Shown piece by piece: positions 1 through 64,000 of a stretch of 64,000 bases of DNA (the first letter of the stretch is position 1; each line of letters begins with the position of its first letter). The position numbers and the translations under genes were made by a program. Below the pieces are notes generated by a model. The model was given only the letters and a program-made list of their open reading frames with translations. It did no database searches and was not told where the DNA came from. Source of the DNA: Vreelandella profundi (GTDB lineage: Bacteria > Pseudomonadota > Gammaproteobacteria > Pseudomonadales > Halomonadaceae); NCBI RefSeq assembly GCF_019722725.1, contig NZ_CP077941.1, positions 186,001 to 250,000 of the forward strand, read 5' to 3'.

Positions 1-982
1 AACGGGCTAGCTGCGCCATGCTGTCGCGATAAGGGCTGGGCGGTAGAGCGTTCAATTGCTCAAGGGCTTTGGCGGCCATTTCTTCGGCGCGCTGGCGGGT
101 GTAGTCAAGCGCGCCGGTGGCATGAACAATTTCCAGTACGGCGTCTAGCTGCTCAAGCCCGCCTTGGCGAATCACCTGGCGAATAAGCTTGGCCTGCTCT
201 GGAGTGCCTTGCTCCATGGCGTGAATCAGCGGCAGCGTCGGCTTGCCTTCGGCCAGGTCGTCGCCGACGTTTTTGCCCATGGCATCAGCGTCGCCCTGAT
301 AATCCAGCAGGTCATCAATCAGTTGAAACGCGAGACCCAGATAGCGGCCATAATACTGAAGCGCGTGCTCTTGTTCGGGAGTGGCCTGGGCCAGCACGGC
401 ACCGCTGTGGGAAGCCGCCTCAAACAGCATGGCGGTTTTACCCAAAATGGTCTCGAAGTAGTCCGCCTCAGAAATGCTGGGATTACCAATGTTGGTGAGC
501 TGCAGCACTTCTCCTTCGGCGATGATGCAGGTGGCGCCGGAAAGAATCGACATGATGCGAAGTGAGCCCACGTCGACCATCATTTGAAAGGAGCGAGCAT
601 AGAGAAAGTCACCCACCAACACCGACGGCGCATTGCCCCAGGCATCGTTAGCGGTTTTCTTGCCCCGGCGCATGTGTGATTCATCAACCACGTCATCATG
701 CAGCAGCGTCGAGGTATGCATAAACTCAATCAGCGTGGCCAACGGGATGTGTTTATCGCCGGTATAGTCGAGTGCGCGCGCGGCTAAAAGCGCCAATAGA
801 GGACGCAGGCGCTTACCGCCACTTTCAATGATGTACTGGCCGATGGTTTCGACCAGCGGCACTTTAGACGTGAGCTGCTCAATAATTGTCCGATTGACGG
901 CTGCGAAGTCATCGGCCACCACGGCGTGCAGCGGTGAAGGCGTTGGGCTGACGGGTTGGGCTGAGGAGACGTTAGCGGTCAT
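1..982 (-). CDS. ispB: Octaprenyl diphosphate synthase, 3' end cut by window
   Basis: Trans-polyprenyl diphosphate synthase that extends farnesyl diphosphate with isopentenyl units to make the ubiquinone side chain. The protein begins MTANVSSAQPVSP and carries the two aspartate-rich motifs of the family, HDDVVDES about 85 residues in and LIDDLLDY in the second half, plus the GGKRLRPLLAL signature near residue 50. About 327 codons are present and the frame is still open at base 1 (last residues SMAQLAR), so only the last few residues should be missing. It is divergent from rplU-rpmA-obgE, the usual gammaproteobacterial arrangement. Confidence 0.96.
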   Translation of the reverse strand, partial: MTANVSSAQPVSPTPSPLHAVVADDFAAVNRTIIEQLTSKVPLVETIGQYIIESGGKRLRPLLALLAARALDYTGDKHIPLATLIEFMHTSTLLHDDVVDESHMRRGKKTANDAWGNAPSVLVGDFLYARSFQMMVDVGSLRIMSILSGATCIIAEGEVLQLTNIGNPSISEADYFETILGKTAMLFEAASHSGAVLAQATPEQEHALQYYGRYLGLAFQLIDDLLDYQGDADAMGKNVGDDLAEGKPTLPLIHAMEQGTPEQAKLIRQVIRQGGLEQLDAVLEIVHATGALDYTRQRAEEMAAKALEQLNALPPSPYRDSMAQLAR

Positions 983-1309
983 TGGATCCGTTCATCGCGG
1001 CAGGTGGAGGCGGTAAGTGCCGCCCGTAGTTATGTCATTCGTTATGGTGATGCGTGGGGCTCATGCTATGGCGCTGCCTGTTGGGCGTCAAGGCGCGCTC
1101 AGCAGTGACGGCTTCTCCCAGCCATTGACGAGTACAGGTAGTCTTGTGGTAAGAGGAGATAGTCGTTATAATCCGCGACCCACTCATCATGCTCCCTGTC
1201 AGATGGCTCCAGAAGGGGCGCCACTCGCAGCAGGTCGATAAGAGCGGAAGGCGATGAGCGCTGGTTACGCGGGGCGTAATTGGCATTAACGACAAGTCCG
1301 GAGAGCGAC
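983..1309. other. Intergenic region between ispB and rplU
   Basis: This 327-bp divergent spacer holds no convincing gene; short frames in it lack a ribosome site and family character. It contains the likely rplU promoter (1144-1172) and therefore a ribosomal-operon leader of roughly 130 nt. Confidence 0.7.
1144..1172 (+). promoter_or_regulatory. Sigma-70-type promoter for rplU-rpmA
   Basis: TTGTGG at 1144-1149 and a perfect TATAAT at 1167-1172 are separated by 17 bp, pointing toward rplU. The assignment rests on motif and spacing only. Confidence 0.6.
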
Positions 1310-1621
1310 ATGTACGCAATTATTAAAAGCGGTGGCAAACAGTACCGCGTTCAAGAAGGTCAGACCCTCAAGCTCGAAAAAATCGAAGTCGCTACGGGCG
1401 AAACGATTGAGTTTGATGAAGTGCTGATGGTTGCAGACGGCGATGACTTCAACATTGGCGCGCCAATGATTGGCGGCGCTAAAGTCTCTGCCGAAGTGGT
1501 TTCCCACGGCCGTGGCGATAAAGTGACGATCATCAAGTTCCGTCGCCGTAAGCACAGCATGAAGCGTCAGGGCCACCGTCAGTGGTTCACTGAAGTCAAA
1601 ATTACCGGAATTTCCGCGTAA
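1310..1621 (+). CDS. rplU: 50S ribosomal protein L21
   Basis: Ribosomal protein L21 of the large subunit, which binds 23S rRNA. The 103-residue protein begins [14 protein letters not shown], the standard L21 start, and contains the basic stretch [15 protein letters not shown] that contacts rRNA. I chose the ATG at 1310 over an in-frame upstream start at 1280 because L21 proteins begin with MYAVI/MYAII. It is followed after 29 bp by rpmA, and the pair forms the usual L21-L27 operon. Confidence 0.98.
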
Positions 1622-1650
1622 GCGGTTAGTCCCTTTAGGAGGTTTTTGCA

Positions 1651-1908
1651 ATGGCTCATAAGAAGGCAGCTGGCTCCACGCGTAACGGTCGCGATTCCGA
1701 GTCTAAACGCTTAGGTGTGAAACTGTTCGGTGGCCAATCGGCGACTGCGGGTAACATCATCGTGCGTCAGCGCGGCACGCGTTTCCACGCTGGCACAGGC
1801 GTTGGCCTAGGCCGCGATCACACGCTGTTCGCGCTGAGCGACGGTTTTGTGAAATTTGAGACCAAAGGTCCCAAAAACCGTAAGTTCGTTAGCATCGTTT
1901 CTGCATAA
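1651..1908 (+). CDS. rpmA: 50S ribosomal protein L27
   Basis: Ribosomal protein L27, whose N-terminus reaches the peptidyl-transferase centre. The 85-residue protein starts [16 protein letters not shown] and contains the family signature around [22 protein letters not shown] strong AGGAGG site lies just upstream of the ATG. It is co-transcribed with rplU and ends before a clear terminator at 1944-1970. Confidence 0.98.
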
Positions 1909-1943
1909 ACGAAAAGCGCGGCGCTAGATCGATGCTGCGTGAG

Positions 1944-1970
1944 AAAGCCCCGCTATGGCGGGGCTTTTTT
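1944..1970 (+). terminator. Rho-independent terminator after rpmA
   Basis: A 10-bp stem (AAAGCCCCGC pairing with GCGGGGCTTT) closes a short loop and runs into six T residues, separating rplU-rpmA from obgE. Confidence 0.9.
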
Positions 1971-2052
1971 GTCGGTTAAAACTCTTTTCGCATACGCTTT
2001 GCTACCACGATGGTGGATAAAAGCGCTGGTGAAAAAAAGTATTGCATATTAG

Positions 2053-3267
<1,215 letters not shown>

Positions 3268-3314
3268 CTTGGCAAAATAGCGTGACTCAGCTGAGGGTGT
3301 AAGATAGTAAGCTA

Positions 3315-3343
3315 ATAAGGGCTGCGTTCGCGCGGCCCTTATT
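3315..3343 (+). terminator. Stem-loop between obgE and proB
   Basis: AATAAGGGC and GCCCTTATT flank a GCG-TTCG-CGC tip, giving a long stem capped by a stable UUCG loop. The T-tract behind it is weak (TTGTGTCT), so it may attenuate rather than fully end obgE transcription before proB. Confidence 0.65.
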
Positions 3344-3365
3344 GTGTCTGATAAAGGTGGGGCGG

Positions 3366-4505
3366 ATGGAAAGTAACGAGCAAATTCTCGGACGCAGCGC
3401 ATTGAGTCGGGCGCGTCGAGTCGTGGTAAAGATCGGCAGTGCGCTACTGACTAACGATGGTCGCGGCCTGGACGAACCGGCCATTGGCGGCTGGGTGGAT
3501 CAAATCGCCGCCTTGCATCAGCGCGGTATTGAGGTGGTGCTGGTTTCCTCTGGCGCCGTGGCGGCGGGCATGGTGCGCCTTGGCTGGCAGGTGCGGCCCA
3601 GCGCGGTGCATGAGCTGCAAGCGGCGGCGGCGGTGGGACAAAACGGGCTTACCCAGTGCTATGAGCAGCATTTCGCGCGCCACAATATGCTCACGGCGCA
3701 GGTGCTGCTCACCCACGACGACCTTTCTAATCGCAAGCGCTACCTGAATGCACTGTCGGCGCTGCGCACGCTGGTGGAAATGCGCGTGGTCCCGGTGATC
3801 AATGAAAACGATACCGTGGTCACCGATGAGATTCGCTTTGGCGATAACGATACGCTCGGGGCGCTGGTTGCCAATCTTTTGGAAGCCGATGCGCTGCTGC
3901 TGTTGACCGATCAGGAAGGGTTGTTTGATGCCGACCCGCGGCATAACCCGAATGCTCAGATGATCGCCGAAGGGCGCGCCGACGACCCTCGCTTAGCGGC
4001 TGTTGCAGGCAGCGGCGGTGCGCTAGGGCGGGGTGGCATGAGTACTAAAGTGCGTGCGGCGCAGCTGGCGGCGCGCTCCGGGGCAGTCACTGTCATTGCG
4101 AGCGGGCGTCAGCCTGATGTTATCAATCGGATAATGGCGGGTGAGTCGCTGGGTACGCTGCTGCGCCCTGATCAGGTGCCTATCGCGGCGCGTAAGCGTT
4201 GGTTAGCGGGGCAGTTGCAGGTGCGCGGCACGCTGGTGCTGGATGCTGGCGCAGTTAAAGTGCTGCGTGACAAAGGCTCTAGCCTATTAGCCGTTGGCGT
4301 TCGCAGTGTGCAAGGCAGCTTTAAGCGTGGCGATATGGTGGTATGCGTGGACGAGCAGGGCGCATCGGTGGCCAAAGGCTTGGTGAACTACGGCGCTGAT
4401 GAGGCTCACCAGCTGGCGGGGCAGCCCAGCCATCAGATTGAAGCGATTCTTGGCTACGTTGAAGCCCACGAGCTGATTCACCGCGATAATCTTGTGGTTC
4501 TATAA
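3366..4505 (+). CDS. proB: Glutamate 5-kinase
   Basis: ATP-dependent phosphorylation of glutamate to glutamyl 5-phosphate, the first and feedback-controlled step of proline synthesis. The amino-acid kinase domain runs to about residue 260 ([47 protein letters not shown]), followed by a PUA domain near the C-terminus. The ATG at 3366 has an AAGGTGGGG ribosome site; a TTG start 24 bp upstream is possible but less likely. Proline is a compatible solute, which fits a halophile. The 3' end overlaps the convergent DUF1853 gene by 6 bp. Confidence 0.97.
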
Positions 4506-5507
4506 GCGAGCAGGCGGCGGTAAAGGCACTTGGTGCGGCCAGTCGTCAGGCACCAAAAAAACGCGCTCATAGCGGTGTTCATGTTGGTAATAGAGCATGA
4601 TCTGCTGAGGCGAGCGCCATGCGTGCACTCTATTGATGACGCCGGGCACCACTTCATCAAGGGGGCGAAAAACGCTGGGTAGCGGTGGCGCCAGCCAGTG
4701 CGGTTTTTCCAGCCAGGCTATCGTCGGTACTGACGCTGAGCTGGCGACAAGCGCAGGCCAGTCGCGACAGTAGCACCAGTAGCCACGGCGGTGGTTCGGC
4801 GTGGCGCCCGCTGGCGGTGGCATCTCTGTGTGCCAGGGCGTTTGCCAGGGATAGTACAGCACGCCCGGTATGGCTAGCCGCTGTGTTAACTGCTCACACA
4901 ACGTCAGTTTAGAGGCGCCCAGGTCGCGCGGCGCCAGCCAATGAGCCAGGGTTGCCAGCGCAGGCAGCGTTGTGGAAAGCGGTAGCTGGTGGCGCTGTAG
5001 ATGAGCACATTTAAGCGCTAGGCTGTCTGCCCCGCCAGGGCCAATCCAGCGGCTTTGGCTACGCAAGTCCCCAGGCCCTTCCGGCAAGCCCAGATAGAAC
5101 TTAATCGCCACTTCCAAATGTATCGGGGCCGGGTTGTCGCGGGTGCGATATAGCATATCCAGCTCGCCCAGCGTAATGCGCTGGCGAGTTATGCGTACGT
5201 TGTGCGCTAGCATGCGTGTGTTGGGGGCGTGATCGAGCAACGTGTGCCAAAGGCGTTCGTGATAATGCCCCATGCGATTGGCCCGCGACCCCGTTAAAGC
5301 TGTTAGCGAAGGTGTTGGGAGTTGGCGCAGCCAGGGCAAAAGCAAGTTTTCCAGCCCTAGTTCTTTAAGCGTTGGGCGGCCTGCGCAGGGAATCGGTGGC
5401 GTCATTTCAATAAGATCCGGCGTGGCGGCCAGCCAGGCTAAATCGCGCAGTGCTGCGTTGGGCAGCGTGTCGCCGTGGGTTGGGCCATCAATGTCTTTAT
5501 TGTGCAC
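4500..5507 (-). CDS. DUF1853 family protein
   Basis: A 335-residue protein of the uncharacterised DUF1853 family. The central segment [11 protein letters not shown] followed by [11 protein letters not shown] has the D...E-x-x-x-K spacing of a restriction-endonuclease-like fold, and [15 protein letters not shown] is a further conserved block. These features suggest a nuclease fold, but no activity is known to me. It is convergent with proB and shares its last 6 bp with it. Confidence 0.8.
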
Positions 5508-5588
5508 GGCGGTCTCCTCAGTCTGCGGCTAGATTCGCTTCCTGCTGAGATCATTATGACGCTTGGCTATTGCCAGGGCTACAACGCA

Positions 5589-5613
5589 GCGGGCTCCCTT
5601 AAAGGGAGCCCGC
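5589..5613 (-). terminator. Palindromic terminator downstream of the split PepSY gene
   Basis: GCGGGCTCCCTT faces AAAGGGAGCCCGC, a near-perfect stem. It lies about 40 bp beyond the stop of the leftward PepSY-like gene and between convergent/tandem units. The T-tract is poor, so efficiency is uncertain. Confidence 0.6.
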
Positions 5614-5654
5614 AGGGCGGCTTCAAACACCGCTAATAGAGGTGATGCGAGGCG

Positions 5655-5930
5655 TTAGTCGCGATCAATCTCGCTGACTTGATCAGCGCCTTGGCGTACG
5701 CTGATTTCCAGCTCACGGCCATTTTCGTCGCTGCCTTCAACGTCGATCATGCCGCTTTTATCCATGTCGAGATCTTCAAACTCAACCATGCCTTCCTGGC
5801 TGGCAACATTCAGCGCTTGGCGAATATCGTCTTCGCTCATACCCCAGGCACCGGTGACCAGACGCTCGCGTTGCTCTTGCAGCGTTTCACCGTCATCTAG
5901 TGAGAAATCGATATCGGCATACCACTCATC
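5655..5930 (-). pseudogene. 3' half of the PepSY-like gene split by the island
   Basis: Codons 68-158 of a small secreted PepSY-like protein, starting at DEWYADIDFSL and ending QVSEIDRD. The start codon, signal peptide and first 67 codons are missing here and found 32 kb away at 38246-38446. Joining the two gives GWLD-DEWYAD and an open frame of exactly 158 residues. The intact relative at 29372-29848 is also 158 residues and reads GWLD-GEWFAD at the same place. The fragment has no promoter of its own and is presumably not expressed as a secreted protein. Confidence 0.92.
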
Positions 5931-5952
5931 GTACTGTTCTAAGGCCTAAAAA
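5931..5952 (+). repeat. Left terminus of the island
   Basis: GTACTG (5931-5936) is the hexamer not derived from this target. TTCTAAGG from 5937 is the inverted-repeat end, followed by GCCTAAAAA. Exact boundaries are inferred by reconstructing the split gene. Confidence 0.75.
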
Positions 5953-6831
5953 TTGAAGTTGCGTGAGTGAGTAAATATATAACGAATTGTTTTATATTAT
6001 ATATATGAAATTTTCATTAGTATTTTATGCACTGTTATATTAAAAAAAGTACCTTTAGCTGCTAATTTGTGGCTTTTTGCCTTTTTTGAGGCACTATAAA
6101 TCTTAACGCTAGCAGGACGAAATGCTGCACGGTTCAATGATACATACACAGGCGTCAGACCAGCGCTCAATGGACTCTTTGGCTAATCTGGATACCGAAG
6201 CGATTCACCCGCTGCCGTATAGATATACCTAAGCTTTAAGGGTGGAGCTGAGCAGCGATAAAACGTTACTTCAGGCTATCTCTTGCGCGTCGTATTCCGG
6301 CCATCTGCCTTTCTTGAGTGTTTGTTTGACCGCTTGTGGCTAGCATTTTCAGCATTGAACTCCCGATAGAGCTTTTCAGATCAAGCCCTTCACGCAAACT
6401 AATAATCGAAACCCTTTGCTTTGCATGAATTGAACTGTATTCAGCACATCGACTGTATCTCGACCCAAGCGATCAATGGCGTAGACTGCTAAACATCCCT
6501 TTCAAGCATATACTCTGCTAATTAAAAAAACTTGTTAGCTGCAACGCTTATAGAACCCCTGATGTTGCTTCCTCACTTTTCCGAACGCATATCAAAAAAT
6601 TGTCATGCAGTTTTGATATTTTTAAACAATGAACATATAAATGATGAAATGATCGCAACATTCAAAATGATGTTGAATCCATAATGTGACCGCGAAGAAA
6701 AAATGTGCAATGATTGTTGCTAAATTTATTTAATTCTCCGCACTGGATAATTCCGTCAACGCTTGCCCGATGTCCCAATACGCACAATATCGGCATAGGT
6801 GAATAATAAGTGTATGTTTTAATCAGCTTTT
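5953..6831. other. AT-rich left end of the island without intact genes
   Basis: Apart from the resolvase relic at 6262-6500 this 0.9 kb has no supportable gene. It is much more AT-rich than the host sequence and contains alternating A/T runs around 5977-6060. The promoter for the ATPase gene at 6832 should lie in 6640-6830, but I see no clean consensus. Confidence 0.6.
6262..6500 (-). pseudogene. Decayed serine recombinase (resolvase/invertase) fragment
   Basis: Reading leftward in two frames gives VYAIDRLGRDTVDVLNTVQ, then after a one-base shift GLDLKSSIGSSMLKMLATS and ERQMAGIRRARD. This is the conserved middle of resolvase/invertase catalytic domains (usual pattern YAIDRLGR...ERQxAGIxRAR). 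The N-terminal catalytic serine region and the DNA-binding end are absent and there are at least two frame breaks, so it is a relic. It lies near the left end of the island and may record an older insertion. Confidence 0.75.
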
Positions 6832-9483
6832 GTGGCTAACGCCAAGAATCTTGATCAGAAGAAAGAGGGAGCGCTGAGAATTGTTATGGGGGCAGTAAAC
6901 ATAGAATACAGCCGATACATGCTGTGGCTGCAAAATACAGATGCGGCGTCTGACGTCAAGCGGATAGCAAAATTAGCAGAAGGTAGCCTTGATGGATTAG
7001 CTCGAACGGTTAGTGCTGGGGGGCAGCGTGCGAAGCTTTTGGCACCGCTTCTACGCCAGAATCTATCGCTGACTGATGATAAAATTGAGCATGTTGAGCA
7101 CCAAGAGGCAGGTGGAGCGCTACCTTGGACTCGCCTCGAAAAACTTACCGTTGGACCATTCCGAGGATTTCGTTGGGAAGAGCAATTCGACCTGAACAAA
7201 TCTGTGGTGCTGTTTTATGGGCCGAATGGGAGCGGAAAAACAAGCCTTTGCGAAGCCATAGAGTATGCTCTCTTGGGTGATGTGGAAGAGGCATCTGCAA
7301 AGCGAATCGGCTCATTAGAAGGTTACTTTTCCAACATCCATGAAGCGGAATATTCCTCACCCCAGTTGTGGTCTGAAGGTGGCCAACTGGTGCATGCGAA
7401 CGAGGAACTGTTGCGCTTTGCGATTATCGAGAAGAATCGCATTGAGGGATTTGCACGCTTGGCCGCACGGCCACCTGCCCAAGCGAGCGCGATGATTGCC
7501 ACGTTGTTCGGGCTTGACAGTTTCAACGATTTCGTAAACAACTTTACCAATACCTTGGATAGCCAGCTACTCCTCGATAAGCCGAAAAGTAAGTTTATTG
7601 ATAGCCAAAGAGCTGCACTGGAAGAAGCCCGCAAGAAGGTCGACAACAAAGATGAGACCTTGAAAAAATTTGATGAAGAGCGGGAGAAAATCGCGAATGA
7701 TTTCCAGGCAGGGTATTCCTTTGAACAGTTAAGTAAGTTACTGGGTATTGCAGAGCCACCGGGAAGGTTGCAAGAGGTAACAAAGCTTCTAGAGGAGCAA
7801 GTTCCCGCTAAGTCTAGGATAGCCGGTTCCGAGCTGATTCGGTTACGCCGTTCATTTCACGCGAAAATGGGAGCTCTTGCCGACTGTGCTAAGCAGCTAG
7901 AACATCGAGCGGAAGAGTTGTCATACCGCGACTTGTACAATGCGGTTTTGGCTCTGGAAGAAGAGTCGAATGACAAGTGTCCGGCTTGCGATACTCCTTT
8001 AGACAGAGCCGAAACTAACCCTTTTGAGCGGGCGACTTATGGACGTGAATTGTTAAAAGATTTGGCAACCCTCGAAAGAGAAAAAGAAGGGCTTCTTGAA
8101 GAGCGTAATAGACTATCGTTACAGGCTAGGCAGGCTCTGACTACTGCTGACAGCCACCATGCGCTAAATACGCCAGCCCTTAAAAATGTGATTGACTGGG
8201 TCCGAAGTGGTGAGCATACCCCAATATGGGAAGTGGAGATTGACGCCGCCGTTTGGCGCGAATTGTTACGAGCCATCCGAAAAATGGAAAGGCGAGATGT
8301 TGAAATTCAGGAGCGATTGGAGCAGCAACAAGAGCTCGTAGATGAGCGCAAACGGTTGGAAAAGGCCAAAGAAAAATTAACAGCGCTAGATGGAAGACAG
8401 GCACAGTACCAAGAACAAATAGCTGAAGAACAGGCGTTAATCGACAATTTCGACGAAGCTAACGCGGCCTTGCTTAAAGAGGTAGAGCAAGAGGAAGAGC
8501 AGCATAAGTTAGAGCTGCGGATACAGGCCGCTTATGCCGACTATCTGGAGGGTATCCGACTTTATAGAGACCAACTTCCAGAAGGCTTGCTAGCGGAATT
8601 GAATGAAACGACACGTGATCTTTACAATCAGATCAATGCTGACGATCACGAAAACGATAAGCTCAATGAATTGATCCTACCTCTTCGTGGAGGGGAGCGC
8701 ATTCAAGTTTCTTTTCGCGGTTCGCCCGATAAAATGCACAATGCCCTGCAGGTGTTGAGTGAAGGCCACCTGCGTTGTCTCGGGTTGGCTATTCTACTGG
8801 CAAAAAATATAAAGCTTGACCTTCCATTTATGGTATTCGATGACGCCGTGAATGCGATTGACCACGATCATCGGGCTGGCATTCGTTCAACAATATTTGG
8901 TGACCCTCGTTTTCAGGCCAAGCAGATATTATTAACAAGCCATAGCAATGAGTTTATAAAAGATATTCATAACCAATTGGGACCTCAATCCTCTAGGCTT
9001 TATGTCCTCAGCCATCATGCCGGTGACCACCAGCCTATTGTTCAGGGTGGAAGTGATCGACATTACCTCGTACGTGCGCGAGAGCGGCTCGATGATGGCG
9101 ACCACAGGCAATGCTTGGCTTCTTGTCGTCAATCGCTTGAAAATTTAACGGCTAGACTTTGGAAGGCGCTGGCGAACAAATCGCAGGAGCTCGGACATCT
9201 CTCGCTGGATCTCCGCTCTCCCACGAGCAGACCTGAACTAAGAAATCTCACAATGAAAATTGAAAAGAGCATTCAGCGTGGTCGGGAGCAGGGTAAACTG
9301 AATAATGAGACATGGGCTAGGAGACACGAAGGGGTTGAGGAAATCTTGAAGGTCCCTGAAAGCCACTTAGCTTGGCAATATCTAAACAAAGGGACCCATG
9401 ACGAAGAGGATAGGGAGGATTTCGAGTTCCAAGTCGTTCGTCAAGTCTTTCGCGCACTTGAAAAGATTAGCCAAACCTTTTGA
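6832..9483 (+). CDS. Rad50-like zinc-hook ATPase with C-terminal HEPN-like domain
   Basis: An 883-residue SMC/Rad50-type ATPase. Walker A GPNGSGKT is at 130-137, long coiled-coil arms follow, and a CPAC zinc hook is near 383-386. A second coiled coil leads to an ABC signature-like LSEGHLRCLGLA, Walker B FMVFDDAVNAIDHDH near 666, and a switch histidine in LLTSHSNEF. After the ATPase, roughly the last 130 residues (SCRQSLENLTARLWKAL ... YLNKGTHDEEDRE) resemble HEPN/DUF4145-type helical domains. The start is GTG at 6832, with no good ribosome site; ATG 6886 is an alternative. It is a single gene without an obvious partner. The architecture recalls phage-defence SMC ATPases such as RloC or Lamassu LmuB, but the effector part does not let me name a system. 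Confidence 0.8.
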   Translation: MANAKNLDQKKEGALRIVMGAVNIEYSRYMLWLQNTDAASDVKRIAKLAEGSLDGLARTVSAGGQRAKLLAPLLRQNLSLTDDKIEHVEHQEAGGALPWTRLEKLTVGPFRGFRWEEQFDLNKSVVLFYGPNGSGKTSLCEAIEYALLGDVEEASAKRIGSLEGYFSNIHEAEYSSPQLWSEGGQLVHANEELLRFAIIEKNRIEGFARLAARPPAQASAMIATLFGLDSFNDFVNNFTNTLDSQLLLDKPKSKFIDSQRAALEEARKKVDNKDETLKKFDEEREKIANDFQAGYSFEQLSKLLGIAEPPGRLQEVTKLLEEQVPAKSRIAGSELIRLRRSFHAKMGALADCAKQLEHRAEELSYRDLYNAVLALEEESNDKCPACDTPLDRAETNPFERATYGRELLKDLATLEREKEGLLEERNRLSLQARQALTTADSHHALNTPALKNVIDWVRSGEHTPIWEVEIDAAVWRELLRAIRKMERRDVEIQERLEQQQELVDERKRLEKAKEKLTALDGRQAQYQEQIAEEQALIDNFDEANAALLKEVEQEEEQHKLELRIQAAYADYLEGIRLYRDQLPEGLLAELNETTRDLYNQINADDHENDKLNELILPLRGGERIQVSFRGSPDKMHNALQVLSEGHLRCLGLAILLAKNIKLDLPFMVFDDAVNAIDHDHRAGIRSTIFGDPRFQAKQILLTSHSNEFIKDIHNQLGPQSSRLYVLSHHAGDHQPIVQGGSDRHYLVRARERLDDGDHRQCLASCRQSLENLTARLWKALANKSQELGHLSLDLRSPTSRPELRNLTMKIEKSIQRGREQGKLNNETWARRHEGVEEILKVPESHLAWQYLNKGTHDEEDREDFEFQVVRQVFRALEKISQTF

Positions 9484-9551
9484 CACCAGCTTAGAAGCTT
9501 GGCCGCTGAAATTGAATGCAACAACTGAGCATTCAGCTAAGGTTTTCCCTC

Positions 9552-9866
9552 ATGTCATACGTCGAACTCAGCATTGACGAGCGTGTCAGCATCCAGTTAG
9601 GCCAAGCCCTTCGAATGAGCCAACGGCATATCACCCGACTCCTAGGGCGAGCCTCCTCGACGATTTTTCGTGAAATACGTCGCTATCAAAAGGTTCAGGA
9701 TACCTACTTTGCACAGCATGCCCAACAGCAACGAGATTGACGGCGAGCCCTCATCTCCCCAAGCGTATACGCATGCCAGGCTCCGAGAGTTTTGAACTCA
9801 TCGTTCATATGTTGTGACGACGGTTGTCTGGTATTTCAGCGCTATTTTTTAGGGAGTTACCAGGCA
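9552..9866 (+). pseudogene. IS30-family transposase, N-terminal remnant
   Basis: MSYVELSIDERVSIQLGQAL and HITRLLGRASSTIFREIRRY form the HTH_38 DNA-binding start of IS30 transposases. The frame stops at 9740. A shifted frame continues with FELIVHMLRRRLSGI, matching the next IS30 segment, before the homology ends about 9866. The DDE catalytic domain is missing and no inverted repeats were found, so it cannot move. Confidence 0.75.
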
Positions 9867-9869
9867 AAG

Positions 9870-11249
9870 TTATATCAGCGACAAGAGATACTGGCGGTAG
9901 TATTGAGAAAAGCTCAGCATCAGTAATGATGGCTCATTAACTTGCAGCTCGTTCTTTCCATTCAGCTCTGTTGCAGAAAGGGGATGATCTTTATTTTCTA
10001 TTTCGCTCACGGTATTGCCATTTGCTTGCTCAGCATGTGATTTGGTCAGACGATCATGAAGCTTTTTTGCCTGCAGCATCGATTGATCATCTGGAAGATC
10101 ATTCGCGATCCTTTGCGAGTATTTACGCAGAGTAGGTTCAGCGATCACATAGAGCCACGCCTCTCTATCTTCAGTGCCCATCTTTCTTAAGATGCGACCA
10201 AGAACCTGCCTGTAGTGAAGCTCGGTACGAATGCGACTGAGGTAACAGCAAACTGAAAGACGCTGTATATCTGTGCCTTCAGAAATCATGCTAACCGCTA
10301 CAATCCAGCAGGTGTTGTCATGCCGAAACCGGTCGATTAGTTGCTGAGCCCGAGGTGTTTTACTGGTGACCACTACATAGCTTTGATGCTTAGCATTCAG
10401 TATTCCAGCAATTTGGTGGGCATGCTCAATATCCGTTGCCACCACTAGCCCCCCAGCTTGAGGGGTCTTATGTCGGGTTTCACTCAGCTGCTGAATACCT
10501 ATATCCAGCACAGCATTGAGGATGTCGTCATGGCGCAACAGGTCTTCGTAGCTAACGGGTGACTCACTGAGTAGTTGAGAGAAGCATGAAAACCCTCGAA
10601 CAGACTCAGTGTTTTCTTTTTCCTCGACGAGCCTGATTAAAGGGTTATCGATCAGCGTAATCCGTGGGGCTCTGCAAACGCCCTCGTTCACAGCACTTTG
10701 TAGGTCGTAACGATAGTCACAGATCAGTTGCCCTTCTGGATCAGAGTACCGTGCCAACGCGATAGGAAGGTCATCAGAACGCCAAGGGGTTCCAGACAAG
10801 CCGAGGGTATAAGTAGCTTGATCCTGGATATTCCGAATAATCTGCTGCCCCCATGTGTTACTAAGGAGAGGATCATGACCTGCGCAGTGATGAATTTCGT
10901 CGAAGATAGCTAATACGCGGAATTTTTTAAAAATATCCCAAAATTCTTCCTGTTGGTATTCCATGGACTGGTAAGTATAAGCGGCTCCTGCGGAGGCAAT
11001 GACGTTTCCAAAACGCTGATCTAAAACAGCAGAAAACGTGCGCTGCATACCTGCAACCACTTCCCGCGTAGGGGCAAAGCAGATAACGAAGTCGATAAGC
11101 TGTTCTTCAAGCAACCCCTTGGCCAATTCGGCAGCAAGACGCGTTTTCCCGCTACCCGGGGTTGCCTGAACGAAATAATCACGGTGGCTCTGATAGTGTG
11201 CTTTGGCCTTGTCTAAACAGTCCGCTTGCCACTTCCGCAATACAATCAT
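9870..11249 (-). CDS. DEAD/DEAH-type SF2 helicase
   Basis: A 459-residue superfamily 2 helicase. Motif I is ATPGSGKTRLA (near 29-36), motif II FDEIHHC (117-121), and motif III is LSGTPWR. The C-terminal domain carries the VSMISEGTDIQRLSV and HYRQVLGRILRKM motifs. It resembles the stand-alone ResIII-type helicases of restriction-like systems, but no nuclease domain is fused; the last 90 residues look variable and polar. Its start overlaps the stop of the upstream gene by 4 bp (ATGA), so the two are translationally coupled. Both are divergent from an XRE regulator at 11937. Confidence 0.85.
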   Translation of the reverse strand: MIVLRKWQADCLDKAKAHYQSHRDYFVQATPGSGKTRLAAELAKGLLEEQLIDFVICFAPTREVVAGMQRTFSAVLDQRFGNVIASAGAAYTYQSMEYQQEEFWDIFKKFRVLAIFDEIHHCAGHDPLLSNTWGQQIIRNIQDQATYTLGLSGTPWRSDDLPIALARYSDPEGQLICDYRYDLQSAVNEGVCRAPRITLIDNPLIRLVEEKENTESVRGFSCFSQLLSESPVSYEDLLRHDDILNAVLDIGIQQLSETRHKTPQAGGLVVATDIEHAHQIAGILNAKHQSYVVVTSKTPRAQQLIDRFRHDNTCWIVAVSMISEGTDIQRLSVCCYLSRIRTELHYRQVLGRILRKMGTEDREAWLYVIAEPTLRKYSQRIANDLPDDQSMLQAKKLHDRLTKSHAEQANGNTVSEIENKDHPLSATELNGKNELQVNEPSLLMLSFSQYYRQYLLSLI

Positions 11250-11857
11250 GAGCCACTGAGGCGGCTTATGGCCTTTTCTAAAGCACTGACATGGCCTAAA
11301 AGACGTGAGCTACGCTCGTGAGCACTGCGGTAGTCAATTGAAAGGCTATTATTAAGCTCTGGATGGTCCCTCATAAGCTGCTGGAAGGCCTCCACTTCCC
11401 CTAAAGATTCCAAAAACCGGCTTTGCGCCTCATTTAACTTTTTTTCCAATACCGTGTAGCTATCGGCAGGCGCCTTTACCGCTTGCCTGTTCTTTTCGCT
11501 ATTTGACTGGCTTGCATCATTGGTCACTGGCTCATTCGGTGTTTGAGGATGAGTACGCTGTAGCCATGAGACAAAGTCATCTTCATCAGTATCAAGATCA
11601 GCTTCTATCAACATAGAGCTTACATGGTACTTCTGGCCGCGGCTCTTTATCTCACTGTCCTTCTCTACAAAGTGGGCCTTAATTAACTTTCTGACGCGCT
11701 CATAAATAAAGCGACGCAGTGGCGCTTTATGCACTGGGTTTACGTCGTATTGCTCAATGTACTGATCCCGAAGGCTTTGAACGCAGAATGTTACATTTTC
11801 TGGTTTCAGTAAGAGTTCAATGATTCGCCTATCTATGCTCGGGAGGTTACGGGACAT
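11246..11857 (-). CDS. Uncharacterised helicase partner, winged-helix-like with coiled-coil end
   Basis: About 203 residues from the ATG at 11857 (MSRNLPSID); longer frames reach 11989 but would overrun the divergent XRE gene. The N-terminal 100 residues (IIELLLKPENVTFCVQSL ... FIYERVRKLIKAHFVEKDSE) look like a small winged helix. A polar linker follows, then a helical/coiled-coil tail. I do not recognise the family. It overlaps the helicase gene by 4 bp, so a two-protein complex is likely. Confidence 0.65.
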   Translation of the reverse strand: MSRNLPSIDRRIIELLLKPENVTFCVQSLRDQYIEQYDVNPVHKAPLRRFIYERVRKLIKAHFVEKDSEIKSRGQKYHVSSMLIEADLDTDEDDFVSWLQRTHPQTPNEPVTNDASQSNSEKNRQAVKAPADSYTVLEKKLNEAQSRFLESLGEVEAFQQLMRDHPELNNSLSIDYRSAHERSSRLLGHVSALEKAISRLSGS

Positions 11858-11936
11858 GGGTATGGGCATCAAAGGAGTGAAAATACGGATTATAAGCCGT
11901 GGCTTGATAGGCCGCAACGCTCGATAGTCCTGCCTC

Positions 11937-12227
11937 ATGACCAATGAGGCAGATATGGAAGAGCTGGCAGTCGCTATCGGAAAAAACATTAGGGAAAAGC
12001 GCCGAGCGAATGGCCTCTCTCAGGATCGCTTTGCATTAGTAGCAGGCATTGATCGTAGCTATATGGGGAAGATAGAGCGTGGTGAGGTGAGCATCACCTT
12101 AGAGAAGCTATACAGGATTGCAGAAGCTTTGCATTGCGAGCCGATATCCCTGCTCCCTAAGATGTCTTCCATTCGCCTACAAACCCCTCGTAAGACCAAT
12201 AAGGGCGGACTTAACGAAGTACGATAG
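11937..12227 (+). CDS. XRE-family HTH regulator
   Basis: A 96-residue protein with a canonical Cro/C1-type helix-turn-helix: AIGKNIREKRRANGLSQDRFALVAGIDRSYMGKIERGEVSITLEKL, presented here only as the recognised order of helices around SQDRFALVAGI and RSYMGKIERG. It diverges from the helicase pair across 79 bp, so it is the natural regulator of that module, as in restriction controller proteins and many phage-defence operons. Start is ATG 11937; a second ATG at 11955 (MEELAVAIG) is also possible. Confidence 0.88.
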   Translation: MTNEADMEELAVAIGKNIREKRRANGLSQDRFALVAGIDRSYMGKIERGEVSITLEKLYRIAEALHCEPISLLPKMSSIRLQTPRKTNKGGLNEVR

Positions 12228-12426
12228 CCATTTCTGCTATGAGAAGAGGTGACTCGATGGCTGTGTGAGGTGGCGTTTTTGTGATAGGTCTGCATCGTCC
12301 ATAACGATACCCAAGCAGACACAAAGCCACCTACTTCCGCTAGAACAGCGCAATTTTCGTATTGATTGTCGTTATTTAGCGTTGAGAGAAAAGCCTACTT
12401 TCTGCAGTGCTTCTTTAAAGTAATGT

Positions 12427-12669
12427 TCAGAATTCATCTTCATTAATTAATCGAAACACCATTCGCTTGGCATGGTTAAGATCACTCTTAGCAAGCACGT
12501 GCCAATCGTACGCTTCGCTTCCCGGCACCATTTCCTGCCCTACTGCACAGCGATCTCTCTCGTAGCGGAATCTTGTGCCAGCGGGTGATTGCCACTCGAC
12601 AACATTGTCACCACTAAAGACAGTTTTGAGATCACTTATTTTTCTTATACCCATCGCCCAGCCAGCCAC
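12427..12669 (-). CDS. Small hypothetical protein
   Basis: An 80-residue frame starting at GTG 12669 (or ATG 12654, MGIRKISDL) and ending in HAKRMVFRLINEDEF. It has no recognised domain. Composition is that of a real soluble protein rather than a shadow frame, and no larger gene opposes it. It sits alone between the helicase module and the NERD-kinase unit. Confidence 0.45.
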   Translation of the reverse strand: MAGWAMGIRKISDLKTVFSGDNVVEWQSPAGTRFRYERDRCAVGQEMVPGSEAYDWHVLAKSDLNHAKRMVFRLINEDEF

Positions 12670-12885
12670 TTGAAATAATTTAGGCTGTAATAACCTATTT
12701 TCTTGAGCAACGCCAATGCCATTCGTATGCGGGTATCAAAATGCCGTTGTCGACTAACTGAATTTAGCCTGGCAGCCGAATAAGCCGCCAGCCAGGGAAA
12801 TACATCGGCTATGGTGGTCAGCAACTATTTGCCGATACGCCGGGGGTGCTGCACTGAATGCAAAAGAAGCTCTATATCAAATTGA

Positions 12886-14322
12886 TCAGCGACTTTTAGC
12901 TATTGACGAGATAGATCCACAATCGTTTGGCCTATCAAACGAAGAGCTGCCATCGACATAACCGTGTACAAGGCGACCTACTCTTTCTACAGTAGCTTTA
13001 TTGGTAGAAATAAATCCTATTGGCATAGAAACTGGCAACGTTTCAGGCTGCGAGAAGTGATACACAACTACCACTAATTCGCCTTCGAGATGAATTATTT
13101 CAACACTGCCACCAAGCATGCCCTCAGATAGTCCGTTGATAGATTTTTCAAAGCTTCTGAACTCATGACACCAACTTTTAGCGGCACGGGTGTCATCAGG
13201 CCCGAATACGGGTACATATAGAGTTTGTTTGTACAGTTGCTTATCCTTGGTAGACGCCCTGTTGATGAATTCGCTAATCGCTTCTCTTACTCTGTCATTT
13301 TTGGCCCAAAAGGGATCGGACGGAGCAATCCATGTAAAGCGGGCATCACTGTGATCTGATTTCGTCTTGATACGCCTCGCCAGTAATGGTGCAAGAATAC
13401 TTTGGAACTGTTCCCAGTTTGATTGAGTATATATCTGACCTACGAACGTTTTTCGATCCGCCTCATTGTATTCTTCCAGCTTTTGTAAATCATCTATGAA
13501 ACGCGGGTTGGCGGAGTTCGTTTTAGGATCAAAGACCTTCAACGTGTCCTCATCCCCAATCTCATTCATCGCCTGCATAAGAGCCATCGTATTTGAGGGT
13601 CGCACTAGCTTTGATAAACTTACCGCGATAAGCCCATGCACGATTTCAGAGTCATTTAGTTGCTCAAAATTGTCTCTTTCTACCGATTTCCCATCTTTCC
13701 CAACTTTAAATTTTGTCGTGAGGCGAAGAGGTAAATCTCGTAATTTGTTTACTGCATTTACCGTATAGACATATGGCCTCTCCTTGGAATCTTGGCTTAC
13801 AGCCTTGGGCAAAAAATCTTTCTCAAGTATCTGGGAAAATTGATGTTGGAAGTGCTTCTCAACCAGCTTTTCACTTTGGGAGATATGGTTCCGGTCGACC
13901 TCCAGTGAAATACCAGCTCTCCAGCCATCGTTCACATTTTGATTGCTAAAACAGCTAAAGCTGGCCAAATCAAAGGAGAGTGTCGCACCGCTGTCCAAAA
14001 CAGCCGAAAGTTGAGGAGTTTCCCCTAAGTCTGTGAAGTAACCTTGTGAGAGTCCTGTCAGCATGAGTCGACCGGTATCTGAAAGTGCCAATTCTCCTCG
14101 CTGAACTAAATCTGATACAGCCTCTTCGGTCTCAAGCCGGCTAAGACCGAAGTAAGTGGCTATTTGGGATTTACTCATTGGAGCGATGTGAACCAGACGG
14201 AGAACGAACTCTCTAATAAATGGTAACCCTTTTTGAGTTACATAAGAAAACTGGATATTGAATCTTTGTGCCGGAAGAAGGAAATCGACTTCCTGATAAG
14301 TCATTTTGTTTTCTGAATCCAT
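12886..14322 (-). CDS. Winged-helix partner of the NERD-kinase-helicase protein
   Basis: A 478-residue protein of no family I recognise. Residues about 30-95 look like a winged helix (FVLRLVHIAPMSKSQIATY ... LETEEAVSDLVQRGELALSD ... GRLMLT). The rest is mixed alpha/beta without nuclease, HKD or transmembrane motifs. Its ATG overlaps the TAA of the 1659-residue gene by one base (TAATG), implying coupled translation and equal dosage. The region is AT-richer than the host backbone. A DNA-binding or sensor role beside the giant enzyme is an inference from context. Confidence 0.75.
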   Translation of the reverse strand: MDSENKMTYQEVDFLLPAQRFNIQFSYVTQKGLPFIREFVLRLVHIAPMSKSQIATYFGLSRLETEEAVSDLVQRGELALSDTGRLMLTGLSQGYFTDLGETPQLSAVLDSGATLSFDLASFSCFSNQNVNDGWRAGISLEVDRNHISQSEKLVEKHFQHQFSQILEKDFLPKAVSQDSKERPYVYTVNAVNKLRDLPLRLTTKFKVGKDGKSVERDNFEQLNDSEIVHGLIAVSLSKLVRPSNTMALMQAMNEIGDEDTLKVFDPKTNSANPRFIDDLQKLEEYNEADRKTFVGQIYTQSNWEQFQSILAPLLARRIKTKSDHSDARFTWIAPSDPFWAKNDRVREAISEFINRASTKDKQLYKQTLYVPVFGPDDTRAAKSWCHEFRSFEKSINGLSEGMLGGSVEIIHLEGELVVVVYHFSQPETLPVSMPIGFISTNKATVERVGRLVHGYVDGSSSFDRPNDCGSISSIAKSR

Positions 14323-17300
14323 TAGTATTTACCACCCTGACGAGCAGACAAAAAGGTGTAACCAGCCGCGCTACCGCGCTCGTTCATAAAGCGCAAAACC
14401 TTACCAAGAGGCATATCTTTATTACTGCCTTTCCACATGTCTGCGTTACCAACAATTACTAATCGATCCATGGCGCGTGACATGGCCACGTTTATTCTGT
14501 TCGGCGCTCTCAGAAAACCTGGAGTTAGTCGTTTGTCAGAACGAGTAAGAGATAAAATAATTATCCGGTTCTCTTTCCCTTGATAGCTGTCCACTGTGTC
14601 TATCTTCACTAGGTCTTTAAAACCTTCATTCCACGCTTCCTGGTTGAATTTCATGCGCAGGATGTGCTTTTGCTCGGCATACATACAAATAACCCCAATC
14701 CCGGCTTCATTTTCACCGATGACGTCATCAAGCCCTTTCATAAATTCTACGTTTTCAGATAATTCTTTTAGGAGAGCGATGATTTCATCGGCCTCGCTTC
14801 TATTGTAAATACTGGTGCCGATACCTTGGGAATGGTGGGCTTTTTGGCCTAAATTTGCTGTATCAATCCAAGTAACGACGTTGCTTAATACAGCGGGCGC
14901 ACTATCGTAGATATCAGGAATACTTCTATCGCCATTCTGCAATGTTCCTTTGTAGAATGTCTCTGAAACAAGATTACCTATGGGCGCGGCCATCCTATAT
15001 TGAGTCAATAGTGCAGCGCTGGTCTGTTTGCCATACTTGGAATTAAATGCCCTCGCAAAATCGCTGCGCAGGGCTTCATCGAACTCGGTGTGTTTACTGC
15101 TTATCCCTAGCTTTCGTCCCAATGCTTGCTTATGAGCATCAGAGTAGAGCGGGGGTAGTTGTAGGTGATCACCAACCAACAGCACTCGCTTGGCGGATTG
15201 CATGGCGATAGCAAGTTCACTAGAGATCGAGCGCGCTGCTTCATCAATAATTACCCAATCGTAAATATTGTCATGAATGCCTATGTGCCCTTGACCAATA
15301 CCAACACAGGTACCTGCCACTAATTGGCGGGAACGAGCAAAAAACTCGTCATAATTGACTCGCTCAGCAGACAAGGCGTTGTGCATATCTCGCGATACCT
15401 TGGACAAGGCTCGTACGCGGCGAGCTTCGTCAGGCCTTACTCCGTAATCGAAGCATAACTTAGACAACACTTTATCTTTGACATCAGAAATTCGTGCACC
15501 TTCTTGCAACTCAATACCAAACTTAGTGTTTAGCTCTTCACGAATTGAACTATCTAGTTCGACGGCAATTTTCTTTAGTTGTTTGATATCTTCATCATCA
15601 GTCACAACATCCACTCGATCTAAAAGCGTCTCCAGGTGGTCGACCTTACTGAACAGTTTCAGCTCCGCCATAACAACACTGGAAATGAATTCAGGCTGGA
15701 GCCCCAGAGCATCACTTAGTGCTTCAACCCTGTATTTCATCTCTGCATCAAATAGCTCTCTTTTTTCTGCAGTGATGGCGTGAGAATAGACATCTTTTAG
15801 ACCTGTCGACACAGCGCCCTCGCGGTTACTGAATCGAACAACCTCTAAGTCCGTATTCAGTCGAGCGCAGTGTCGTCTGATTCGCTCCGCAGCAGTGTTA
15901 ACCGCTTCGTGTGATTGACTTACCAGCAAAATCCGTTTGGTTTTCTGTTTTTCGACTAAGTAGTGAACAAAGGCTGCAATGAACTCCGTTTTTCCTGTTC
16001 CGGGAGGGCCCTGTAGCAATGATAAAGGACCGTTGTTGACCAATTTCGCAAACGCTTCTCGTTGCTGAGGATTGAGGCTAATTCTATTCCCGTGTTGATC
16101 TTCTCTATCATAGTGAGAAAATTCTTCATCTGTTGGCTCAACACCATACTGCGTAGCAGGCCTGTCGCATGAAGGATCGAACAAATCCACCAGTTCTGGC
16201 ATAGCGCCTTCTCGGTCTAGTAGACGTTCCAGCGCTGCTTTCCTCTTGCGGTAAGAAGCCCTGTCCTGCCTTGTTCTGAAAAATACGATATCACTGTTCT
16301 TCAAGTGATACGCAGATCCCCGGGCTTTGAGGAGGCGCACTGAATTGAGCGTTGAGGATTTCAAGCAAACCTCTCCCAAGAACCTTTCACTGCCTTCTTC
16401 ATCCACAAGTAACGCCTCTACTTCGTCAGAGGCAGTAAATGCACCCAAGGGATCAATTTCGGCAGAGTACGGAATAATGACCCCACCATCAGATTTCCCG
16501 ATGGATGAAATTTCACCGTCGATTTCAACATTCGGAAGGGATTGTGTTTCTGTATCGAGAATCGCCTGCCAAAGCTTCGCAGTAGAAATAGCAATTTTAG
16601 GATTCTCAGGTTGCTCTCCAGCCTGCTTATGCAAGCGCTCGAAAGCTTCTTCCAGTTCAACCGTGAGCGCACCGCTCTCATTTTGCGGTTCGTCCTGTTC
16701 CTTATCATCCCCAGCCGTGGCCAACTCAACGGCTCGATGAAAAGCTTCGTTCTCGTCCAGTAGGGAGGACAGTGCCGATAAATTATGTGGCTTGCCCGGT
16801 ATAACCTTGATAGCACACGACAATTCGAATTGGCTTTCTTCAGTATCCCACTTGCTAACCGATGATCGCTGTTTTGGTTTAAACCCAATTACAAGTGTGG
16901 TCTTGTCTTTGTTGTACATCGCAGAGAAGATCCCTCCAATCCCCGCGAAGGTGACTCTTACCTCGGATGAGTCTTTAGGATTTTTCTCAACTCGGCAGTA
17001 AAGACGACCATTATCAGGAAGTAACGTTACAGCTTCGTCTGCATTACCTGCGATGATCTCAATGGGCTCCTGTCCAGCTTCAGCTTCTGGGGTACTTAAG
17101 GCTTTATTAAAGCGCCCAAGGTCTTTGAATCCAAATTGGGGGTCTTCCAATTCTGCTCGAACTGCGTCAGCAATCGCAGAGAACTGGTCTGAATTTTCGC
17201 CCCAAGCTATTCCCAATAGCTCGCAGGACATTTTCATGACTGCGAAGTTATCGCGTTCAAATGACGTGCATCCATCGATATTGTCTGGACTGTATTGATG

Positions 17301-19301
17301 ATTTTTAGGCTCATCATTAGAAGGCGTAAAATCAGGAATATCGATCAAGAAAAGCGACAAACTTTCCTTTTCAATAATAACGTTTTGGGGGTGTAGATCA
17401 CCATGAGAGAGTCCGAGTCCATGCAGGTGCTCCAGTGCCGCGACTAACTTGGAGACCGTATCCAGGCGCAATTCCTCCTCAATTTGAGCTGCGCTCCATG
17501 TATCGCCATCAATCAGATCAGTTATTAAATACAGTGCCGAGGACTTAGAAGCGATGCCATAGTCTTGAATGGCAGGCAGATAAGTAGGTTTTACTGATTT
17601 GAGTTTATCCAACCGCTTCAGGAAGTTAAGCACCTGGAAATTAGAGATTGAGGAAGCACCTTGGCTACCGCAATCGAGCCATGCTTTAACCAATCGTCCA
17701 TCAGATACGTAGACTTCCTTATCCGATGTTTCAACGATGAACTCACCATCTTCTCTGTACTGCCGCAAATGATTAATAGCGTGTCGGTATGATGCTAGTT
17801 CAGCATCATCAAACGTAGGTATCTCATCATCATTTGGCTCGGCTTTCATCAGAGCGTCAAAGAACTCTGATGCGCTTGAAAAATTCGCTGCAGTGGCGTC
17901 TAAAAGAACCTCAGAATACCATTCGTCACATGCGAGCATCTCATCCTGGATTGTTTTCATACTTTCTGGAGACATTCGACGCCCGTTGAGCAGATGCCAA
18001 CACACCAAGCCCAAGGCATGCACATCCTGCTGATAAGGTGTTAAATCACTGTCATCCAGCATATCTTGTGCTTCAACTGCACCAACCGAAAGCGCCGTTC
18101 TATAGTCACCAACCGTCCCGGCTGGGCGATGATAGGCTGATATGAAATTAGATAGAGCAATCTCCTTAGACGGCGAGATCCAAAGGCTATGATCCGCAAT
18201 ATCTCTGTGTGCGACTTTCGCTTCATGCAAATCGGAAAATTTTGCAATTAAGAGTTTGGTGACGTTTAACCGGTCCTGATCAGAGAAGGTTGCCCCGTAT
18301 TTACCAACAAACTCGTTAAATCGGATATGCCCAGGAGGTAACTCATAGACTTCGCAATACTCTGCCGTAATTTCGTCTTTTTGAAAACTGGTTAACGAAC
18401 GCAAACAGTGATTGTACAAGTCACGGTTCTGATGATTGAGGTACTGGAGTATTGAACGTTCACGAGAAACAATATCGGCCCTACCACTAGGTGTGTACGC
18501 TTTTCCACCCTCAACTTTATTAAAATTCCATACTCGAAGTAGCGCTTCGGAATTTGAAGAAATTTCAGACTTTGCTAGGTATTCTCGATAGATATTTTTG
18601 GGGTGCGTGAAAATCTCATCTTTAGCTTCGTAACCGTCTATTCTCAACGCTTTCGGGGCTGTCTGTGGGCCTAGGAAAAGCTCGTCAAAAATACCAAAGT
18701 CCTTATTAAGGACTTTTTCATTTGGGTGGGGCCTGAAGTAGTTATTAAAGGTACCCTCATTGGCGAACTTCAAAAACTCTCGTAACGATATCGTGTGATG
18801 AAGCTGCTCCTCTGGCAATTGACTAAAATCAGCATCTCCTGTCATAACGACAAAGAAATAAACGCGAGGGACGTATCCTTTATTTGAAAACTTGTGAGCC
18901 AGACGCTTTAGCTTATTTTCTAGCGTGAATTTTTTGGAGCGCGTCACGCTCACCGGAGAGCGCTTCATGTTTTGGTCACCTTTGTACCAAATATCCCCTT
19001 TGGCTGTGACAGGCTGGTGATTCCAGTCTTTGAGCTCGACTATGATAACGTTACAATGCGTAACTATTACTAGGTCAAACTCACCTTCCTTCTTTGACTC
19101 TACAAATCGAAACCCCGCATAGCCTTTCCACGGGAACATTCCTTTTTTTCCCAAGCCAGCTCCCTGAAGTTGATCACGCAGAGAGCCTCCCTTAGATTGA
19201 TTTCTGGCCACTTGAGTATTATCAGAAAAAGCAGCCTTTATTTTTTCAATAGCTGATACTTCTTGCTCTTGTAATCCGCCATCCCAAATTTCTACTTCCA
19301 A
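14322..19301 (-). CDS. NERD nuclease - kinase-like - kinase - SF1 helicase fusion
   Basis: A 1659-residue multidomain protein. Residues about 1-200 are a NERD domain with the PD-(D/E)xK pattern D76 ... E89-x-K91 (EFDLVIV, IIVELKDW). A first kinase-like domain has HRDIADHSLW near 364 but lacks the canonical N and DFG, so it looks degenerate. A second, near 520-720, keeps SHGDLHPQNVII and LIDIPDF and may be active. The C-terminal third is a UPF1/COG1112-type SF1 helicase: LQGPPGTGKTEF near 1095, VIIDEAARS near 1349, GDHLQLPP, DSYQGKENRIIILS and NVAMSRAMDRLVIVG. Kinase plus COG1112 helicase recalls MkoA of the Mokosh defence system. However, NERD and a second kinase are added here and the Mokosh phospholipase-D partner is absent. 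Predicted anti-phage enzyme. Confidence 0.85.
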   Translation of the reverse strand: MEVEIWDGGLQEQEVSAIEKIKAAFSDNTQVARNQSKGGSLRDQLQGAGLGKKGMFPWKGYAGFRFVESKKEGEFDLVIVTHCNVIIVELKDWNHQPVTAKGDIWYKGDQNMKRSPVSVTRSKKFTLENKLKRLAHKFSNKGYVPRVYFFVVMTGDADFSQLPEEQLHHTISLREFLKFANEGTFNNYFRPHPNEKVLNKDFGIFDELFLGPQTAPKALRIDGYEAKDEIFTHPKNIYREYLAKSEISSNSEALLRVWNFNKVEGGKAYTPSGRADIVSRERSILQYLNHQNRDLYNHCLRSLTSFQKDEITAEYCEVYELPPGHIRFNEFVGKYGATFSDQDRLNVTKLLIAKFSDLHEAKVAHRDIADHSLWISPSKEIALSNFISAYHRPAGTVGDYRTALSVGAVEAQDMLDDSDLTPYQQDVHALGLVCWHLLNGRRMSPESMKTIQDEMLACDEWYSEVLLDATAANFSSASEFFDALMKAEPNDDEIPTFDDAELASYRHAINHLRQYREDGEFIVETSDKEVYVSDGRLVKAWLDCGSQGASSISNFQVLNFLKRLDKLKSVKPTYLPAIQDYGIASKSSALYLITDLIDGDTWSAAQIEEELRLDTVSKLVAALEHLHGLGLSHGDLHPQNVIIEKESLSLFLIDIPDFTPSNDEPKNHQYSPDNIDGCTSFERDNFAVMKMSCELLGIAWGENSDQFSAIADAVRAELEDPQFGFKDLGRFNKALSTPEAEAGQEPIEIIAGNADEAVTLLPDNGRLYCRVEKNPKDSSEVRVTFAGIGGIFSAMYNKDKTTLVIGFKPKQRSSVSKWDTEESQFELSCAIKVIPGKPHNLSALSSLLDENEAFHRAVELATAGDDKEQDEPQNESGALTVELEEAFERLHKQAGEQPENPKIAISTAKLWQAILDTETQSLPNVEIDGEISSIGKSDGGVIIPYSAEIDPLGAFTASDEVEALLVDEEGSERFLGEVCLKSSTLNSVRLLKARGSAYHLKNSDIVFFRTRQDRASYRKRKAALERLLDREGAMPELVDLFDPSCDRPATQYGVEPTDEEFSHYDREDQHGNRISLNPQQREAFAKLVNNGPLSLLQGPPGTGKTEFIAAFVHYLVEKQKTKRILLVSQSHEAVNTAAERIRRHCARLNTDLEVVRFSNREGAVSTGLKDVYSHAITAEKRELFDAEMKYRVEALSDALGLQPEFISSVVMAELKLFSKVDHLETLLDRVDVVTDDEDIKQLKKIAVELDSSIREELNTKFGIELQEGARISDVKDKVLSKLCFDYGVRPDEARRVRALSKVSRDMHNALSAERVNYDEFFARSRQLVAGTCVGIGQGHIGIHDNIYDWVIIDEAARSISSELAIAMQSAKRVLLVGDHLQLPPLYSDAHKQALGRKLGISSKHTEFDEALRSDFARAFNSKYGKQTSAALLTQYRMAAPIGNLVSETFYKGTLQNGDRSIPDIYDSAPAVLSNVVTWIDTANLGQKAHHSQGIGTSIYNRSEADEIIALLKELSENVEFMKGLDDVIGENEAGIGVICMYAEQKHILRMKFNQEAWNEGFKDLVKIDTVDSYQGKENRIIILSLTRSDKRLTPGFLRAPNRINVAMSRAMDRLVIVGNADMWKGSNKDMPLGKVLRFMNERGSAAGYTFLSARQGGKY

Positions 19302-19509
19302 TTTTTATACCCCATTATTCTTGGTAGGAAAATGTAACATGTACCTAATCTTCCATTTCATTCTGATCTGAGCAATGGCCATTAATGACCCTGCTACCGT
19401 TTTATATCTCAGGGGAACACCCGACTTGGCTGACAACTGCCAACATTTCGCGGTGCCCTTTGTGAAAAGAAGCAAAGTTCGTGCAGTGAGTTCCTGCTAA
19501 GGCAAGTCA

Positions 19510-20229
19510 TCAGACATTAGCCTTCCCACACCCTACCTGCACAACAAGCTCATAAACCCTCTTCAGATTTTCCTCAATGCATAAATTGGGGCTTTTATTA
19601 TTGAGGGATGGATGTGATGTTTTCATCCAGCGCCTTGCCTGCACTTCCCCCATTGCTTGAACCGCAGCTTCCCAAATATCTTCTCGACAAGGAGTATCGA
19701 TAACTTCTCTCCCGACATCACTCGTGTGCTGCCATGCCTGAATATCGTCAGGTTCCGGGGCATTTGGGTCGCATTCATCTAGCAGTATATTGAGCCGAGC
19801 GGGTCTAATCGTTGAAGCGTCTAATGCGTCTTTCGAGTGTTGCAACAGTGCGTCTCGTAGCCAGGCATCCACTGCTTCACAGACCTGATCATTTTCTTGC
19901 GGAGGAACTACAGCGGAGATATTGCCACTTTGGCGGATGAAAAAATGCTCGGGGATGTGAAGCGCACGACCGCCACGGAGATAAACTACAATCTCACCGC
20001 TCATATCGGGCAGGTATGCATCACCGCTTTGTAAGCACTCTAGTGCTTGCCGAAACGTTTCTAATGGCTGAGGGAATCGATCACGTAGATCAAAAGCGCG
20101 GTAAGCAAATACGCTTTGTAAATGGTTGTCATTAGGCGGCTTGGCTGATGGCATCCTGAGCTCCAAATGCATTTCGCACTGCAATTTTCTAAACCACCTT
20201 AGCACCAGAATGCTAGATTTGCTCATCAT
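19510..20229 (-). CDS. Hypothetical protein
   Basis: A 239-residue frame, or about 221 if it starts at the internal MHLELRMPSAKP. I do not recognise any domain; it is soluble, acidic and rich in tryptophan/proline-containing loops (GEIVVYLRGGRALHIPEHFF). A 208-bp spacer separates it from the NERD-kinase gene. The decayed umuDC lies immediately upstream in transcription direction. Confidence 0.55.
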   Translation of the reverse strand: MMSKSSILVLRWFRKLQCEMHLELRMPSAKPPNDNHLQSVFAYRAFDLRDRFPQPLETFRQALECLQSGDAYLPDMSGEIVVYLRGGRALHIPEHFFIRQSGNISAVVPPQENDQVCEAVDAWLRDALLQHSKDALDASTIRPARLNILLDECDPNAPEPDDIQAWQHTSDVGREVIDTPCREDIWEAAVQAMGEVQARRWMKTSHPSLNNKSPNLCIEENLKRVYELVVQVGCGKANV

Positions 20230-20263
20230 TCTGAGCTTATTTCATTAGAATCTTTGTCGCTTA

Positions 20264-20822
20264 TTACCTGACGTTAACGAGCTCGTCCCAACGAGTTGTA
20301 TAACGCGGCGTGCGGTGCTCAGAGCGTAGCGACCAGGCGTTCCCTGCACGGGATTGGCCAAGCTGTATTGTGCCTCGGCCTAACTCTCTATTGAGTCGAT
20401 CTACGGTGGCCATAAGCTGTTCGCTTCGTTTCGCCTGAGCTTCTGTTTGCGGTGTTTCCGTCAGTGTTAGTTGGCGGTTAGCTTTTGGAGAGAGGTCTAA
20501 CAGCATCACTCCTACTTTGTGATAGGCGTAGCCCTTACGCCATAGCTGCCGTAGCCCTTGAACGGCAGCGTGAATCAAGTCGCGGCTATCGTCCGTAGGT
20601 CGTTCGCGGGATACCATCGCCCAGCATGGAGTCACCTTCAGCGCGCATGAAAAATGTTGCCGCTGGGCGCTTTACCACATGGCGGTGAAGATCGATTTCC
20701 ACATCTAAATGATCATCAGCAGGGCTTGGAAAACCGGCACGCACAGCACTGGCGAACATAGGCAGCGGCTGCGGCACTGGACATAGGGCGGCGTTGCCCA
20801 TCAAAGAAGCGGTTGTCATCAT
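20264..20822 (-). pseudogene. umuD-umuC deletion remnant
   Basis: The 5' part is UmuD: PLPMFASAVRAGFPSPADDHLDVEI-type sequence up to FMRAEGDSMLGDGI, including the catalytic-serine motif GDSM. The frame then jumps directly to the C-terminal end of UmuC (PTDDSRDLIHAA, WRKGYAYHKVGVML, NRELGRGTIQLG, PRYTTRWDELV). Everything between is deleted, namely the UmuD lysine region and the polymerase palm, fingers and thumb. The junction changes frame (20586-20635), so no fusion protein is expected. The start ATG at 20822 with a GGAGA site and an SOS box at 20840 survive. Confidence 0.88.
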
Positions 20823-20839
20823 AAGGCAAATCTCCATAG

Positions 20840-20855
20840 CTGTATGCATAATCAG
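20840..20855 (-). promoter_or_regulatory. LexA (SOS) box upstream of the umuDC remnant
   Basis: On the minus strand CTGATTATGCATACAG matches the LexA consensus CTGT-N8-ACAG with one mismatch. It lies about 18 bp upstream of the umuD start codon, where umuDC operators normally are. Confidence 0.7.
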
Positions 20856-20896
20856 TATAGAGAGGCGCAAAAACGGCACAAGCCCTAGGTCGTTCT

Positions 20897-21130
20897 TTAC
20901 TGCTCGCTGTCTGAGTCTTCTCCCAATTCCTTCAAGGTAGGCGTCGCGAGCTCATCTGCGTGGGCGGTGTCGGGCGTGAGGCCTTTCACTAGTAGCGTTT
21001 CCCGCTCATCCCCGCCAACTGGTTCAAACGGCTGGACATACTTGCCTATGGAGCCTTTGAGCTTATTAAGCGGTTCATCAATGCCAGTTCCATAAAAGCT
21101 ATTTGTCTGCCGATCTTTTTTCGCCATCAT
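20897..21130 (-). CDS. Small hypothetical protein
   Basis: A 77-residue acidic protein, MMAKKDRQTNSFYGTGIDEPL ... ELGEDSDSEQ, whose ATG follows a GGAGC ribosome site. I recognise no domain. It ends 42 bp before the LexA box of the umuDC relic and reads in the same direction, away from the type I restriction operon. Confidence 0.5.
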   Translation of the reverse strand: MMAKKDRQTNSFYGTGIDEPLNKLKGSIGKYVQPFEPVGGDERETLLVKGLTPDTAHADELATPTLKELGEDSDSEQ

Positions 21131-21405
21131 TTGCTCCTAAGTGAATATGACAATTTCAAGCCCTCAATTGGCACCAAGTCTGTCATAGTCAGTTAAAACC
21201 AGAGCATGAAACGCTTTAAAAACGAGAGTTACACGTTGATAGTGAGTGATCTCACTAACTCAAGCGTAATAACACGACAATCATGGCGGTGCTGCGAGAC
21301 AGACCGCTGTGATAAGGTTTAGTGAATATTCTGATCTTATGTCATCTCACACCATGAATGGCTATAAACATCAGTAACTGCCCTAGATAGATGGAGTGAA
21401 ACACC

Positions 21406-22932
21406 TTGGCTGAACGTATTGAAAAGACCCTGTTTGCCGCTGCCGATAAGATGCGCGGCGCGATGGATGCAGGCGAATATAAGCATGTGGCTCTTGGCCT
21501 ATTGTTTTTGCGTTACGTTTCGGCTGCCTTTGAGGCTAAGCGTTTGGAGTTCGCCAAGGACGAATACATCGACCTAGAAGATCCTGAAGAATACGCTGCA
21601 GAGAATATCTTCTGGGTACCTGAAAAAGCCCGTTGGGACATGCTCGCTGCTAATGCCAAGTCTAACGATATCGGCGTGCAGGTTGATGACGCCATGCGAG
21701 AAATCGAAAAAGCTAACTCTTCGTTACAAGACGCGCTACCAAAGGTCTTTGGTCGCGCCAATTTAGACCGAGCGATTGTCACCGGCCTAATTGAGATGTT
21801 CACCAATCTGGAACTGCATGGTACCAAGTCTGACTTCGATCTGATCGGGCGTATTTATGAATACTTCATCAGCGAATTTGCCAGCTCAGAGGGCAAGCGT
21901 GGCGGTGAGTTCTACACCCCTAAAACCATTGTTTCGATCATGGTCGAGATGATGGAGCCAACATCAGGCCGCGTTTATGACCCTTGTTGCGGGACTGGCG
22001 GTTTCTTTGTGCAATCCGAAAAGTTCATCACGGCCCATCAAGGCGAAGTTGATGACATCGCCATTTACGGGCAGGAACGTAACCACACCACCTTTCGCCT
22101 AGCCCGTATGAACCTAGCCATACGTGGGATTTTCGGTGACCTTCGTTGGAACCAGGAAGGCACGCTCACCCGCGACGCGTTTGCCGATGAACGTTTTGAC
22201 TTCATCCTGGCGAATCCTCCCTTCAACATTTCTGATTGGAACGGCGAGGCCCTACGTGAAGATCACCGCTGGCGTTTTGGCACGCCTCCGGCTGGCAACG
22301 CGAACTTTGCCTGGATGGCCCATATACATCACCACCTAAGCGCCAATGGTATTGGAGGCGTAGTGATGGCCAATGGCTCTATGTCATCGATGCAGTCAGG
22401 GGAAGGCGATATCCGCAAAGCCATGGTTGAACAGGACGCGGTAGATTGCATGGTAGCTCTACCGGGGCAATTGTTCTTCGGTACGCAGATACCTGCCTGC
22501 TTGTGGTTTCTGGCTAAAGATAAATCCAACGGCAAAGCGGCTGGCGGTAAATTGCGCGACCGGCGAGGCGAGGTGCTATTCATCGACGCCCGAAAGATGG
22601 GCTCATTGATCTCAGGAAGTCGCAAGCAGAAGGAATTATCGGACGAAGAGATCGCTAAAATCGCCAACACCTACCACGCATGGAGAGGTGAAGAAGCCGC
22701 AGGTGAATATGCAGACGAAGCTGGGTTCTGCGCTTCAGTAGAGGTCGAGGAGATTGCCAAGCATAACTTCATATTGACGCCAGGCCGCTATGTGGGCGCG
22801 GGTGCGATCGAGGAAGATGAAGAGCCTTTCGAGAAGAAATTCGCTCGCTTGCGACGGGAGTTGCAAGAACAGTTCGAAGAGAGCCGACGACTGGAGATCG
22901 AAATTGAGACGCGGTTGGGGGGCTTGGTTTGA
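21406..22932 (+). CDS. hsdM: Type I restriction-modification methyltransferase subunit
   Basis: N6-adenine methyltransferase (M) subunit of a type I system. The 508-residue protein has the helical N-terminal HsdM domain (KMRGAMDAGEYKHVALGLLFLRY) and S-adenosylmethionine motif VYDPCCGTGGFF. It also has catalytic motif ILANPPFN (N-P-P-F). The start is TTG at 21406 behind GATGGAGTG. Its stop overlaps the TTG start of hsdS (TTTGA). It heads a compact operon hsdM-hsdS-orf-orf-hsdR. Confidence 0.96.
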   Translation: MAERIEKTLFAAADKMRGAMDAGEYKHVALGLLFLRYVSAAFEAKRLEFAKDEYIDLEDPEEYAAENIFWVPEKARWDMLAANAKSNDIGVQVDDAMREIEKANSSLQDALPKVFGRANLDRAIVTGLIEMFTNLELHGTKSDFDLIGRIYEYFISEFASSEGKRGGEFYTPKTIVSIMVEMMEPTSGRVYDPCCGTGGFFVQSEKFITAHQGEVDDIAIYGQERNHTTFRLARMNLAIRGIFGDLRWNQEGTLTRDAFADERFDFILANPPFNISDWNGEALREDHRWRFGTPPAGNANFAWMAHIHHHLSANGIGGVVMANGSMSSMQSGEGDIRKAMVEQDAVDCMVALPGQLFFGTQIPACLWFLAKDKSNGKAAGGKLRDRRGEVLFIDARKMGSLISGSRKQKELSDEEIAKIANTYHAWRGEEAAGEYADEAGFCASVEVEEIAKHNFILTPGRYVGAGAIEEDEEPFEKKFARLRRELQEQFEESRRLEIEIETRLGGLV

Positions 22933-24197
22933 AAACACTGGATGAGGTGTGCGTTGCGATTGTCGATTGTGAGCACAAAACCGCTCCGAAGGTGGAGAGT
23001 GGCTATCCATCTATTCGAACAACTGACATAAAGAACGGGCGAATTGACTTCGAAAACGCCAATCGTGTCTCTGAAGAAACTTATAACAAGTGGACTAAAC
23101 GCAGATGCCCTATGCCAGGTGACCTCATCTTGGCACGTGAAGCACCTGTTGGTGAAGTAGGTTTGATTCCTGATGGCGCTTTTCCAGTTCTGGGTCAGCG
23201 AACAGTTTTGTTATCACCGAATTGTGCGCTGGTGGTGCCGCGTTATTTGCATTACCTCTTGCTTGCACCTCATCTTCAACACGAAATTAAAGTTCGTTCT
23301 TCGGGTTCGACAGTTCACCACCTTAATATGAAAGATATTCGGGCCCTTAAACTCCCTGCTTTGCCCACCCTGCCCGAGCAACGCGAGATCGCAGCAGTGC
23401 TGGGAGCGCTCGACGACAAGATTGAGCTGAACCGCAAGATGGCTACAACTTTGGAGGCGATGGTACGAGCAATTTACCGATCGTGGTTCGTGGATTTTGA
23501 CCCTGTCCATGCCCGCACCCACGGTCTAAAGCCCGCTCATATGGACGATCTTACCCGTGCTCTCTTCCCCACCCGTTTCGGAGATGATGGGCTTCCTGAG
23601 GGATGGAAGATGGGTGTGCTTTCGGATATAGCGCTAAATCCACGAACAGGTGTCAAACCTGATCAGATTGATCCGAATACACCATACATAGGCCTTGAGC
23701 ATATGCCCCGAAAATCCATCGCAATTTCCAATTGGGGGACTGCAGAGCAAATCGGAAGTCAAAAATCTGCAATAAGCACGGGTGATTTCCTTTTCGGAAA
23801 GCTGCGCCCTTATTTTCACAAAGTCGGTGTCTCGCCCGTCGACGGTATCTGTTCGACTGATATTATAGTTGTCCGCCCAAAATCACAGGCTTGGGGTGCA
23901 ATGGTCCTATCAATTATTTCGTCAGGAGATTTTGTCGAATATACAAATTTAAGCTCATCTGGAACGCGAATGCCGCGTACAAACTGGAAAGATATGGGGA
24001 GTTATGAGGTCGTCTTGCCGTCGGAACCTATTGTGCAAGTGTTTGAAGATGTAACCAGCATTATGCGTGAAAAAATCATACGAACAATATATGAAAACCA
24101 AACTCTAGCGACACTTCGCGACACTCTACTGCCTCGTCTTATGTCCGGTGAACTACGCGTTGGCGAAGCCCGTGAGATGGCAGAGGATGTCGTGTAA
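22929..24197 (+). CDS. hsdS: Type I restriction-modification specificity subunit
   Basis: DNA-specificity subunit. The 422 residues hold two target-recognition domains, each followed by a conserved helical repeat: LPEQREIAAVLGALDDKIELN after the first and NQTLATLRDTLLPRLMSGEL after the second. The motif IYRSWFVDFDPV lies between the halves. TRD 1 starts right at the N-terminus (a short or TTG-started form), so a few residues may be missing or the start may be elsewhere in hsdM. Its last base overlaps the next start (TAATG). Confidence 0.94.
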   Translation: MKTLDEVCVAIVDCEHKTAPKVESGYPSIRTTDIKNGRIDFENANRVSEETYNKWTKRRCPMPGDLILAREAPVGEVGLIPDGAFPVLGQRTVLLSPNCALVVPRYLHYLLLAPHLQHEIKVRSSGSTVHHLNMKDIRALKLPALPTLPEQREIAAVLGALDDKIELNRKMATTLEAMVRAIYRSWFVDFDPVHARTHGLKPAHMDDLTRALFPTRFGDDGLPEGWKMGVLSDIALNPRTGVKPDQIDPNTPYIGLEHMPRKSIAISNWGTAEQIGSQKSAISTGDFLFGKLRPYFHKVGVSPVDGICSTDIIVVRPKSQAWGAMVLSIISSGDFVEYTNLSSSGTRMPRTNWKDMGSYEVVLPSEPIVQVFEDVTSIMREKIIRTIYENQTLATLRDTLLPRLMSGELRVGEAREMAEDVV

Positions 24198-24655
24198 TGT
24201 CGTTAGATCCTTACCAAGTATCTACCCCTTATCTTTTCACAGAGCCATGTGAGGATGTCGATTACTTTGAATCAATCACAGCATTTGCCGAAAAGCGGTT
24301 AGAGGCTTTGGCTAAGCGAGTTATCTACGGCATGCAAAGAATGCCTGCTTCAGGCATCTTTGAGGACACCGCGAAACCTTTGAAATCGGTCTGGGATGAG
24401 TGGTGTTGGTATCAAGCGAAGTATGACAACGATTGTGGCAGCCTGTCTTCAGCCTTTGAGTTAACCCTAGAAGGTATAATTAGCGGTACTGTAAGTGAGC
24501 TACCCAACGAAGAAGCTGTGCTCATCAGCTGCGCCGTGTGTGAGGATCAGCAAAATATGCCTGCAAGAAGCGATGATGAAATCTGCAACGCAGTTCGGGA
24601 TGTGGTGATTGAAGCCGCAGGTAGACGTTCTCTTGCACGCTTTGAGGGCTGGTAA
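24197..24655 (+). CDS. Hypothetical protein in the type I RM operon
   Basis: A 152-residue acidic protein beginning MSLDPYQVSTPYLF. Helical composition with cysteines (CAVCEDQQNM) but no domain I can name. It overlaps hsdS by one base and the next gene's ATG by one base, so it is translated as part of the operon. Its position between S and R suggests an accessory or immunity role for the restriction system; this is context only. Confidence 0.7.
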   Translation: MSLDPYQVSTPYLFTEPCEDVDYFESITAFAEKRLEALAKRVIYGMQRMPASGIFEDTAKPLKSVWDEWCWYQAKYDNDCGSLSSAFELTLEGIISGTVSELPNEEAVLISCAVCEDQQNMPARSDDEICNAVRDVVIEAAGRRSLARFEGW

Positions 24656-25776
24656 TGTTTCGTGTTGATCGTACTCAAAACCGTTTATCTCGCCTTGCCA
24701 AGAAGCGATTTGCTGATTTGAACCTGCGCGAGCGCGACCATCTGCAGGAATGGCTGGCTAACCAACCGGATGCCTTAGGTGAAGAGTTACTTATCATCCA
24801 GAAGGAGTTCGATGGCTTTGACGAAACTCGCGAGCGGCTCGATCTCTTGGCACTCGATAAGGACGGCAACCTTGTTGTAATCGAGAACAAGCTCGATGAT
24901 TCGGGTCGTGATGTCACTTGGCAAGCGCTGAAATATACAGCCTATGTGTCGGGCCTGACCAATATGCAGATTGTTGATATCTACCAGCAATACCTTGACC
25001 GCTATTGCGGTGGTGGAAATGCGGCAGTACGTATCTGTGAGTTTATGGAAGTCGAAGAGTTGGAAGAGACCGTTCTCAACCCCGGCAATGACCAGAGGAT
25101 GATTTTTATCGCTGCTAATTTTCGGCGAGAAGTCACCGCAACGGTGCTTTGGCTGCTTGGGCGAGGCATTCGTACGCAATGCTTCAAAGTGACGCCCTTT
25201 ACATTCGGTGAAGAGCTGATGGTCGACATCCAGCAAATTATCCCGACGCCTGAAGCGGCGGATTTTATGATTGGAATGTCGAGTAAAGAAAACGAGGAAA
25301 AGGCAGTTCAGAACACTCAGAAAAAGCGCCATGGGTTGCGGCTTGCTTTCTGGGAGCAGGCTCTGGAAAAGCTTCGCGAAGATGGTGTCGACCTTTACCG
25401 CAACATCAGCCCGACCAAGGATCATTGGTTAAGTGCTGGGTCAGGCATGCGCTCTTGCCCATATCAATTGATCTTCTCCCGTGATGAAGCCCGTGTCGAG
25501 ATTAGCCTCCAGCGTTCTGATGCAGATGAAAACAAGTGGGTCTTTGACCAACTGATCGCTCAGAAAGAGCAGATTGAGTCAGCCTTCGGAGCTGAACTTG
25601 ATTGGCGACGCATGGATGATAAAAAGGCCAGCCGCGTGGTTTTCGCCCAACCCTTTGATGGTTTCAATCGCGATGTCTGGCCCGATATGATCACGTGGTT
25701 ATCTACCCATATTCAACAATTGGAGGCGGCATTCAGCGAACCACTCGCACGTTTTAACCGCCAGATCCGGACATAA
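24655..25776 (+). CDS. PD-(D/E)xK nuclease-like protein with DUF4268
   Basis: A 373-residue protein. The N-terminal 120 residues contain RLDLLALDKDGNLVVIENKLDD, a D...E-x-K nuclease motif similar to NucS/EndoMS-type and restriction-endonuclease-like folds. The C-terminal half (AFWEQALEKLR ... DRIEISLQRS-like block, VFDQLIAQKEQIE ... WRRMDDKKASRV) is the DUF4268 type. It lies between hsdS and hsdR with one-base overlap upstream and a 15-bp gap downstream. DUF4268 proteins occur near restriction genes in other genomes, but its role is unknown to me. Confidence 0.75.
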   Translation: MFRVDRTQNRLSRLAKKRFADLNLRERDHLQEWLANQPDALGEELLIIQKEFDGFDETRERLDLLALDKDGNLVVIENKLDDSGRDVTWQALKYTAYVSGLTNMQIVDIYQQYLDRYCGGGNAAVRICEFMEVEELEETVLNPGNDQRMIFIAANFRREVTATVLWLLGRGIRTQCFKVTPFTFGEELMVDIQQIIPTPEAADFMIGMSSKENEEKAVQNTQKKRHGLRLAFWEQALEKLREDGVDLYRNISPTKDHWLSAGSGMRSCPYQLIFSRDEARVEISLQRSDADENKWVFDQLIAQKEQIESAFGAELDWRRMDDKKASRVVFAQPFDGFNRDVWPDMITWLSTHIQQLEAAFSEPLARFNRQIRT

Positions 25777-25791
25777 GATGAGGAGGCGCTG

Positions 25792-28700
25792 ATGGCTTTT
25801 GCATCGGAAGATGACCTGGAGCAGTGGACACTTGTAGCATTGCAAGCGTTAGGCTTTACCTATATGCATGGCTCGGAATTATCACCTGAGGCAGATAACC
25901 CCGCACGTGAGAGTTTCCGCGAAGTGTTTCTGCTGGAACGCATGCGTGCTGCTATTTCGCGCTTGAACCCAGAGCTTCCGAGTGTGGCTATCGAGACGGT
26001 TACCAATCGCGTGCGCGACCGAGAATTTTCCGATGATTTGATACAGGAAAACCGACGGCTGCATGAGCTGTTAGTTTACGGAGTACCCGTTTCATGGAAC
26101 GAAAACGGTGATGAGCGGGATGCAATTGCGCGATTGATCGATTGGGAAAACGGCGATAACGACTGGCTAGTAACCAACCAGTTTGAGGTGGTGGGACAGA
26201 CGGCACGGCGACCAGATGTAATTATCTTCCTGAATGGAATGCCCCTAGTCGTGGTTGAGCTGAAGGGTACAGAAACCGGCACCCTAAAAGGGGCTTATAA
26301 TCAAATCCAGACCTACAAATCACAGCTGCCAGAGTTATTTCGAACCAACGCTTTTAACGTGATTTCCGAAGGTGTCACCGCCCGTTATGGCACATTGAGT
26401 GCCAACCTTGATCGATTTATGCGGTGGCGAACAGTTGATGGCGAGACATTGGTACCTGATGGCAGCGACTTAGCATTGGAAACGATGATTCATGGATTAC
26501 TAAACCCGCAAACCATTCTCGACCTGATGCGTTATTGCACCGTCTTTGAAGATGAGGGGGCAGGTCCAATCAAGAAAGCTGCCGGCTATCACCAGTTCCA
26601 TGCAGTCCGTAAAGGTGTTGATGCAGTTCTATCGGCCCGGGGGCGAGATGGGCGCGGCGGGGTGATGTGGCACACGCAAGGTTCAGGCAAGTCATTGCTG
26701 ATGGCTTTTTTGGCTGGGCGCTTAATGCGGCATCCAGATATGCAAAACCCCACGCTTCTGGTTTTGACTGACCGTAATGACCTAGATAATCAGTTGTTCG
26801 CTACCTTCTCGCGCTGTGCGGCGCTATTCGGTGAAGCTCCTGAGCAGGCTGAGGATATTCCTGACCTGCGATCCAAGCTGAACGGTCGTAAGGTGGGCGG
26901 CGTTATCTTCGCCACCATTCAGAAATTTCGCCCCGGTAAAGGTGAAGTGGAACTGCCCCAGTTGACTGACCGCTCCAATGTTGTGGTCTTCGCCGATGAG
27001 GCCCACCGCTCGCAATATGGGCTTGAGGCCAAGCTGAATGCTAACACTGGTGAAACAAAATACGGCCATGCACATCACTTACGCAGTGCTTTACCAAGTG
27101 CCGTGCATGTAGGCTTTACCGGCACCCCTATCTCGCTAGTAGGCGCTGATACGCAAGGGGTCTTTGGCGAATATATCGACGTCTACGATATCGCACAGGC
27201 GGTCGAGGACGGCGCTACCGTACCGATCTATTATGAGGGTCGCGTCGCCAAGATCGATTTGGACGACGACGCGGGTGAGCTACTCGACGCCGAATACGAA
27301 GAGATACTCGACGAGGCTGAAGATGCCGGAGCTGAGATTGACGAAGATGCACGTAATGCCATGTCGAAGAAGTGGAGCCGTGTAGAGGTACTAGTAGGAG
27401 CGGCACCCAGGCTAGACAAGGTGGTTGAGGATATTCTGAAGCATTTTGAAGCTCGGCTGGAGGCCATGGATGGCGGAAAGGCGATGATTGTCTGTATGTC
27501 GCGCCGAATTTGTGTGGAGGTTTACAACCGGATCGTTGCTGCTCAACCAGAGTGGCATGCCGAGGAGGACGCTGAGGGCGCTGTCAAAGTAGTTATGACC
27601 GGTGCGGCGCAAGATCCTGAAGAGTTTCAACCGCATGTTCGTTCCAAAGCTCGATTGGAGGCCTTGCGTACCCGTTATCGTAATGCGGCCGACCCATTCA
27701 AGCTGGTGATAGTGCGCGATATGTGGCTAACAGGGTTTGATGCTCCATGTATGCACACTCTCTACGTAGATAAACCCATGAAGGGGCATGGATTGATGCA
27801 GGCTATCACTCGTATCAACCGTGTTTTCGGTGCAAAGCCTTCGGGACTGGTCGTGGACTACATAGGTCTCGCGGCTGATTTGAAAGCTGCGCTGAACCAC
27901 TACTCCAATGCTGACCGGCAACAAACAGGAGTGGATCAAAGCGAGGCTGTACATGCACTGATGACGCAGCTCGACATTATGCGTTCGATGTTCCATGACG
28001 TGGATTATATGTCGGCAGTGAATGGATCACCCAAAGATAGAATACGCGTGCTACCAGTGGCTATCGAACATGCACTGACCTTGCCAGTAGACGGAAAACC
28101 ACCTGCAGACCGGCAAGACTCGAAAAAACGATTTATGACAGCGGTTGCTGGCTTGGTGAAGGCGTTCCGCATTGCATCAGGCACACCAGAGGCTGCCGAG
28201 GTAAAAGACGAGGTAGGGTTCTTTACAGCGGTGCAATCAGCTATCCGTAAGATGGATGCCGGCTCCCGCTCAGCACGTAACTTAGATGAGGCAGAGTTGG
28301 CGATTTCGCAGCTCCTTAATCGTGCTGTTGCCTCGACTGAGGTCGTCGACATACTTGAAGCTGCGGGAATTGATCGTCCGGATATCGGTGTATTGAGCGA
28401 AGAGTTCCTGCTGGGACTACAGAACAATAAGCACAAGAACCTAGCAGTTGAAGCACTGAAAAAGCTTTTGAACGGCGAGATAAAGACTCGCACACGAACC
28501 AATACCACCCAAAAAGAGGCATTCTCTAAGCGCCTTGAGCAGGCCATGACTCGCTACCATAACCGCAGTGTGGATGCGCTTCATGTAATCCAGGAGATGA
28601 TCGACATGGCCCGAGAGCTGCAGCAGCAGCCCGAAGATGGCTTGTCAGGGGAAGAGGTCGCCTTCTACGACGCGTTGGCCACCAACGAAAGCGCACGCGA

Positions 28701-28923
28701 ACTCATGGGGAACGAAGAGCTGCGCGTCATCGCGACCGAATTGGTCAACACCGTTCGTCGGAATGCCTCCGTAGATTGGTGGCGTAAGGAGAACGTGCGC
28801 AAGAAGATGCGAGTCAATATTCGCCGTATCCTGCGCAAATACGGCTTCCCACCTGATCTACAGGCAGATGCGATTAAAAAGGTGGTTCAGCAGGCTGAAG
28901 TGCTGGCACGTGAGGTTGGGTGA
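25792..28923 (+). CDS. hsdR: Type I restriction endonuclease motor subunit
   Basis: ATP-dependent translocase and nuclease (R) subunit, 1043 residues. The N-terminal nuclease domain carries RPDVIIFLNGMPLVVVELKG (D...E-x-K). SF2 motor motifs follow: HTQGSGKSLLMAF (Walker A), FADEAHRSQYG (DEAH box), VGFTGTPI, and the QAITRINRVF helicase motif. The C-terminal helical domain ends ADAIKKVVQQAEVLAREVG. A good GAGGAGG site precedes the ATG. Complete and apparently functional, last gene of the operon. Confidence 0.96.
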   Translation: MAFASEDDLEQWTLVALQALGFTYMHGSELSPEADNPARESFREVFLLERMRAAISRLNPELPSVAIETVTNRVRDREFSDDLIQENRRLHELLVYGVPVSWNENGDERDAIARLIDWENGDNDWLVTNQFEVVGQTARRPDVIIFLNGMPLVVVELKGTETGTLKGAYNQIQTYKSQLPELFRTNAFNVISEGVTARYGTLSANLDRFMRWRTVDGETLVPDGSDLALETMIHGLLNPQTILDLMRYCTVFEDEGAGPIKKAAGYHQFHAVRKGVDAVLSARGRDGRGGVMWHTQGSGKSLLMAFLAGRLMRHPDMQNPTLLVLTDRNDLDNQLFATFSRCAALFGEAPEQAEDIPDLRSKLNGRKVGGVIFATIQKFRPGKGEVELPQLTDRSNVVVFADEAHRSQYGLEAKLNANTGETKYGHAHHLRSALPSAVHVGFTGTPISLVGADTQGVFGEYIDVYDIAQAVEDGATVPIYYEGRVAKIDLDDDAGELLDAEYEEILDEAEDAGAEIDEDARNAMSKKWSRVEVLVGAAPRLDKVVEDILKHFEARLEAMDGGKAMIVCMSRRICVEVYNRIVAAQPEWHAEEDAEGAVKVVMTGAAQDPEEFQPHVRSKARLEALRTRYRNAADPFKLVIVRDMWLTGFDAPCMHTLYVDKPMKGHGLMQAITRINRVFGAKPSGLVVDYIGLAADLKAALNHYSNADRQQTGVDQSEAVHALMTQLDIMRSMFHDVDYMSAVNGSPKDRIRVLPVAIEHALTLPVDGKPPADRQDSKKRFMTAVAGLVKAFRIASGTPEAAEVKDEVGFFTAVQSAIRKMDAGSRSARNLDEAELAISQLLNRAVASTEVVDILEAAGIDRPDIGVLSEEFLLGLQNNKHKNLAVEALKKLLNGEIKTRTRTNTTQKEAFSKRLEQAMTRYHNRSVDALHVIQEMIDMARELQQQPEDGLSGEEVAFYDALATNESARELMGNEELRVIATELVNTVRRNASVDWWRKENVRKKMRVNIRRILRKYGFPPDLQADAIKKVVQQAEVLAREVG

Positions 28924-28936
28924 TGTTCAGGCTTGC

Positions 28937-29209
28937 TTAGTTTGGCAAATAAGATAGAGGAGGCCTAAAGGCGTTTTTTTTCTTACGGTTTAAAACAAAA
29001 ATCTGCTGATAATCTTCATTGCTCAGCGAATGATACCATTCACGCTGCCTACGCAGGTAATCAGCATATTTTTCTGGATCTGAACGGATACGCTCTAAGC
29101 GAGTGTATTCATACTCGCGTTTTTGTTGAAGATATCGCTCCCTAAGTTCGGGATCTGCCTTCTGTTTTGATCGCCAAGTTTGAAGTGCTAGTCGATGATG
29201 TGCACGCAA
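28937..29209 (-). CDS. Small basic hypothetical protein
   Basis: A 90-residue, lysine/arginine-rich and mostly helical protein (YLQQKREYEYTRLERIRSD ... YADYLRRQREWYHSL). No domain recognised; tandem ...YxxRxRxxRxDPEKYADYLRRQ segments resemble basic repeats seen in phage and homing-endonuclease-associated proteins. It converges on hsdR with a 13-bp gap. Confidence 0.45.
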   Translation of the reverse strand: MRAHHRLALQTWRSKQKADPELRERYLQQKREYEYTRLERIRSDPEKYADYLRRQREWYHSLSNEDYQQIFVLNRKKKNAFRPPLSYLPN

Positions 29210-29321
29210 TAATTCAGAATTTTCTTCATTAATGTTCGAGAGTTTAGCTAAAGAAGGTCTGATTGATTGCCGATATCAACAGGTTGCTGAATGCTACCCT
29301 ATCATTGCTGAAGCAAAGAGT

Positions 29322-29349
29322 TTAAAGCGGGCCATGTTGACCCGCCTTT
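29322..29349 (-). terminator. Terminator after the internal PepSY-like gene
   Basis: On the minus strand GGCGGG and CCCGC pair around a 9-nt loop and run into TTTAAACT, directly after the leftward gene that ends at 29372. Confidence 0.65.
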
Positions 29350-29371
29350 CTTAGTAACTCGTTATCGTTAA

Positions 29372-29848
29372 TTAATCTCGGTCAATTTCAGTAATCTGTG
29401 ACGAACCCTGCTGCACCTTTATATCCAGCTCATGACCATTCTGGTCTCGCCCATCAATGTCGATCATGCCGGTTTTGCTGATTTCAATTTCTTCAAATTC
29501 GATCATGCCTTCTTGGCTGGCGTTATTGATTGCCTGACGAATATCGTCTTCGCTCATGCCCCAGGGACCAGTAATCAGGCGTTTCCGTTCTTCTTTTAAG
29601 GGGTCGCCATTATCTAATGAGAACTCAACATCGGCAAACCACTCACCATCCAGCCAGCCTTCAACTTCTGCACGGTTACTGCTTTTAATTTCAATCTCTT
29701 CATAATGTGTGAACCCGTACTCTCTGGTGTAGGCTAGAATCTCATCAATACTATCTAGCGGTTGGTAATCTGCGTGTACGTTGCCTGTCGCAGCGGTAAG
29801 CAGTAGGGCAGAAGCAGGGATCAACAGCATTTTTTTCATGGTGTTCAT
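29372..29848 (-). CDS. Secreted PepSY-like protein, intact paralogue of the interrupted gene
   Basis: A 158-residue protein with a signal peptide (MNTMKKMLLIPASALLLTAATGNVHA) and two PepSY-like halves. The second is EDDIRQAINNASQEGMIEFEEIE, ending ITEIDRD. By hand alignment it is about two-thirds identical to the reconstructed host protein split by this island, and the same length. Homology continues upstream: a GAAGGAATTTG ribosome site, AAGCTGACAAA, and the paired GTTCAT box also occur before the host copy. PepSY-like periplasmic proteins often sit beside two-component systems. Here the copy is cargo and may replace the disrupted gene. Confidence 0.85.
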   Translation of the reverse strand: MNTMKKMLLIPASALLLTAATGNVHADYQPLDSIDEILAYTREYGFTHYEEIEIKSSNRAEVEGWLDGEWFADVEFSLDNGDPLKEERKRLITGPWGMSEDDIRQAINNASQEGMIEFEEIEISKTGMIDIDGRDQNGHELDIKVQQGSSQITEIDRD

Positions 29849-29931
29849 ATCAAATTCCTTCTTTAAGGTCCGTCAGACATTGCGACAGGGTATTTGTACC
29901 ATGATGCTTCTTACCTAAAGCTGACAAAGCT

Positions 29932-29948
29932 GTTCATCTACCGTTCAT
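29932..29948. promoter_or_regulatory. Paired GTTCAT box upstream of the internal PepSY-like gene
   Basis: GTTCAT at 29932-29937 and 29943-29948, 11 bp apart. The same spacing and surroundings occur at 38555-38571 next to the two-component operon. Direct repeats one helical turn apart are typical of OmpR/PhoP-family regulators. Confidence 0.5.
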
Positions 29949-29972
29949 GTTGCCTTTAGCATGCTAGCATCA

Positions 29973-30037
29973 TGAAAAAGACGACTAGAAGTTTAACCCT
30001 CTGAGCGCGATTGGCAGCGCCCTTAGCCTGGATCGCT
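29973..30037 (+). pseudogene. Truncated start of a second divergent PepSY-type gene
   Basis: An ATG at the position corresponding to the host's rightward PepSY gene begins MKKTTRSLTL and stops at once. A one-base shift would continue as a hydrophobic leader. Sequence then runs into the stop of the RecD-like gene (30038). It appears to be the stub of a divergent gene captured with the paralogue. Confidence 0.4.
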
Positions 30038-32269
30038 TCATCGAGTTTGAGAAAACTTTGCCAACTTCCTTTCAATATCCACTTGTCTCCAGCTGGCCGA
30101 GTTGCCTGCTTTAACGGCCTCCTGCAGGCAGTCGAGGTCAGCTACCATTACAAGGCGATCGGTTGGGCGCGTAGAGGCCGTGTATATCAACGACGCATCA
30201 AGCATCTGCTGAGCTTCTCGTGTGAACACTGAGAACACGGTGTGCCACTGAGTGCCTTGTGCTTTATGAACGGTTATGGCGTAACCTAGATCCAATACTT
30301 CCAGCAGTGTTTGATTGATACCTTTCATTTCGCCATTAATTTCGGCGACGCCGTACCAGCCCTCAGAGCTTATAGAGGGGTACACTTCGGTAATAACGCC
30401 AAGATCACCATTGCGAACATCTAGATCGTCGTCGTAAATGTTTGCTTTCACAAGTATTGGGTCACCCTGCTTCAAGCTTTGACTATAGAGCGTGAACCAG
30501 GGTATCCAACCTTTCGCGGGGTCTAGGTAATGCAGTTCACCACGTGTCTCCCCCTGTACGCGCTGGAAGTGATCGTTAAGTGCAGTCACTCCCCAATTAC
30601 CTGAGTGGCGAGGGGACAAGATGATGCGATCACTCAGTTTGCCTGCATCACACCAGAACCGCGTCAGCCGATCCAAGGAAGGCGGTGACAAGATGCAGCA
30701 GTCCGACGAAGTAGAGAAAGTTTCTGCTCCCATCTTCGATACTATGGTTTCACCTTTTCTCACCGCAGTCGCAAAACGATGTATCTGACTCTGCTCTGAC
30801 TGTCGCTTCACCTGAGTCAATTCAAAGAATGGGATCACCGAGTTATAGAGCGAGTGGAAAACTAAGCCACCCCCAACCGGGGGCAGCTGGGCACTATCCC
30901 CAATTAGAATGATGCGACTTGCTTCAGGTAATAGGCCAACTAGGCGATACATAGACAGCAGATCAACCATCGACGCCTCATCAATGATGATCACCACATG
31001 ATCAGGCAATGATGGTTTGCTTTTCCCCTGGTGATCAGAGATCAATTTGGCAATCGTTTGAGCAGGCCTACCAATGCTTTGCGCCATGTGCCGGGCAGCC
31101 CGGCCAGATAAGGCTAATGGCAGGCAGAGCTCTCTATCAGCAAGAACTTCATACAGACCAATGATAGCCTTCAAAATCGTCGTTTTACCGGTTCCTGCTC
31201 CACCAGAGATACCCACAACGGGAGCTGAGAATGCTCCTATTACGGCTTGGCGCTGTTCTTCTGAAAGAGTGAAGGGCAATTGATGCTCAAGGCAGGCTAG
31301 AGCGTTATGCAGTGTCAATTTATCAACCTGCCTTTCCCAGGCCGCGTGCAAGGAACCCTGTCCCGCAGGGCGGCTCAAAGCTGCTACCAATTTTCGGGCT
31401 ACTTCAGCTTCCATGAATGCTGTGCCCCACGTTTGATAACCATCCGGAGCACGCACGAGCAGGCCTTGGTTAACCGCTGCTACTCCCGGATCAATGTCAC
31501 TCGGTGAGCGTATGAGTTTATTTACAGATTGACGCAATACTTGCTCGGAGACCACCGTCGAACCGCTACTGCTTGTTCGCTTGACCACAACATGCATCGC
31601 CGCACCTGCAGCAAGCATTTCATCGGACAGGTTCAGCTTGAGTTGGTCGATGACAGTTAATACTTGGCTATATGAAACATTTAGACCGATCAATAGAAAA
31701 GGATTATCAGTCAATCGTTTAATGGCATCATCGCCAAATAAATTAGTCAGCTTAAAGCCTAGAGAAGGGCTCAGATTCAAAGCATCCAGCCAGTCCATGG
31801 TCTGATACAAACATTCCGATGGCCATTGCTCAATGAGTCGGTGGACTAGCGTGGCATTCATGCCAGGCACCTCACACAGTTTGTCGACTTCAGCATTCCT
31901 AACCCATTTCTCCAGGTTGCGTTGGCGCACTAATCGGTTAGCAATAACCTCCCCTATGCCCTCAACTCGAATCCTGATCCAACGGCTCAATGTGTGCTTG
32001 GAAGGCCTAACCAATGAGGCATGAGTTGCTTCCAGCACATCTTCATAAATGAGGAAGCCACTCACCATAAATTGATTAATTACCTGCGGGCCTGTGACCT
32101 TCCACAACGACCCAGTAGGAATTTCACCATAATGATGGGGAAAACGAACAATCAACGACCGATGACGTTTTTTGATTGAGCCATCAGAGTTGATGACGTG
32201 GACGTAGCAATATCCACCTTTGCGTTGTTTGGCGACCTGAACGAGGCTATAAAGCCTTGCACTGGTCAT
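30038..32269 (-). CDS. RecD-like SF1B helicase, last gene of mobility operon
   Basis: A 743-residue helicase of the RecD/RecD2 type. The N-terminal region contains helix-hairpin-helix segments (RVEGIGEVIANRLV, CEVPGMNATLVHRLIEQW). The motor has GGAGTGKTTILKA (motif I), IIIDEASMVD (II), GDSAQLPPVGGG (III), and the C-terminal YAITVHKAQGTQW plus IYTASTRPTDRLVM. Its ATG overlaps the preceding stop by 4 bp (ATGA), so it is translated with the recombinase genes. A dedicated helicase is unusual in tyrosine-recombinase elements and suggests a replication or strand-processing step in movement. Confidence 0.85.
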   Translation of the reverse strand: MTSARLYSLVQVAKQRKGGYCYVHVINSDGSIKKRHRSLIVRFPHHYGEIPTGSLWKVTGPQVINQFMVSGFLIYEDVLEATHASLVRPSKHTLSRWIRIRVEGIGEVIANRLVRQRNLEKWVRNAEVDKLCEVPGMNATLVHRLIEQWPSECLYQTMDWLDALNLSPSLGFKLTNLFGDDAIKRLTDNPFLLIGLNVSYSQVLTVIDQLKLNLSDEMLAAGAAMHVVVKRTSSSGSTVVSEQVLRQSVNKLIRSPSDIDPGVAAVNQGLLVRAPDGYQTWGTAFMEAEVARKLVAALSRPAGQGSLHAAWERQVDKLTLHNALACLEHQLPFTLSEEQRQAVIGAFSAPVVGISGGAGTGKTTILKAIIGLYEVLADRELCLPLALSGRAARHMAQSIGRPAQTIAKLISDHQGKSKPSLPDHVVIIIDEASMVDLLSMYRLVGLLPEASRIILIGDSAQLPPVGGGLVFHSLYNSVIPFFELTQVKRQSEQSQIHRFATAVRKGETIVSKMGAETFSTSSDCCILSPPSLDRLTRFWCDAGKLSDRIILSPRHSGNWGVTALNDHFQRVQGETRGELHYLDPAKGWIPWFTLYSQSLKQGDPILVKANIYDDDLDVRNGDLGVITEVYPSISSEGWYGVAEINGEMKGINQTLLEVLDLGYAITVHKAQGTQWHTVFSVFTREAQQMLDASLIYTASTRPTDRLVMVADLDCLQEAVKAGNSASWRQVDIERKLAKFSQTR

Positions 32270-32685
32270 GGTTTTACCTCAAACCCGACCATGCCTTCGT
32301 GAATTGCTTCCTCCAATGCACGGTAGCGAGATAATTGTTTTCTAAGCGCTTTATTTTCTGACTCTAGCTCGGTAACGCGAGCAATTAGCTTGTCACTGTC
32401 TGAGAAAACTACTTGCGCTTGGATTTCCGCATTAGATCTAGTCTTATCAGCGGGCTCTGTGCCAAACCATTCCCGATCACAGCATTCTAGGAGCGCTTTA
32501 ACTCCTTTATTTTGTACACATACGCTTCGCGAGAAGCCACATTCACGTGCCACTTCAGTTCGCTTAACACGACCGGCATAAGAGTACTCATGAGCTTTCC
32601 CCGTTGCTTCAATACAAGCCTTCCAGGCTTGTGCTCGTTGCAAATACTCATCCCCCATCTGTTTGCCGTTTTTGCCTAAAGTCAC
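32266..32685 (-). CDS. Small HTH/coiled-coil protein of mobility operon
   Basis: A 139-residue protein starting GTG 32685, or ATG 32655 (MGDEYLQRAQAW). Residues 40-75 (GRVKRTEVARECGFSRSVCVQ) look like a helix-turn-helix. A leucine-rich coiled coil follows (SDKLIARVTELESENKALRKQL). This layout resembles Tn554 TnpC-type accessory proteins. It starts 11 bp after the preceding gene and overlaps the RecD-like gene by 4 bp. Confidence 0.65.
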   Translation of the reverse strand: MTLGKNGKQMGDEYLQRAQAWKACIEATGKAHEYSYAGRVKRTEVARECGFSRSVCVQNKGVKALLECCDREWFGTEPADKTRSNAEIQAQVVFSDSDKLIARVTELESENKALRKQLSRYRALEEAIHEGMVGFEVKP

Positions 32686-32695
32686 GCAATACTCG

Positions 32696-33112
32696 CTAGT
32701 TGATGTTGTCTGGCAGTGGGTTAGTCAATAACTCCTGTAATTTCTTGGTATCCATGCCAGGGAATAGATAGGCATTGCGCTGCAAGCGCAGAATAGCATG
32801 TTGGAGGTTGTTCACTTTCTGAGTTTGGTGTTCCAATTCAGACTGCAGTTTTTCATTTTTCCTTCGAAGTATTTCAATCGTTGAGTCGGTGCTCTTTTCG
32901 GCAGGGGGTTGCTCTCTGAGTCGAGCTTTCACCTTGTGGTAAACCTCCACAATTTCATCGTGTTTGTAGAGCGAGCGCTTGGCTATCCGGTCTACTTTTA
33001 AGCGCTTTGCGAGCTTGCTGGCATATAGATCCCAAGTTAATTTTCCTTGCCAACTGTGCAGTAAACCAAGAGCCAGGGGCAACGTCTGCTCGGTAATGAT
33101 TTTTTTAGGCAC
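32696..33112 (-). CDS. Small accessory protein, GmtX-like
   Basis: About 138 residues from the GTG at 33112, which overlaps the stop of the preceding recombinase (GTGCCTAA). The N-terminal half (LLHSWQGKLTWDLYASKLAKRLKV ... LYKHDEIVEVYHKVKARLRE) is followed by a coiled coil (IEILRRKNEKLQSELEHQ). The WQGKLTWDLY-type start and position after the large recombinase fit what I recall of the gamma-mobile-trio protein GmtX; this needs a profile search. A longer frame from 33181 lies within the upstream gene. Confidence 0.6.
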   Translation of the reverse strand: MPKKIITEQTLPLALGLLHSWQGKLTWDLYASKLAKRLKVDRIAKRSLYKHDEIVEVYHKVKARLREQPPAEKSTDSTIEILRRKNEKLQSELEHQTQKVNNLQHAILRLQRNAYLFPGMDTKKLQELLTNPLPDNIN

Positions 33113-35249
33113 CTTCCACCATCCCCAGCAGTTTATTGATCTCTTGTGTGACACTGTCTTGTGATTTTTCTGGCACCTCAAACCCTTTGGCCATGAGGTT
33201 TACCTTCAGAGGGCTGGGATCGAAGTGTTCATCGACCCCAAGCACCGTGCCATCAGCGATTGTTGGATCTTCCATTTGCCGCACCAAGGATTCAGCAATG
33301 GCATAACGGATCACGTTGTACGTCATCCACTGATCTACTCCCAATTGGTCTCGCTCCTTCTGCCAAGCTTCAAGAGCATCAAACTCTGCTTTGTGGTGAG
33401 AGGCAGCTTCTCTAAGTCTTTCAAGGCAGCCTGGTGCCCCCTTGATATATTTTTTTTCAGAACAGGTTAGGCAATCCCCACCTTTCATACATGGGGGTTC
33501 GGAAATGGAGTGTGTGCAGCCTCCAAACTCACCGATTTGGATAGGCTGAGGCACCCCATGCACTCCGAGCGCTCGACCTAGTAATTCATGGCGATAGATA
33601 GGAGTACCGACAACTAGCCGCTTATGGAGCGGAAGGTTATCGCTTGATATTCCAATGAGCTGTCGATATTGAGCTGCTTTTTGTTCCGGCGTGTTAAAGT
33701 CATAAGCATCGTTTTGAAGGATATCTTGTCGGCCGGCCAGCATTCGCAGTCTGTGCTCTGACAATCCTTTAAATGCTAATGCTCGCCCACGGGTGCCGTG
33801 CCAGCGGCGGAAGTCATGGGAGACCAGTTGGATCGGAGACCCATCATCCATCGTCAGCCCCAATCGATCAAAAAGACTGAACATCGTTTTCTCGCCCTTT
33901 TCCCACTTTCCACTTAGTTGATTACATAGTTGCGTTGTCGTTATCAAGCAGTAACTGTTGGGATAAACGCTCTTGAAAGAATTATCGTGAAACTGGTTCC
34001 ATTGATGAAGAATGAGCGACTCCCAAACCTTAACGCGTCCGCTGTTGGAGGTATGTGGCCAGTGAGGCAGTTTATTTTTAAATTTTTGGTAGTCAGCCTG
34101 TGCGATGTCCTGATAAGTAGGGTTTCCGTCTTTAAAACATGGAAGATGCCAGCCAGAGTATGTTCGCGATGCGCGAATATTTGGCCAAAATTGCCTCCCC
34201 GTACGGTCTAAATTTGCCGTTCGACACATAGCGTGAGCCGTTTCCATGTCGTTAAGCACTCTATCCTGCGGGTAATTCTTTGAAGTAATGCAAAGCTCGT
34301 GAATTGGGTAAACTGTGCCATGCGTGTCGTAAGCCAGCTTGGCAGCTTTTCGAGCCGGTTCTGACAACCGCAACAAGCGCTTGAATGCTTGCACCACCAT
34401 ATCCATCAGCCGGGATTCCTGTGTTTCATTGCCGTTGGAGCTGGGCAGTCGAGGAACCCACTTAACGTTTGCACCGAACCCCTTTTCGGAGAACCAGCGT
34501 AGACCGACTCGCCTCTTTGTGCGGCCATATCTATCGGTGTAGTGCTCATCAATTAGCGAGTCCTCTCTTAAGTCTACAAGTTCACCCCCTCGACTAGAGG
34601 CAAAAGCAAGCAACAGCGCCAAGCTCGACCAATATTGATCCTTATCTGTTTTAGCTAATTCAAAAGCAACAAGCACCGTTGCCAGCTTGCGGTCATCAGG
34701 AGTTTTGTCTTTACGCCAGGCAATCGCGGAGGGGGTCATGGATGAGCTTCTGTTATCACTCTTCCATGGCGATTGCCAATGGGGTAATGCAGGGTGAATT
34801 CCTTGCTTCCGCAATTCTGTGTATAGACTCATCAGTTCGAGCCCTATGTAATGGGTACTTCTTCTTCTTTTGGAGCCATACCAAGCAACGAGCTTCTCAA
34901 AAACTAGTTCCTGCACACTTCCGTCTACTTTGAGAATATCGGGTACACTGTGAAGCTCTTTCAATGCCGCATACACAAATCGCAACGCTAACAGCAAACT
35001 TTTTATTGGTACTCTTTCTTTATTGTATTGGTTATGGCGCACATAGGCTTTAGCGAACTCAAGAAACGGTTCCTGCATAGGCACAAAAGGTTTTCTGCCA
35101 TGAGTCCTCAATTCGCAGAACGCTATGGTTATAGGGGATCTCAGGGTTGTAGTGACCCAGGTATTAGCATCCCAGCCATCTTCGCCGCCATAAATGCTTA
35201 GCTTGCGCGCACTTTCGATGTAGGTTTTAAGAATACCTCTCGATGACAT
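33105..35249 (-). CDS. Large tyrosine recombinase, GmtZ-like integrase
   Basis: About 714 residues from ATG 35249 (MSSRGILKTYIE). Catalytic tyrosine-recombinase features are ASSRGGELVDLR (first arginine), SHDFRRWHGTRGRAL (H-x-x-R) and LAGRQDILQNDAYDF (terminal tyrosine). A cysteine-rich C-terminal segment follows (CTHSISEPPCMKGGDCLTCSEKKY), suggesting zinc binding. It is much longer than phage integrases. It begins 7 bp after the preceding recombinase gene stops. Size and position fit the 'integrase' member of the gamma-mobile trio. Confidence 0.75.
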   Translation of the reverse strand: MSSRGILKTYIESARKLSIYGGEDGWDANTWVTTTLRSPITIAFCELRTHGRKPFVPMQEPFLEFAKAYVRHNQYNKERVPIKSLLLALRFVYAALKELHSVPDILKVDGSVQELVFEKLVAWYGSKRRRSTHYIGLELMSLYTELRKQGIHPALPHWQSPWKSDNRSSSMTPSAIAWRKDKTPDDRKLATVLVAFELAKTDKDQYWSSLALLLAFASSRGGELVDLREDSLIDEHYTDRYGRTKRRVGLRWFSEKGFGANVKWVPRLPSSNGNETQESRLMDMVVQAFKRLLRLSEPARKAAKLAYDTHGTVYPIHELCITSKNYPQDRVLNDMETAHAMCRTANLDRTGRQFWPNIRASRTYSGWHLPCFKDGNPTYQDIAQADYQKFKNKLPHWPHTSNSGRVKVWESLILHQWNQFHDNSFKSVYPNSYCLITTTQLCNQLSGKWEKGEKTMFSLFDRLGLTMDDGSPIQLVSHDFRRWHGTRGRALAFKGLSEHRLRMLAGRQDILQNDAYDFNTPEQKAAQYRQLIGISSDNLPLHKRLVVGTPIYRHELLGRALGVHGVPQPIQIGEFGGCTHSISEPPCMKGGDCLTCSEKKYIKGAPGCLERLREAASHHKAEFDALEAWQKERDQLGVDQWMTYNVIRYAIAESLVRQMEDPTIADGTVLGVDEHFDPSPLKVNLMAKGFEVPEKSQDSVTQEINKLLGMVEGA

Positions 35250-35256
35250 ATCTAGG

Positions 35257-36825
35257 TTACTTATGACTTGTCCCTCGCTCTTTTTGCTCTTCACAGAGGC
35301 GTATAGTGGCTTTAATCGCCGCGATGGGCAGATCCAGGGAGTCGACTTGTTGGCCACTCAATCCCTGAGAGATGCGCTTTTGACGCTCCGCTACTACTTG
35401 GGCCAGCGCTTCATTATGAGGTGCGTCAATAAAGGGGTGGAATTTAGGGCAGGCATAGCAGTTTAAGATGCCACTGCCGCATAGTTGGGCGCAATTGCCC
35501 ACTTGATCATCACGATTTAAGTAGATTTTTGCTTGCCCTGCTATCGGTTCACCAAGCAATCGCTTTTCCTTAATATCGAGAACAGGCTCCCAAGCCTCCA
35601 CCATGATGCCATCACAGGCTGCCTGATCTTCGTAGGTATGGGCGGTGTAAACCTTGACTGTATCCGTTGTCACGTGTCCCAGAACTGTGGCAATTAATTC
35701 ATCACTAGCCCCTGCCTCAGCAAGACGCGTCGCAACGGTGCGCCGAAATCGGTACAAGGAGATTGGTAATAAGTCTCCATCAAGCCTCGACGTGGTAACA
35801 GGGCATTTCTGAAGGCTGCCGATTATATGGCTATGAATATGAACATCGAAGGTTCTTGGCGTCTTAGCGAGGCGGTGCTCAAAATCTTCGCTGCTTCCAG
35901 CAGCGAGCAAGCGACGCCCTACAAACAGTGGCAACTTTTTGGAAAGTTGAGGGGGGATCGTTTGGCCCCAAGCTTGGGCTACTTTGTTTTGGCCTTCGAC
36001 AATCACTTGCTTAAGAAGGGCATACAGGTCGGGGGGAAGCTCTAGCTTGCGATTCGCAGCTCGATAGTTGCGGCTACCTTTGGCAGTGGGTATGGCTAAT
36101 TCGTAAATATGTTCGGCTTGATCTTCAATGACATCGCAGGCTCTCATTGCCCCGATCTCCACTGGACGACAACCAAACTCGACCTGGATGAGAAGAATTG
36201 CATAGGCCTGCAAAGGTAGTATCTCATCAGCATAGGCAGCGTGAATCCAGCGAAGTAAAGCAACTTCCTCTATCTGAGAAAATGGCCCTCGCACGGGGCA
36301 TTGTTCACGAACAATTTGACCAGTGTTATTTCTGGAGCCTACTTTGATCTGATGTACGTGGTTCCCCAACCCTCTCTCCAGGCCTGGATAACAACCATCG
36401 GACCAAGCAATCAAGGCAGCCCGGCATTGATGTATGTAATTCAGCCGGGTAGGTGTCGAAATCTGTCGAGTCGAAAGTTGAGCGCGCCACAGCTCAAAGG
36501 ACTTGATCGTTATTTCATCGGTGCAGTAGTGAAGCAATGACAAGATACGATCAAACAGATCTCTCGCATAACGTTCGGAGACTTCTTCAACCAATTCAGA
36601 CATGGTTTTGCGAAATGAGTCTAGAACCTTAGGTGAAACTCGGTCGGTCAGCCCATTCATATCCAAAGCAGACCAAGGCAATTTTAATGTTCGTCCAATA
36701 CGCCACTCGTCACTTTCGTACACATAAGTTTCACCTGAACGCGCTGTCTTCAGCGTTTGCTTAAGCGTGGCTACTGGGGAGTCAGCCTGATTATGTGTTA
36801 TTGCCGCTGTCTGCTTTATTGGCAT
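35257..36825 (-). CDS. Tyrosine recombinase with C-terminal cysteine motif, TnpB-like
   Basis: A 522-residue protein from ATG 36825 (MPIKQTAAITHNQ). Motifs are FGCRPVEIGAMR (first arginine), YRFRRTVATRLAE (tyrosine in place of the usual first histidine, arginine kept) and VLGHVTTDTVKVYTAH (histidine and nucleophile tyrosine). The C-terminus has CGSGILNCYACPKFHPF, a likely zinc site. It overlaps the 428-residue recombinase gene by 35 bp. Two or three adjacent overlapping tyrosine recombinases are typical of Tn554 (TnpA/TnpB) and GMT elements. Confidence 0.8.
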   Translation of the reverse strand: MPIKQTAAITHNQADSPVATLKQTLKTARSGETYVYESDEWRIGRTLKLPWSALDMNGLTDRVSPKVLDSFRKTMSELVEEVSERYARDLFDRILSLLHYCTDEITIKSFELWRAQLSTRQISTPTRLNYIHQCRAALIAWSDGCYPGLERGLGNHVHQIKVGSRNNTGQIVREQCPVRGPFSQIEEVALLRWIHAAYADEILPLQAYAILLIQVEFGCRPVEIGAMRACDVIEDQAEHIYELAIPTAKGSRNYRAANRKLELPPDLYALLKQVIVEGQNKVAQAWGQTIPPQLSKKLPLFVGRRLLAAGSSEDFEHRLAKTPRTFDVHIHSHIIGSLQKCPVTTSRLDGDLLPISLYRFRRTVATRLAEAGASDELIATVLGHVTTDTVKVYTAHTYEDQAACDGIMVEAWEPVLDIKEKRLLGEPIAGQAKIYLNRDDQVGNCAQLCGSGILNCYACPKFHPFIDAPHNEALAQVVAERQKRISQGLSGQQVDSLDLPIAAIKATIRLCEEQKERGTSHK

Positions 36826-38077
36826 TGTCGTGGCGCTTCTGATTGATTTCACGTAAAGTTTTCTTGGCGAGTTTTTGATTATGTACTCGGGTATAATCGT
36901 CTTGTGATTTCGGATTGTTGTGACCCAGCAGGTATTGAACAATCGCTGTTTGATCTGCGTTGGCAATGCCTTGCTCTGCCAAGTCGCTTTTGACTTTCAA
37001 CGTGAAGCCATGACGAAATTGATGCCGTGTTAATCCCGAAAAAGTGTCAGGGCGTGTGCTGACCACCAGCCCCATCTCCTGCATCACTGCTTTAGATGAA
37101 ATCGGCTTGCCCCTGCCATTGCTTGCATGGGTCACAAAAAGCAAAGGATGACTTTGCGCTTCATAAATCTGGTTTCGCACTTCAATCACGTATTGGTGGA
37201 TGAGGCGGGCGAGTTCGTCCGCGATAGGTATGACTCTTGGCTCGGTCTTGGCTACCGACTGTTTCGAACGTGGATCTCGTGGGTCATGATGCCTTCGAAC
37301 CACATGAACGTTATTATCGGCGCCATATTCGATATCTTTCTCCCAGAGCCCCAAAACTTCACCGGATCGTAAACCTGCTTCGTACTGCAGGCGCATCATA
37401 ATGTAATGCCTAAGTTGTCGAGCCGGATTTCTGAAGGGGTTATCAATTGCGCCTGGTGTAGCGACTTTCAGATAAGTTTCGAAGACTAATTTATTTGGGG
37501 TTCGGTAAGCTCCGCTGTTTTGCGAATAGCTTCGGGTGCGAGGGGTCATTTGCCGTAAGCCATCAATCATACGATCAATGTAAGGCTTCATGGTTACAAA
37601 ATCGGGGCGCTTCCGCATAACAGTTTCGGCTAGAAATTTTAGGTATTGAGCGACATAGCCCATCCGAATAGCGCGATGGTTAGAATTGACCGTCAATACT
37701 TGCGGCGTTTTATAACGACTTAGGCTTGCTAAATTGATGAGGCTGGCTGCTTTTATACTCTCAGCTTGAGCAACCCAACTTTCGAACGCTTCGCTGTCGA
37801 GCTTACAGTGATCACGGATTGAGTATAAATCTTCCTGCTCCAACAGATGTTTGTCGTAAAATTCATCTGCGAGCACTCTCCCATTGAAATTTTCCCAACG
37901 CCGCAAATGCTTTAACGCTGACAATACCTTTTCCAATGTACTCGCCTGACTCTTAGGCCTCATAACAACAGTTATGAACAAGGAAATGTAGAAATCAGGC
38001 ATGCCTCTACTATCGACTAGCAATGGATATCTTTCACCCGACTCAAAGACTAGAACCTTCGTCAGCAAATCAACCAT
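36791..38077 (-). CDS. Tyrosine recombinase, first gene of mobility operon (TnpA/GmtY-like)
   Basis: A 428-residue site-specific recombinase whose catalytic residues are complete. AGLRSGEVLGLWEKDI gives the first arginine and TRHQFRHGFTLK gives H-x-x-R. IVQYLLGHNNPKSQDDYTRV gives the second histidine and nucleophilic tyrosine. It is the promoter-proximal gene of the leftward mobility operon and lies about 170 bp from the island's right end, the normal place for an integrase next to its attachment site. Confidence 0.88.
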   Translation of the reverse strand: MVDLLTKVLVFESGERYPLLVDSRGMPDFYISLFITVVMRPKSQASTLEKVLSALKHLRRWENFNGRVLADEFYDKHLLEQEDLYSIRDHCKLDSEAFESWVAQAESIKAASLINLASLSRYKTPQVLTVNSNHRAIRMGYVAQYLKFLAETVMRKRPDFVTMKPYIDRMIDGLRQMTPRTRSYSQNSGAYRTPNKLVFETYLKVATPGAIDNPFRNPARQLRHYIMMRLQYEAGLRSGEVLGLWEKDIEYGADNNVHVVRRHHDPRDPRSKQSVAKTEPRVIPIADELARLIHQYVIEVRNQIYEAQSHPLLFVTHASNGRGKPISSKAVMQEMGLVVSTRPDTFSGLTRHQFRHGFTLKVKSDLAEQGIANADQTAIVQYLLGHNNPKSQDDYTRVHNQKLAKKTLREINQKRHDNANKADSGNNT

Positions 38078-38222
38078 GCAGAGACTCCTTATTTGTACTT
38101 TTAGAGTATCTTGCCATTCTAAATAAAGATACTAAGTAAAAGGCACTTTAAGGATTTTATTTTTTGCTCAATAATTAGATTTTATTTGTATTATATCAAT
38201 GGTTTATATTTTTTTAAGGCAT

Positions 38223-38251
38223 CTTTCTTATAGATATTCTAAGAAGTCTAG
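38223..38251. repeat. Right terminus of the island with target core
   Basis: Reading inward on the minus strand: CTAGAC (38251-38246, target core shared with the gene), then TTCTTAGAATATC, and TATAAGAAAG. TTCTTAG corresponds to TTCTAAG at the left end, one mismatch. Confidence 0.75.
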
Positions 38252-38446
38252 CCAGCCTTCTACTTCCACCCGGCCACGGCTTTTAATGCTAATTTCTTCG
38301 TAGTGGGTGAAACCGTAGTCGCTCGCGTGGGTCAATACGTCATCAATACGATCCATTGGCAGCGAACCAGCCTGAGCACTGCCTGCCGCAGCGGCAAGTA
38401 GTAGGGCAGAGGTCGGGATCAGCAGCATTTTTTTCATGGTGTTCAT
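38246..38446 (-). pseudogene. 5' half of the PepSY-like gene split by the island
   Basis: Codons 1-67, MNTMKKMLLIPTSALLLAAAAG (signal peptide) through VEVEGWLD, then the frame runs five codons into the island and stops at 38228. The start at 38446 has a GAAGGAATTTG ribosome site identical to that of the internal paralogue. The remaining 91 codons are at 5655-5930. A truncated secreted peptide of about 72 residues could still be made. Divergent from the PepSY/two-component operon at 38595. Confidence 0.92.
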
Positions 38447-38554
38447 AGCAAATTCCTTCTTTACGTGACGAATCATTTACGTGAATCAATGGCACTCAGC
38501 GAATGCGACAGGTAATTTATACCACTGCGATACTTTCCTTAAGCTGACAAAACT

Positions 38555-38571
38555 GTTCATCTAACGTTCAT
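38555..38571. promoter_or_regulatory. Paired GTTCAT box between divergent PepSY genes
   Basis: GTTCAT at 38555-38560 and 38566-38571, exactly 11 bp apart, lies between the interrupted leftward PepSY-like gene and the rightward PepSY/response-regulator operon. It is conserved upstream of the island copy (29932-29948). It is the best candidate binding site for the adjacent OmpR/PhoP-type regulator. Confidence 0.5.
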
Positions 38572-38594
38572 GTTGCCTTAGGCATCCTGACACT

Positions 38595-38963
38595 ATGAAT
38601 AATGTCGTACGTCACCTTATAACGCCACTAGGCCGCTTCCAAAAAAGCGCTTGCCGCAGTGTTGCCGGTTTAGCCTTAGCGCTATTACTGGTTAGTAGCG
38701 CGGTGGGCGATCAGCCCTGGGAGTCTCTGCACGGCGAGGTTCGTCGCGGCGAAGTGGTGCCGCTGGAGACTATTTTAGATTGGCTGGAAGCTCATTATAT
38801 TGGTGAGGTGCTCGAAGTTGAAGTTGAGCGTGAACGCGGGTCTGTAGAGTATGAAATTAAGCTGCTGGGCCCCCAGGGCCAGGTTGTTGAATTTGAATTT
38901 GACGGCCAAAGCGGCGAGCTAATGTCCATTGAAGGTGTGCGCATTAATGATATGCGCCGTTAG
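38595..38963 (+). CDS. PepSY-domain periplasmic protein
   Basis: A 122-residue protein with a signal peptide (hydrophobic SVAGLALALLLVSSAVG). A single PepSY domain follows: GEVVPLETILDWLEAHYIGEVLEVEVER ... GQVVEFEFDGQSGELMSIEG. It is the first gene of an operon with a response regulator 30 bp downstream and a sensor kinase. PepSY proteins in this position are common in gammaproteobacteria and may modulate the sensor in the periplasm. Confidence 0.85.
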   Translation: MNNVVRHLITPLGRFQKSACRSVAGLALALLLVSSAVGDQPWESLHGEVRRGEVVPLETILDWLEAHYIGEVLEVEVERERGSVEYEIKLLGPQGQVVEFEFDGQSGELMSIEGVRINDMRR

Positions 38964-38993
38964 CCTTTTATATAAGAAAAGGGTAGTCAGTCG

Positions 38994-39668
38994 ATGAAGT
39001 GTTTGCTGGTAGAAGACGACCATGCGCTCGCCCGCGAACTAAGCCAGGCACTGCGCGACGGCGACTGGCTGGTCGAGCATGCGGCTACGGGCCAAGACGC
39101 CGATTTTCTGGTGCGCACGGAAGCTTATGACACGCTCATTTTAGATGTAGGCCTACCCGACGGTGACGGTACGCGCTGGCTTTCGGCTTGGCGTGAAGAT
39201 GGCATTGACCTACCCGTGCTCATTCTCACCGCCCGCGAGCGCTGGGCCGATAAAGCGGCAGGATTTACCGCGGGTGCCGATGACTACGTCACGAAGCCTT
39301 TTGAACCGGCGGAGGTGCTGTTTCGCCTGCGCGCCCTGGTTCGCCGCAGCCACGGCCATGCCCACCCGATATTGAAAGCCGGCGAGCTCAGCTTAGATAC
39401 GCACACGCAGCACGTCGCGCTGGCGGGGCGTCCTGTGGGGTTAACCGCCCAAGAAACGCGCCTGCTCGGCTACTTAATGCATGCCGCCCCGCGCGTGGTG
39501 AGTCGTACCGAGCTTTCAGAGCACGTGTACGACCGCGACCATGAGCCGGATTCTAACGTGATCGACGTGCAGGTTAGCCGTCTGCGCCGTAAGTTGGGCA
39601 GTTGGCGCATTGCCACGCTGCGGGGTCAAGGGTATCGGCTCTTGGAAGAAGAGCCCGCCGCCGAATGA
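38994..39668 (+). CDS. OmpR/PhoP-family response regulator
   Basis: A 224-residue two-component regulator. The receiver domain has acidic residues D8/D9, phospho-acceptor D51 in LILDVGLPDGDG, and TKPFE lysine near 101. The C-terminal winged helix is of OmpR type (LTAQETRLLGYLMHAA ... SNVIDVQVSRLRRKLG ... TLRGQGYRL). Stop overlaps the kinase start (ATGA). The likely binding site is the paired GTTCAT box at 38555. Confidence 0.95.
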   Translation: MKCLLVEDDHALARELSQALRDGDWLVEHAATGQDADFLVRTEAYDTLILDVGLPDGDGTRWLSAWREDGIDLPVLILTARERWADKAAGFTAGADDYVTKPFEPAEVLFRLRALVRRSHGHAHPILKAGELSLDTHTQHVALAGRPVGLTAQETRLLGYLMHAAPRVVSRTELSEHVYDRDHEPDSNVIDVQVSRLRRKLGSWRIATLRGQGYRLLEEEPAAE

Positions 39669-41044
39669 GTCAACCCCGTTCGACGTGGCGTACTCAATGG
39701 AAAAAACGTTGGGCCGGGCGTTCCATCGGCGTGCGACTGCTATTGGCCGCGCTGTTGATGGTAGGGCTGGCACTTCCTGTTGCCGGTACGCTGCTTGCTC
39801 ACCATTATCATGTATCGGCGACCCAGGCCTTTGACGAACGCCTGGAGGCCACGCTTAATGTGATTATTGCCGGTGCCACCTATGATCGTGCCACCCAGCA
39901 GCTTGCCTACGATCGGGCGCTGGGTGACCCACGTTTTGATAACGTTTATTCCGGCTGGTACTGGCAAATAACCGATGCTGGCCAAAACACGCTGGCCTCA
40001 CGCTCACTATGGGATCAACGCCTGCCGGTCATTGCAAATGACGCTCTCAGCGCGCGCTCATTGCCAGGCCCACGCGGGCAATCGCTGCGCGTCGTGGAGC
40101 GCGATATCTATTTAGCGCCCTTGGAAGCGCCGCTGCATATTAGCGTTGCCGCGCGGGACGATTTATTAGCCGCGGATATTCGCGAATTCCAACGTCTTCT
40201 CTGGGGTGGTTTGGCGGGTCTAGGGATATTGCTCTTAGCCGTGCTGGCGCTGCAGGTGCGCTGGGGATTAGCGCCGCTGCGGCGTATGAGGGCCAACCTG
40301 CATGACGTTGAGCAGGGGCATGCAGAACAGTTGGATACCGGTTTGCCCGACGAGCTGGCGACCCTGGCCGCCTCAATGAATGCGGTGCTGGCGCGGGACC
40401 AGCGTTTAATTGAACGCGGCCGCCACACCGCCGGCAATCTTGCCCACGCGTTGAAAACACCGCTGAGCGTGATGCGCCTGCAGCTTCGTCAGTTGCCGGA
40501 AGCCAGCCGCGCTACCTGGGACGTGGAGTTAACGCGCCTAGACAGCGCGGTACGCCATCATCTAGCGCGTGCATCGGCGGCTGGCGAGGGAGCGCGCGTT
40601 GCCCCCATTGATCTGCACGCCACGTTAGCACCGCTGCTAACCGGGCTAGCCAAGCTTGGCCAGCGACGCGGCATTACGCTGCGCCAAACATGGCAACGTG
40701 ACGTGAACGTGCATATGGATGGGCAAGATATTCAGGAGCTGGTAGGTAACTTAATGGATAATGCGCTGCGCTGGGCGCACAGCGATGTTCAGCTGCGGGT
40801 TCAGGTTGACGCACAGCAGCTCACTATCAGCGTTAGCGATAATGGCCCCGGCATGTCTGATGCGCAGTGCCAGCAGGCGGTGCAGCGAGGGAAACGCCTG
40901 GATGAGCAGCGCTCGGGCAGTGGGTTGGGGCTGGCGATAGTCACCGACCTTGTCGCTTTGTACAGCGGCCATATGCAGCTTTCCCGCGCCAGCGAAGGAG
41001 GCTTAAACGTAGTGGTTGGGCTGCCCGTAGTGGCGAACGGATAA
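39665..41044 (+). CDS. Sensor histidine kinase
   Basis: A 459-residue membrane kinase. A transmembrane segment near residues 20-42 (VRLLLAALLMVGLALPVAG) precedes a periplasmic sensor region. A second one near 180 (WGGLAGLGILLLAVLAL) leads to a HAMP domain. The dimerisation box is HTAGNLAHALKTPLSVM; ATP-binding boxes are NLMDNALRWA, VSDNGPGMS and GSGLGLAIV. PhoQ-like layout. The ATG at 39665 overlaps the regulator stop by 4 bp. Confidence 0.94.
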   Translation: MSQPRSTWRTQWKKRWAGRSIGVRLLLAALLMVGLALPVAGTLLAHHYHVSATQAFDERLEATLNVIIAGATYDRATQQLAYDRALGDPRFDNVYSGWYWQITDAGQNTLASRSLWDQRLPVIANDALSARSLPGPRGQSLRVVERDIYLAPLEAPLHISVAARDDLLAADIREFQRLLWGGLAGLGILLLAVLALQVRWGLAPLRRMRANLHDVEQGHAEQLDTGLPDELATLAASMNAVLARDQRLIERGRHTAGNLAHALKTPLSVMRLQLRQLPEASRATWDVELTRLDSAVRHHLARASAAGEGARVAPIDLHATLAPLLTGLAKLGQRRGITLRQTWQRDVNVHMDGQDIQELVGNLMDNALRWAHSDVQLRVQVDAQQLTISVSDNGPGMSDAQCQQAVQRGKRLDEQRSGSGLGLAIVTDLVALYSGHMQLSRASEGGLNVVVGLPVVANG

Positions 41045-41059
41045 CGGAGATTTCATTGA

Positions 41060-42991
41060 ATGCATGGCACGGATACGCTGCCCGATATTTTAGTTGGCCC
41101 TTTATTGCGGCGCATCAGCACGACCCGGCTGGTGATGTGGCTTGTGGCCACTCGGCCACTGACCATGACGCTGGTGCTACGACCCGGCCAGCATGACGCC
41201 GAGTCCATCGGTTTAGCACATCATCATCAGTGCGTTGCCATCGGTAAGCGCGCCTTTATCCACCTGATTGATATTGAGCTTGAAACGCCGCTGCCCTGCG
41301 ACGAGCGTATCGAATACGACCTGCAGATCGAAACATTGCAGGGTGGCCGGCAATCGCTGCCCGAGTGGGCGCCCTGGCTGTGCTACGAAGGCGCCGATTA
41401 CCCTGCCTTTGTGATTGCCTCACGCCATCATCGCCTGATGCATGGCTCTTGCCGTAAGCCACATCACGATAGCCCTGATGGTTTGGTGCGTGCCGACAGC
41501 TGGCTTGCCGATCAGCAGGCGGCGCCCACCGAGTGGCCCGCCTGGCTACTGATGACCGGTGACCAAGTCTACGCCGATGACGTTGCCGGCCCGATGCTGC
41601 GCGCCGTGCATGCGCTGATTGAACGCCTTGGATTAGTCGACGAACAGTTAGAAGGCGCCACGGTAGACGACAGCCAGGCGCTGTATCACTCGCCTGACAG
41701 CTATTATTGCCGCGCAGCGCTGCTGCCGGATTTCACCAGCAACGCGGCGCTGCGTGAGCGCTTTTTTGGCGGTGTCAAAAAGCCGGTGTTTACCTCAGCC
41801 AATGCCCACAACCATTTAATGACGCTGGCGGAAATGCTCGCCATGTACTGTTTGGTGTGGTCGCCGGTGGCCTGGCAAGTGATTGCCCCCGCGCCGCCCA
41901 CATTAAATGACAAAGACGCTGAGCTTTATCGCCAAGAGCAGGAGGTGATCGATACCTTTGTTGAGGGCTTGCCCCAGTGTGCGCGGCTGATGGCGCACTT
42001 GCCGAGCCTGATGATCTTTGATGATCACGACGTAACCGATGACTGGAACCTCACCGCTGACTGGGAGAAAGCTGCCTACGGCCATCCGTTTTCTAAGCGC
42101 ATTATCGGCAATGCCCTGGTCGCGTATTCGCTCTGCCAAGCATGGGGTAACGATCCGGATAAACTCAACCCATTAATTCACCATGCCGCTACGCTGCTGG
42201 GCGATGGCCGCGAGATGCTCGCGCGTGCTGAACAAGATGGATTAATTGAGCGACTGCTGCGTTTTCAGGGCTGGGAATTTCAAATCCCCGGCACGCCTGC
42301 GCTTATTGTGCTCGACACCCGCACCCGCCGTTGGCGCAGTGAGCGTAGCCCCAAGCGGCCTTCTGGCCTCATGGATTGGGAAGCGCTGATGGAAATGCAG
42401 CAGGCGCTCATGGGCGCTAAGAGCGCAGTGATCATCTCGCCTGCGCCCATGTTTGGCGTCAAATTAATTGAAAGTATTCAAAAGCTATTTACCGCCGTGG
42501 GTAAACCTTTAGTGGTGGATGCTGAGAACTGGATGGCGCACCGAGGCGCCGCTAACGCGCTGCTGCAAATTTGGCAGCACTCTAAAACGCCGGGCAATTA
42601 CGTGATTCTTTCTGGCGATGTGCACTACTCGTTTGTCTACGACATTGTCGTGCGCCATCAGCGGCGCGCTCCTCATCTGTGGCAGATTACCTCAAGCGGG
42701 ATTAAAAATACTTTTCCCAAGAATCTTCTCAATACCTTTGATCGTCTGAACCGCTGGATGTACGCCCCGTGGTCGCCGCTTAACTGGTTTACGAAGCGCC
42801 GCAAACTCAGCGTTCACCCCCGTGACCCCGACCGAGCGAGTGCCGGGGAGCGGCTTTGGAACGCCAGCGGCATTGGTTTAGTCACACTCGACGAGAAAGG
42901 CTACCCAACGGATATTCGCCAGCTTGATGTGAACGGTAGCGATGTGGTGTTTCCGCCGCCCGAGCGTCTCAAGCAAAAAGGCGGGCGTTAA
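41060..42991 (+). CDS. PhoD-like metallophosphatase
   Basis: A 643-residue protein of the alkaline phosphatase D/PhoD-like metallophosphatase group. Metal-site motifs are LMTGDQVYADD, IFDDHDVTDDWN and LSGDVHYSFVYD. No signal peptide is apparent, which differs from secreted PhoD and fits the cytoplasmic PhoD-like subfamily. It starts 15 bp after the kinase stop, so it may belong to the two-component operon. Substrate unknown. Confidence 0.85.
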   Translation: MHGTDTLPDILVGPLLRRISTTRLVMWLVATRPLTMTLVLRPGQHDAESIGLAHHHQCVAIGKRAFIHLIDIELETPLPCDERIEYDLQIETLQGGRQSLPEWAPWLCYEGADYPAFVIASRHHRLMHGSCRKPHHDSPDGLVRADSWLADQQAAPTEWPAWLLMTGDQVYADDVAGPMLRAVHALIERLGLVDEQLEGATVDDSQALYHSPDSYYCRAALLPDFTSNAALRERFFGGVKKPVFTSANAHNHLMTLAEMLAMYCLVWSPVAWQVIAPAPPTLNDKDAELYRQEQEVIDTFVEGLPQCARLMAHLPSLMIFDDHDVTDDWNLTADWEKAAYGHPFSKRIIGNALVAYSLCQAWGNDPDKLNPLIHHAATLLGDGREMLARAEQDGLIERLLRFQGWEFQIPGTPALIVLDTRTRRWRSERSPKRPSGLMDWEALMEMQQALMGAKSAVIISPAPMFGVKLIESIQKLFTAVGKPLVVDAENWMAHRGAANALLQIWQHSKTPGNYVILSGDVHYSFVYDIVVRHQRRAPHLWQITSSGIKNTFPKNLLNTFDRLNRWMYAPWSPLNWFTKRRKLSVHPRDPDRASAGERLWNASGIGLVTLDEKGYPTDIRQLDVNGSDVVFPPPERLKQKGGR

Positions 42992-43154
42992 TCGTTGGTG
43001 ATTGGGTCTTGCCGTGATGGCGCCACCCGTTTGCTAAAGCGTCATTAAGTCGTCACAGAAGTGCCTCGCGGCTGTCATCTGAAGGGGGCAGGATATCGCT
43101 ATCTTCTGACTATGTTTAAGCGCGCTGATGCGTTAAAAAAACCAGGAGCCCCGA

Positions 43155-43784
43155 ATGCGTTTTTCTGATGCAAGTGCCACCACGATTGATTTATTACGCC
43201 ATGGTGAACCGGTGGGTGGGCGCATGTTGCGTGGTTCAACCGACCATCCGCTGAGTGAGGCTGGGTGGCAGCAAGTGACGGATGCGGTCATGCGCCATAC
43301 GGTTGAGGGCCATTTACCTTACGATGCGATTGTTACATCACCGCTAATGCGCTGCCGTGAGTTTGCCCTGTGGCTAGGCGAAGAATTTGATCTACCCGTC
43401 CAGGTGGAAGACGATCTTGCCGAGCTACACCTGGGGCAGTGGGAAGGTAAAACCTACGCAGAGGTAACCGCCGTAGAAGGCACCGCACGAATGAGTGCGT
43501 TTTGGCACAACCCTGCCGAGATCTCGCCCCCTGATGGCGAGACGCTACAAGCATTTGATGCCAGGCTTGCTGAGGTATGGCGGCGGCTACTTCTCCAGCC
43601 GCCGGGTCAGCATGTGCTGGTCGTAGCGCATCTGTTTGTCTGCAACGGCCTGCTGCGGCAGGTTCTTGAGCAGCCGCTTTCGCGAGTGCTGGCAATGGAT
43701 TTGCCCTATGCGGCGATGAGCCGAATGCGTCATGAACGCCATGCGCTTGGTGAAACCAGCTTTATTGAGTGGATAGGGCGTTAA
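43155..43784 (+). CDS. Histidine phosphatase family protein
   Basis: A 209-residue phosphatase of the phosphoglycerate mutase-like branch. The catalytic histidine is in DLLRHGEPVGG, a second arginine in VTSPLMRCREFA, the acid in LAELHLGQWEGKTY, and the C-terminal histidine in VLVVAHLFVCNGLL. It most resembles alpha-ribazole phosphatase/CobC-type enzymes, but no cobalamin genes are next to it, so the substrate is open. A CAGGAGC ribosome site precedes the ATG. Confidence 0.9.
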   Translation: MRFSDASATTIDLLRHGEPVGGRMLRGSTDHPLSEAGWQQVTDAVMRHTVEGHLPYDAIVTSPLMRCREFALWLGEEFDLPVQVEDDLAELHLGQWEGKTYAEVTAVEGTARMSAFWHNPAEISPPDGETLQAFDARLAEVWRRLLLQPPGQHVLVVAHLFVCNGLLRQVLEQPLSRVLAMDLPYAAMSRMRHERHALGETSFIEWIGR

Positions 43785-43851
43785 CCATTGTTGGCGGCTA
43801 GGCATGCTTTGCGCCATCATGAAGGCAGTTAGCTTACCGGAGCGCCTGTCT

Positions 43852-44364
43852 ATGTCATTGGTTCGCCTGTCGTCTTTACCTTATACGGTCGTATCGCGCA
43901 GCGGGTGGCTGCTGCCTTGCCTGTTGATGCTTGTGCTGGCGGGCTGTGCCAGCCGCGAGCTGACGCCGATAGATGCGCCACCCGACCGCGCCGGTATTTC
44001 TATGGAGCGTGCGCTCATTCTCTCCCATGCCCAGCAGGCCATTGGCACGCCGTACCGCTTCGGAGGCAATACGCCGGAAGGGCTAGACTGCTCGGGCCTG
44101 GTGGAAATGACCTATCGAGCGGCGGGTATTCGTGTACCGCGCACTGCCAATGAGCAATTTCAAGCCTTGCCAAAGGCCGAGGCCCCGCGCCCCGGCGACC
44201 TGCTGTTCTTTGGTGAGCGCCGCAAAGCGACCCATGTCGGTATCTATCGTGGCAACGGCCAAATGATTCACGCGCCCGGCAATGGCCGTCGCGTGGTAAG
44301 CGTGCCGTTAGAAATCGATTACTGGCAGGCGCGCTTTTTAGGCGCAGCCAGCCCCGCCCCTTAA
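43852..44364 (+). CDS. NlpC/P60 (C40) lipoprotein peptidase
   Basis: A cell-wall peptidase of about 170 residues. A lipoprotein signal ends at LVLAGC, so the protein should be anchored in the outer membrane. The C40 domain shows catalytic cysteine GLDCSGLVEM, histidine THVGIYRG, and third polar residue IHAPGNG. This is similar in size to Spr/MepS and NlpC. I chose ATG 43852 with GGAG nine bases upstream; a longer frame from 43804 is unlikely. Confidence 0.9.
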   Translation: MSLVRLSSLPYTVVSRSGWLLPCLLMLVLAGCASRELTPIDAPPDRAGISMERALILSHAQQAIGTPYRFGGNTPEGLDCSGLVEMTYRAAGIRVPRTANEQFQALPKAEAPRPGDLLFFGERRKATHVGIYRGNGQMIHAPGNGRRVVSVPLEIDYWQARFLGAASPAP

Positions 44365-44541
44365 GTAATCATGCTCTCTGCCGATATAGTATGTTGCAGC
44401 GTATACAAACGAGTATGAAACACGATGCGAATATATCGATCGGCCACCGTATAAAGATGCATCCGAAAGAGTGCTCTCTTGCTAATTTGACTCCTTATCC
44501 ATAGTCATAAACGAGGAGTTCAGGGACATAGGTATCCGTCC

Positions 44542-46320
44542 TTGGATCAACCAAAGGATCTGACTTTGCCAGCTAAGCTCTCCTCAGTCGAACCTCCACT
44601 AACGCGCTCGGCGAGCTCTACAGCTTTTACGGGTGCTACCAAGCTACCTGTTGAATCAGTGTTTTTTTACGCCAATGAAGCCATCATTATTACCGATGCG
44701 GAAAACCGTGTACTGGAAGTGAACCCGGCTTTTTGTGAGTTAACGGGGATTTCGCAGCGAGCGGTGCTGGGCAAAAAACCTGAAACATTCAGCATTTTAC
44801 CGCTAGATGATAGCTGTACCACGCGACTGATGCGTGAAGAGCTGCAGCTGCGTGATCGTAGCAAGAGCCAAGTGAGCTATCGCAGTCATGATGGCCAATT
44901 TTATCCTGGAATGATGTCTACTCATCGCGTGCGCGATAAGCGGGGTGAAATAGATCATCATGTTATTGTGCTCGCTGATCTCTCGGCCATTCCTGCCCAT
45001 GCTCGTCATCTCAACCGGGAGGTTTATTTTGACGCGCTAACAGGGCTGCCTAACTTACAGCTGCTGACGCAGCTGATCCAAGAATCCATGCAGCACGTAG
45101 ACGCTAAGCAGCTAACGTTGGCGGTATGCTCGCTAGACATCGACTTCTTTAAAAATGTTAATGACCGCTTGGGTTCCTTCGTCGGCGATGCGCTGCTATC
45201 CGCATTTTCGCAGCGGATCAGCCATCTATTGTTTGGCGATGATGTGCTGGCACGAGTGGGGGGCGATGAGTTCGTTCTACTGCTGCACCATAGAGTAGAC
45301 GATACTTTTTTTGCCAAACTGCTGGCATCCATCCGACAGCCGCTAATGATTGAGGGACAGAGCGTTCATCTAACCGCAAGTTTAGGGGTTACGCTCTATC
45401 CTGATGACTGCGTCCAAGGCGACATGTTGTTACGTCACGCCAATCAGGCGATGTATCGCGCCAAGCAGCGTGGTCGCGACACTTTTCACTTATTTGATCC
45501 TGACCATGACCGCTTATTGCAGGTCCGGCATGAGCAGCGTCAGCGCTTTACTGATGCGCTTAATCACCATGAACTGTGTCTTTATTATCAGCCTCAGATC
45601 GATATGCGCGGTGGCAATGTGGTGGGTCTAGAGGCGCTGGTTCGTTGGCAGCATCCTGAAGATGGCTTGCTGGTTCCCGGACAGTTTTTATTTACGATCG
45701 ATACCACGGCGTTAGAAGTAGGCCTGGGTGAGTGGGTAATTGAGGAGGCGTTGCGTCAATGGACTGAGTGGAATAAGCAAGGTATCTCGCTGCCGATCAG
45801 TGTGAATATCAGCCCCACGCACCTGTTGGTGAGTAATTTTAGCCATCGGCTAGGCGAACTGTTAGCACGCCATCCCAATGTGCCCCCCACGATGTTGAAG
45901 CTTGAGGTGCTGGAAAGTGCTGCGATGCATGATATTCAGCCTGCTCTGCAAAATATGTCGCGCTGTCGGGCATTGGGAGTGAGCTTTGCGATCGATGATT
46001 TTGGCACCGGCTTCTCGTCGTTAACTCATCTGCGTCAGCTGCCGGTTAGCCTAATTAAAATTGATCAGAGTTTTGTGCGCGATATGCTGAGTGACCAAGA
46101 CGATATGGCGATTGTGGAGAGTGTCATTTACATGGCGAATCGCTTTAAACGGCCCATGCTGGCCGAAGGCGTGGAAACCCTTGAACATGCTAAAGCATTA
46201 ATGGCTCTTGGGTGCGAGCTAGCGCAAGGCTATGGTATTGCAAGGCCAATGTCCGCTGAAGCCTTGCCAGCATGGGTAGCCCATTGGCCATCGCGCGCGG
46301 AGTGGCATTCACTAGCGTAG
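44542..46320 (+). CDS. PAS-GGDEF-EAL cyclic-di-GMP enzyme
   Basis: A 592-residue signalling protein. A PAS domain (FYANEAIIITDAENRVLEVNPAFCELTG) is followed by a GGDEF domain with intact VGGDEFVLLL and an EAL domain with intact GLEALVRWQHP. The EAL domain also has the catalytic acidic motif DDFGTGFSSL and LAEGVET. Both catalytic sites look functional, so it may make or break cyclic di-GMP. No transmembrane segment. The start appears to be TTG 44542; no better in-frame ATG exists before the PAS domain. Confidence 0.92.
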   Translation: MDQPKDLTLPAKLSSVEPPLTRSASSTAFTGATKLPVESVFFYANEAIIITDAENRVLEVNPAFCELTGISQRAVLGKKPETFSILPLDDSCTTRLMREELQLRDRSKSQVSYRSHDGQFYPGMMSTHRVRDKRGEIDHHVIVLADLSAIPAHARHLNREVYFDALTGLPNLQLLTQLIQESMQHVDAKQLTLAVCSLDIDFFKNVNDRLGSFVGDALLSAFSQRISHLLFGDDVLARVGGDEFVLLLHHRVDDTFFAKLLASIRQPLMIEGQSVHLTASLGVTLYPDDCVQGDMLLRHANQAMYRAKQRGRDTFHLFDPDHDRLLQVRHEQRQRFTDALNHHELCLYYQPQIDMRGGNVVGLEALVRWQHPEDGLLVPGQFLFTIDTTALEVGLGEWVIEEALRQWTEWNKQGISLPISVNISPTHLLVSNFSHRLGELLARHPNVPPTMLKLEVLESAAMHDIQPALQNMSRCRALGVSFAIDDFGTGFSSLTHLRQLPVSLIKIDQSFVRDMLSDQDDMAIVESVIYMANRFKRPMLAEGVETLEHAKALMALGCELAQGYGIARPMSAEALPAWVAHWPSRAEWHSLA

Positions 46321-46378
46321 ACACTCCATCATGCACCGTAATGTTGCAGAATTCATACATTAACCACAGCGCTGCACT

Positions 46379-46606
46379 ATGCCAACCATTGATGTGGTCA
46401 TCAATCTCAATTATGACGAGTGTCTAGCCCACTACGAGGGGCGCATTGCCAATGTGCGTACCCGAAGTGTAGATGGCCGCTGGGTAATATTTCCCGCTGA
46501 GGCGATTCGCAGAGTGATCAATCGTGACGGTATACGTGGCATCTATCGCTTAAGTTTTTCTGAGCAGGGCCGCTTTATAAGTATTTCCCCCTTAAACAGA
46601 CGTTAA
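46379..46606 (+). CDS. DUF2835 family protein
   Basis: A 75-residue protein of unknown function. The pattern AHYEGRIANVRTRSVDGRWVIFPAE-type core followed by INRDGIRGIYRLSF matches DUF2835, a small gammaproteobacterial family. It lies 58 bp after the PAS-GGDEF-EAL gene. Confidence 0.8.
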   Translation: MPTIDVVINLNYDECLAHYEGRIANVRTRSVDGRWVIFPAEAIRRVINRDGIRGIYRLSFSEQGRFISISPLNRR

Positions 46607-46841
46607 ACGTTTTCCATCAAACATCTATAGATAGCTATCGCGCATCTATCGTTAGGTGTCGCGCATTGCGCGATCAGGCTAATCGTTCTACTCGCAGATT
46701 CTCAATGGTAATACTCAAACAGGCATAACATGGCATTAACATTGCTTGTATAATGTGTTTCTTGGACTTTCAGGCTTACCCGCTTGAAAGCAAACAGTCT
46801 GCCTACCCGGCCTGCGCTGTCAGCACATTAGGAGATATACC

Positions 46842-47420
46842 ATGTCTGCCTCACCTGTCACATTAATGGTGGCTCGGCGCGTCGAGCGCGGCCGCTATTT
46901 CGATTTTAATCATTGGCTTAACGAAGGGCGGGAGCTAGCGGCTGATTTTGCAGGCTATCTTGGCTCTGGCGTATTGGCGCCACCGGTTGACGATGATGAA
47001 TATCAGATCATATTTCGCTTTAGCAGCAGCGAGACCTTAGCAGCCTGGGAGCACTCCGCTTCACGCTATGCGTGGCTAGAACGCGGGGCAGGGCTCTATG
47101 AGGCGCCCCATGAACATCGCGCTACAGGGCTGGATACTTGGTTTCAAACTAGCGTTAGCAGCATACCGCCACGCTGGAAACAGGCGGTGGCTGTCTGGCT
47201 GGCGTTTTTCCCTATCTCGCTGCTGTTTCAATTTTTATTTGGCGGCGTATTAGCCGAGTGGGCGCTAGTGCCGCGGGTAGTGGTGAGCACCTTAATGCTG
47301 ACGCCTGTCATGGTGTTTGTATTTATTCCGCTGTCTATGCGCTTATTAGCGCCCTGGCTGCAGGGCAAATGGTCACCGCTGGATATGCTGGCGCGCTGGC
47401 GTCAAACGTCTCGATCATAA
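46842..47420 (+). CDS. Monooxygenase-like (ABM) domain membrane protein
   Basis: A 192-residue protein. The first 100 residues form a dimeric alpha-beta barrel of the antibiotic-biosynthesis-monooxygenase type (VTLMVARRVERGRYFDFNHWL ... EYQIIFRFSSSETLAAWEHS). Two transmembrane helices follow (AVWLAFFPISLLFQFLF and STLMLTPVMVFVFIPLSM). The same layout occurs in uncharacterised proteins of many proteobacteria. Good AGGAGA ribosome site. Confidence 0.8.
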   Translation: MSASPVTLMVARRVERGRYFDFNHWLNEGRELAADFAGYLGSGVLAPPVDDDEYQIIFRFSSSETLAAWEHSASRYAWLERGAGLYEAPHEHRATGLDTWFQTSVSSIPPRWKQAVAVWLAFFPISLLFQFLFGGVLAEWALVPRVVVSTLMLTPVMVFVFIPLSMRLLAPWLQGKWSPLDMLARWRQTSRS

Positions 47421-47596
47421 TAATGCTGGGTATCGCTGAGATGGTGCTAGTCTTGGTCAACAGGTTCTATGTAGGCTGACCTTGATAGTCGTGGTTTCAA
47501 GCAATAAGCGCGATGTACTAGCAGAAATATACTGGCAGAAAAGGATCGCTGTCGCTGGTGCAATGCGTGCGGTTAACTCAGTCCCAAGGAGTATTT

Positions 47597-48268
47597 ATGA
47601 TTCACGTTCACCATCTGGAAAAATCGCGCTCTCATCGTATTCTGTGGCTACTCGAAGCCCTGGAATTGGACTACGAGCTGGTGGTTTACCAGCGCGATGA
47701 GAAGACACAGCAGGCGCCAGCATCACTGAAAAAAATTCACCCGCTGGGTAAGTCGCCGGTGATTACCGATGGTGATCTGACCGTGGCCGAGTCGGGAGCT
47801 ATCATTGATTATCTATTGCAGCGCTATGGGCAAGGACGGCTGCAGCCTGACCAGGACGATATGCATGCGTGGGTAGACTATCGCTACTGGCTGCATTATG
47901 CCGAAGGCTCGTTGATGCCGCTGCTGGTGATGCAGCTTGTGTTTGGTCAGATTCCCAAGCAGTCGCCGTGGCTGATAAAACCGCTGGCAAAAGGCATTAG
48001 CGATACGGTGAGCAAGCGCTTCCTGGCGCCTCAGATTAAGCAGCATCTCAGCGTTATTAACCAACACTTATCGACGCACGGTAATTTTGGCGGGCCATGG
48101 CCGAGCGGTGCCGATATTCAAATGAGCTTCCCGCTGCAGGCCGTTGCTGCCACTCAGTCGCTGGAGAAATATCCGGCTATTGACGCCTTTGTGTCGCGCA
48201 TTGAGCAAGATGCGGCGTGGCAGCGGGTGGTGGCGCGAGCCGGCCCGCTCACTATGCCGGGCCAGTGA
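47597..48268 (+). CDS. Glutathione S-transferase
   Basis: A 223-residue GST. The thioredoxin-like N-terminal domain includes LEKSRSHRILWLLEAL (catalytic serine region), HPLGKSPVITDGD (cis-proline loop) and VAESGAIIDYLL (glutathione-binding ES). An all-helical C-terminal domain follows. ATG 47597 has an AAGGAGT site. Substrate is not predictable. Confidence 0.92.
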   Translation: MIHVHHLEKSRSHRILWLLEALELDYELVVYQRDEKTQQAPASLKKIHPLGKSPVITDGDLTVAESGAIIDYLLQRYGQGRLQPDQDDMHAWVDYRYWLHYAEGSLMPLLVMQLVFGQIPKQSPWLIKPLAKGISDTVSKRFLAPQIKQHLSVINQHLSTHGNFGGPWPSGADIQMSFPLQAVAATQSLEKYPAIDAFVSRIEQDAAWQRVVARAGPLTMPGQ

Positions 48269-48311
48269 TTCGCCGCCATGGGCTTAACGCTGCTTGGGCC
48301 GCTAACGTGGA

Positions 48312-49790
48312 TTAATTGAAAAGCACGAAGCTATCAGCATTGATCCACATGTGAACCAAGATACTAACGATATAGCCGAGCAGGATCACCGGCGACCAGC
48401 GTAAATGCCCCATAAACGTATATGACCCTCGTGCCTGCCCCATTACTGCCACGCCGGCCGCTGAGCCAATCGATAGCAGGCTGCCGCCAACCCCCGCGGT
48501 TAAGGTGATAAGCAGCCATTGGCCGTGGGACATGTCGGGATCCATGGTGAGCACGGCAAACATTACCGGAATGTTGTCGATCACCGCGGAGACAACGCCT
48601 AGCGTAATGTTGGCTGCGGTAGGATTCCAGCCGGTATATAGCGCTTCTGACAGCAGGCCGAGATAGCCCATAAAGCCTAGCCCGCCCACGCACATGACAA
48701 CTCCATAGAAGAACAGGAGCGTGTCCCACTCGGCGCGCGCCACGCGATTAAAAACATCGAATGGCACCACGCTACCCAACTGTGCCAACTTACGGTTGTC
48801 GCCTTCCCGGCTGTAAATCTCACGCTTGCGCTGTAGTGAGCGAGGCAAGCTACGGCGCAGGTAATAGCCAAAGAATTGCAAATAGCCCAGGCCGGTCATC
48901 ATGCCCAGCACTGGCGGCAGGTGAAGCACTACATGGCAGAGTACCGCGGTGATAATGGTCAATAAAAACAGCGCCACGATGCGCCGTGCACCGCGCTTCA
49001 TCCATATGTCTTCATGAACGCTGGCGGGTTTTTCATCCTTAATAAATAGACTCATGATGGTGGCGGGAATCAAGAAGTTGACTAGAGCCGGAATAAATAG
49101 AATGAAGAAGTCTTGAAACGCGACCATGCCTGCTTGCCACACCATTAGCGTGGTTATATCGCCGAAGGGACTAAAGGCGCCGCCTGCATTGGCGGCAACC
49201 ACAATATTGATACAGGCCATGTTAATAAAACGCTGATCACCTTCGGCGACTTTTGTCACGACGGCGCACATGAGCAATGCGGTAGTAAGGTTATCGGCAA
49301 TGGGTGAAAGCACGAAAGCAAGGCCACCCGTCAGCCAAAAAAGAGTGCGGTAGTTGAAGCCTTTACGCAGCATCCATGACCGCAGCGCATCAAACACGTG
49401 GCGCTCTTCCATCGCATTGATATACGTCATCGCCACCAGTAAGAACAGCATCAGCTCGGTGAACTCTAACAGCGTCATTCTAAACGCGTATTCTGATGCC
49501 TCAGACATGCCATTTTGCACATACACCCAGCCGATAAGCCCCCAAATAATGCCGGCAGCGACTAATACGGGTTTTGATTTGCGCATATGAATCTTTTCTT
49601 CTGCCATGACTAACGCATATGCCAAGACAAAAATAGCGACGGCTAAAAAGCCCACGAGCGACGTGGTTAAATCTAATTCACCGGTGACTGCAAAAGCGCT
49701 AGGACTGATGCATAACAGTAAGGCTGCTAACGAAAAAAGCCAGCAACGATGTAATCGTGGCTGGCAAAAGGGTTTGCTCAACGTAGGCAT
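48312..49790 (-). CDS. nhaD: Sodium:proton antiporter NhaD
   Basis: A 492-residue inner-membrane Na+/H+ antiporter of the NhaD family, with a signal-like first helix and about a dozen hydrophobic segments. Conserved stretches are SPIADNLTTALLMCAVV, AANAGGAFSPFGDITTLMVW, and VSAVIDNIPVMFAVLTMDP. Such pumps export sodium at alkaline pH and are typical of halophiles and marine bacteria. Confidence 0.95.
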   Translation of the reverse strand: MPTLSKPFCQPRLHRCWLFSLAALLLCISPSAFAVTGELDLTTSLVGFLAVAIFVLAYALVMAEEKIHMRKSKPVLVAAGIIWGLIGWVYVQNGMSEASEYAFRMTLLEFTELMLFLLVAMTYINAMEERHVFDALRSWMLRKGFNYRTLFWLTGGLAFVLSPIADNLTTALLMCAVVTKVAEGDQRFINMACINIVVAANAGGAFSPFGDITTLMVWQAGMVAFQDFFILFIPALVNFLIPATIMSLFIKDEKPASVHEDIWMKRGARRIVALFLLTIITAVLCHVVLHLPPVLGMMTGLGYLQFFGYYLRRSLPRSLQRKREIYSREGDNRKLAQLGSVVPFDVFNRVARAEWDTLLFFYGVVMCVGGLGFMGYLGLLSEALYTGWNPTAANITLGVVSAVIDNIPVMFAVLTMDPDMSHGQWLLITLTAGVGGSLLSIGSAAGVAVMGQARGSYTFMGHLRWSPVILLGYIVSILVHMWINADSFVLFN

Positions 49791-50250
49791 GTGAGGTTTT
49801 TCCCATGGTTAAGTTATTAGAATTTGTTTAAAAGGGACTCCATGTTATCAGCCTGTGTTGCGGCGCAATACGTTATAAAAGCGAACGAAAGTCGACGTTA
49901 TTAAAAGAATCGGGTCTTTTTTTAGTAAATTAATCTTTTAGGTAATGGTAACTTCAGAAGTAATGGTTCAGTAAAGTAATTCATTATTTTATAAGCATTA
50001 TACTAAGTGTTAATAGTTAAATTAAATAAATTTTATTTTTCAGCTGGTTTTGCTAATGGCATTTTTAAAACGCGGCGCGCAGCAACGGATGAGGTGGTTT
50101 GATAGCCGATGGCGTTGGAGGACATTCGCCAGGGGGAGTGCCCGATTAAGCGCAGTCGTGCTATTTTGAGGCGCGCCACGCTCACGGCTTGGTAAGATAA
50201 AAATGAGGCCGGCTAGAAAGCGGCTACTGGACACGTTGAGGAATAAAATA
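49791..50250. other. AT-rich divergent region between nhaD and TRAP genes
   Basis: No gene is supportable here. The segment 49880-50040 is unusually AT-rich for this backbone and probably contains both divergent promoters; no clear operator palindromes seen. Confidence 0.55.
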
Positions 50251-51228
50251 ATGCGCAACCCATTTCGCTCCCTGCACCGCACGCTTGGCATGTCAGTAGC
50301 GACATTAGCCCTAGCCAGTGCCGCGTTTTCCGCCCATGCCGAAACGCGTGTTACCTATAAGTCGGCTTCTGCAGGGACCGCCTATTACCAGATGGGCGTA
50401 GAGCTTTCTGAGGCGATTCGCCAGGGCACGGATGACGACATTATTCTTACGCTGGAAGAAAGCCAAGGCTCCGTACAAAATGTAATGGAAGTCATGGCCC
50501 GTCAGGGTAACTACGTTTTCACGACTCCTCCCGCGCTAGTCGAACAGGCGATGACGGGCGAAGGCCCCTTTGCTGAGCGGCAGAACCCTCGCTTCCAAGA
50601 GATACGCGGCTTATTCCCGATCCCGTCTATTACCATGCACTTTGTACTTGCGGGTGATGAAGGCGTCACCGATATTTCCGCCCTGGAAGGTAAGCATCTG
50701 TTGATTGGCAAAGGCACGTTTGGTGCCCGTGAGGCGGCGCGTTATCTTGAGCTGTTCGGCCTGGCAGACGACGTTCAAATTGCCGATGCTGCTATTGGTA
50801 GTGGCCCTGATGCGCTTAAAAATGGCCAGATTGACGGTTTTGTGACCGCTAGTTCCTTCCCGTCCCCCAACGTGATTGAGACGGCTGCCAGCATGCCGGT
50901 GTCTATGGTAAGCCTGACCGACGAGCAAATCGAACAGACCGGTGCGCCGCGTCAAACCATTCCGGGCGGCACTTACCCCGGCGTGGAGCAAGATGTTGAA
51001 ACGACGTCACTGCCGGTCATTGCCTATACCACCACGCAGATGGATGACGACACCGCGTACCTGCTGACGAAGACGTTCTGGGAGCGTCGCGATGCCATGG
51101 CCGAAGAGGCCGCCTGGTGGAGCAGCATTACCCCGGGCATGCTCGAAAATATGCTAGGTAAGCTTCACCCCGGTGCATTGCGTTATTACGATGAAGCGGG
51201 TATCGATATACCGGATGCCCTGCGCTAA
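50251..51228 (+). CDS. TRAP transporter solute-binding protein, TAXI family
   Basis: A 325-residue periplasmic binding protein. The signal peptide ends SAAFSAHA, followed by ETRVTYKSASAGTAYYQMG and internal GSVQNVMEVMARQGNYVF, typical of TAXI-type receptors. Ligand unknown; members have been linked to glutamate and other dicarboxylates. The ATG at 50251 follows TTGAGGAAT. It pairs with the fused permease 98 bp downstream. Confidence 0.9.
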   Translation: MRNPFRSLHRTLGMSVATLALASAAFSAHAETRVTYKSASAGTAYYQMGVELSEAIRQGTDDDIILTLEESQGSVQNVMEVMARQGNYVFTTPPALVEQAMTGEGPFAERQNPRFQEIRGLFPIPSITMHFVLAGDEGVTDISALEGKHLLIGKGTFGAREAARYLELFGLADDVQIADAAIGSGPDALKNGQIDGFVTASSFPSPNVIETAASMPVSMVSLTDEQIEQTGAPRQTIPGGTYPGVEQDVETTSLPVIAYTTTQMDDDTAYLLTKTFWERRDAMAEEAAWWSSITPGMLENMLGKLHPGALRYYDEAGIDIPDALR

Positions 51229-51325
51229 CGCTGTTTGATAGCCCTTTTCGATAGACCCTTTCGTTCCTCTTTCCACTGCCACGGCGCTTGTGCCGTGGCA
51301 GTGCTGTATTAATAGGCAACTTGGC

Positions 51326-53128
51326 ATGCGTTTTTCCTTTTCGTCGCAAGCAGCGACGCCCTCCGCAGCGGACAACGCTATAGCATCTGGCTGGATAGCG
51401 CTTGGTGCGGTCAGCGTTGTGTTCCACCTAGGGCTGATTTTTTACGGCTTAACGCCTGCGCTGGTGAGCCGGCCGCTGCACATGGCGCTGCTGTTGCCGT
51501 GGGTGTTGATCTTTATGGCGAAAACGCCGGCTCAGCGCACCAGCGGTTGGCTTTTAACACTGCTGGGCATTGCGGCGTGCAGCTATATCGCCTTTAACGA
51601 AGCGGCGTTGGCCAACCAGTATGGCTTTATCGATACGCATCTACAGATGGCGATAGGTGTGTTTTTAATCGCGCTGGCGCTTGAGGCTGCCCGCCGGGCG
51701 ATTGGCTGGCCGCTGCCGCTAGTGGCCTTGCTGGCACTGATGTACGGAGCCTTTGGCCAGTATGTGCCCGGTGCCTTTGGGCACCCAGGTATGCCGCTGC
51801 AGAGCATGGTCGGCACGCTGACCATTGCCGAAGGCGGGCTGTGGGGGTCATTAACCGGCGTGAGCGTCAGCGTTGTCGCCATTTTTGTGATTTTTGGCGC
51901 TGTGCTCAATGCGGGTGAAGCTGGGCAGGGCTTTATGAATTTAGCCAGCGCCGTGGCGGGCCGCCTAACGGGCGGAGCTGCCAAAGTGGCGGTGATTTCA
52001 TCGGCATTGATGGGGTCCATCTCTGGTTCAGCCTCGGCCAACGTGGCCTCGACCGGTGCGATCACCATTCCTTCGATGGTGCGTTTACGTTATCCACGTT
52101 CGCTGGCCGGTGCGGTGGAAGCGGTTGCCTCTTCCGGCGGGCAGATTATGCCACCGCTGATGGGCGCGGGTGCATTTGTGATGGTGGAACTTACGGGTAC
52201 GCCCTACACGCAGATTATGGCCGCAGCCATGCTGCCGGCGGTGCTGTATTTTCTGACCGTTTGGGTGGGCATTAATGCGTATGCGACTCGGCATGATTTA
52301 CAGCCAGTCGCTGAGAGTGAACGGCCCCATGCCAAAGAGGTGCTGATTACCTCACTGTTTTTCGCGATACCGTTTGTACTGCTGTTAGAGCGCATTTTTC
52401 ACGGTGGCTATACCCCGCAGTACGCGGCCAGTATCGCGATTTTTGCAGGTGTTGCGCTGCTGTTGTTCAATGTCAAACTACGCTTTTCGCTGCCTGATTT
52501 TGCGCATCGCTTAGCGGAAGCGGCGGTTACCGCCGGACGTCAGATCGCGGTGATAGGCGCCATTATTCTGTGTGCGTCGCTGGTAGTTGGAGTACTGTCG
52601 CTGACGGGGTTAGGCGTTAAAATTACCTCGGGTATTTTGTCGCTCTCCAACGACGCCCTGTGGCCGGCGCTGCTTTTGACGGCGTTGGCGTGTTTGATTC
52701 TGGGCATGGAAGTGCCGACCACGGCGGCCTACGTAATTTGTGTTTCGGTTGCCGGGCCTGCGCTCACCTCTTTGGGTTTAGAGCCGCTCTTGGCGCATCT
52801 TTTCGTGTTTTGGTATGCGCTGCTCTCAACCATTACGCCGCCGGTGTGCGGGGGCGTGTTTATTGCCGCAGGCATGGTGGGCGAGAACTGGCTCAAAGTG
52901 GCGTTTAAGGCGATGGCGCTGGGTATTGGGCTGTATATCATTCCGTTGGCGATGGTCGCCAATCCAGAGATCATCCAGCTAGCCTTTAACCCTTCGGGCG
53001 CCCTGCTTTACGCGCTGAAAGTGGCGATTGGGTTAACGGCCATTTCGTTTGGCGTTATCGCACGCAAAGCGGTGTGGCATCGCGTGGCGTTAGTCGCAGC
53101 GGGAATCATCACCATCTTTGTGATCTAG
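51326..53128 (+). CDS. TRAP transporter fused permease
   Basis: A 600-residue inner-membrane protein combining the small and large TRAP membrane subunits (4TM + 12TM fusion). Family blocks are SGSASANVASTGAITIPSM, VASSGGQIMPPLMGAGAFVM and ILGMEVPTTAAYVICV. It partners the TAXI receptor upstream and is sodium-coupled in characterised members. Its last 39 bp overlap the convergent gene at 53090. Confidence 0.93.
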   Translation: MRFSFSSQAATPSAADNAIASGWIALGAVSVVFHLGLIFYGLTPALVSRPLHMALLLPWVLIFMAKTPAQRTSGWLLTLLGIAACSYIAFNEAALANQYGFIDTHLQMAIGVFLIALALEAARRAIGWPLPLVALLALMYGAFGQYVPGAFGHPGMPLQSMVGTLTIAEGGLWGSLTGVSVSVVAIFVIFGAVLNAGEAGQGFMNLASAVAGRLTGGAAKVAVISSALMGSISGSASANVASTGAITIPSMVRLRYPRSLAGAVEAVASSGGQIMPPLMGAGAFVMVELTGTPYTQIMAAAMLPAVLYFLTVWVGINAYATRHDLQPVAESERPHAKEVLITSLFFAIPFVLLLERIFHGGYTPQYAASIAIFAGVALLLFNVKLRFSLPDFAHRLAEAAVTAGRQIAVIGAIILCASLVVGVLSLTGLGVKITSGILSLSNDALWPALLLTALACLILGMEVPTTAAYVICVSVAGPALTSLGLEPLLAHLFVFWYALLSTITPPVCGGVFIAAGMVGENWLKVAFKAMALGIGLYIIPLAMVANPEIIQLAFNPSGALLYALKVAIGLTAISFGVIARKAVWHRVALVAAGIITIFVI

Positions 53129-53668
53129 CCGCAGCGGTGAAGAGGCGGGCAGGGGGCTATTCGCAAACATCACCCAGGTATCTAGCGCAGGGCCAAGTAA
53201 CTGCACAATACGCAGTTGCTCAGGTGCCAGCGCTAGTACTTCTTCGGCACAGATGCCTGCTTCAAAGCGGCCGTCCAACAAACCTTCTGCTACCGCGACG
53301 GTAGTAGGCGTCTCAATGATGGCTGGATAGCTACTTAAATCTGCGTAATAGCGCGTTGCTGGCTGCAGCGCGACGTGGGCGGGCTGAGCAATAGCGCGCT
53401 GTGCTAGCAGCGCCAGGGGTTTACTGCCGGCAATAAAGGTGTCCACGGGATAGGCTCGGTGCATGTAGCGGCCGACGCAATCGCTGTGCGCCGCATGGGC
53501 GGTGCATTGCAGTACGTGGCTTGCTTGCCCCGTCATAAGCGCTTGGAATGCGTCTTCAAACTGCGTAAAAAGAACCACGCTACCCGCGTCTGAGCAGCGC
53601 ATCTTAAGATAGCGTTTGGCAATCAGTTCGTGATTGTTACCACTCGGCCCTAGCGTCGCGATTCGCAC
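53090..53668 (-). CDS. Prephenate dehydratase-like (PBP-fold) protein
   Basis: A 192-residue protein starting GTG 53668, MRIATLGPSGNNHELIAKRYL. This resembles the start of prephenate dehydratase and BacA-type proteins (TLGPxGTxxExAA), and VDTFIAGSKPLALLAQ and FEAGICAEEVLALAP fit a two-lobed binding fold. The ACT regulatory domain of PheA is absent. The true substrate is unknown to me. The 3' end overlaps the TRAP permease by 39 bp. Confidence 0.6.
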   Translation of the reverse strand: MRIATLGPSGNNHELIAKRYLKMRCSDAGSVVLFTQFEDAFQALMTGQASHVLQCTAHAAHSDCVGRYMHRAYPVDTFIAGSKPLALLAQRAIAQPAHVALQPATRYYADLSSYPAIIETPTTVAVAEGLLDGRFEAGICAEEVLALAPEQLRIVQLLGPALDTWVMFANSPLPASSPLRLDHKDGDDSRCD

Positions 53669-53757
53669 GTTAATAGTTCTCTGTGAAAAGTTGCTTAAAT
53701 GAATAAGCCAAAAGCACAGGGTGCTTTTGGCTCAGTGCAATCAGCGAGCAGATGCCC

Positions 53758-54720
53758 TTAGAAGATAGTAAAGCTTAGCGCTAAATAAGCGGCATAGCCT
53801 GCCAGTAGGGCAGCGCCTTCCCAGCGGGATAGGCGCATGCCGGTATACAAAAACAGTACCAACAGGCCTGCAGCGCCCAGCATGACCCACTGATCGAACA
53901 TCGCCACGCGCGGCGCCAGTGTAAGCGGCTGTAAGAACGCTGAGATACCTAAGATACCAAGCAGGTTGAAAATGTTGCTGCCAAGAATATTCCCAACGGC
54001 AACGTCGGCATGACGCCGTAGCGCTGCAATCACGGATACCGCCATTTCCGGTAGCGAAGTACCCACGGCGACGATGGTTAGGCCGATCACCGCCTCAGAA
54101 ATCCCCATGGCCTGGGCCAAACCAATGGCGCCATAAAGGAGTAACTGCGAGCCACCAATCAGCATGCCTAAGCCGACAATCAGCGCTAGGGCCATCATCC
54201 AGCCGGTGGTGGGCAGCTTCGTCATTTCCTCCGCTTCGGAGGTATGCATCTCGGTCGCCGGAACATGCTGGCGGCTTTCGCTTACGTAGGCCCAAACGAG
54301 ATAGCAGACGAGGCCGGCAAGAAAAATCCCGGCATCAACGCGCCCTAATGCCCCGCTAAACGAAAGCGCTATAAACAGCAGGCTGGCCAAAACAACGACC
54401 AGCCCATCACGGCGCAGCGCCAAAGGCTGCACGACCATCGGGCAGATCACCGCGCACAACCCTAAAATCAATAAAATATTGCCAATGTTACTGCCTACTA
54501 TGTTGCCAATAGCAATGTCCGGCTGCTGGTTCATAGCGGCATGGATAGAAACGACCAGCTCAGGCGCCGAGGTGCCAAAGCCCACCACGACAAGCCCTGT
54601 CAGTAAGGGCGAGACACCCACTCTTCTAGCGCCTGCCACCGCGCCGCGAATAAGCGATTCCCCTCCTAGGGTAAGTAGCACAATGCCTGCTAACAAACTA
54701 AGTCCATATAGCATGTTCAA
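53758..54720 (-). CDS. Calcium/sodium antiporter (CaCA family, YrbG-like)
   Basis: A 320-residue inner-membrane cation/calcium exchanger with two inverted alpha-repeats: VVVGFGTSAPELVVS and IGNIVGSNIGNILLILGL in the first, VAVGTSLPEMAVS and VGNILGSNIFNLLGILG in the second. Ten helices predicted by hydrophobicity. It resembles E. coli YrbG. Confidence 0.93.
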   Translation of the reverse strand: MNMLYGLSLLAGIVLLTLGGESLIRGAVAGARRVGVSPLLTGLVVVGFGTSAPELVVSIHAAMNQQPDIAIGNIVGSNIGNILLILGLCAVICPMVVQPLALRRDGLVVVLASLLFIALSFSGALGRVDAGIFLAGLVCYLVWAYVSESRQHVPATEMHTSEAEEMTKLPTTGWMMALALIVGLGMLIGGSQLLLYGAIGLAQAMGISEAVIGLTIVAVGTSLPEMAVSVIAALRRHADVAVGNILGSNIFNLLGILGISAFLQPLTLAPRVAMFDQWVMLGAAGLLVLFLYTGMRLSRWEGAALLAGYAAYLALSFTIF

Positions 54721-54732
54721 GACCTCTTCCTG

Positions 54733-54766
54733 AGTACCTCCCCGACCGCGAATGACGCGGGGTTCG
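54733..54766 (-). other. Stem-loop in the leader of the antiporter gene
   Basis: On the minus strand CCCGAC pairs with GTCGGG around an inner CCGCG-TCATT-CGCGG hairpin, ending about 13 bp before the start codon. It could be a cis-acting RNA element or an upstream terminator lacking U-tract; the sequence does not match a riboswitch I know. Confidence 0.35.
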
Positions 54767-55065
54767 TCGGGTCAGTAAAACGCGCTAGGCGATCGGATTA
54801 ATAGTGCCCGGCTCACTGGCAAGATTACTGCTATTTTTATGTCTTTGCTCTTTTTTGCTGCTGTCGTCAGAAAGAAAAAGCTGAAAGGCTTTGACCTAGC
54901 TGGATATCCGTGGCAAGGTATGCGCAGTAAGTTAGCAAGCAGCATGGTTCCAGAAACATTCGAATTCTTTCGGTAGTCTGTAATTGTATTCCTTGTTCTA
55001 CTCACTATTTATCTGGGTAATACCAGGATTTTTACAATTCGCAAATTGCGAAAAGGATTTATAAC
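54767..55065. other. Spacer and cold-shock gene leader
   Basis: No protein gene is supportable. The part next to 55066 is presumably the long 5' leader typical of cold-shock mRNAs; the ribosome site is AAAAGGATT. Confidence 0.5.
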
Positions 55066-55272
55066 ATGGCAACTGGCACAGTTAAGTGGTTCAACGATTC
55101 TAAAGGTTTTGGTTTCATTGCTCCGTCTGACGGCAGTGACGACGTTTTTGCTCATTTTTCTGAAATTCAGTCTGATGGCTTCAAAACCCTTCCAGAAGGT
55201 GCTAACGTTTCTTTTGACGTTACCCAGGGTCAGAAAGGCCTTCAAGCTTCAAACATCAAGCTGCTTTCTTAA
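55066..55272 (+). CDS. Cold-shock protein, CspA family
   Basis: A 68-residue single-stranded nucleic-acid chaperone, [20 protein letters not shown] with RNP1 (KGFGFIAP) and RNP2 (DVFAHF) motifs. It is followed by two hairpins, the second a strong terminator. Confidence 0.96.
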
Positions 55273-55322
55273 TCCTAGCTAGCTAGTGATTATGTAAGTG
55301 TTCGAATCTTTTAGATTCGATA

Positions 55323-55350
55323 ATCGGGCCCCACTTCGGTGGGGCCCGAT
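55323..55350 (+). terminator. Terminator of the cold-shock gene
   Basis: A 12-bp perfect stem (ATCGGGCCCCAC with its complement) capped by TTCG. A smaller hairpin (TCGAATCT/AGATTCGA, 55302-55320) precedes it. Confidence 0.85.
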
Positions 55351-55492
55351 GCGTTTGTGTGTATCTAAAAATAATTTCTTTTCCATTCTGCAATGCCGCT
55401 CCTCTAAGATTAGAATTGATAAAGTGCTGAGGTCGATGCCTTGACTTGGCTAGCATTCATTTTATTTATGATCAGACATAAGGGGTATCACT

Positions 55493-55891
55493 ATGCGTTT
55501 ATCGCCACTCTTTCTTGGTATGGGCTTATTGATCGCAAGCGGTTTCGCGACGGCCAGCGAAGGGTGCGAGAGCCCTACCACGCAGCTGGAAATGACCGAG
55601 TGCTCGGCGCAAGCCTATGGAGCAGCCGATACGGAGCTGAATGAGTCCTACCAGATGCTTGTTAGCCAGCTGAAAGATAATGCGCCCGCGTTAGAAAAGC
55701 TGAGGACTGCGCAGCGAGCATGGATTGGTTTCCGCGACGCTGAGTGCGCATTTGAAAGCAGCGCCGTTGAGGGTGGTAGCGCACAGCCGATGGTACGCAA
55801 TGGATGCCTTGAAAAGGTGACTGCGGCACGCATAGAAAGGCTGCATGAGTACGCTAGTTGCGAGGAAGGGGATCTAAGCTGCTCGCACTGA
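55493..55891 (+). CDS. LprI-like (DUF1311) secreted protein
   Basis: A 132-residue protein with a signal peptide ending FATASEG and six cysteines. TQLEMTECSAQAYGAADTELN and LRTAQRAWIGFRDAEC are the DUF1311/LprI signature, a family related to lysozyme inhibition in mycobacteria. Role here unproven. Confidence 0.85.
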   Translation: MRLSPLFLGMGLLIASGFATASEGCESPTTQLEMTECSAQAYGAADTELNESYQMLVSQLKDNAPALEKLRTAQRAWIGFRDAECAFESSAVEGGSAQPMVRNGCLEKVTAARIERLHEYASCEEGDLSCSH

Positions 55892-55957
55892 GTGAGTGCT
55901 TCAGCGTGGTGGATGATGATTCTCAGAAGCGACAAAAGCACCCGAGGGTGCTTTGTT

Positions 55958-55982
55958 GAAGGAGTGTCTGGTGGAGGCGGCG
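55958..55982 (+). repeat. Distal attachment repeat (ssrA 3' copy)
   Basis: 25 bp identical to 58868-58892. The flanking hairpin AGCACCCGAGGGTGCT at 55937-55953 also matches the ssrA terminator, with two differences in the spacer. Confidence 0.85.
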
Positions 55983-56114
55983 TTCCGTGCAAAGTTATAC
56001 GGTTTCAAAAGTGCCCCCAATTATGCCCCTTCTTTAGGGCGCTACTATGTTTAACCCGTGCTTTGAGCCCAAGTACGGCATTGAGAAGAGTTTTTCTCAA
56101 TGAGTGGCCGCCTT

Positions 56115-56435
56115 TTATCCTGCTATTGGCTCTGGGTTATGGTGCGTCAGGTCGTGAAAGTGAATGCCTGTTGCTTTGATAACGGCGGTCATCGTTCGTA
56201 ACGTTGGATTGCCCTTAGGGGATAGTGCCCGGTACAAGCTTTCGCGTGACACCTTGGCACGTTCCGCAATAGCGGCCACACCACCTTGGGCTTCAACAAC
56301 ATGGCGTAGCGCCATGAGAAAGGCCGATTCGCCTCCCTCTTCGTCCAGTTCATCAAAGGCGATGCGCAAATAGTCCAGCGCCATATTGGGATCGTCGCGC
56401 AGCATATCGACAACAGCAGTATCGTGGCTTTTCAT
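56115..56435 (-). CDS. HTH antitoxin, HigA-like
   Basis: A 106-residue addiction-module antidote with a helix-turn-helix (GGVAAIAERAKVSRESLYRALS). A conserved KGNPTLRTMTAVIKATGI block follows. It overlaps the toxin stop by 4 bp (ATGA). Antitoxin downstream of toxin is the HigBA order. It should bind the palindrome at 56771. Confidence 0.88.
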   Translation of the reverse strand: MKSHDTAVVDMLRDDPNMALDYLRIAFDELDEEGGESAFLMALRHVVEAQGGVAAIAERAKVSRESLYRALSPKGNPTLRTMTAVIKATGIHFHDLTHHNPEPIAG

Positions 56436-56764
56436 GTCCGTGCTCTCCTTCGGTGGTCGATTAAAAACGCCTTGGCTTGCTCTATGTCGGCTTGCTGGCG
56501 TTTCTTGGTTCCCCCGGCTAATAACATCACCATACGGCGGCCTACCTTGGCGTAATAAACGCGGTAGCCCGGCCCGTAATCAATCCGTAGCTCTAGCACA
56601 CCATCGCCCACCGCTTTGGCATCGCCTGCATTGCCTGCGGCTAGTCGGTTAAGGCGTGTCAACACTCGCATTGCGGCCATTCTGTCTTTAGCTTTTACGG
56701 CGCTCAACCATGCCTGGAATGGGTCATGACCGTCAGCGGTCAGGTAGTGCGTAAGCTCTATCAT
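56432..56764 (-). CDS. RelE/HigB-like toxin
   Basis: A 110-residue protein of the RelE/ParE superfamily, addiction-module killer subgroup. It has AWLSAVKAKDRMAAMRVLTRLNRLAAGN, then ELRIDYGPGYRVYY and GGTKKRQQADIEQAKAF. These proteins are typically ribosome-dependent mRNA nucleases. Full length and apparently intact. Confidence 0.88.
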   Translation of the reverse strand: MIELTHYLTADGHDPFQAWLSAVKAKDRMAAMRVLTRLNRLAAGNAGDAKAVGDGVLELRIDYGPGYRVYYAKVGRRMVMLLAGGTKKRQQADIEQAKAFLIDHRRRART

Positions 56765-56770
56765 CGGCTC

Positions 56771-56792
56771 ATTGTAGCTTAAAAGCTACAAT
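56771..56792. promoter_or_regulatory. Palindromic operator of the toxin-antitoxin pair
   Basis: ATTGTAGCTT-AA-AAGCTACAAT is a perfect 22-bp palindrome only 6 bp upstream of the toxin ATG. It includes a TACAAT that can serve as the -10 box, as expected for autorepression by the antitoxin complex. Confidence 0.75.
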
Positions 56793-57306
56793 GGTGGCAT
56801 CAAGCTCCCAAGACAATTTTATAAAGCCCTTGTTTGGCAATAAAAGGGCTGTGGCGCTTCGTGCTGGCTGGCCAACAAGCCGCAGATTTTGTGCCCTGTC
56901 TGTTGCCGCATCGCTGCATGCCCCTGGTAGTGCAGTGCCCAAGCTGCTCAATTATCTGCATTAAACCGTGACAAAATTACAGTAACGCCAGCAGCTTGCC
57001 GGGCATGGCCAGGTTGCGCCGTTGGTTATGTTGGGTTGGGTTGTTGTATTGCGTACCCCCGGTGTCAGCCAGCGGGCGGCGCTTAATCTGGGAGCGTTGC
57101 ATGCTTGTAATGCCTCTGGCTCACAATATCGCAAAGCATGCATACAGGCATACAAGCTGCGCAATGCTGTATGGGGGGGCAGTTCACGGGGCGGGCTTTT
57201 CAGTGTCATTCAGACCAATGTGGAAGCATCTGAATTAAGGTAGGAGGTGGAGGGAATTGAAACCTAACTTTTTCCTTATATATTAATGTCTTAACCTATT
57301 TTTTGC
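56793..57306. other. Gene-free stretch of the ssrA element
   Basis: About 0.5 kb with no supportable gene. It holds an imperfect inverted repeat, GCATGCTTGTAATGCCT at 57099-57115 against AGGCATACAAGCTGC at 57146-57160, with further GCATGC/GCATAC words between. Possibly a relic of an element's control or origin region. Confidence 0.4.
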
Positions 57307-57828
57307 CTAACTGTTGACTGGCGATAACTTATTTCTACTTTTTAAGGGGGCTTTTTGCCATCTTAAACTAAGCCATTCGAATTCTTGATAGGCCGTAGGT
57401 GAAGTCTTGCGTACACCTCTAATAAACTGCTGTGAACGTTCGTAAGTCTTTACAAACGTTGAATATTGAGATTTTTTGACCATTCTCTCATCATAGATCT
57501 TTTCCTGGATGCCAACGCTAAGCCTTTCAAAATGGTTAAGGAGGTAGCGTAAATCCTGAGCGTCCTGATCATCAGCTTTGTTTTCAAGGCCTAGAGTGAG
57601 CATATTAGTATTTTCACAGCTATCCAATTGGCGCAATCGCTGTATGCATTTTTCTAGGCGCGCGTCAGTGCGTAGCTCCATTAAGTATTCAGCGGTTTGC
57701 TTTTTTTTTGCGGTGGCTTTGACGCTTATAACTGAAGCAGTAGCTATGGCTATCCCAACAGCAGTAAGGATTGCTTGTAGCCTTGCTGCGGTGAACCAAT
57801 CAATGAAATTGCTAAACCATTCTGGCAC
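57307..57828 (-). CDS. Membrane-anchored protein, DUF4760-like
   Basis: About 173 residues from GTG 57828; the frame opens at 57879 but that start lies inside a terminator hairpin, so a downstream start is more likely. One transmembrane helix (LQAILTAVGIAIATASVISV) precedes a cytoplasmic helical domain (LRTDARLEKCIQRLRQL ... DLRYLLNHFERLSVGI) like DUF4760 proteins found in phages and islands. Function unknown. Confidence 0.6.
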   Translation of the reverse strand: MPEWFSNFIDWFTAARLQAILTAVGIAIATASVISVKATAKKKQTAEYLMELRTDARLEKCIQRLRQLDSCENTNMLTLGLENKADDQDAQDLRYLLNHFERLSVGIQEKIYDERMVKKSQYSTFVKTYERSQQFIRGVRKTSPTAYQEFEWLSLRWQKAPLKSRNKLSPVNS

Positions 57829-57861
57829 TTTAAATATCCAAGCAAGGTTCTGTGAAACGAA

Positions 57862-57886
57862 AAGGAGGTGCCGAGGCACCTCCTTG
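57862..57886 (-). terminator. Terminator after the 21-codon ORF
   Basis: AAGGAGGTGCC and GGCACCTCCTT form a perfect 11-bp stem with a 2-nt centre, followed on the minus strand by TTCGTTTC. It separates the small ORF from the membrane-protein gene and could act as an attenuator. Confidence 0.65.
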
Positions 57887-57922
57887 TTAGCTTAGCTAAT
57901 TGATTAGACGCATGATGGCATG

Positions 57923-57988
57923 TTACAGCCCATCATTTTCGTCGAGAATTTTTGCGATAGACGCTGTGCAATTGGGTAGGGTTTTCAT
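57923..57988 (-). CDS. 21-residue peptide ORF
   Basis: A short ORF, MKTLPNCTASIAKILDENDGL, preceded by a perfect TAAGGAG ribosome site at ideal spacing and followed by a strong terminator. No family is recognised. The ribosome site plus terminator make real translation plausible. Confidence 0.45.
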   Translation of the reverse strand: MKTLPNCTASIAKILDENDGL

Positions 57989-58252
57989 GATTACGACTCC
58001 TTAGTGATATAGGTAACTTCTAAAGTTACGCTGATCTACGTCAGCTACGACACCTATTTGCGTAACGAGTTTCTACCATTTCGGGTACTCAAGCTACACA
58101 GACCGTGTAAAAAGACTTTACATCAAAAATGAACGTTATGCGAAATAAGTTACGTTAATTCTTAGGTGCTGTCTGTATATGTTACGTCTGCACAATGTAA
58201 TTGGTTCCCTTATGTTGTGTATTTATACAGCTTGTATCATCTATATTACCTT
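57989..58252. promoter_or_regulatory. Control region with repeated GTTACG words
   Basis: GTTACG/CGTAAC occurs at 58025-58030, 58061-58066, 58149-58154 and 58181-58186. A perfect inverted repeat GTAACTT-CTA-AAGTTAC is at 58013-58029, just upstream of the 21-codon ORF. This looks like a cluster of regulator sites. Confidence 0.4.
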
Positions 58253-58790
58253 TCATTTTACTCCGTAATAGGCTGCCGTAGCTAGCATTCCAGCTTGGCT
58301 GGTAGCGGTGGGTATCCACCCTGCATAGATCCTTGCAGTAGTCACCACACTAGCATGCCCCATCTGCTTAGATGCCCATGCTAGCGCCCCGCCTGCACTG
58401 ACCATCATGCTTGAGTAGGTGTGGTGGGTTTGGTAGGGGCGCCGGTGCCGGACGCCGGCGCTTTAGTACGTGGGTCCATAGCGTTTTGCGTATCGTCTTG
58501 TAGCCGCCTGTCTGCGGCTCGCCGGTGCGTGGGTTAATTAACACGAGGCCGCTGGTGTGAGGGTCTTTTTTCAAGGCCTCAGGCGCGCGGGAATAGGTCG
58601 ATCTTGTGCGGGTGCTGGCGGTGGTCTTGGTAGTTGCTGCCTCTCATCTGGGTGTCTGGGTGAAGGAGGCTTGTAGCCGTTTTTGTCGCCAGTCGATATC
58701 CCCACCCAAGGGCCATTAGTTCTGAGGTGCGCAGGCCTGTCCAGAATGCGCGCTAACTCAGTGGCACACTGTCGCTTGACAGGATTGTCA
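58253..58790 (-). pseudogene. Frameshifted phage-type integrase fragment
   Basis: C-terminal part of a tyrosine integrase. Readable blocks in different frames are GLRTSELMAL, TKTTASTRTR, INPRTGEPQTGG, GVRHRRPYQTHHTYSSMMVSAGG-type H-x-x-R region, QMGHASVVTTARIYAGWIP and a stop at 58253. At least one internal stop and two frame changes are present, one a likely single-base deletion near 58455. It is next to ssrA, as expected for the integrase of the element, but inactive. Confidence 0.8.
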
Positions 58791-58845
58791 GGGTCGCGGC
58801 TTGTCTACATTTTATTCTGTATGCCCAAACTACAGGCACAAAAAA

Positions 58846-58864
58846 AGCACCCGAGGGTGCTTTT
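58846..58864 (-). terminator. ssrA terminator
   Basis: AAAGCACCC-GA-GGGTGCTTTT hairpin directly after the tmRNA 3' end, with a T-run on the minus strand (AAAAAA on plus). Confidence 0.8.
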
Positions 58865-58867
58865 GTC

Positions 58868-58892
58868 GAAGGAGTGTCTGGTGGAGGCGGCG
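58868..58892 (+). repeat. Proximal attachment repeat within ssrA 3' end
   Basis: 25 bp identical to 55958-55982, covering the tmRNA acceptor-stem 3' strand and the first bases beyond CCA. Confidence 0.85.
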
Positions 58893-59257
58893 GGAATTGA
58901 ACCCGCGTCCGCCAGCACGCGCCTATTGGCTCTACATGCTTAGATTCCGTCATTTAGTTTAGCGCGACTGACTCCGACGGTCAGGATTCAGCAACGCGAG
59001 CCTTCTAAAGTTTAACGGTTGGCGAGAAGACACCACCAGCCGCGGTCCTATCAGCTTTGGCTCATATCCCCGCAGAGATGAATAGGCACATCACCTTGGG
59101 GCCAGACAAGAAGCTAACAGTTTAAGCTGCTAGCGCGCCTTGAGCGTAGTTTTCGTCATTTGCGACTATTTTTTCGTGATGTGGGATTTACGAGATACAT
59201 CACGCTCTCGGCATGCACCGCAAGGGTTGTCACCGGCGTCGAAACCATGTCGCCCCC
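58879..59257 (-). ncRNA. ssrA: Transfer-messenger RNA
   Basis: tmRNA of 379 nt for trans-translation of stalled ribosomes. The 5' end GGGGGCGACATGGTTTCGAC pairs with the 3' end CGCCTCC-ACCA as a 7-bp acceptor stem; the T-arm GGTTCAATTCC is encoded near the 3' end with CCA in the gene. The internal frame 59163-59122 encodes the tag ANDENYAQGALAA. Its protein partner smpB lies 46 bp beyond the 5' end. Confidence 0.96.
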
Positions 59258-59302
59258 TTATTACAGGTGAGCATTCTAACGTGCTCACTTCCAATTGACC
59301 AG

Positions 59303-59794
59303 TTATGCCTTGGTATGTTCCCGCATGATTCGCCCTTTTTGACGATTCCAGTCGCGATCTTTTTCAGTGGCGCGCTTGTCGTGCAGCTGTTTACCAGTCA
59401 CGAGCGCCAGTTCGCACTTCACCTTGTTACGTGTCCAGTAAAGCTTTAAGGGCACGCAGGTGTGGCCTTTGTCCTGGGTGATCGAAAAGATTTTGGCAAT
59501 CTCTTTGCGATGCAGCAGCAGTTTGCGGGTACGCGTTGGGTCAGCAATTTCGTGAGTGCTGGTGGTATTGAGCGGCATGAAATGGCTACCCAATAGGAAC
59601 GCTTCGCCGTTACGCACCAAGATGTAGGTGTCGGTGAGCTGGGCTTTTCCTGCGCGCAGGCTTTTGACTTCCCAACCAGCCAGCACTAATCCTGCCTCGA
59701 AGGTCTCGTCGATATGGTATTCAAACCGCGCCTTCTTGTTCTGGGCGATAACGCCGCTGCCAGATACTTTGCTTTTACCTTTCTTAGTGGCCAT
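59303..59794 (-). CDS. smpB: SsrA-binding protein SmpB
   Basis: A 163-residue tmRNA-binding protein. [30 protein letters not shown] oligonucleotide-binding core, [14 protein letters not shown], and the basic tail [18 protein letters not shown] match the family. Encoded directly upstream of ssrA on the same strand. Confidence 0.97.
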
Positions 59795-59919
59795 GGAACC
59801 TCATATTTAATCTGTCAGTGGCATCCCCTTCGTTATTGGGGGAGGCGTGATACCATTTAAGATCTGAAAAATATTTCCCATGATACGCTTTGGGCACTGT
59901 GAAGTCAGCGGAGAGGTCA

Positions 59920-60354
59920 ATGCCAACCGTCAATCGTTCCGCCTTAGTGCGGCACACCCCCCAGAAAATGTTCGATCTAGTCAACGACTTTGAGCGCTAC
60001 CCTGAGTTTTTACCAGGGTGCCGTCAAGCGCGTCTGGTAGAGCATGATGATGTGCATCTCATCGGCGAAATGACCCTTGGTCGCGCCGGTGTTGAACAAA
60101 CGATTACCACCCGTAATGATCTTTTCGAGCCTGAGCGGATAGAAATGTCGCTAGTAAAAGGACCGTTTAAGCAGCTCAAAGGTCGCTGGATGTTTACTCC
60201 TATGGGGGAGGGCGCCTGTAAAGTCAGCCTGGAAATGGAATTCGAATTTGCCAACCGGTTTTTAGGCATGGCCTTTGGAAAGATCTTTCAACAAATAGCG
60301 GGGCAGCTCGTTGATGCCTTCACCAAGCGCGCTAACGAGCTATATGGCCGCTGA
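59920..60354 (+). CDS. ratA: RatA/PasT START-domain protein
   Basis: A 144-residue START-like protein (VRHTPQKMFDLVNDFERYPEFLPGC). In E. coli RatA/PasT is described as a ribosome-association inhibitor, and homologues act as coenzyme Q-binding COQ10-type proteins. ATG 59920 follows GGAGAGG. It overlaps rnfH by 11 bp and is divergent from smpB, the normal order. Confidence 0.93.
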   Translation: MPTVNRSALVRHTPQKMFDLVNDFERYPEFLPGCRQARLVEHDDVHLIGEMTLGRAGVEQTITTRNDLFEPERIEMSLVKGPFKQLKGRWMFTPMGEGACKVSLEMEFEFANRFLGMAFGKIFQQIAGQLVDAFTKRANELYGR

Positions 60355-60679
60355 AACGCTCACGGTTGAAGTAGCCTATGCCTTGCCGCACAAGCAGCGC
60401 CTGGTGGCTCTACGGGTGCCTGAGGGAACCACTGCGCGCCAAGCCGTTGAGCGTGCCGATTTGCCCGCGCTGTTTCCCGAGCTGCCCAGCGACACGTTCG
60501 CACAAGCGCCGCTGGGTATTTTCGGTAAAGCGCTGCGCAGCCCCGAAAGCCAAGCCCTGCGTGAGGGCGATCGGGTCGAGGTATATCGGCCACTGGCGAT
60601 CGACCCTAAGGCGGCTCGCCTAGAGCGCGCAAAGCGCCAAGCGAGCGACCAGGGCGCTATCCCCGCATCAAAGCGGTGA
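60344..60679 (+). CDS. rnfH: RnfH family ubiquitin-like protein
   Basis: A 111-residue UPF0125/RnfH protein (TVEVAYALPHKQRLVALRVPEG ... LGIFGKAL ... REGDRVEVYRPLAIDPK). A beta-grasp protein of uncertain role conserved next to ratA. It starts inside ratA's end and overlaps the convergent bamE by 12 bp. Confidence 0.92.
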   Translation: MAAETLTVEVAYALPHKQRLVALRVPEGTTARQAVERADLPALFPELPSDTFAQAPLGIFGKALRSPESQALREGDRVEVYRPLAIDPKAARLERAKRQASDQGAIPASKR

Positions 60680-61126
60680 GGCGGGCTGCGTGCTTATGGG
60701 GGCTACGTTTGGCGTGCTTTCATCAGGCTGCATAAGCATGGGGTTAGACCCTTCGGTTGCGGGCCCCATGTTGCTTTCCACGTCTATTGGCAGCTTTTTG
60801 GACAAATCACCTTCTTGCTCAATGTTTGCTAGACGGCCCTGTGGATCGAAAGCAAGGGTGACGCGGCGCTGCTCGACATCGCCATAGGCTTTGTCTACGC
60901 GGTATACATAGTCCCATTGGTTAGCGTCGAAGGGCGCTTCCAGCAAGGGTCTGCCCATCACATAAACTACCTGTTCTTGGGTCATGCCCGGCTGAAGCTG
61001 GCTGACCATCTCTTGGGTGACCAGGTTGCCTTGGGGGATGTCGCGCTTGTAAACGCCGACGTAGCTGCAGCCACTAACAACGGTAAGGGCGACGGAAAGT
61101 GTGATGATTCGAGTCAATTTTTGCAT
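60668..61126 (-). CDS. bamE: Outer-membrane assembly lipoprotein BamE
   Basis: A 152-residue lipoprotein (SmpA/OmlA) of the BAM complex. The lipobox is VVSGC; the core has GNLVTQEMVSQLQPGMTQEQV and VMGRPLLEAPFDANQWDYVY. I chose MQKLTRI at 61126 over a frame start at 61165 because it begins the signal peptide directly. The C-terminal extension after residue 110 is longer than in E. coli. Confidence 0.95.
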   Translation of the reverse strand: MQKLTRIITLSVALTVVSGCSYVGVYKRDIPQGNLVTQEMVSQLQPGMTQEQVVYVMGRPLLEAPFDANQWDYVYRVDKAYGDVEQRRVTLAFDPQGRLANIEQEGDLSKKLPIDVESNMGPATEGSNPMLMQPDESTPNVAPISTQPASPL

Positions 61127-61198
61127 TTGGGCCTGTTCTTCACTATCGTGGTTTCGGTTGATCATACCCGACCTAACCTGTTACTGCGAAGAGCGACC

Positions 61199-61651
61199 AT
61201 GGCCGATCAGAACCATGAATTACGCAAAGCCGGTCTGAAAGTGACCCTGCCGCGCGTCAAGATACTTCAAATTCTCGAAAATGTTTCGGGCCAACACCAC
61301 CTCAGCGCTGAAGAAGTGTACAAAACACTGATTGATGCGGGCGAAGACGTTGGCTTGGCAACCGTGTACCGCGTATTGACTCAATTTGAGTCGGCGGGCT
61401 TGGTTATTCGTCATAATTTTGACGGAGGCCACGCGGTATTTGAGATGACTCAAGAGGACCATCATGATCATATGGTGTGCCTTGAAAGCGGCGAAATCAT
61501 TGAATTTGTAGATGAAATCATTGAGCGTCGTCAGCAAGAGATTGCCGAAGAGCATGGCTACGAGTTAGTAGATCATGCGCTGGTGCTTTATGTTCGCCCG
61601 CGCGGGTCTGACGTAACGCGCCAGGACAGTGGCCCGACGAATAGAAAATAA
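61199..61651 (+). CDS. fur: Ferric uptake regulator Fur
   Basis: A 150-residue metal-dependent repressor. Winged helix LSAEEVYKTLIDAGEDVGLATVYRVL, HDHMVCLESGEIIEF metal/dimer region, and a C-terminal HGYELVDHALVLY. The C-x-x-C pair of E. coli Fur (CxxC-CxxC) is reduced to a single MVCLES cysteine, as in several gammaproteobacterial Fur proteins. Divergent from bamE with a 72-bp spacer. Confidence 0.96.
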   Translation: MADQNHELRKAGLKVTLPRVKILQILENVSGQHHLSAEEVYKTLIDAGEDVGLATVYRVLTQFESAGLVIRHNFDGGHAVFEMTQEDHHDHMVCLESGEIIEFVDEIIERRQQEIAEEHGYELVDHALVLYVRPRGSDVTRQDSGPTNRK

Positions 61652-61688
61652 TATTCGTAGGTCGGATCTGTTTGTGAAGAGAAAGCAC

Positions 61689-61753
61689 AAGCGCCCTGCC
61701 TATTTGGTCGAATTCCCTAAGCATGGAATTCGCCAAGTAGGCAGGGCGCTTTC
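61689..61753. terminator. Long bidirectional terminator between fur and recN
   Basis: AAGCGCCCTGCCTA pairs with TAGGCAGGGCGCTT and the stem continues through GAATTCC/GGAATTC. A- and T-rich ends allow termination from both convergent genes. Confidence 0.85.
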
Positions 61754-61832
61754 TTGTTTGTGTAGATTGTTTGTGCAGATTGTTTGTGTAAAGCGTCGCG
61801 CTAATGTTGAAAAATGCGTCCGGTTTAAAAAA

Positions 61833-63506
61833 TTAGTGCGGCGGACGCTGGCTGGCGTGAAGCATCTCGCGGGCGTGTGCGAGCGTTTGATCAGAGAGCG
61901 TGACACCGCCAAGCATGCGCGCTAGCTCGCTGATACGGCCGCGTTCATCGAGCAGTGCCATTTGAGTGAGAGTGGTGTCGCGTTTTGCCTGCTTTTCGAT
62001 ATGCAAGTGTTGATGCGCCTGTGCCGCCACCTGGGGCAGGTGAGTAACAGTCATTACCTGGCCGTTTTGGCCTAGCTTGCGCAGCAGTTGACCCACAATT
62101 TCTGCGGTGGCGCCCGAAATTCCTACGTCTACTTCATCAAACACTAGGCTAGGCACGGTTGAGTGCGTTGCGGCAACCACTTGGATCGCCAAGCTAATCC
62201 GCGATAGCTCACCACCGGAGGCCACTTTGGTAAGCGGTCTCGCGGGCTGGCCTGGGTTGGCGCTGATCAAAAACTGCACGCGGTCCAGGCCTTCTGGGCT
62301 GGGCGCGTCTTTCGCAATGACGTCTACTTCAAAGCGCGCTTTGCCCATGGCTAAGTAGCCCAGCTGCTGCTGGACCTCTTTGCCCAGGCGAAGCGCGGCT
62401 TTTTGACGGCTATCGCTAATTTTCTTGGCTTCTAGGCGATAGCGCTCACGATATTCGACGACTTGAGCGCTTAGGGCTTCAAGATCATTGCCACCTTCAT
62501 TGAGCTGTGCAACGTCTCGCTGTAAATCAGCATGCAGGGCGCAGAGCTCTTCAGGGGCAACATGGTGTTTGCGGGCAATCCGATGGACGTCGGTCATTCT
62601 TTCCTCGACCCAGACGAGCCGTTCAGGGTCTAGCTCGGTGGTGCTGGCGAGGCGATTTAGCTCGCTAGACGCTTCTTCTACCTGAATACGCGCGTCGCTG
62701 AGCATGGCGAGCGTATTGGCCAAGGTGCCTTTGTCGCTGCCTGGCAGCGCGCTTAAATGTGCGAAGGCTTGATTTAACAATGACAGCGCGCCGCTTTCAT
62801 CACCGGCGCAGCAGTCGGCGGCAAATTGCGTTTCGCGCAGGGTTTCTTCGGCATGGGCGAGCGTGTGCTGCTCTTCTTCTAAGGTTGCCAGCTCACCTTC
62901 CGCTAACGCCAGCTGGTCGAGCTCTTCAACTTGATAGCGCAGTAGCTGGCGTTTGGCCTCTACTTCACTGCCTTTTTCGCTGAGTTTTTTAAGCTGGCGG
63001 CGCGCGTTGCGCCACTCACGAAACGTCTCCGCTAATTGAGAGGTTGCGCTATTTAATCCGGCATAATCATCCAGCAAAGCCAGATGCGTCTCTTCGCGCA
63101 TTAGCGCATGGTGAGCGTGCTGTCCGTGTATTTGGATAAGCTGCTCGCCGAGCGATTTTAGATCCGAGATAGTGGCGGGATGACCATTGATCCATGCTTT
63201 GGAGCGACCGCTGGCGGTCACAACGCGACGCAGCAAGCACTCGTCAGAAGGGAGGTCGCGTGTGGTTAGCCACTCAATGGCGGCGGGCAGGTGCTGAATG
63301 TCAAAGCGTGCAGAGAGGTCGGTGCGTTCGCGTCCGTGGCGCACGCTGCCAGCATCGGCACGTTCGCCCAGGCACAGCCCGAGGGCGCCTAAGAGAATCG
63401 ATTTGCCCGCCCCGGTTTCCCCGGTAATGGCAGTCATGCCACCGGTTAAGTCGAGCTCTAAGTGATCGACAATGGCGAAATCTTGAATAGCTAGCTGAGT
63501 GAGCAT
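61833..63506 (-). CDS. recN: DNA repair protein RecN
   Basis: A 557-residue SMC-like ATPase for double-strand break repair. Walker A ITGETGAGKSILLGAL, coiled-coil arms, signature LTKVASGGELSRISLAIQVV and Walker B LVFDEVDVGISG. Preceded by a LexA box at 63556, consistent with SOS induction. Confidence 0.97.
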   Translation of the reverse strand: MLTQLAIQDFAIVDHLELDLTGGMTAITGETGAGKSILLGALGLCLGERADAGSVRHGRERTDLSARFDIQHLPAAIEWLTTRDLPSDECLLRRVVTASGRSKAWINGHPATISDLKSLGEQLIQIHGQHAHHALMREETHLALLDDYAGLNSATSQLAETFREWRNARRQLKKLSEKGSEVEAKRQLLRYQVEELDQLALAEGELATLEEEQHTLAHAEETLRETQFAADCCAGDESGALSLLNQAFAHLSALPGSDKGTLANTLAMLSDARIQVEEASSELNRLASTTELDPERLVWVEERMTDVHRIARKHHVAPEELCALHADLQRDVAQLNEGGNDLEALSAQVVEYRERYRLEAKKISDSRQKAALRLGKEVQQQLGYLAMGKARFEVDVIAKDAPSPEGLDRVQFLISANPGQPARPLTKVASGGELSRISLAIQVVAATHSTVPSLVFDEVDVGISGATAEIVGQLLRKLGQNGQVMTVTHLPQVAAQAHQHLHIEKQAKRDTTLTQMALLDERGRISELARMLGGVTLSDQTLAHAREMLHASQRPPH

Positions 63507-63555
63507 GACGCCTCCTGAGGCGGTATGGCGCAGAAGCTGGATACTTATCCAATAG

Positions 63556-63571
63556 TTGTTGATTTATACAG
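63556..63571 (-). promoter_or_regulatory. LexA (SOS) box upstream of recN
   Basis: On the minus strand CTGTATAAATCAACAA fits CTGT-N8-ACAG with one mismatch, 50 bp before the recN start. Confidence 0.65.
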
Positions 63572-63598
63572 TAGTTAATAACTCACTTCAATGCACCT

Positions 63599-63626
63599 CT
63601 TGAGATGGCGTTTATGGCCCCCATAT
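63599..63626 (+). promoter_or_regulatory. Heat-shock (sigma-32) promoter for grpE
   Basis: CTTGAG at 63599-63604 and CCCCATAT at 63619-63626 are 14 bp apart, close to the sigma-32 consensus CTTGAAA / CCCCATnT, and point to grpE 79 bp downstream. Confidence 0.75.
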
Positions 63627-63704
63627 AGCGTGCATAGCTAATTATGAACTTGTCTCTTTGCGCGCAACTCGGTGTAGAAGCGCCTTACTTTTTAGGAGCA
63701 CAAC

Positions 63705-64000
63705 ATGGCGAAAGAACCGCAAACTCCATTGGATGACGAACTGAACCGCCACGAGCATGAAGCAGACGGCGCTGAACAGGCGGCTGAAAAAGCCGCCGAA
63801 GAGCGCTTGCTGGAAGGCGAGCTGGAAGGGCTGATTAACGACGAAGAGCCGTTAGACGGCAGTCTTGATAACCCTGAAGCTGAAATGCTAGCCGCTAAGG
63901 TCGATGAGCTAGAGCAAAGCTTAGCCGAGGCTAAAGACCAGGCGCTGCGCGCCGCTGCCGAAGCGCAAAACGTTCGTCGTCGTGCCGAGCAAGAAGCCGA
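63705..64000 (+). CDS. grpE: Heat-shock protein GrpE, 5' end
   Basis: N-terminal 98 codons of the DnaK nucleotide-exchange factor, cut by the window edge. Acidic disordered start (MAKEPQTPLDDELNRHEHEA), then the start of the long helix with LRAAAEAQNVRRRAEQEA, the family hallmark. AGGAGC ribosome site; heat-shock promoter upstream. Confidence 0.95.
   Translation, partial: MAKEPQTPLDDELNRHEHEADGAEQAAEKAAEERLLEGELEGLINDEEPLDGSLDNPEAEMLAAKVDELEQSLAEAKDQALRAAAEAQNVRRRAEQEA

Follow-up and report, generated by a model that had tools for sequence, protein, structure and literature searches.

The locus described here raises the question of how a large genomic island came to lie in the middle of a host gene, and what the two different hexamers at its ends record. 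The window, that is, the whole stretch of DNA analysed, comprises 64,000 nucleotides of the marine bacterium Vreelandella profundi (genome G000).

The Split Gene and Its Junctions

The element occupies positions 5937-38245 (32,309 bp) and interrupts a PepSY-type host gene of 158 codons between codons 67 and 68. Both gene pieces lie on the minus strand. The 5′ piece (38246..38446) retains 67 codons, and the 3′ piece (5655..5930) holds codons 68-158 plus the stop (91 codons) and is 98.9% identical in amino acids to the gene of G011. When joined, they give an open frame of 158 residues, which aligns end to end and without gaps with an intact copy carried inside the island (29372-29848, minus strand). 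A sequence-only reading of this DNA had proposed one island splitting one 158-codon gene, with fragments that join exactly to the length of the internal paralogue. The gapless alignment bears this out, and the two pieces belong to one gene rather than to different genes.

The attL junction is GGCTGG-CTAGAC|TTCTTAGAA and the attR junction is CTTAGAA|CAGTAC-GATGAG. The left, ginA-proximal terminus (38206..38245, minus strand) reads inward TTCTTAGAATATC, and the right, ginA-distal terminus (5937..5976, minus strand) reads inward TTCTAAGGCCTAAAAATTG. The 6-bp cores differ between the ends, just as the earlier reading had stated: the host-like attL spacer CTAGAC (38246-38251, minus strand) forms the final 6 bp of the 5′ host-gene piece, and the attR spacer CAGTAC (5931..5936, minus strand) stands before GATGAG. 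Short terminal inverted repeats, TTCTTAG/TTCTAAG, are present. The heptamer TTCTAAG is found at both junctions, though it is not enriched in the 64-kb window (8 matches vs 6.9 expected); what establishes the junctions is the interrupted gene together with the empty sites rather than this heptamer.

The host gene was matched in 62 of 82 genomes of the genus (59 unsplit, two split, namely, G000 and G026, and one broken, G022), and no match was obtained in the other 20. Among the unsplit genes, that of G069 has two in-frame stops and that of G098 was matched from residue 18 only. Site DNA was read in the 42 of these 59 for which the locus was returned. All 42 are uninterrupted and have the left arm GGYTGG; the two central codons are Leu-Asp in 41 and Leu-Ser in one. 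The insertion site consensus, GGYTGG-YTNGAY-GAYGAR, corresponds to codons 64-69. Neither CAGTAC nor extra codons, including the FLEQY codons of a duplicated target, occur in any of the 42 sites read, which supports a target that is unduplicated and two different cores, the host-like one at attL. The predicted empty site, GGCTGG-CTAGAC-GATGAG, holds in part: uninterrupted sites do exist, but the closest relative, G011 (98% aa), reads GGCTGG-CTGGAC-GATGAG, and the core CTAGAC, present in two other empty sites, is followed there by GACGAA.

The Recombination Module, the Spare Target Copy, and the Cargo

The end genes of the element are arranged in the order ginA-ginB-ginC-ginD on the minus strand. 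GinA (36791..38077, 428 aa) is a tyrosine recombinase (PF00589) whose R237, H352, R355, and Y395 are invariant in 21 aligned sequences. The ginB ORF (35257..36966, 569 aa) also encodes a tyrosine recombinase; its true start is probably 40-55 codons inside the ORF, because the G026 frame has a stop in that stretch. GinB scores 255.8 bits against NCBIfam integrase_1 (NF041502), under the cut-off of 350, and this model is not a published GInt-defining feature. The GInt and SE papers describe GinC as having an incomplete or missing catalytic motif, whereas the GinC found here (33105..35249, 714 aa) keeps R, HxxR, and Y by alignment reading; these putative catalytic residues (R220, H478, R481, and Y516) are invariant in all 16 aligned sequences, with G506-R507 where LGH is usual. 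Comparison of the GinC and GinA profiles by hhalign was not significant (probability 0.5%, E 0.11), the aligned stretch covering both HxxR motifs, nor was that of the GinC profile with solved structures (XerC-like chain, E 0.27). The ginD ORF (32696..33181, 161 aa) is similar to its relatives from about residue 24.

Behind ginD, on the same strand, are genes for a small VPA1267-family-like protein (32266..32685), which scores 57.5 bits against a curated cut-off of 90, and a RecD2-like SF1B helicase (30038..32269; TIGR01448, 304 bits, below the cut-off of 500). A RecD2-like helicase gene is found behind the gin genes in 6 of 14 islands compared, a set made up of G000, G026, and 12 islands chosen from search matches rather than sampled at random; G607, G650, G106, G412, G454, G054, and G222 are examples of matches left out.

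The target-gene copy inside the island encodes an intact 158-aa PepSY_2 protein, and its site has the right arm GGTGAG instead of GATGAG. In the gene tree, this copy and its counterpart in G026 group together in a single clade (support 99/98), and these two are the only convincing internal copies in the 14 islands. Short matches about 47 kb away in G563 were not counted, and G648 could hardly show a copy because only 287 bases are left of ginA. The carried copy, which has its own upstream region, would compensate for the gene loss caused by insertion, and the altered right arm may stop it from serving as a target itself.

The remaining cargo includes an SMC/RecF-like ATPase of 883 aa (6832..9483, plus strand), with partial and weak PADLOC matches only. 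A DEAD/ResIII helicase (459 aa) and a 247-aa partner (9870..11989, minus strand) are common to the G026 element, with 91.5% and 85.5% aa identity, respectively. MkoB and MkoA models (428 and 2072 bits) match at 12886..19301 on the minus strand, and we take this pair to be a Mokosh-like defence system. The type I restriction-modification genes HsdM, HsdS, and HsdR, among which a PDC-S11/DUF4268 protein is encoded, occupy 21406..28923 on the plus strand.

Comparison with Known Elements

On the evidence of its end genes, the ginA-ginB-ginC-ginD set, the element is filed as a GInt (Tn6571 family) and not as Tn554. The assignment was made through homology to islands at GInt-type targets and not to a published GInt sequence. 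GInts share with it ginABCD at one end, comprising a recombinase trio and a small fourth protein (PMC5385486, PMC10214605, and PMC10121019), as well as site-specific entry, the 6-nt exchange, and cargo for defence, and its size falls within the published range. Moreover, related islands lie beside ssb, a target named in PMC5385486, and at other published kinds of target. The element differs from GInts in that it truly splits a gene midway and carries an intact copy of it; in the portions of the GInt literature available, no mention was found of such a carried copy or of VPA1267-like and RecD2-like genes after ginD. The carried target-gene copy is an unusual feature of the G000 and G026 islands. 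PMC10214605 reports GInts from 10.3% of Halomonas replicons.

A closely comparable case is SE-6283 in bcp, where the element likewise carries a copy of the gene it splits and 6 bp are exchanged between inverted motifs, with the host core at attL and the foreign core at attR (PMC9345347 and PMC10214605). In SE-6283 the target copy also lies beside the recombination operon, as judged from the locus tags VYA_19790 (srap) and VYA_19800 (bcp). However, SEs have the gene order intA-tfp-intB-srap, and the 2023 paper assigns the proteins of SEs to different clusters from those of GInts (PMC10214605). The second gene of the present element has a recombinase catalytic end, which tfp, taken by description, is without, and the relatives of the element are found at GInt targets.

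Tn554 is known to insert without target duplication and to leave different hexamers at its two ends. Its tyrosine recombinases and 6-bp footprint resemble those seen here, but as described in PMC10214605, it has tnpA, tnpB, and tnpC, with two RHRY recombinases and no third recombinase-like gene. The Tn554-style mechanism proposed by the sequence-only reading is thus retained for the 6-bp exchange, the different cores, and the missing duplication and given up for the gene set, which is ginABCD (PMC10214605). Three recombinase-like genes plus ginD are present, and the Tn554 two-recombinase set was not encountered. RIT elements, set beside the element by description, likewise have three adjacent tyrosine recombinases. 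To our knowledge, neither ginD nor cargo is expected in them. For GMT (gamma-mobile-trio), the literature yielded a single mention and no paper devoted to it.

Among the 14 islands, all four gin genes are present in order in eight (G000, G026, G647, G649, G648, G510, G398, and G569); ginC gave no match in G403, G383, and G109. The neighbouring host genes were named by eye or by likeness. The gin homologues adjoin the 3′ end of ssb in G398, G496, G569, and G109 (SSB frame by eye) and in G649 and G510 (C-terminal DNA motif only), adjoin the 5′ end of an ABC-F-like gene in G563 and G493, and follow an nrdB-like gene in G403, the GInt paper naming the alpha subunit. A pattern search for attR in the six ssb-inserted islands gave five matches in three islands, none convincing. 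A kin element in G647 (68% GinA) splits ggt and has AATATT at both ends; three of four relatives examined have the two codons once, and the fourth, G652 (L164), did not fit the site pattern.

GinA relatives were detected in 12 of the 82 genus genomes and exceed 40% identity only in G000 and G026. A near-identical GinA is known from P0001, whose contig is 54.7 kb long. Plasmid relatives were found in 65 and 58 records, with 23-28% identity among the matches listed (25 each). In viral contigs, one distant GinC match and no GinA match were obtained. The attR end plus CAGTAC string in viral contig L146 lies inside a 706-aa ORF and was taken as chance, since the contig has no blast match to the element.

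A Second Insertion at the Same Codon

Vreelandella piezotolerans (G026) carries a related element of 30.6 kb at the same codon, with an internal spare copy. As in G000, attL has a host-like core and attR a foreign one, which is again CAGTAC. At fourfold sites, the identity of G000 to G026 reaches 0.67-0.81 in the four gin genes, against 0.34-0.48 in the 11 host genes or gene pieces compared. In the gene tree, each split gene clusters with unsplit genes of other species. On this silent-site divergence and gene tree, the two insertions are apparently independent. The mismatched-core insertions number two and have the foreign core in common, so the elements may have had some shared history before they inserted.

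Mechanism and Origin of the Foreign Spacer

Very probably, a GInt entered the PepSY-type gene by exchange of a 6-nt spacer through a circle made by the Gin proteins, bringing with it a spare copy of its target. By analogy with published GInt and SE work, a 6-bp spacer would link the two ends of the circle. Cuts staggered by 6 nt would then let the circle spacer pass to attR while that of the target stays at attL, and the target would not be duplicated. The junctions and empty sites compared support this 6-bp rule. The origin of CAGTAC is a separate matter: for it to be present in two apparently independent insertions, they must have had a donor site in common or the element must keep this spacer.

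CAGTAC may be a spacer kept by the element, and what is published on GInt circles allows a spacer to be kept between insertions (PMC5385486). It is nearly an even chance that the hexamer is in effect part of the element, the circle keeping the attR spacer, in reverse of the SE rule, and leaving the last site unrecorded. In its favour, one and the same hexamer occurs in both insertions, which are independent by silent sites and gene tree. Nevertheless, the cases number only two, CAGTAC could also derive from a common donor, for example a single plasmid, and the cores of G647 are identical and fit the host reading frame.

A serious contender, though one we hold somewhat short of even, is that CAGTAC represents the left-flank 6 bp of a previous site, the donor attL spacer passing to the circle and then to attR of the new site. 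This is the rule published for SE-6283 and SE-6945 (PMC9345347 and PMC10214605), and it agrees with the host-like attL and foreign attR cores of both insertions. It requires both donors to have had CAGTAC at attL, but the hexamer is absent from all 42 PepSY sites read, and half of 22 sequenced circles of a GInt kept the old spacer (PMC5385486). The second locus with CAGTAC that the earlier reading had anticipated did not appear either: a search for the attR end joined to CAGTAC, allowing one mismatch, matched two of 275 family genomes, and these are the G000 and G026 islands themselves, so that no donor site was found. In the G000 genome, GGYTGG-N6-GAYGAR gave 7 matches and its reversed control 4; CAGTAC was not among them.

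A single ancestral insertion inherited by both species, which would make the shared CAGTAC trivial, is improbable and disfavoured. The gene, the codon, and the internal copy are all the same, and two common cargo pieces diverge about as host genes do (fourfold-site identity 0.43 for the UmuC-end piece and 0.56 for ORF 19510-20229, at or near the host level); against this, the gin genes are much closer than host genes at silent sites, and the tree-nearest relatives, G011 to G000 and G014 and G028 to G026, have empty sites. A conventional integrase island with TTCTAAG as a duplicated 7-bp target can be practically dismissed, for although the plus strand shows the heptamer in one orientation at the two junctions, the codons it would add are absent from all 42 empty sites read, which refutes the duplication, and the right end in G026 has TTCTAGG.

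More tentatively, and with rather more doubt than assurance, the element may be a GInt that makes its own target replaceable, using the same codon in both cases, carrying a spare with an altered site, and passing on CAGTAC unchanged by a spacer rule opposite to that of SEs; SEs and GInts would in that case have come independently to carry a target copy beside their recombination genes.

Biological Significance

By the account in PMC10214605, no laboratory had yet reproduced the transposition of a whole GInt. Two apparently independent insertions at the same codon, together with many empty sites in one genus, provide a natural record of the 6-bp exchange. They also make it inexpensive to find out which of the two spacers, that of attL or that of attR, a GInt circle picks up. 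Finally, the spare target copy carried by the element suggests a route into the middle of a conserved gene without the host losing its function.

Insertion site

The island is real and, as the sequence-only reading had claimed, a single element splits one host gene. This gene lies on the minus strand, starts at 38446 and is interrupted after codon 67 at 38246; 91 further codons follow at 5930-5655. Joined, the fragments form a single open frame of 158 residues, with an N-terminus that by eye resembles a signal peptide, and they align without gaps to an intact copy inside the island (29372-29848) which matches PepSY_2. Between them lie the element (5937-38245; 32,309 bp) and, next to the 3′ fragment, an extra 6 bp (5931-5936). 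On the minus strand, attL reads GGCTGG-CTAGAC and then runs into the element end TTCTTAGAA; at attR the element ends in CTTAGAA, with CAGTAC-GATGAG after it.

The internal copy, used as query, matched in 29 of 58 genomes (its own and those of relatives). With the joined protein, matches were obtained in 62 of 82 genus genomes and none in 20. The gene is unsplit in 59 (a set including G069, with two in-frame stops, and G098, matched from residue 18 only), split in Vreelandella profundi and Vreelandella piezotolerans, and broken in one (G022). Site DNA was read for 42 of the 59 unsplit genes. The left arm GGYTGG is present in all of them, the central two codons are Leu-Asp in 41 and Leu-Ser in one, and neither inserted codons nor CAGTAC occur at any. 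Of the first 26 of these loci, 25 represent the locus of the split gene, as a PepSY122 neighbour lies within the fetched 1.5 kb. The closest relative, G011, has CTGGAC at the site, and CTAGAC is found in two other unsplit genes. The empty-site comparison thus agrees with the earlier expectation: the gene was whole before the island entered it, the target was not duplicated, and the host-like core is CTAGAC.

Recombination genes and family assignment

Four genes are met inward from attL: one for a tyrosine recombinase (428 aa), a 569-aa ORF with the catalytic end of a recombinase, one for a 714-aa protein that has no Pfam match, and one for a small protein. In the 714-aa protein, R220, H478, R481 and Y516 are invariant among 16 aligned relatives. 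Within residues 578-604 of GinC (P0023), C578, H580, C587, C593 and C596 are likewise invariant in 16 aligned relatives; they lie on the C-terminal side of the recombinase-like motif and may perhaps form a metal site. Of the islands with related genes, six adjoin ssb at its 3′ end, two lie at the 5′ end of an ABC-F-like gene and one is next to an nrdB-like gene; these flanking genes were recognised by eye, for two of the ssb islands solely from a C-terminal DNA motif.

Given this gene set, the target sites of the relatives and published accounts, the element is filed as a GInt, a Tn6571-family island with the genes ginA-ginB-ginC-ginD, the comparison with published GInts being one of descriptions rather than protein sequences. 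The Tn554-style label had captured the 6-bp mechanism well and misnamed the family. According to the passages on these elements, GInts occur in 10.3% of Halomonas replicons with a median size of 34.9 kb (PMC10214605) and carry defence genes (PMC10121019).

Behind the gin genes, six of the 14 islands compared have a VPA1267-like gene and a RecD2-like helicase (V. profundi, V. piezotolerans, G647, G649, G398 and G403, the last with its helicase lying as two parts some 10 kb apart). Both genes stand behind ginD here (VPA1267-like gene at 32266-32685) and in L109, L130 and L106, in islands from distant hosts. This recurrence across distant hosts suggests that the core of this GInt subgroup comprises six genes; the GInt passages of PMC5385486, PMC10214605 and PMC10121019 make no mention of either gene.

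A second insertion and the cargo

In V. piezotolerans (G026), a 30,566-bp relative of the island lies between the same two codons, with CTGGAC at attL, CAGTAC at attR and, behind the helicase, an internal target copy in the corresponding position. Common to both islands are the ends, the block from the gin genes to the internal copy, a piece at 19.5-21.1 kb and a helicase pair close to the right end. At fourfold-degenerate sites, identity between the two genomes is 0.34-0.48 for the 11 host genes or partial genes compared (three others had no match in the stretch fetched). The four gin genes stand at 0.67-0.81, the helicase pair at 0.75, the helicase at 0.72 and the internal copy at 0.62; the UmuC-end piece (0.43) and the ORF at 19510-20229 (0.56) are lower. 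The gene tree pairs the split gene of V. profundi with the unsplit gene of G011 (support 100/97) and places that of V. piezotolerans with the unsplit genes of G014 and G028 (100/99), the internal copies being a clade of their own (99/98). From the contrast between gin and host genes and from these groupings, we infer that a horizontally moving element with the spare copy aboard was inserted on two separate occasions.

The remaining cargo is unlike. The V. profundi island carries adjacent MkoB and MkoA genes (12886-19301; PADLOC 428 and 2072 bits, nearly full length), apparently a complete defence pair, and type I restriction-modification genes (21406-28923), in which HsdS and HsdR are separated by a 152-aa ORF and a PDC-S11/DUF4268 protein. 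The V. piezotolerans island has another type I system, and the MkoA/MkoB models gave no match to seven of its cargo proteins at E 1e-15 (for one protein, among the best 25 of 60 families). Of a UmuC-like polymerase, the ORF at 20264-20635 has just the C-terminal part (IMS_C end, DUF4113); the V. piezotolerans version has 443 aa with IMS, IMS_C and DUF4113 (L035:14934-16265).

Origin of the CAGTAC core

A related element (GinA 68%; 37,557 bp) splits ggt in G647, a metagenome-assembled Oleiphilaceae genome, with AATATT at both ends. The ggt site holds exactly two codons, once, in three of four relatives examined, the fourth being outside the search pattern, and this case lends independent support to a 6-bp exchange segment. 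At the right end of this island (G647:C4 ~143060-143230; L108) ACTTTATTACT occurs as three near-repeats, and one of them forms a 15-bp inverted repeat with the left end.

CAGTAC had been regarded as the record of a previous site, to be sought at a second locus. It stands at attR in V. piezotolerans too, and among 275 family genomes the attR end with CAGTAC occurs in the two islands and nowhere else. Its presence at attR in both insertions slightly favours a core kept by the element from insertion to insertion. Somewhat less favoured is one shared donor site, as would follow from the rule described in passages of PMC9345347 and PMC10214605, by which SE elements place the 6 bp of the donor's left flank at the new attR. 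However, of 22 cloned GInt circles, half kept the old spacer and half had the attB spacer (PMC5385486), and both the unsplit sites and the family-wide search speak against a donor.

The spare copy of the target gene

In both islands, some 190 bp separate the helicase from the spare copy behind it, and the upstream sequence of the copy resembles that of the host gene. GGTGAG replaces the right arm of the site, whose second base is A in 42/42 host sites. Since the two copies form one clade, the gene would have been acquired once, not twice. Just two of the 14 islands have such a copy, so the trait seems to belong to this clade rather than to GInts in general. A parallel is SE-6283, which splits bcp and contains a copy of that gene (passages of PMC9345347).

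In genome G010, a decayed second copy (L037:2976-3170; codons 2-66 matched, one stop) stands beside the intact gene and adjoins ORFs that by eye are transposase-like. Beyond the insertion codon the likeness seems to continue for a short stretch in another frame, which makes plain decay probable, rather than the relic of an insertion.

Bardaji and colleagues consider complete inactivation of the target by a GInt insertion unlikely; in the present case, in contrast, the gene is actually split, and the spare copy would be the likely remedy. What is noteworthy in these two insertions of a known GInt kind is the carried replacement of the target gene together with the shared foreign core, CAGTAC.
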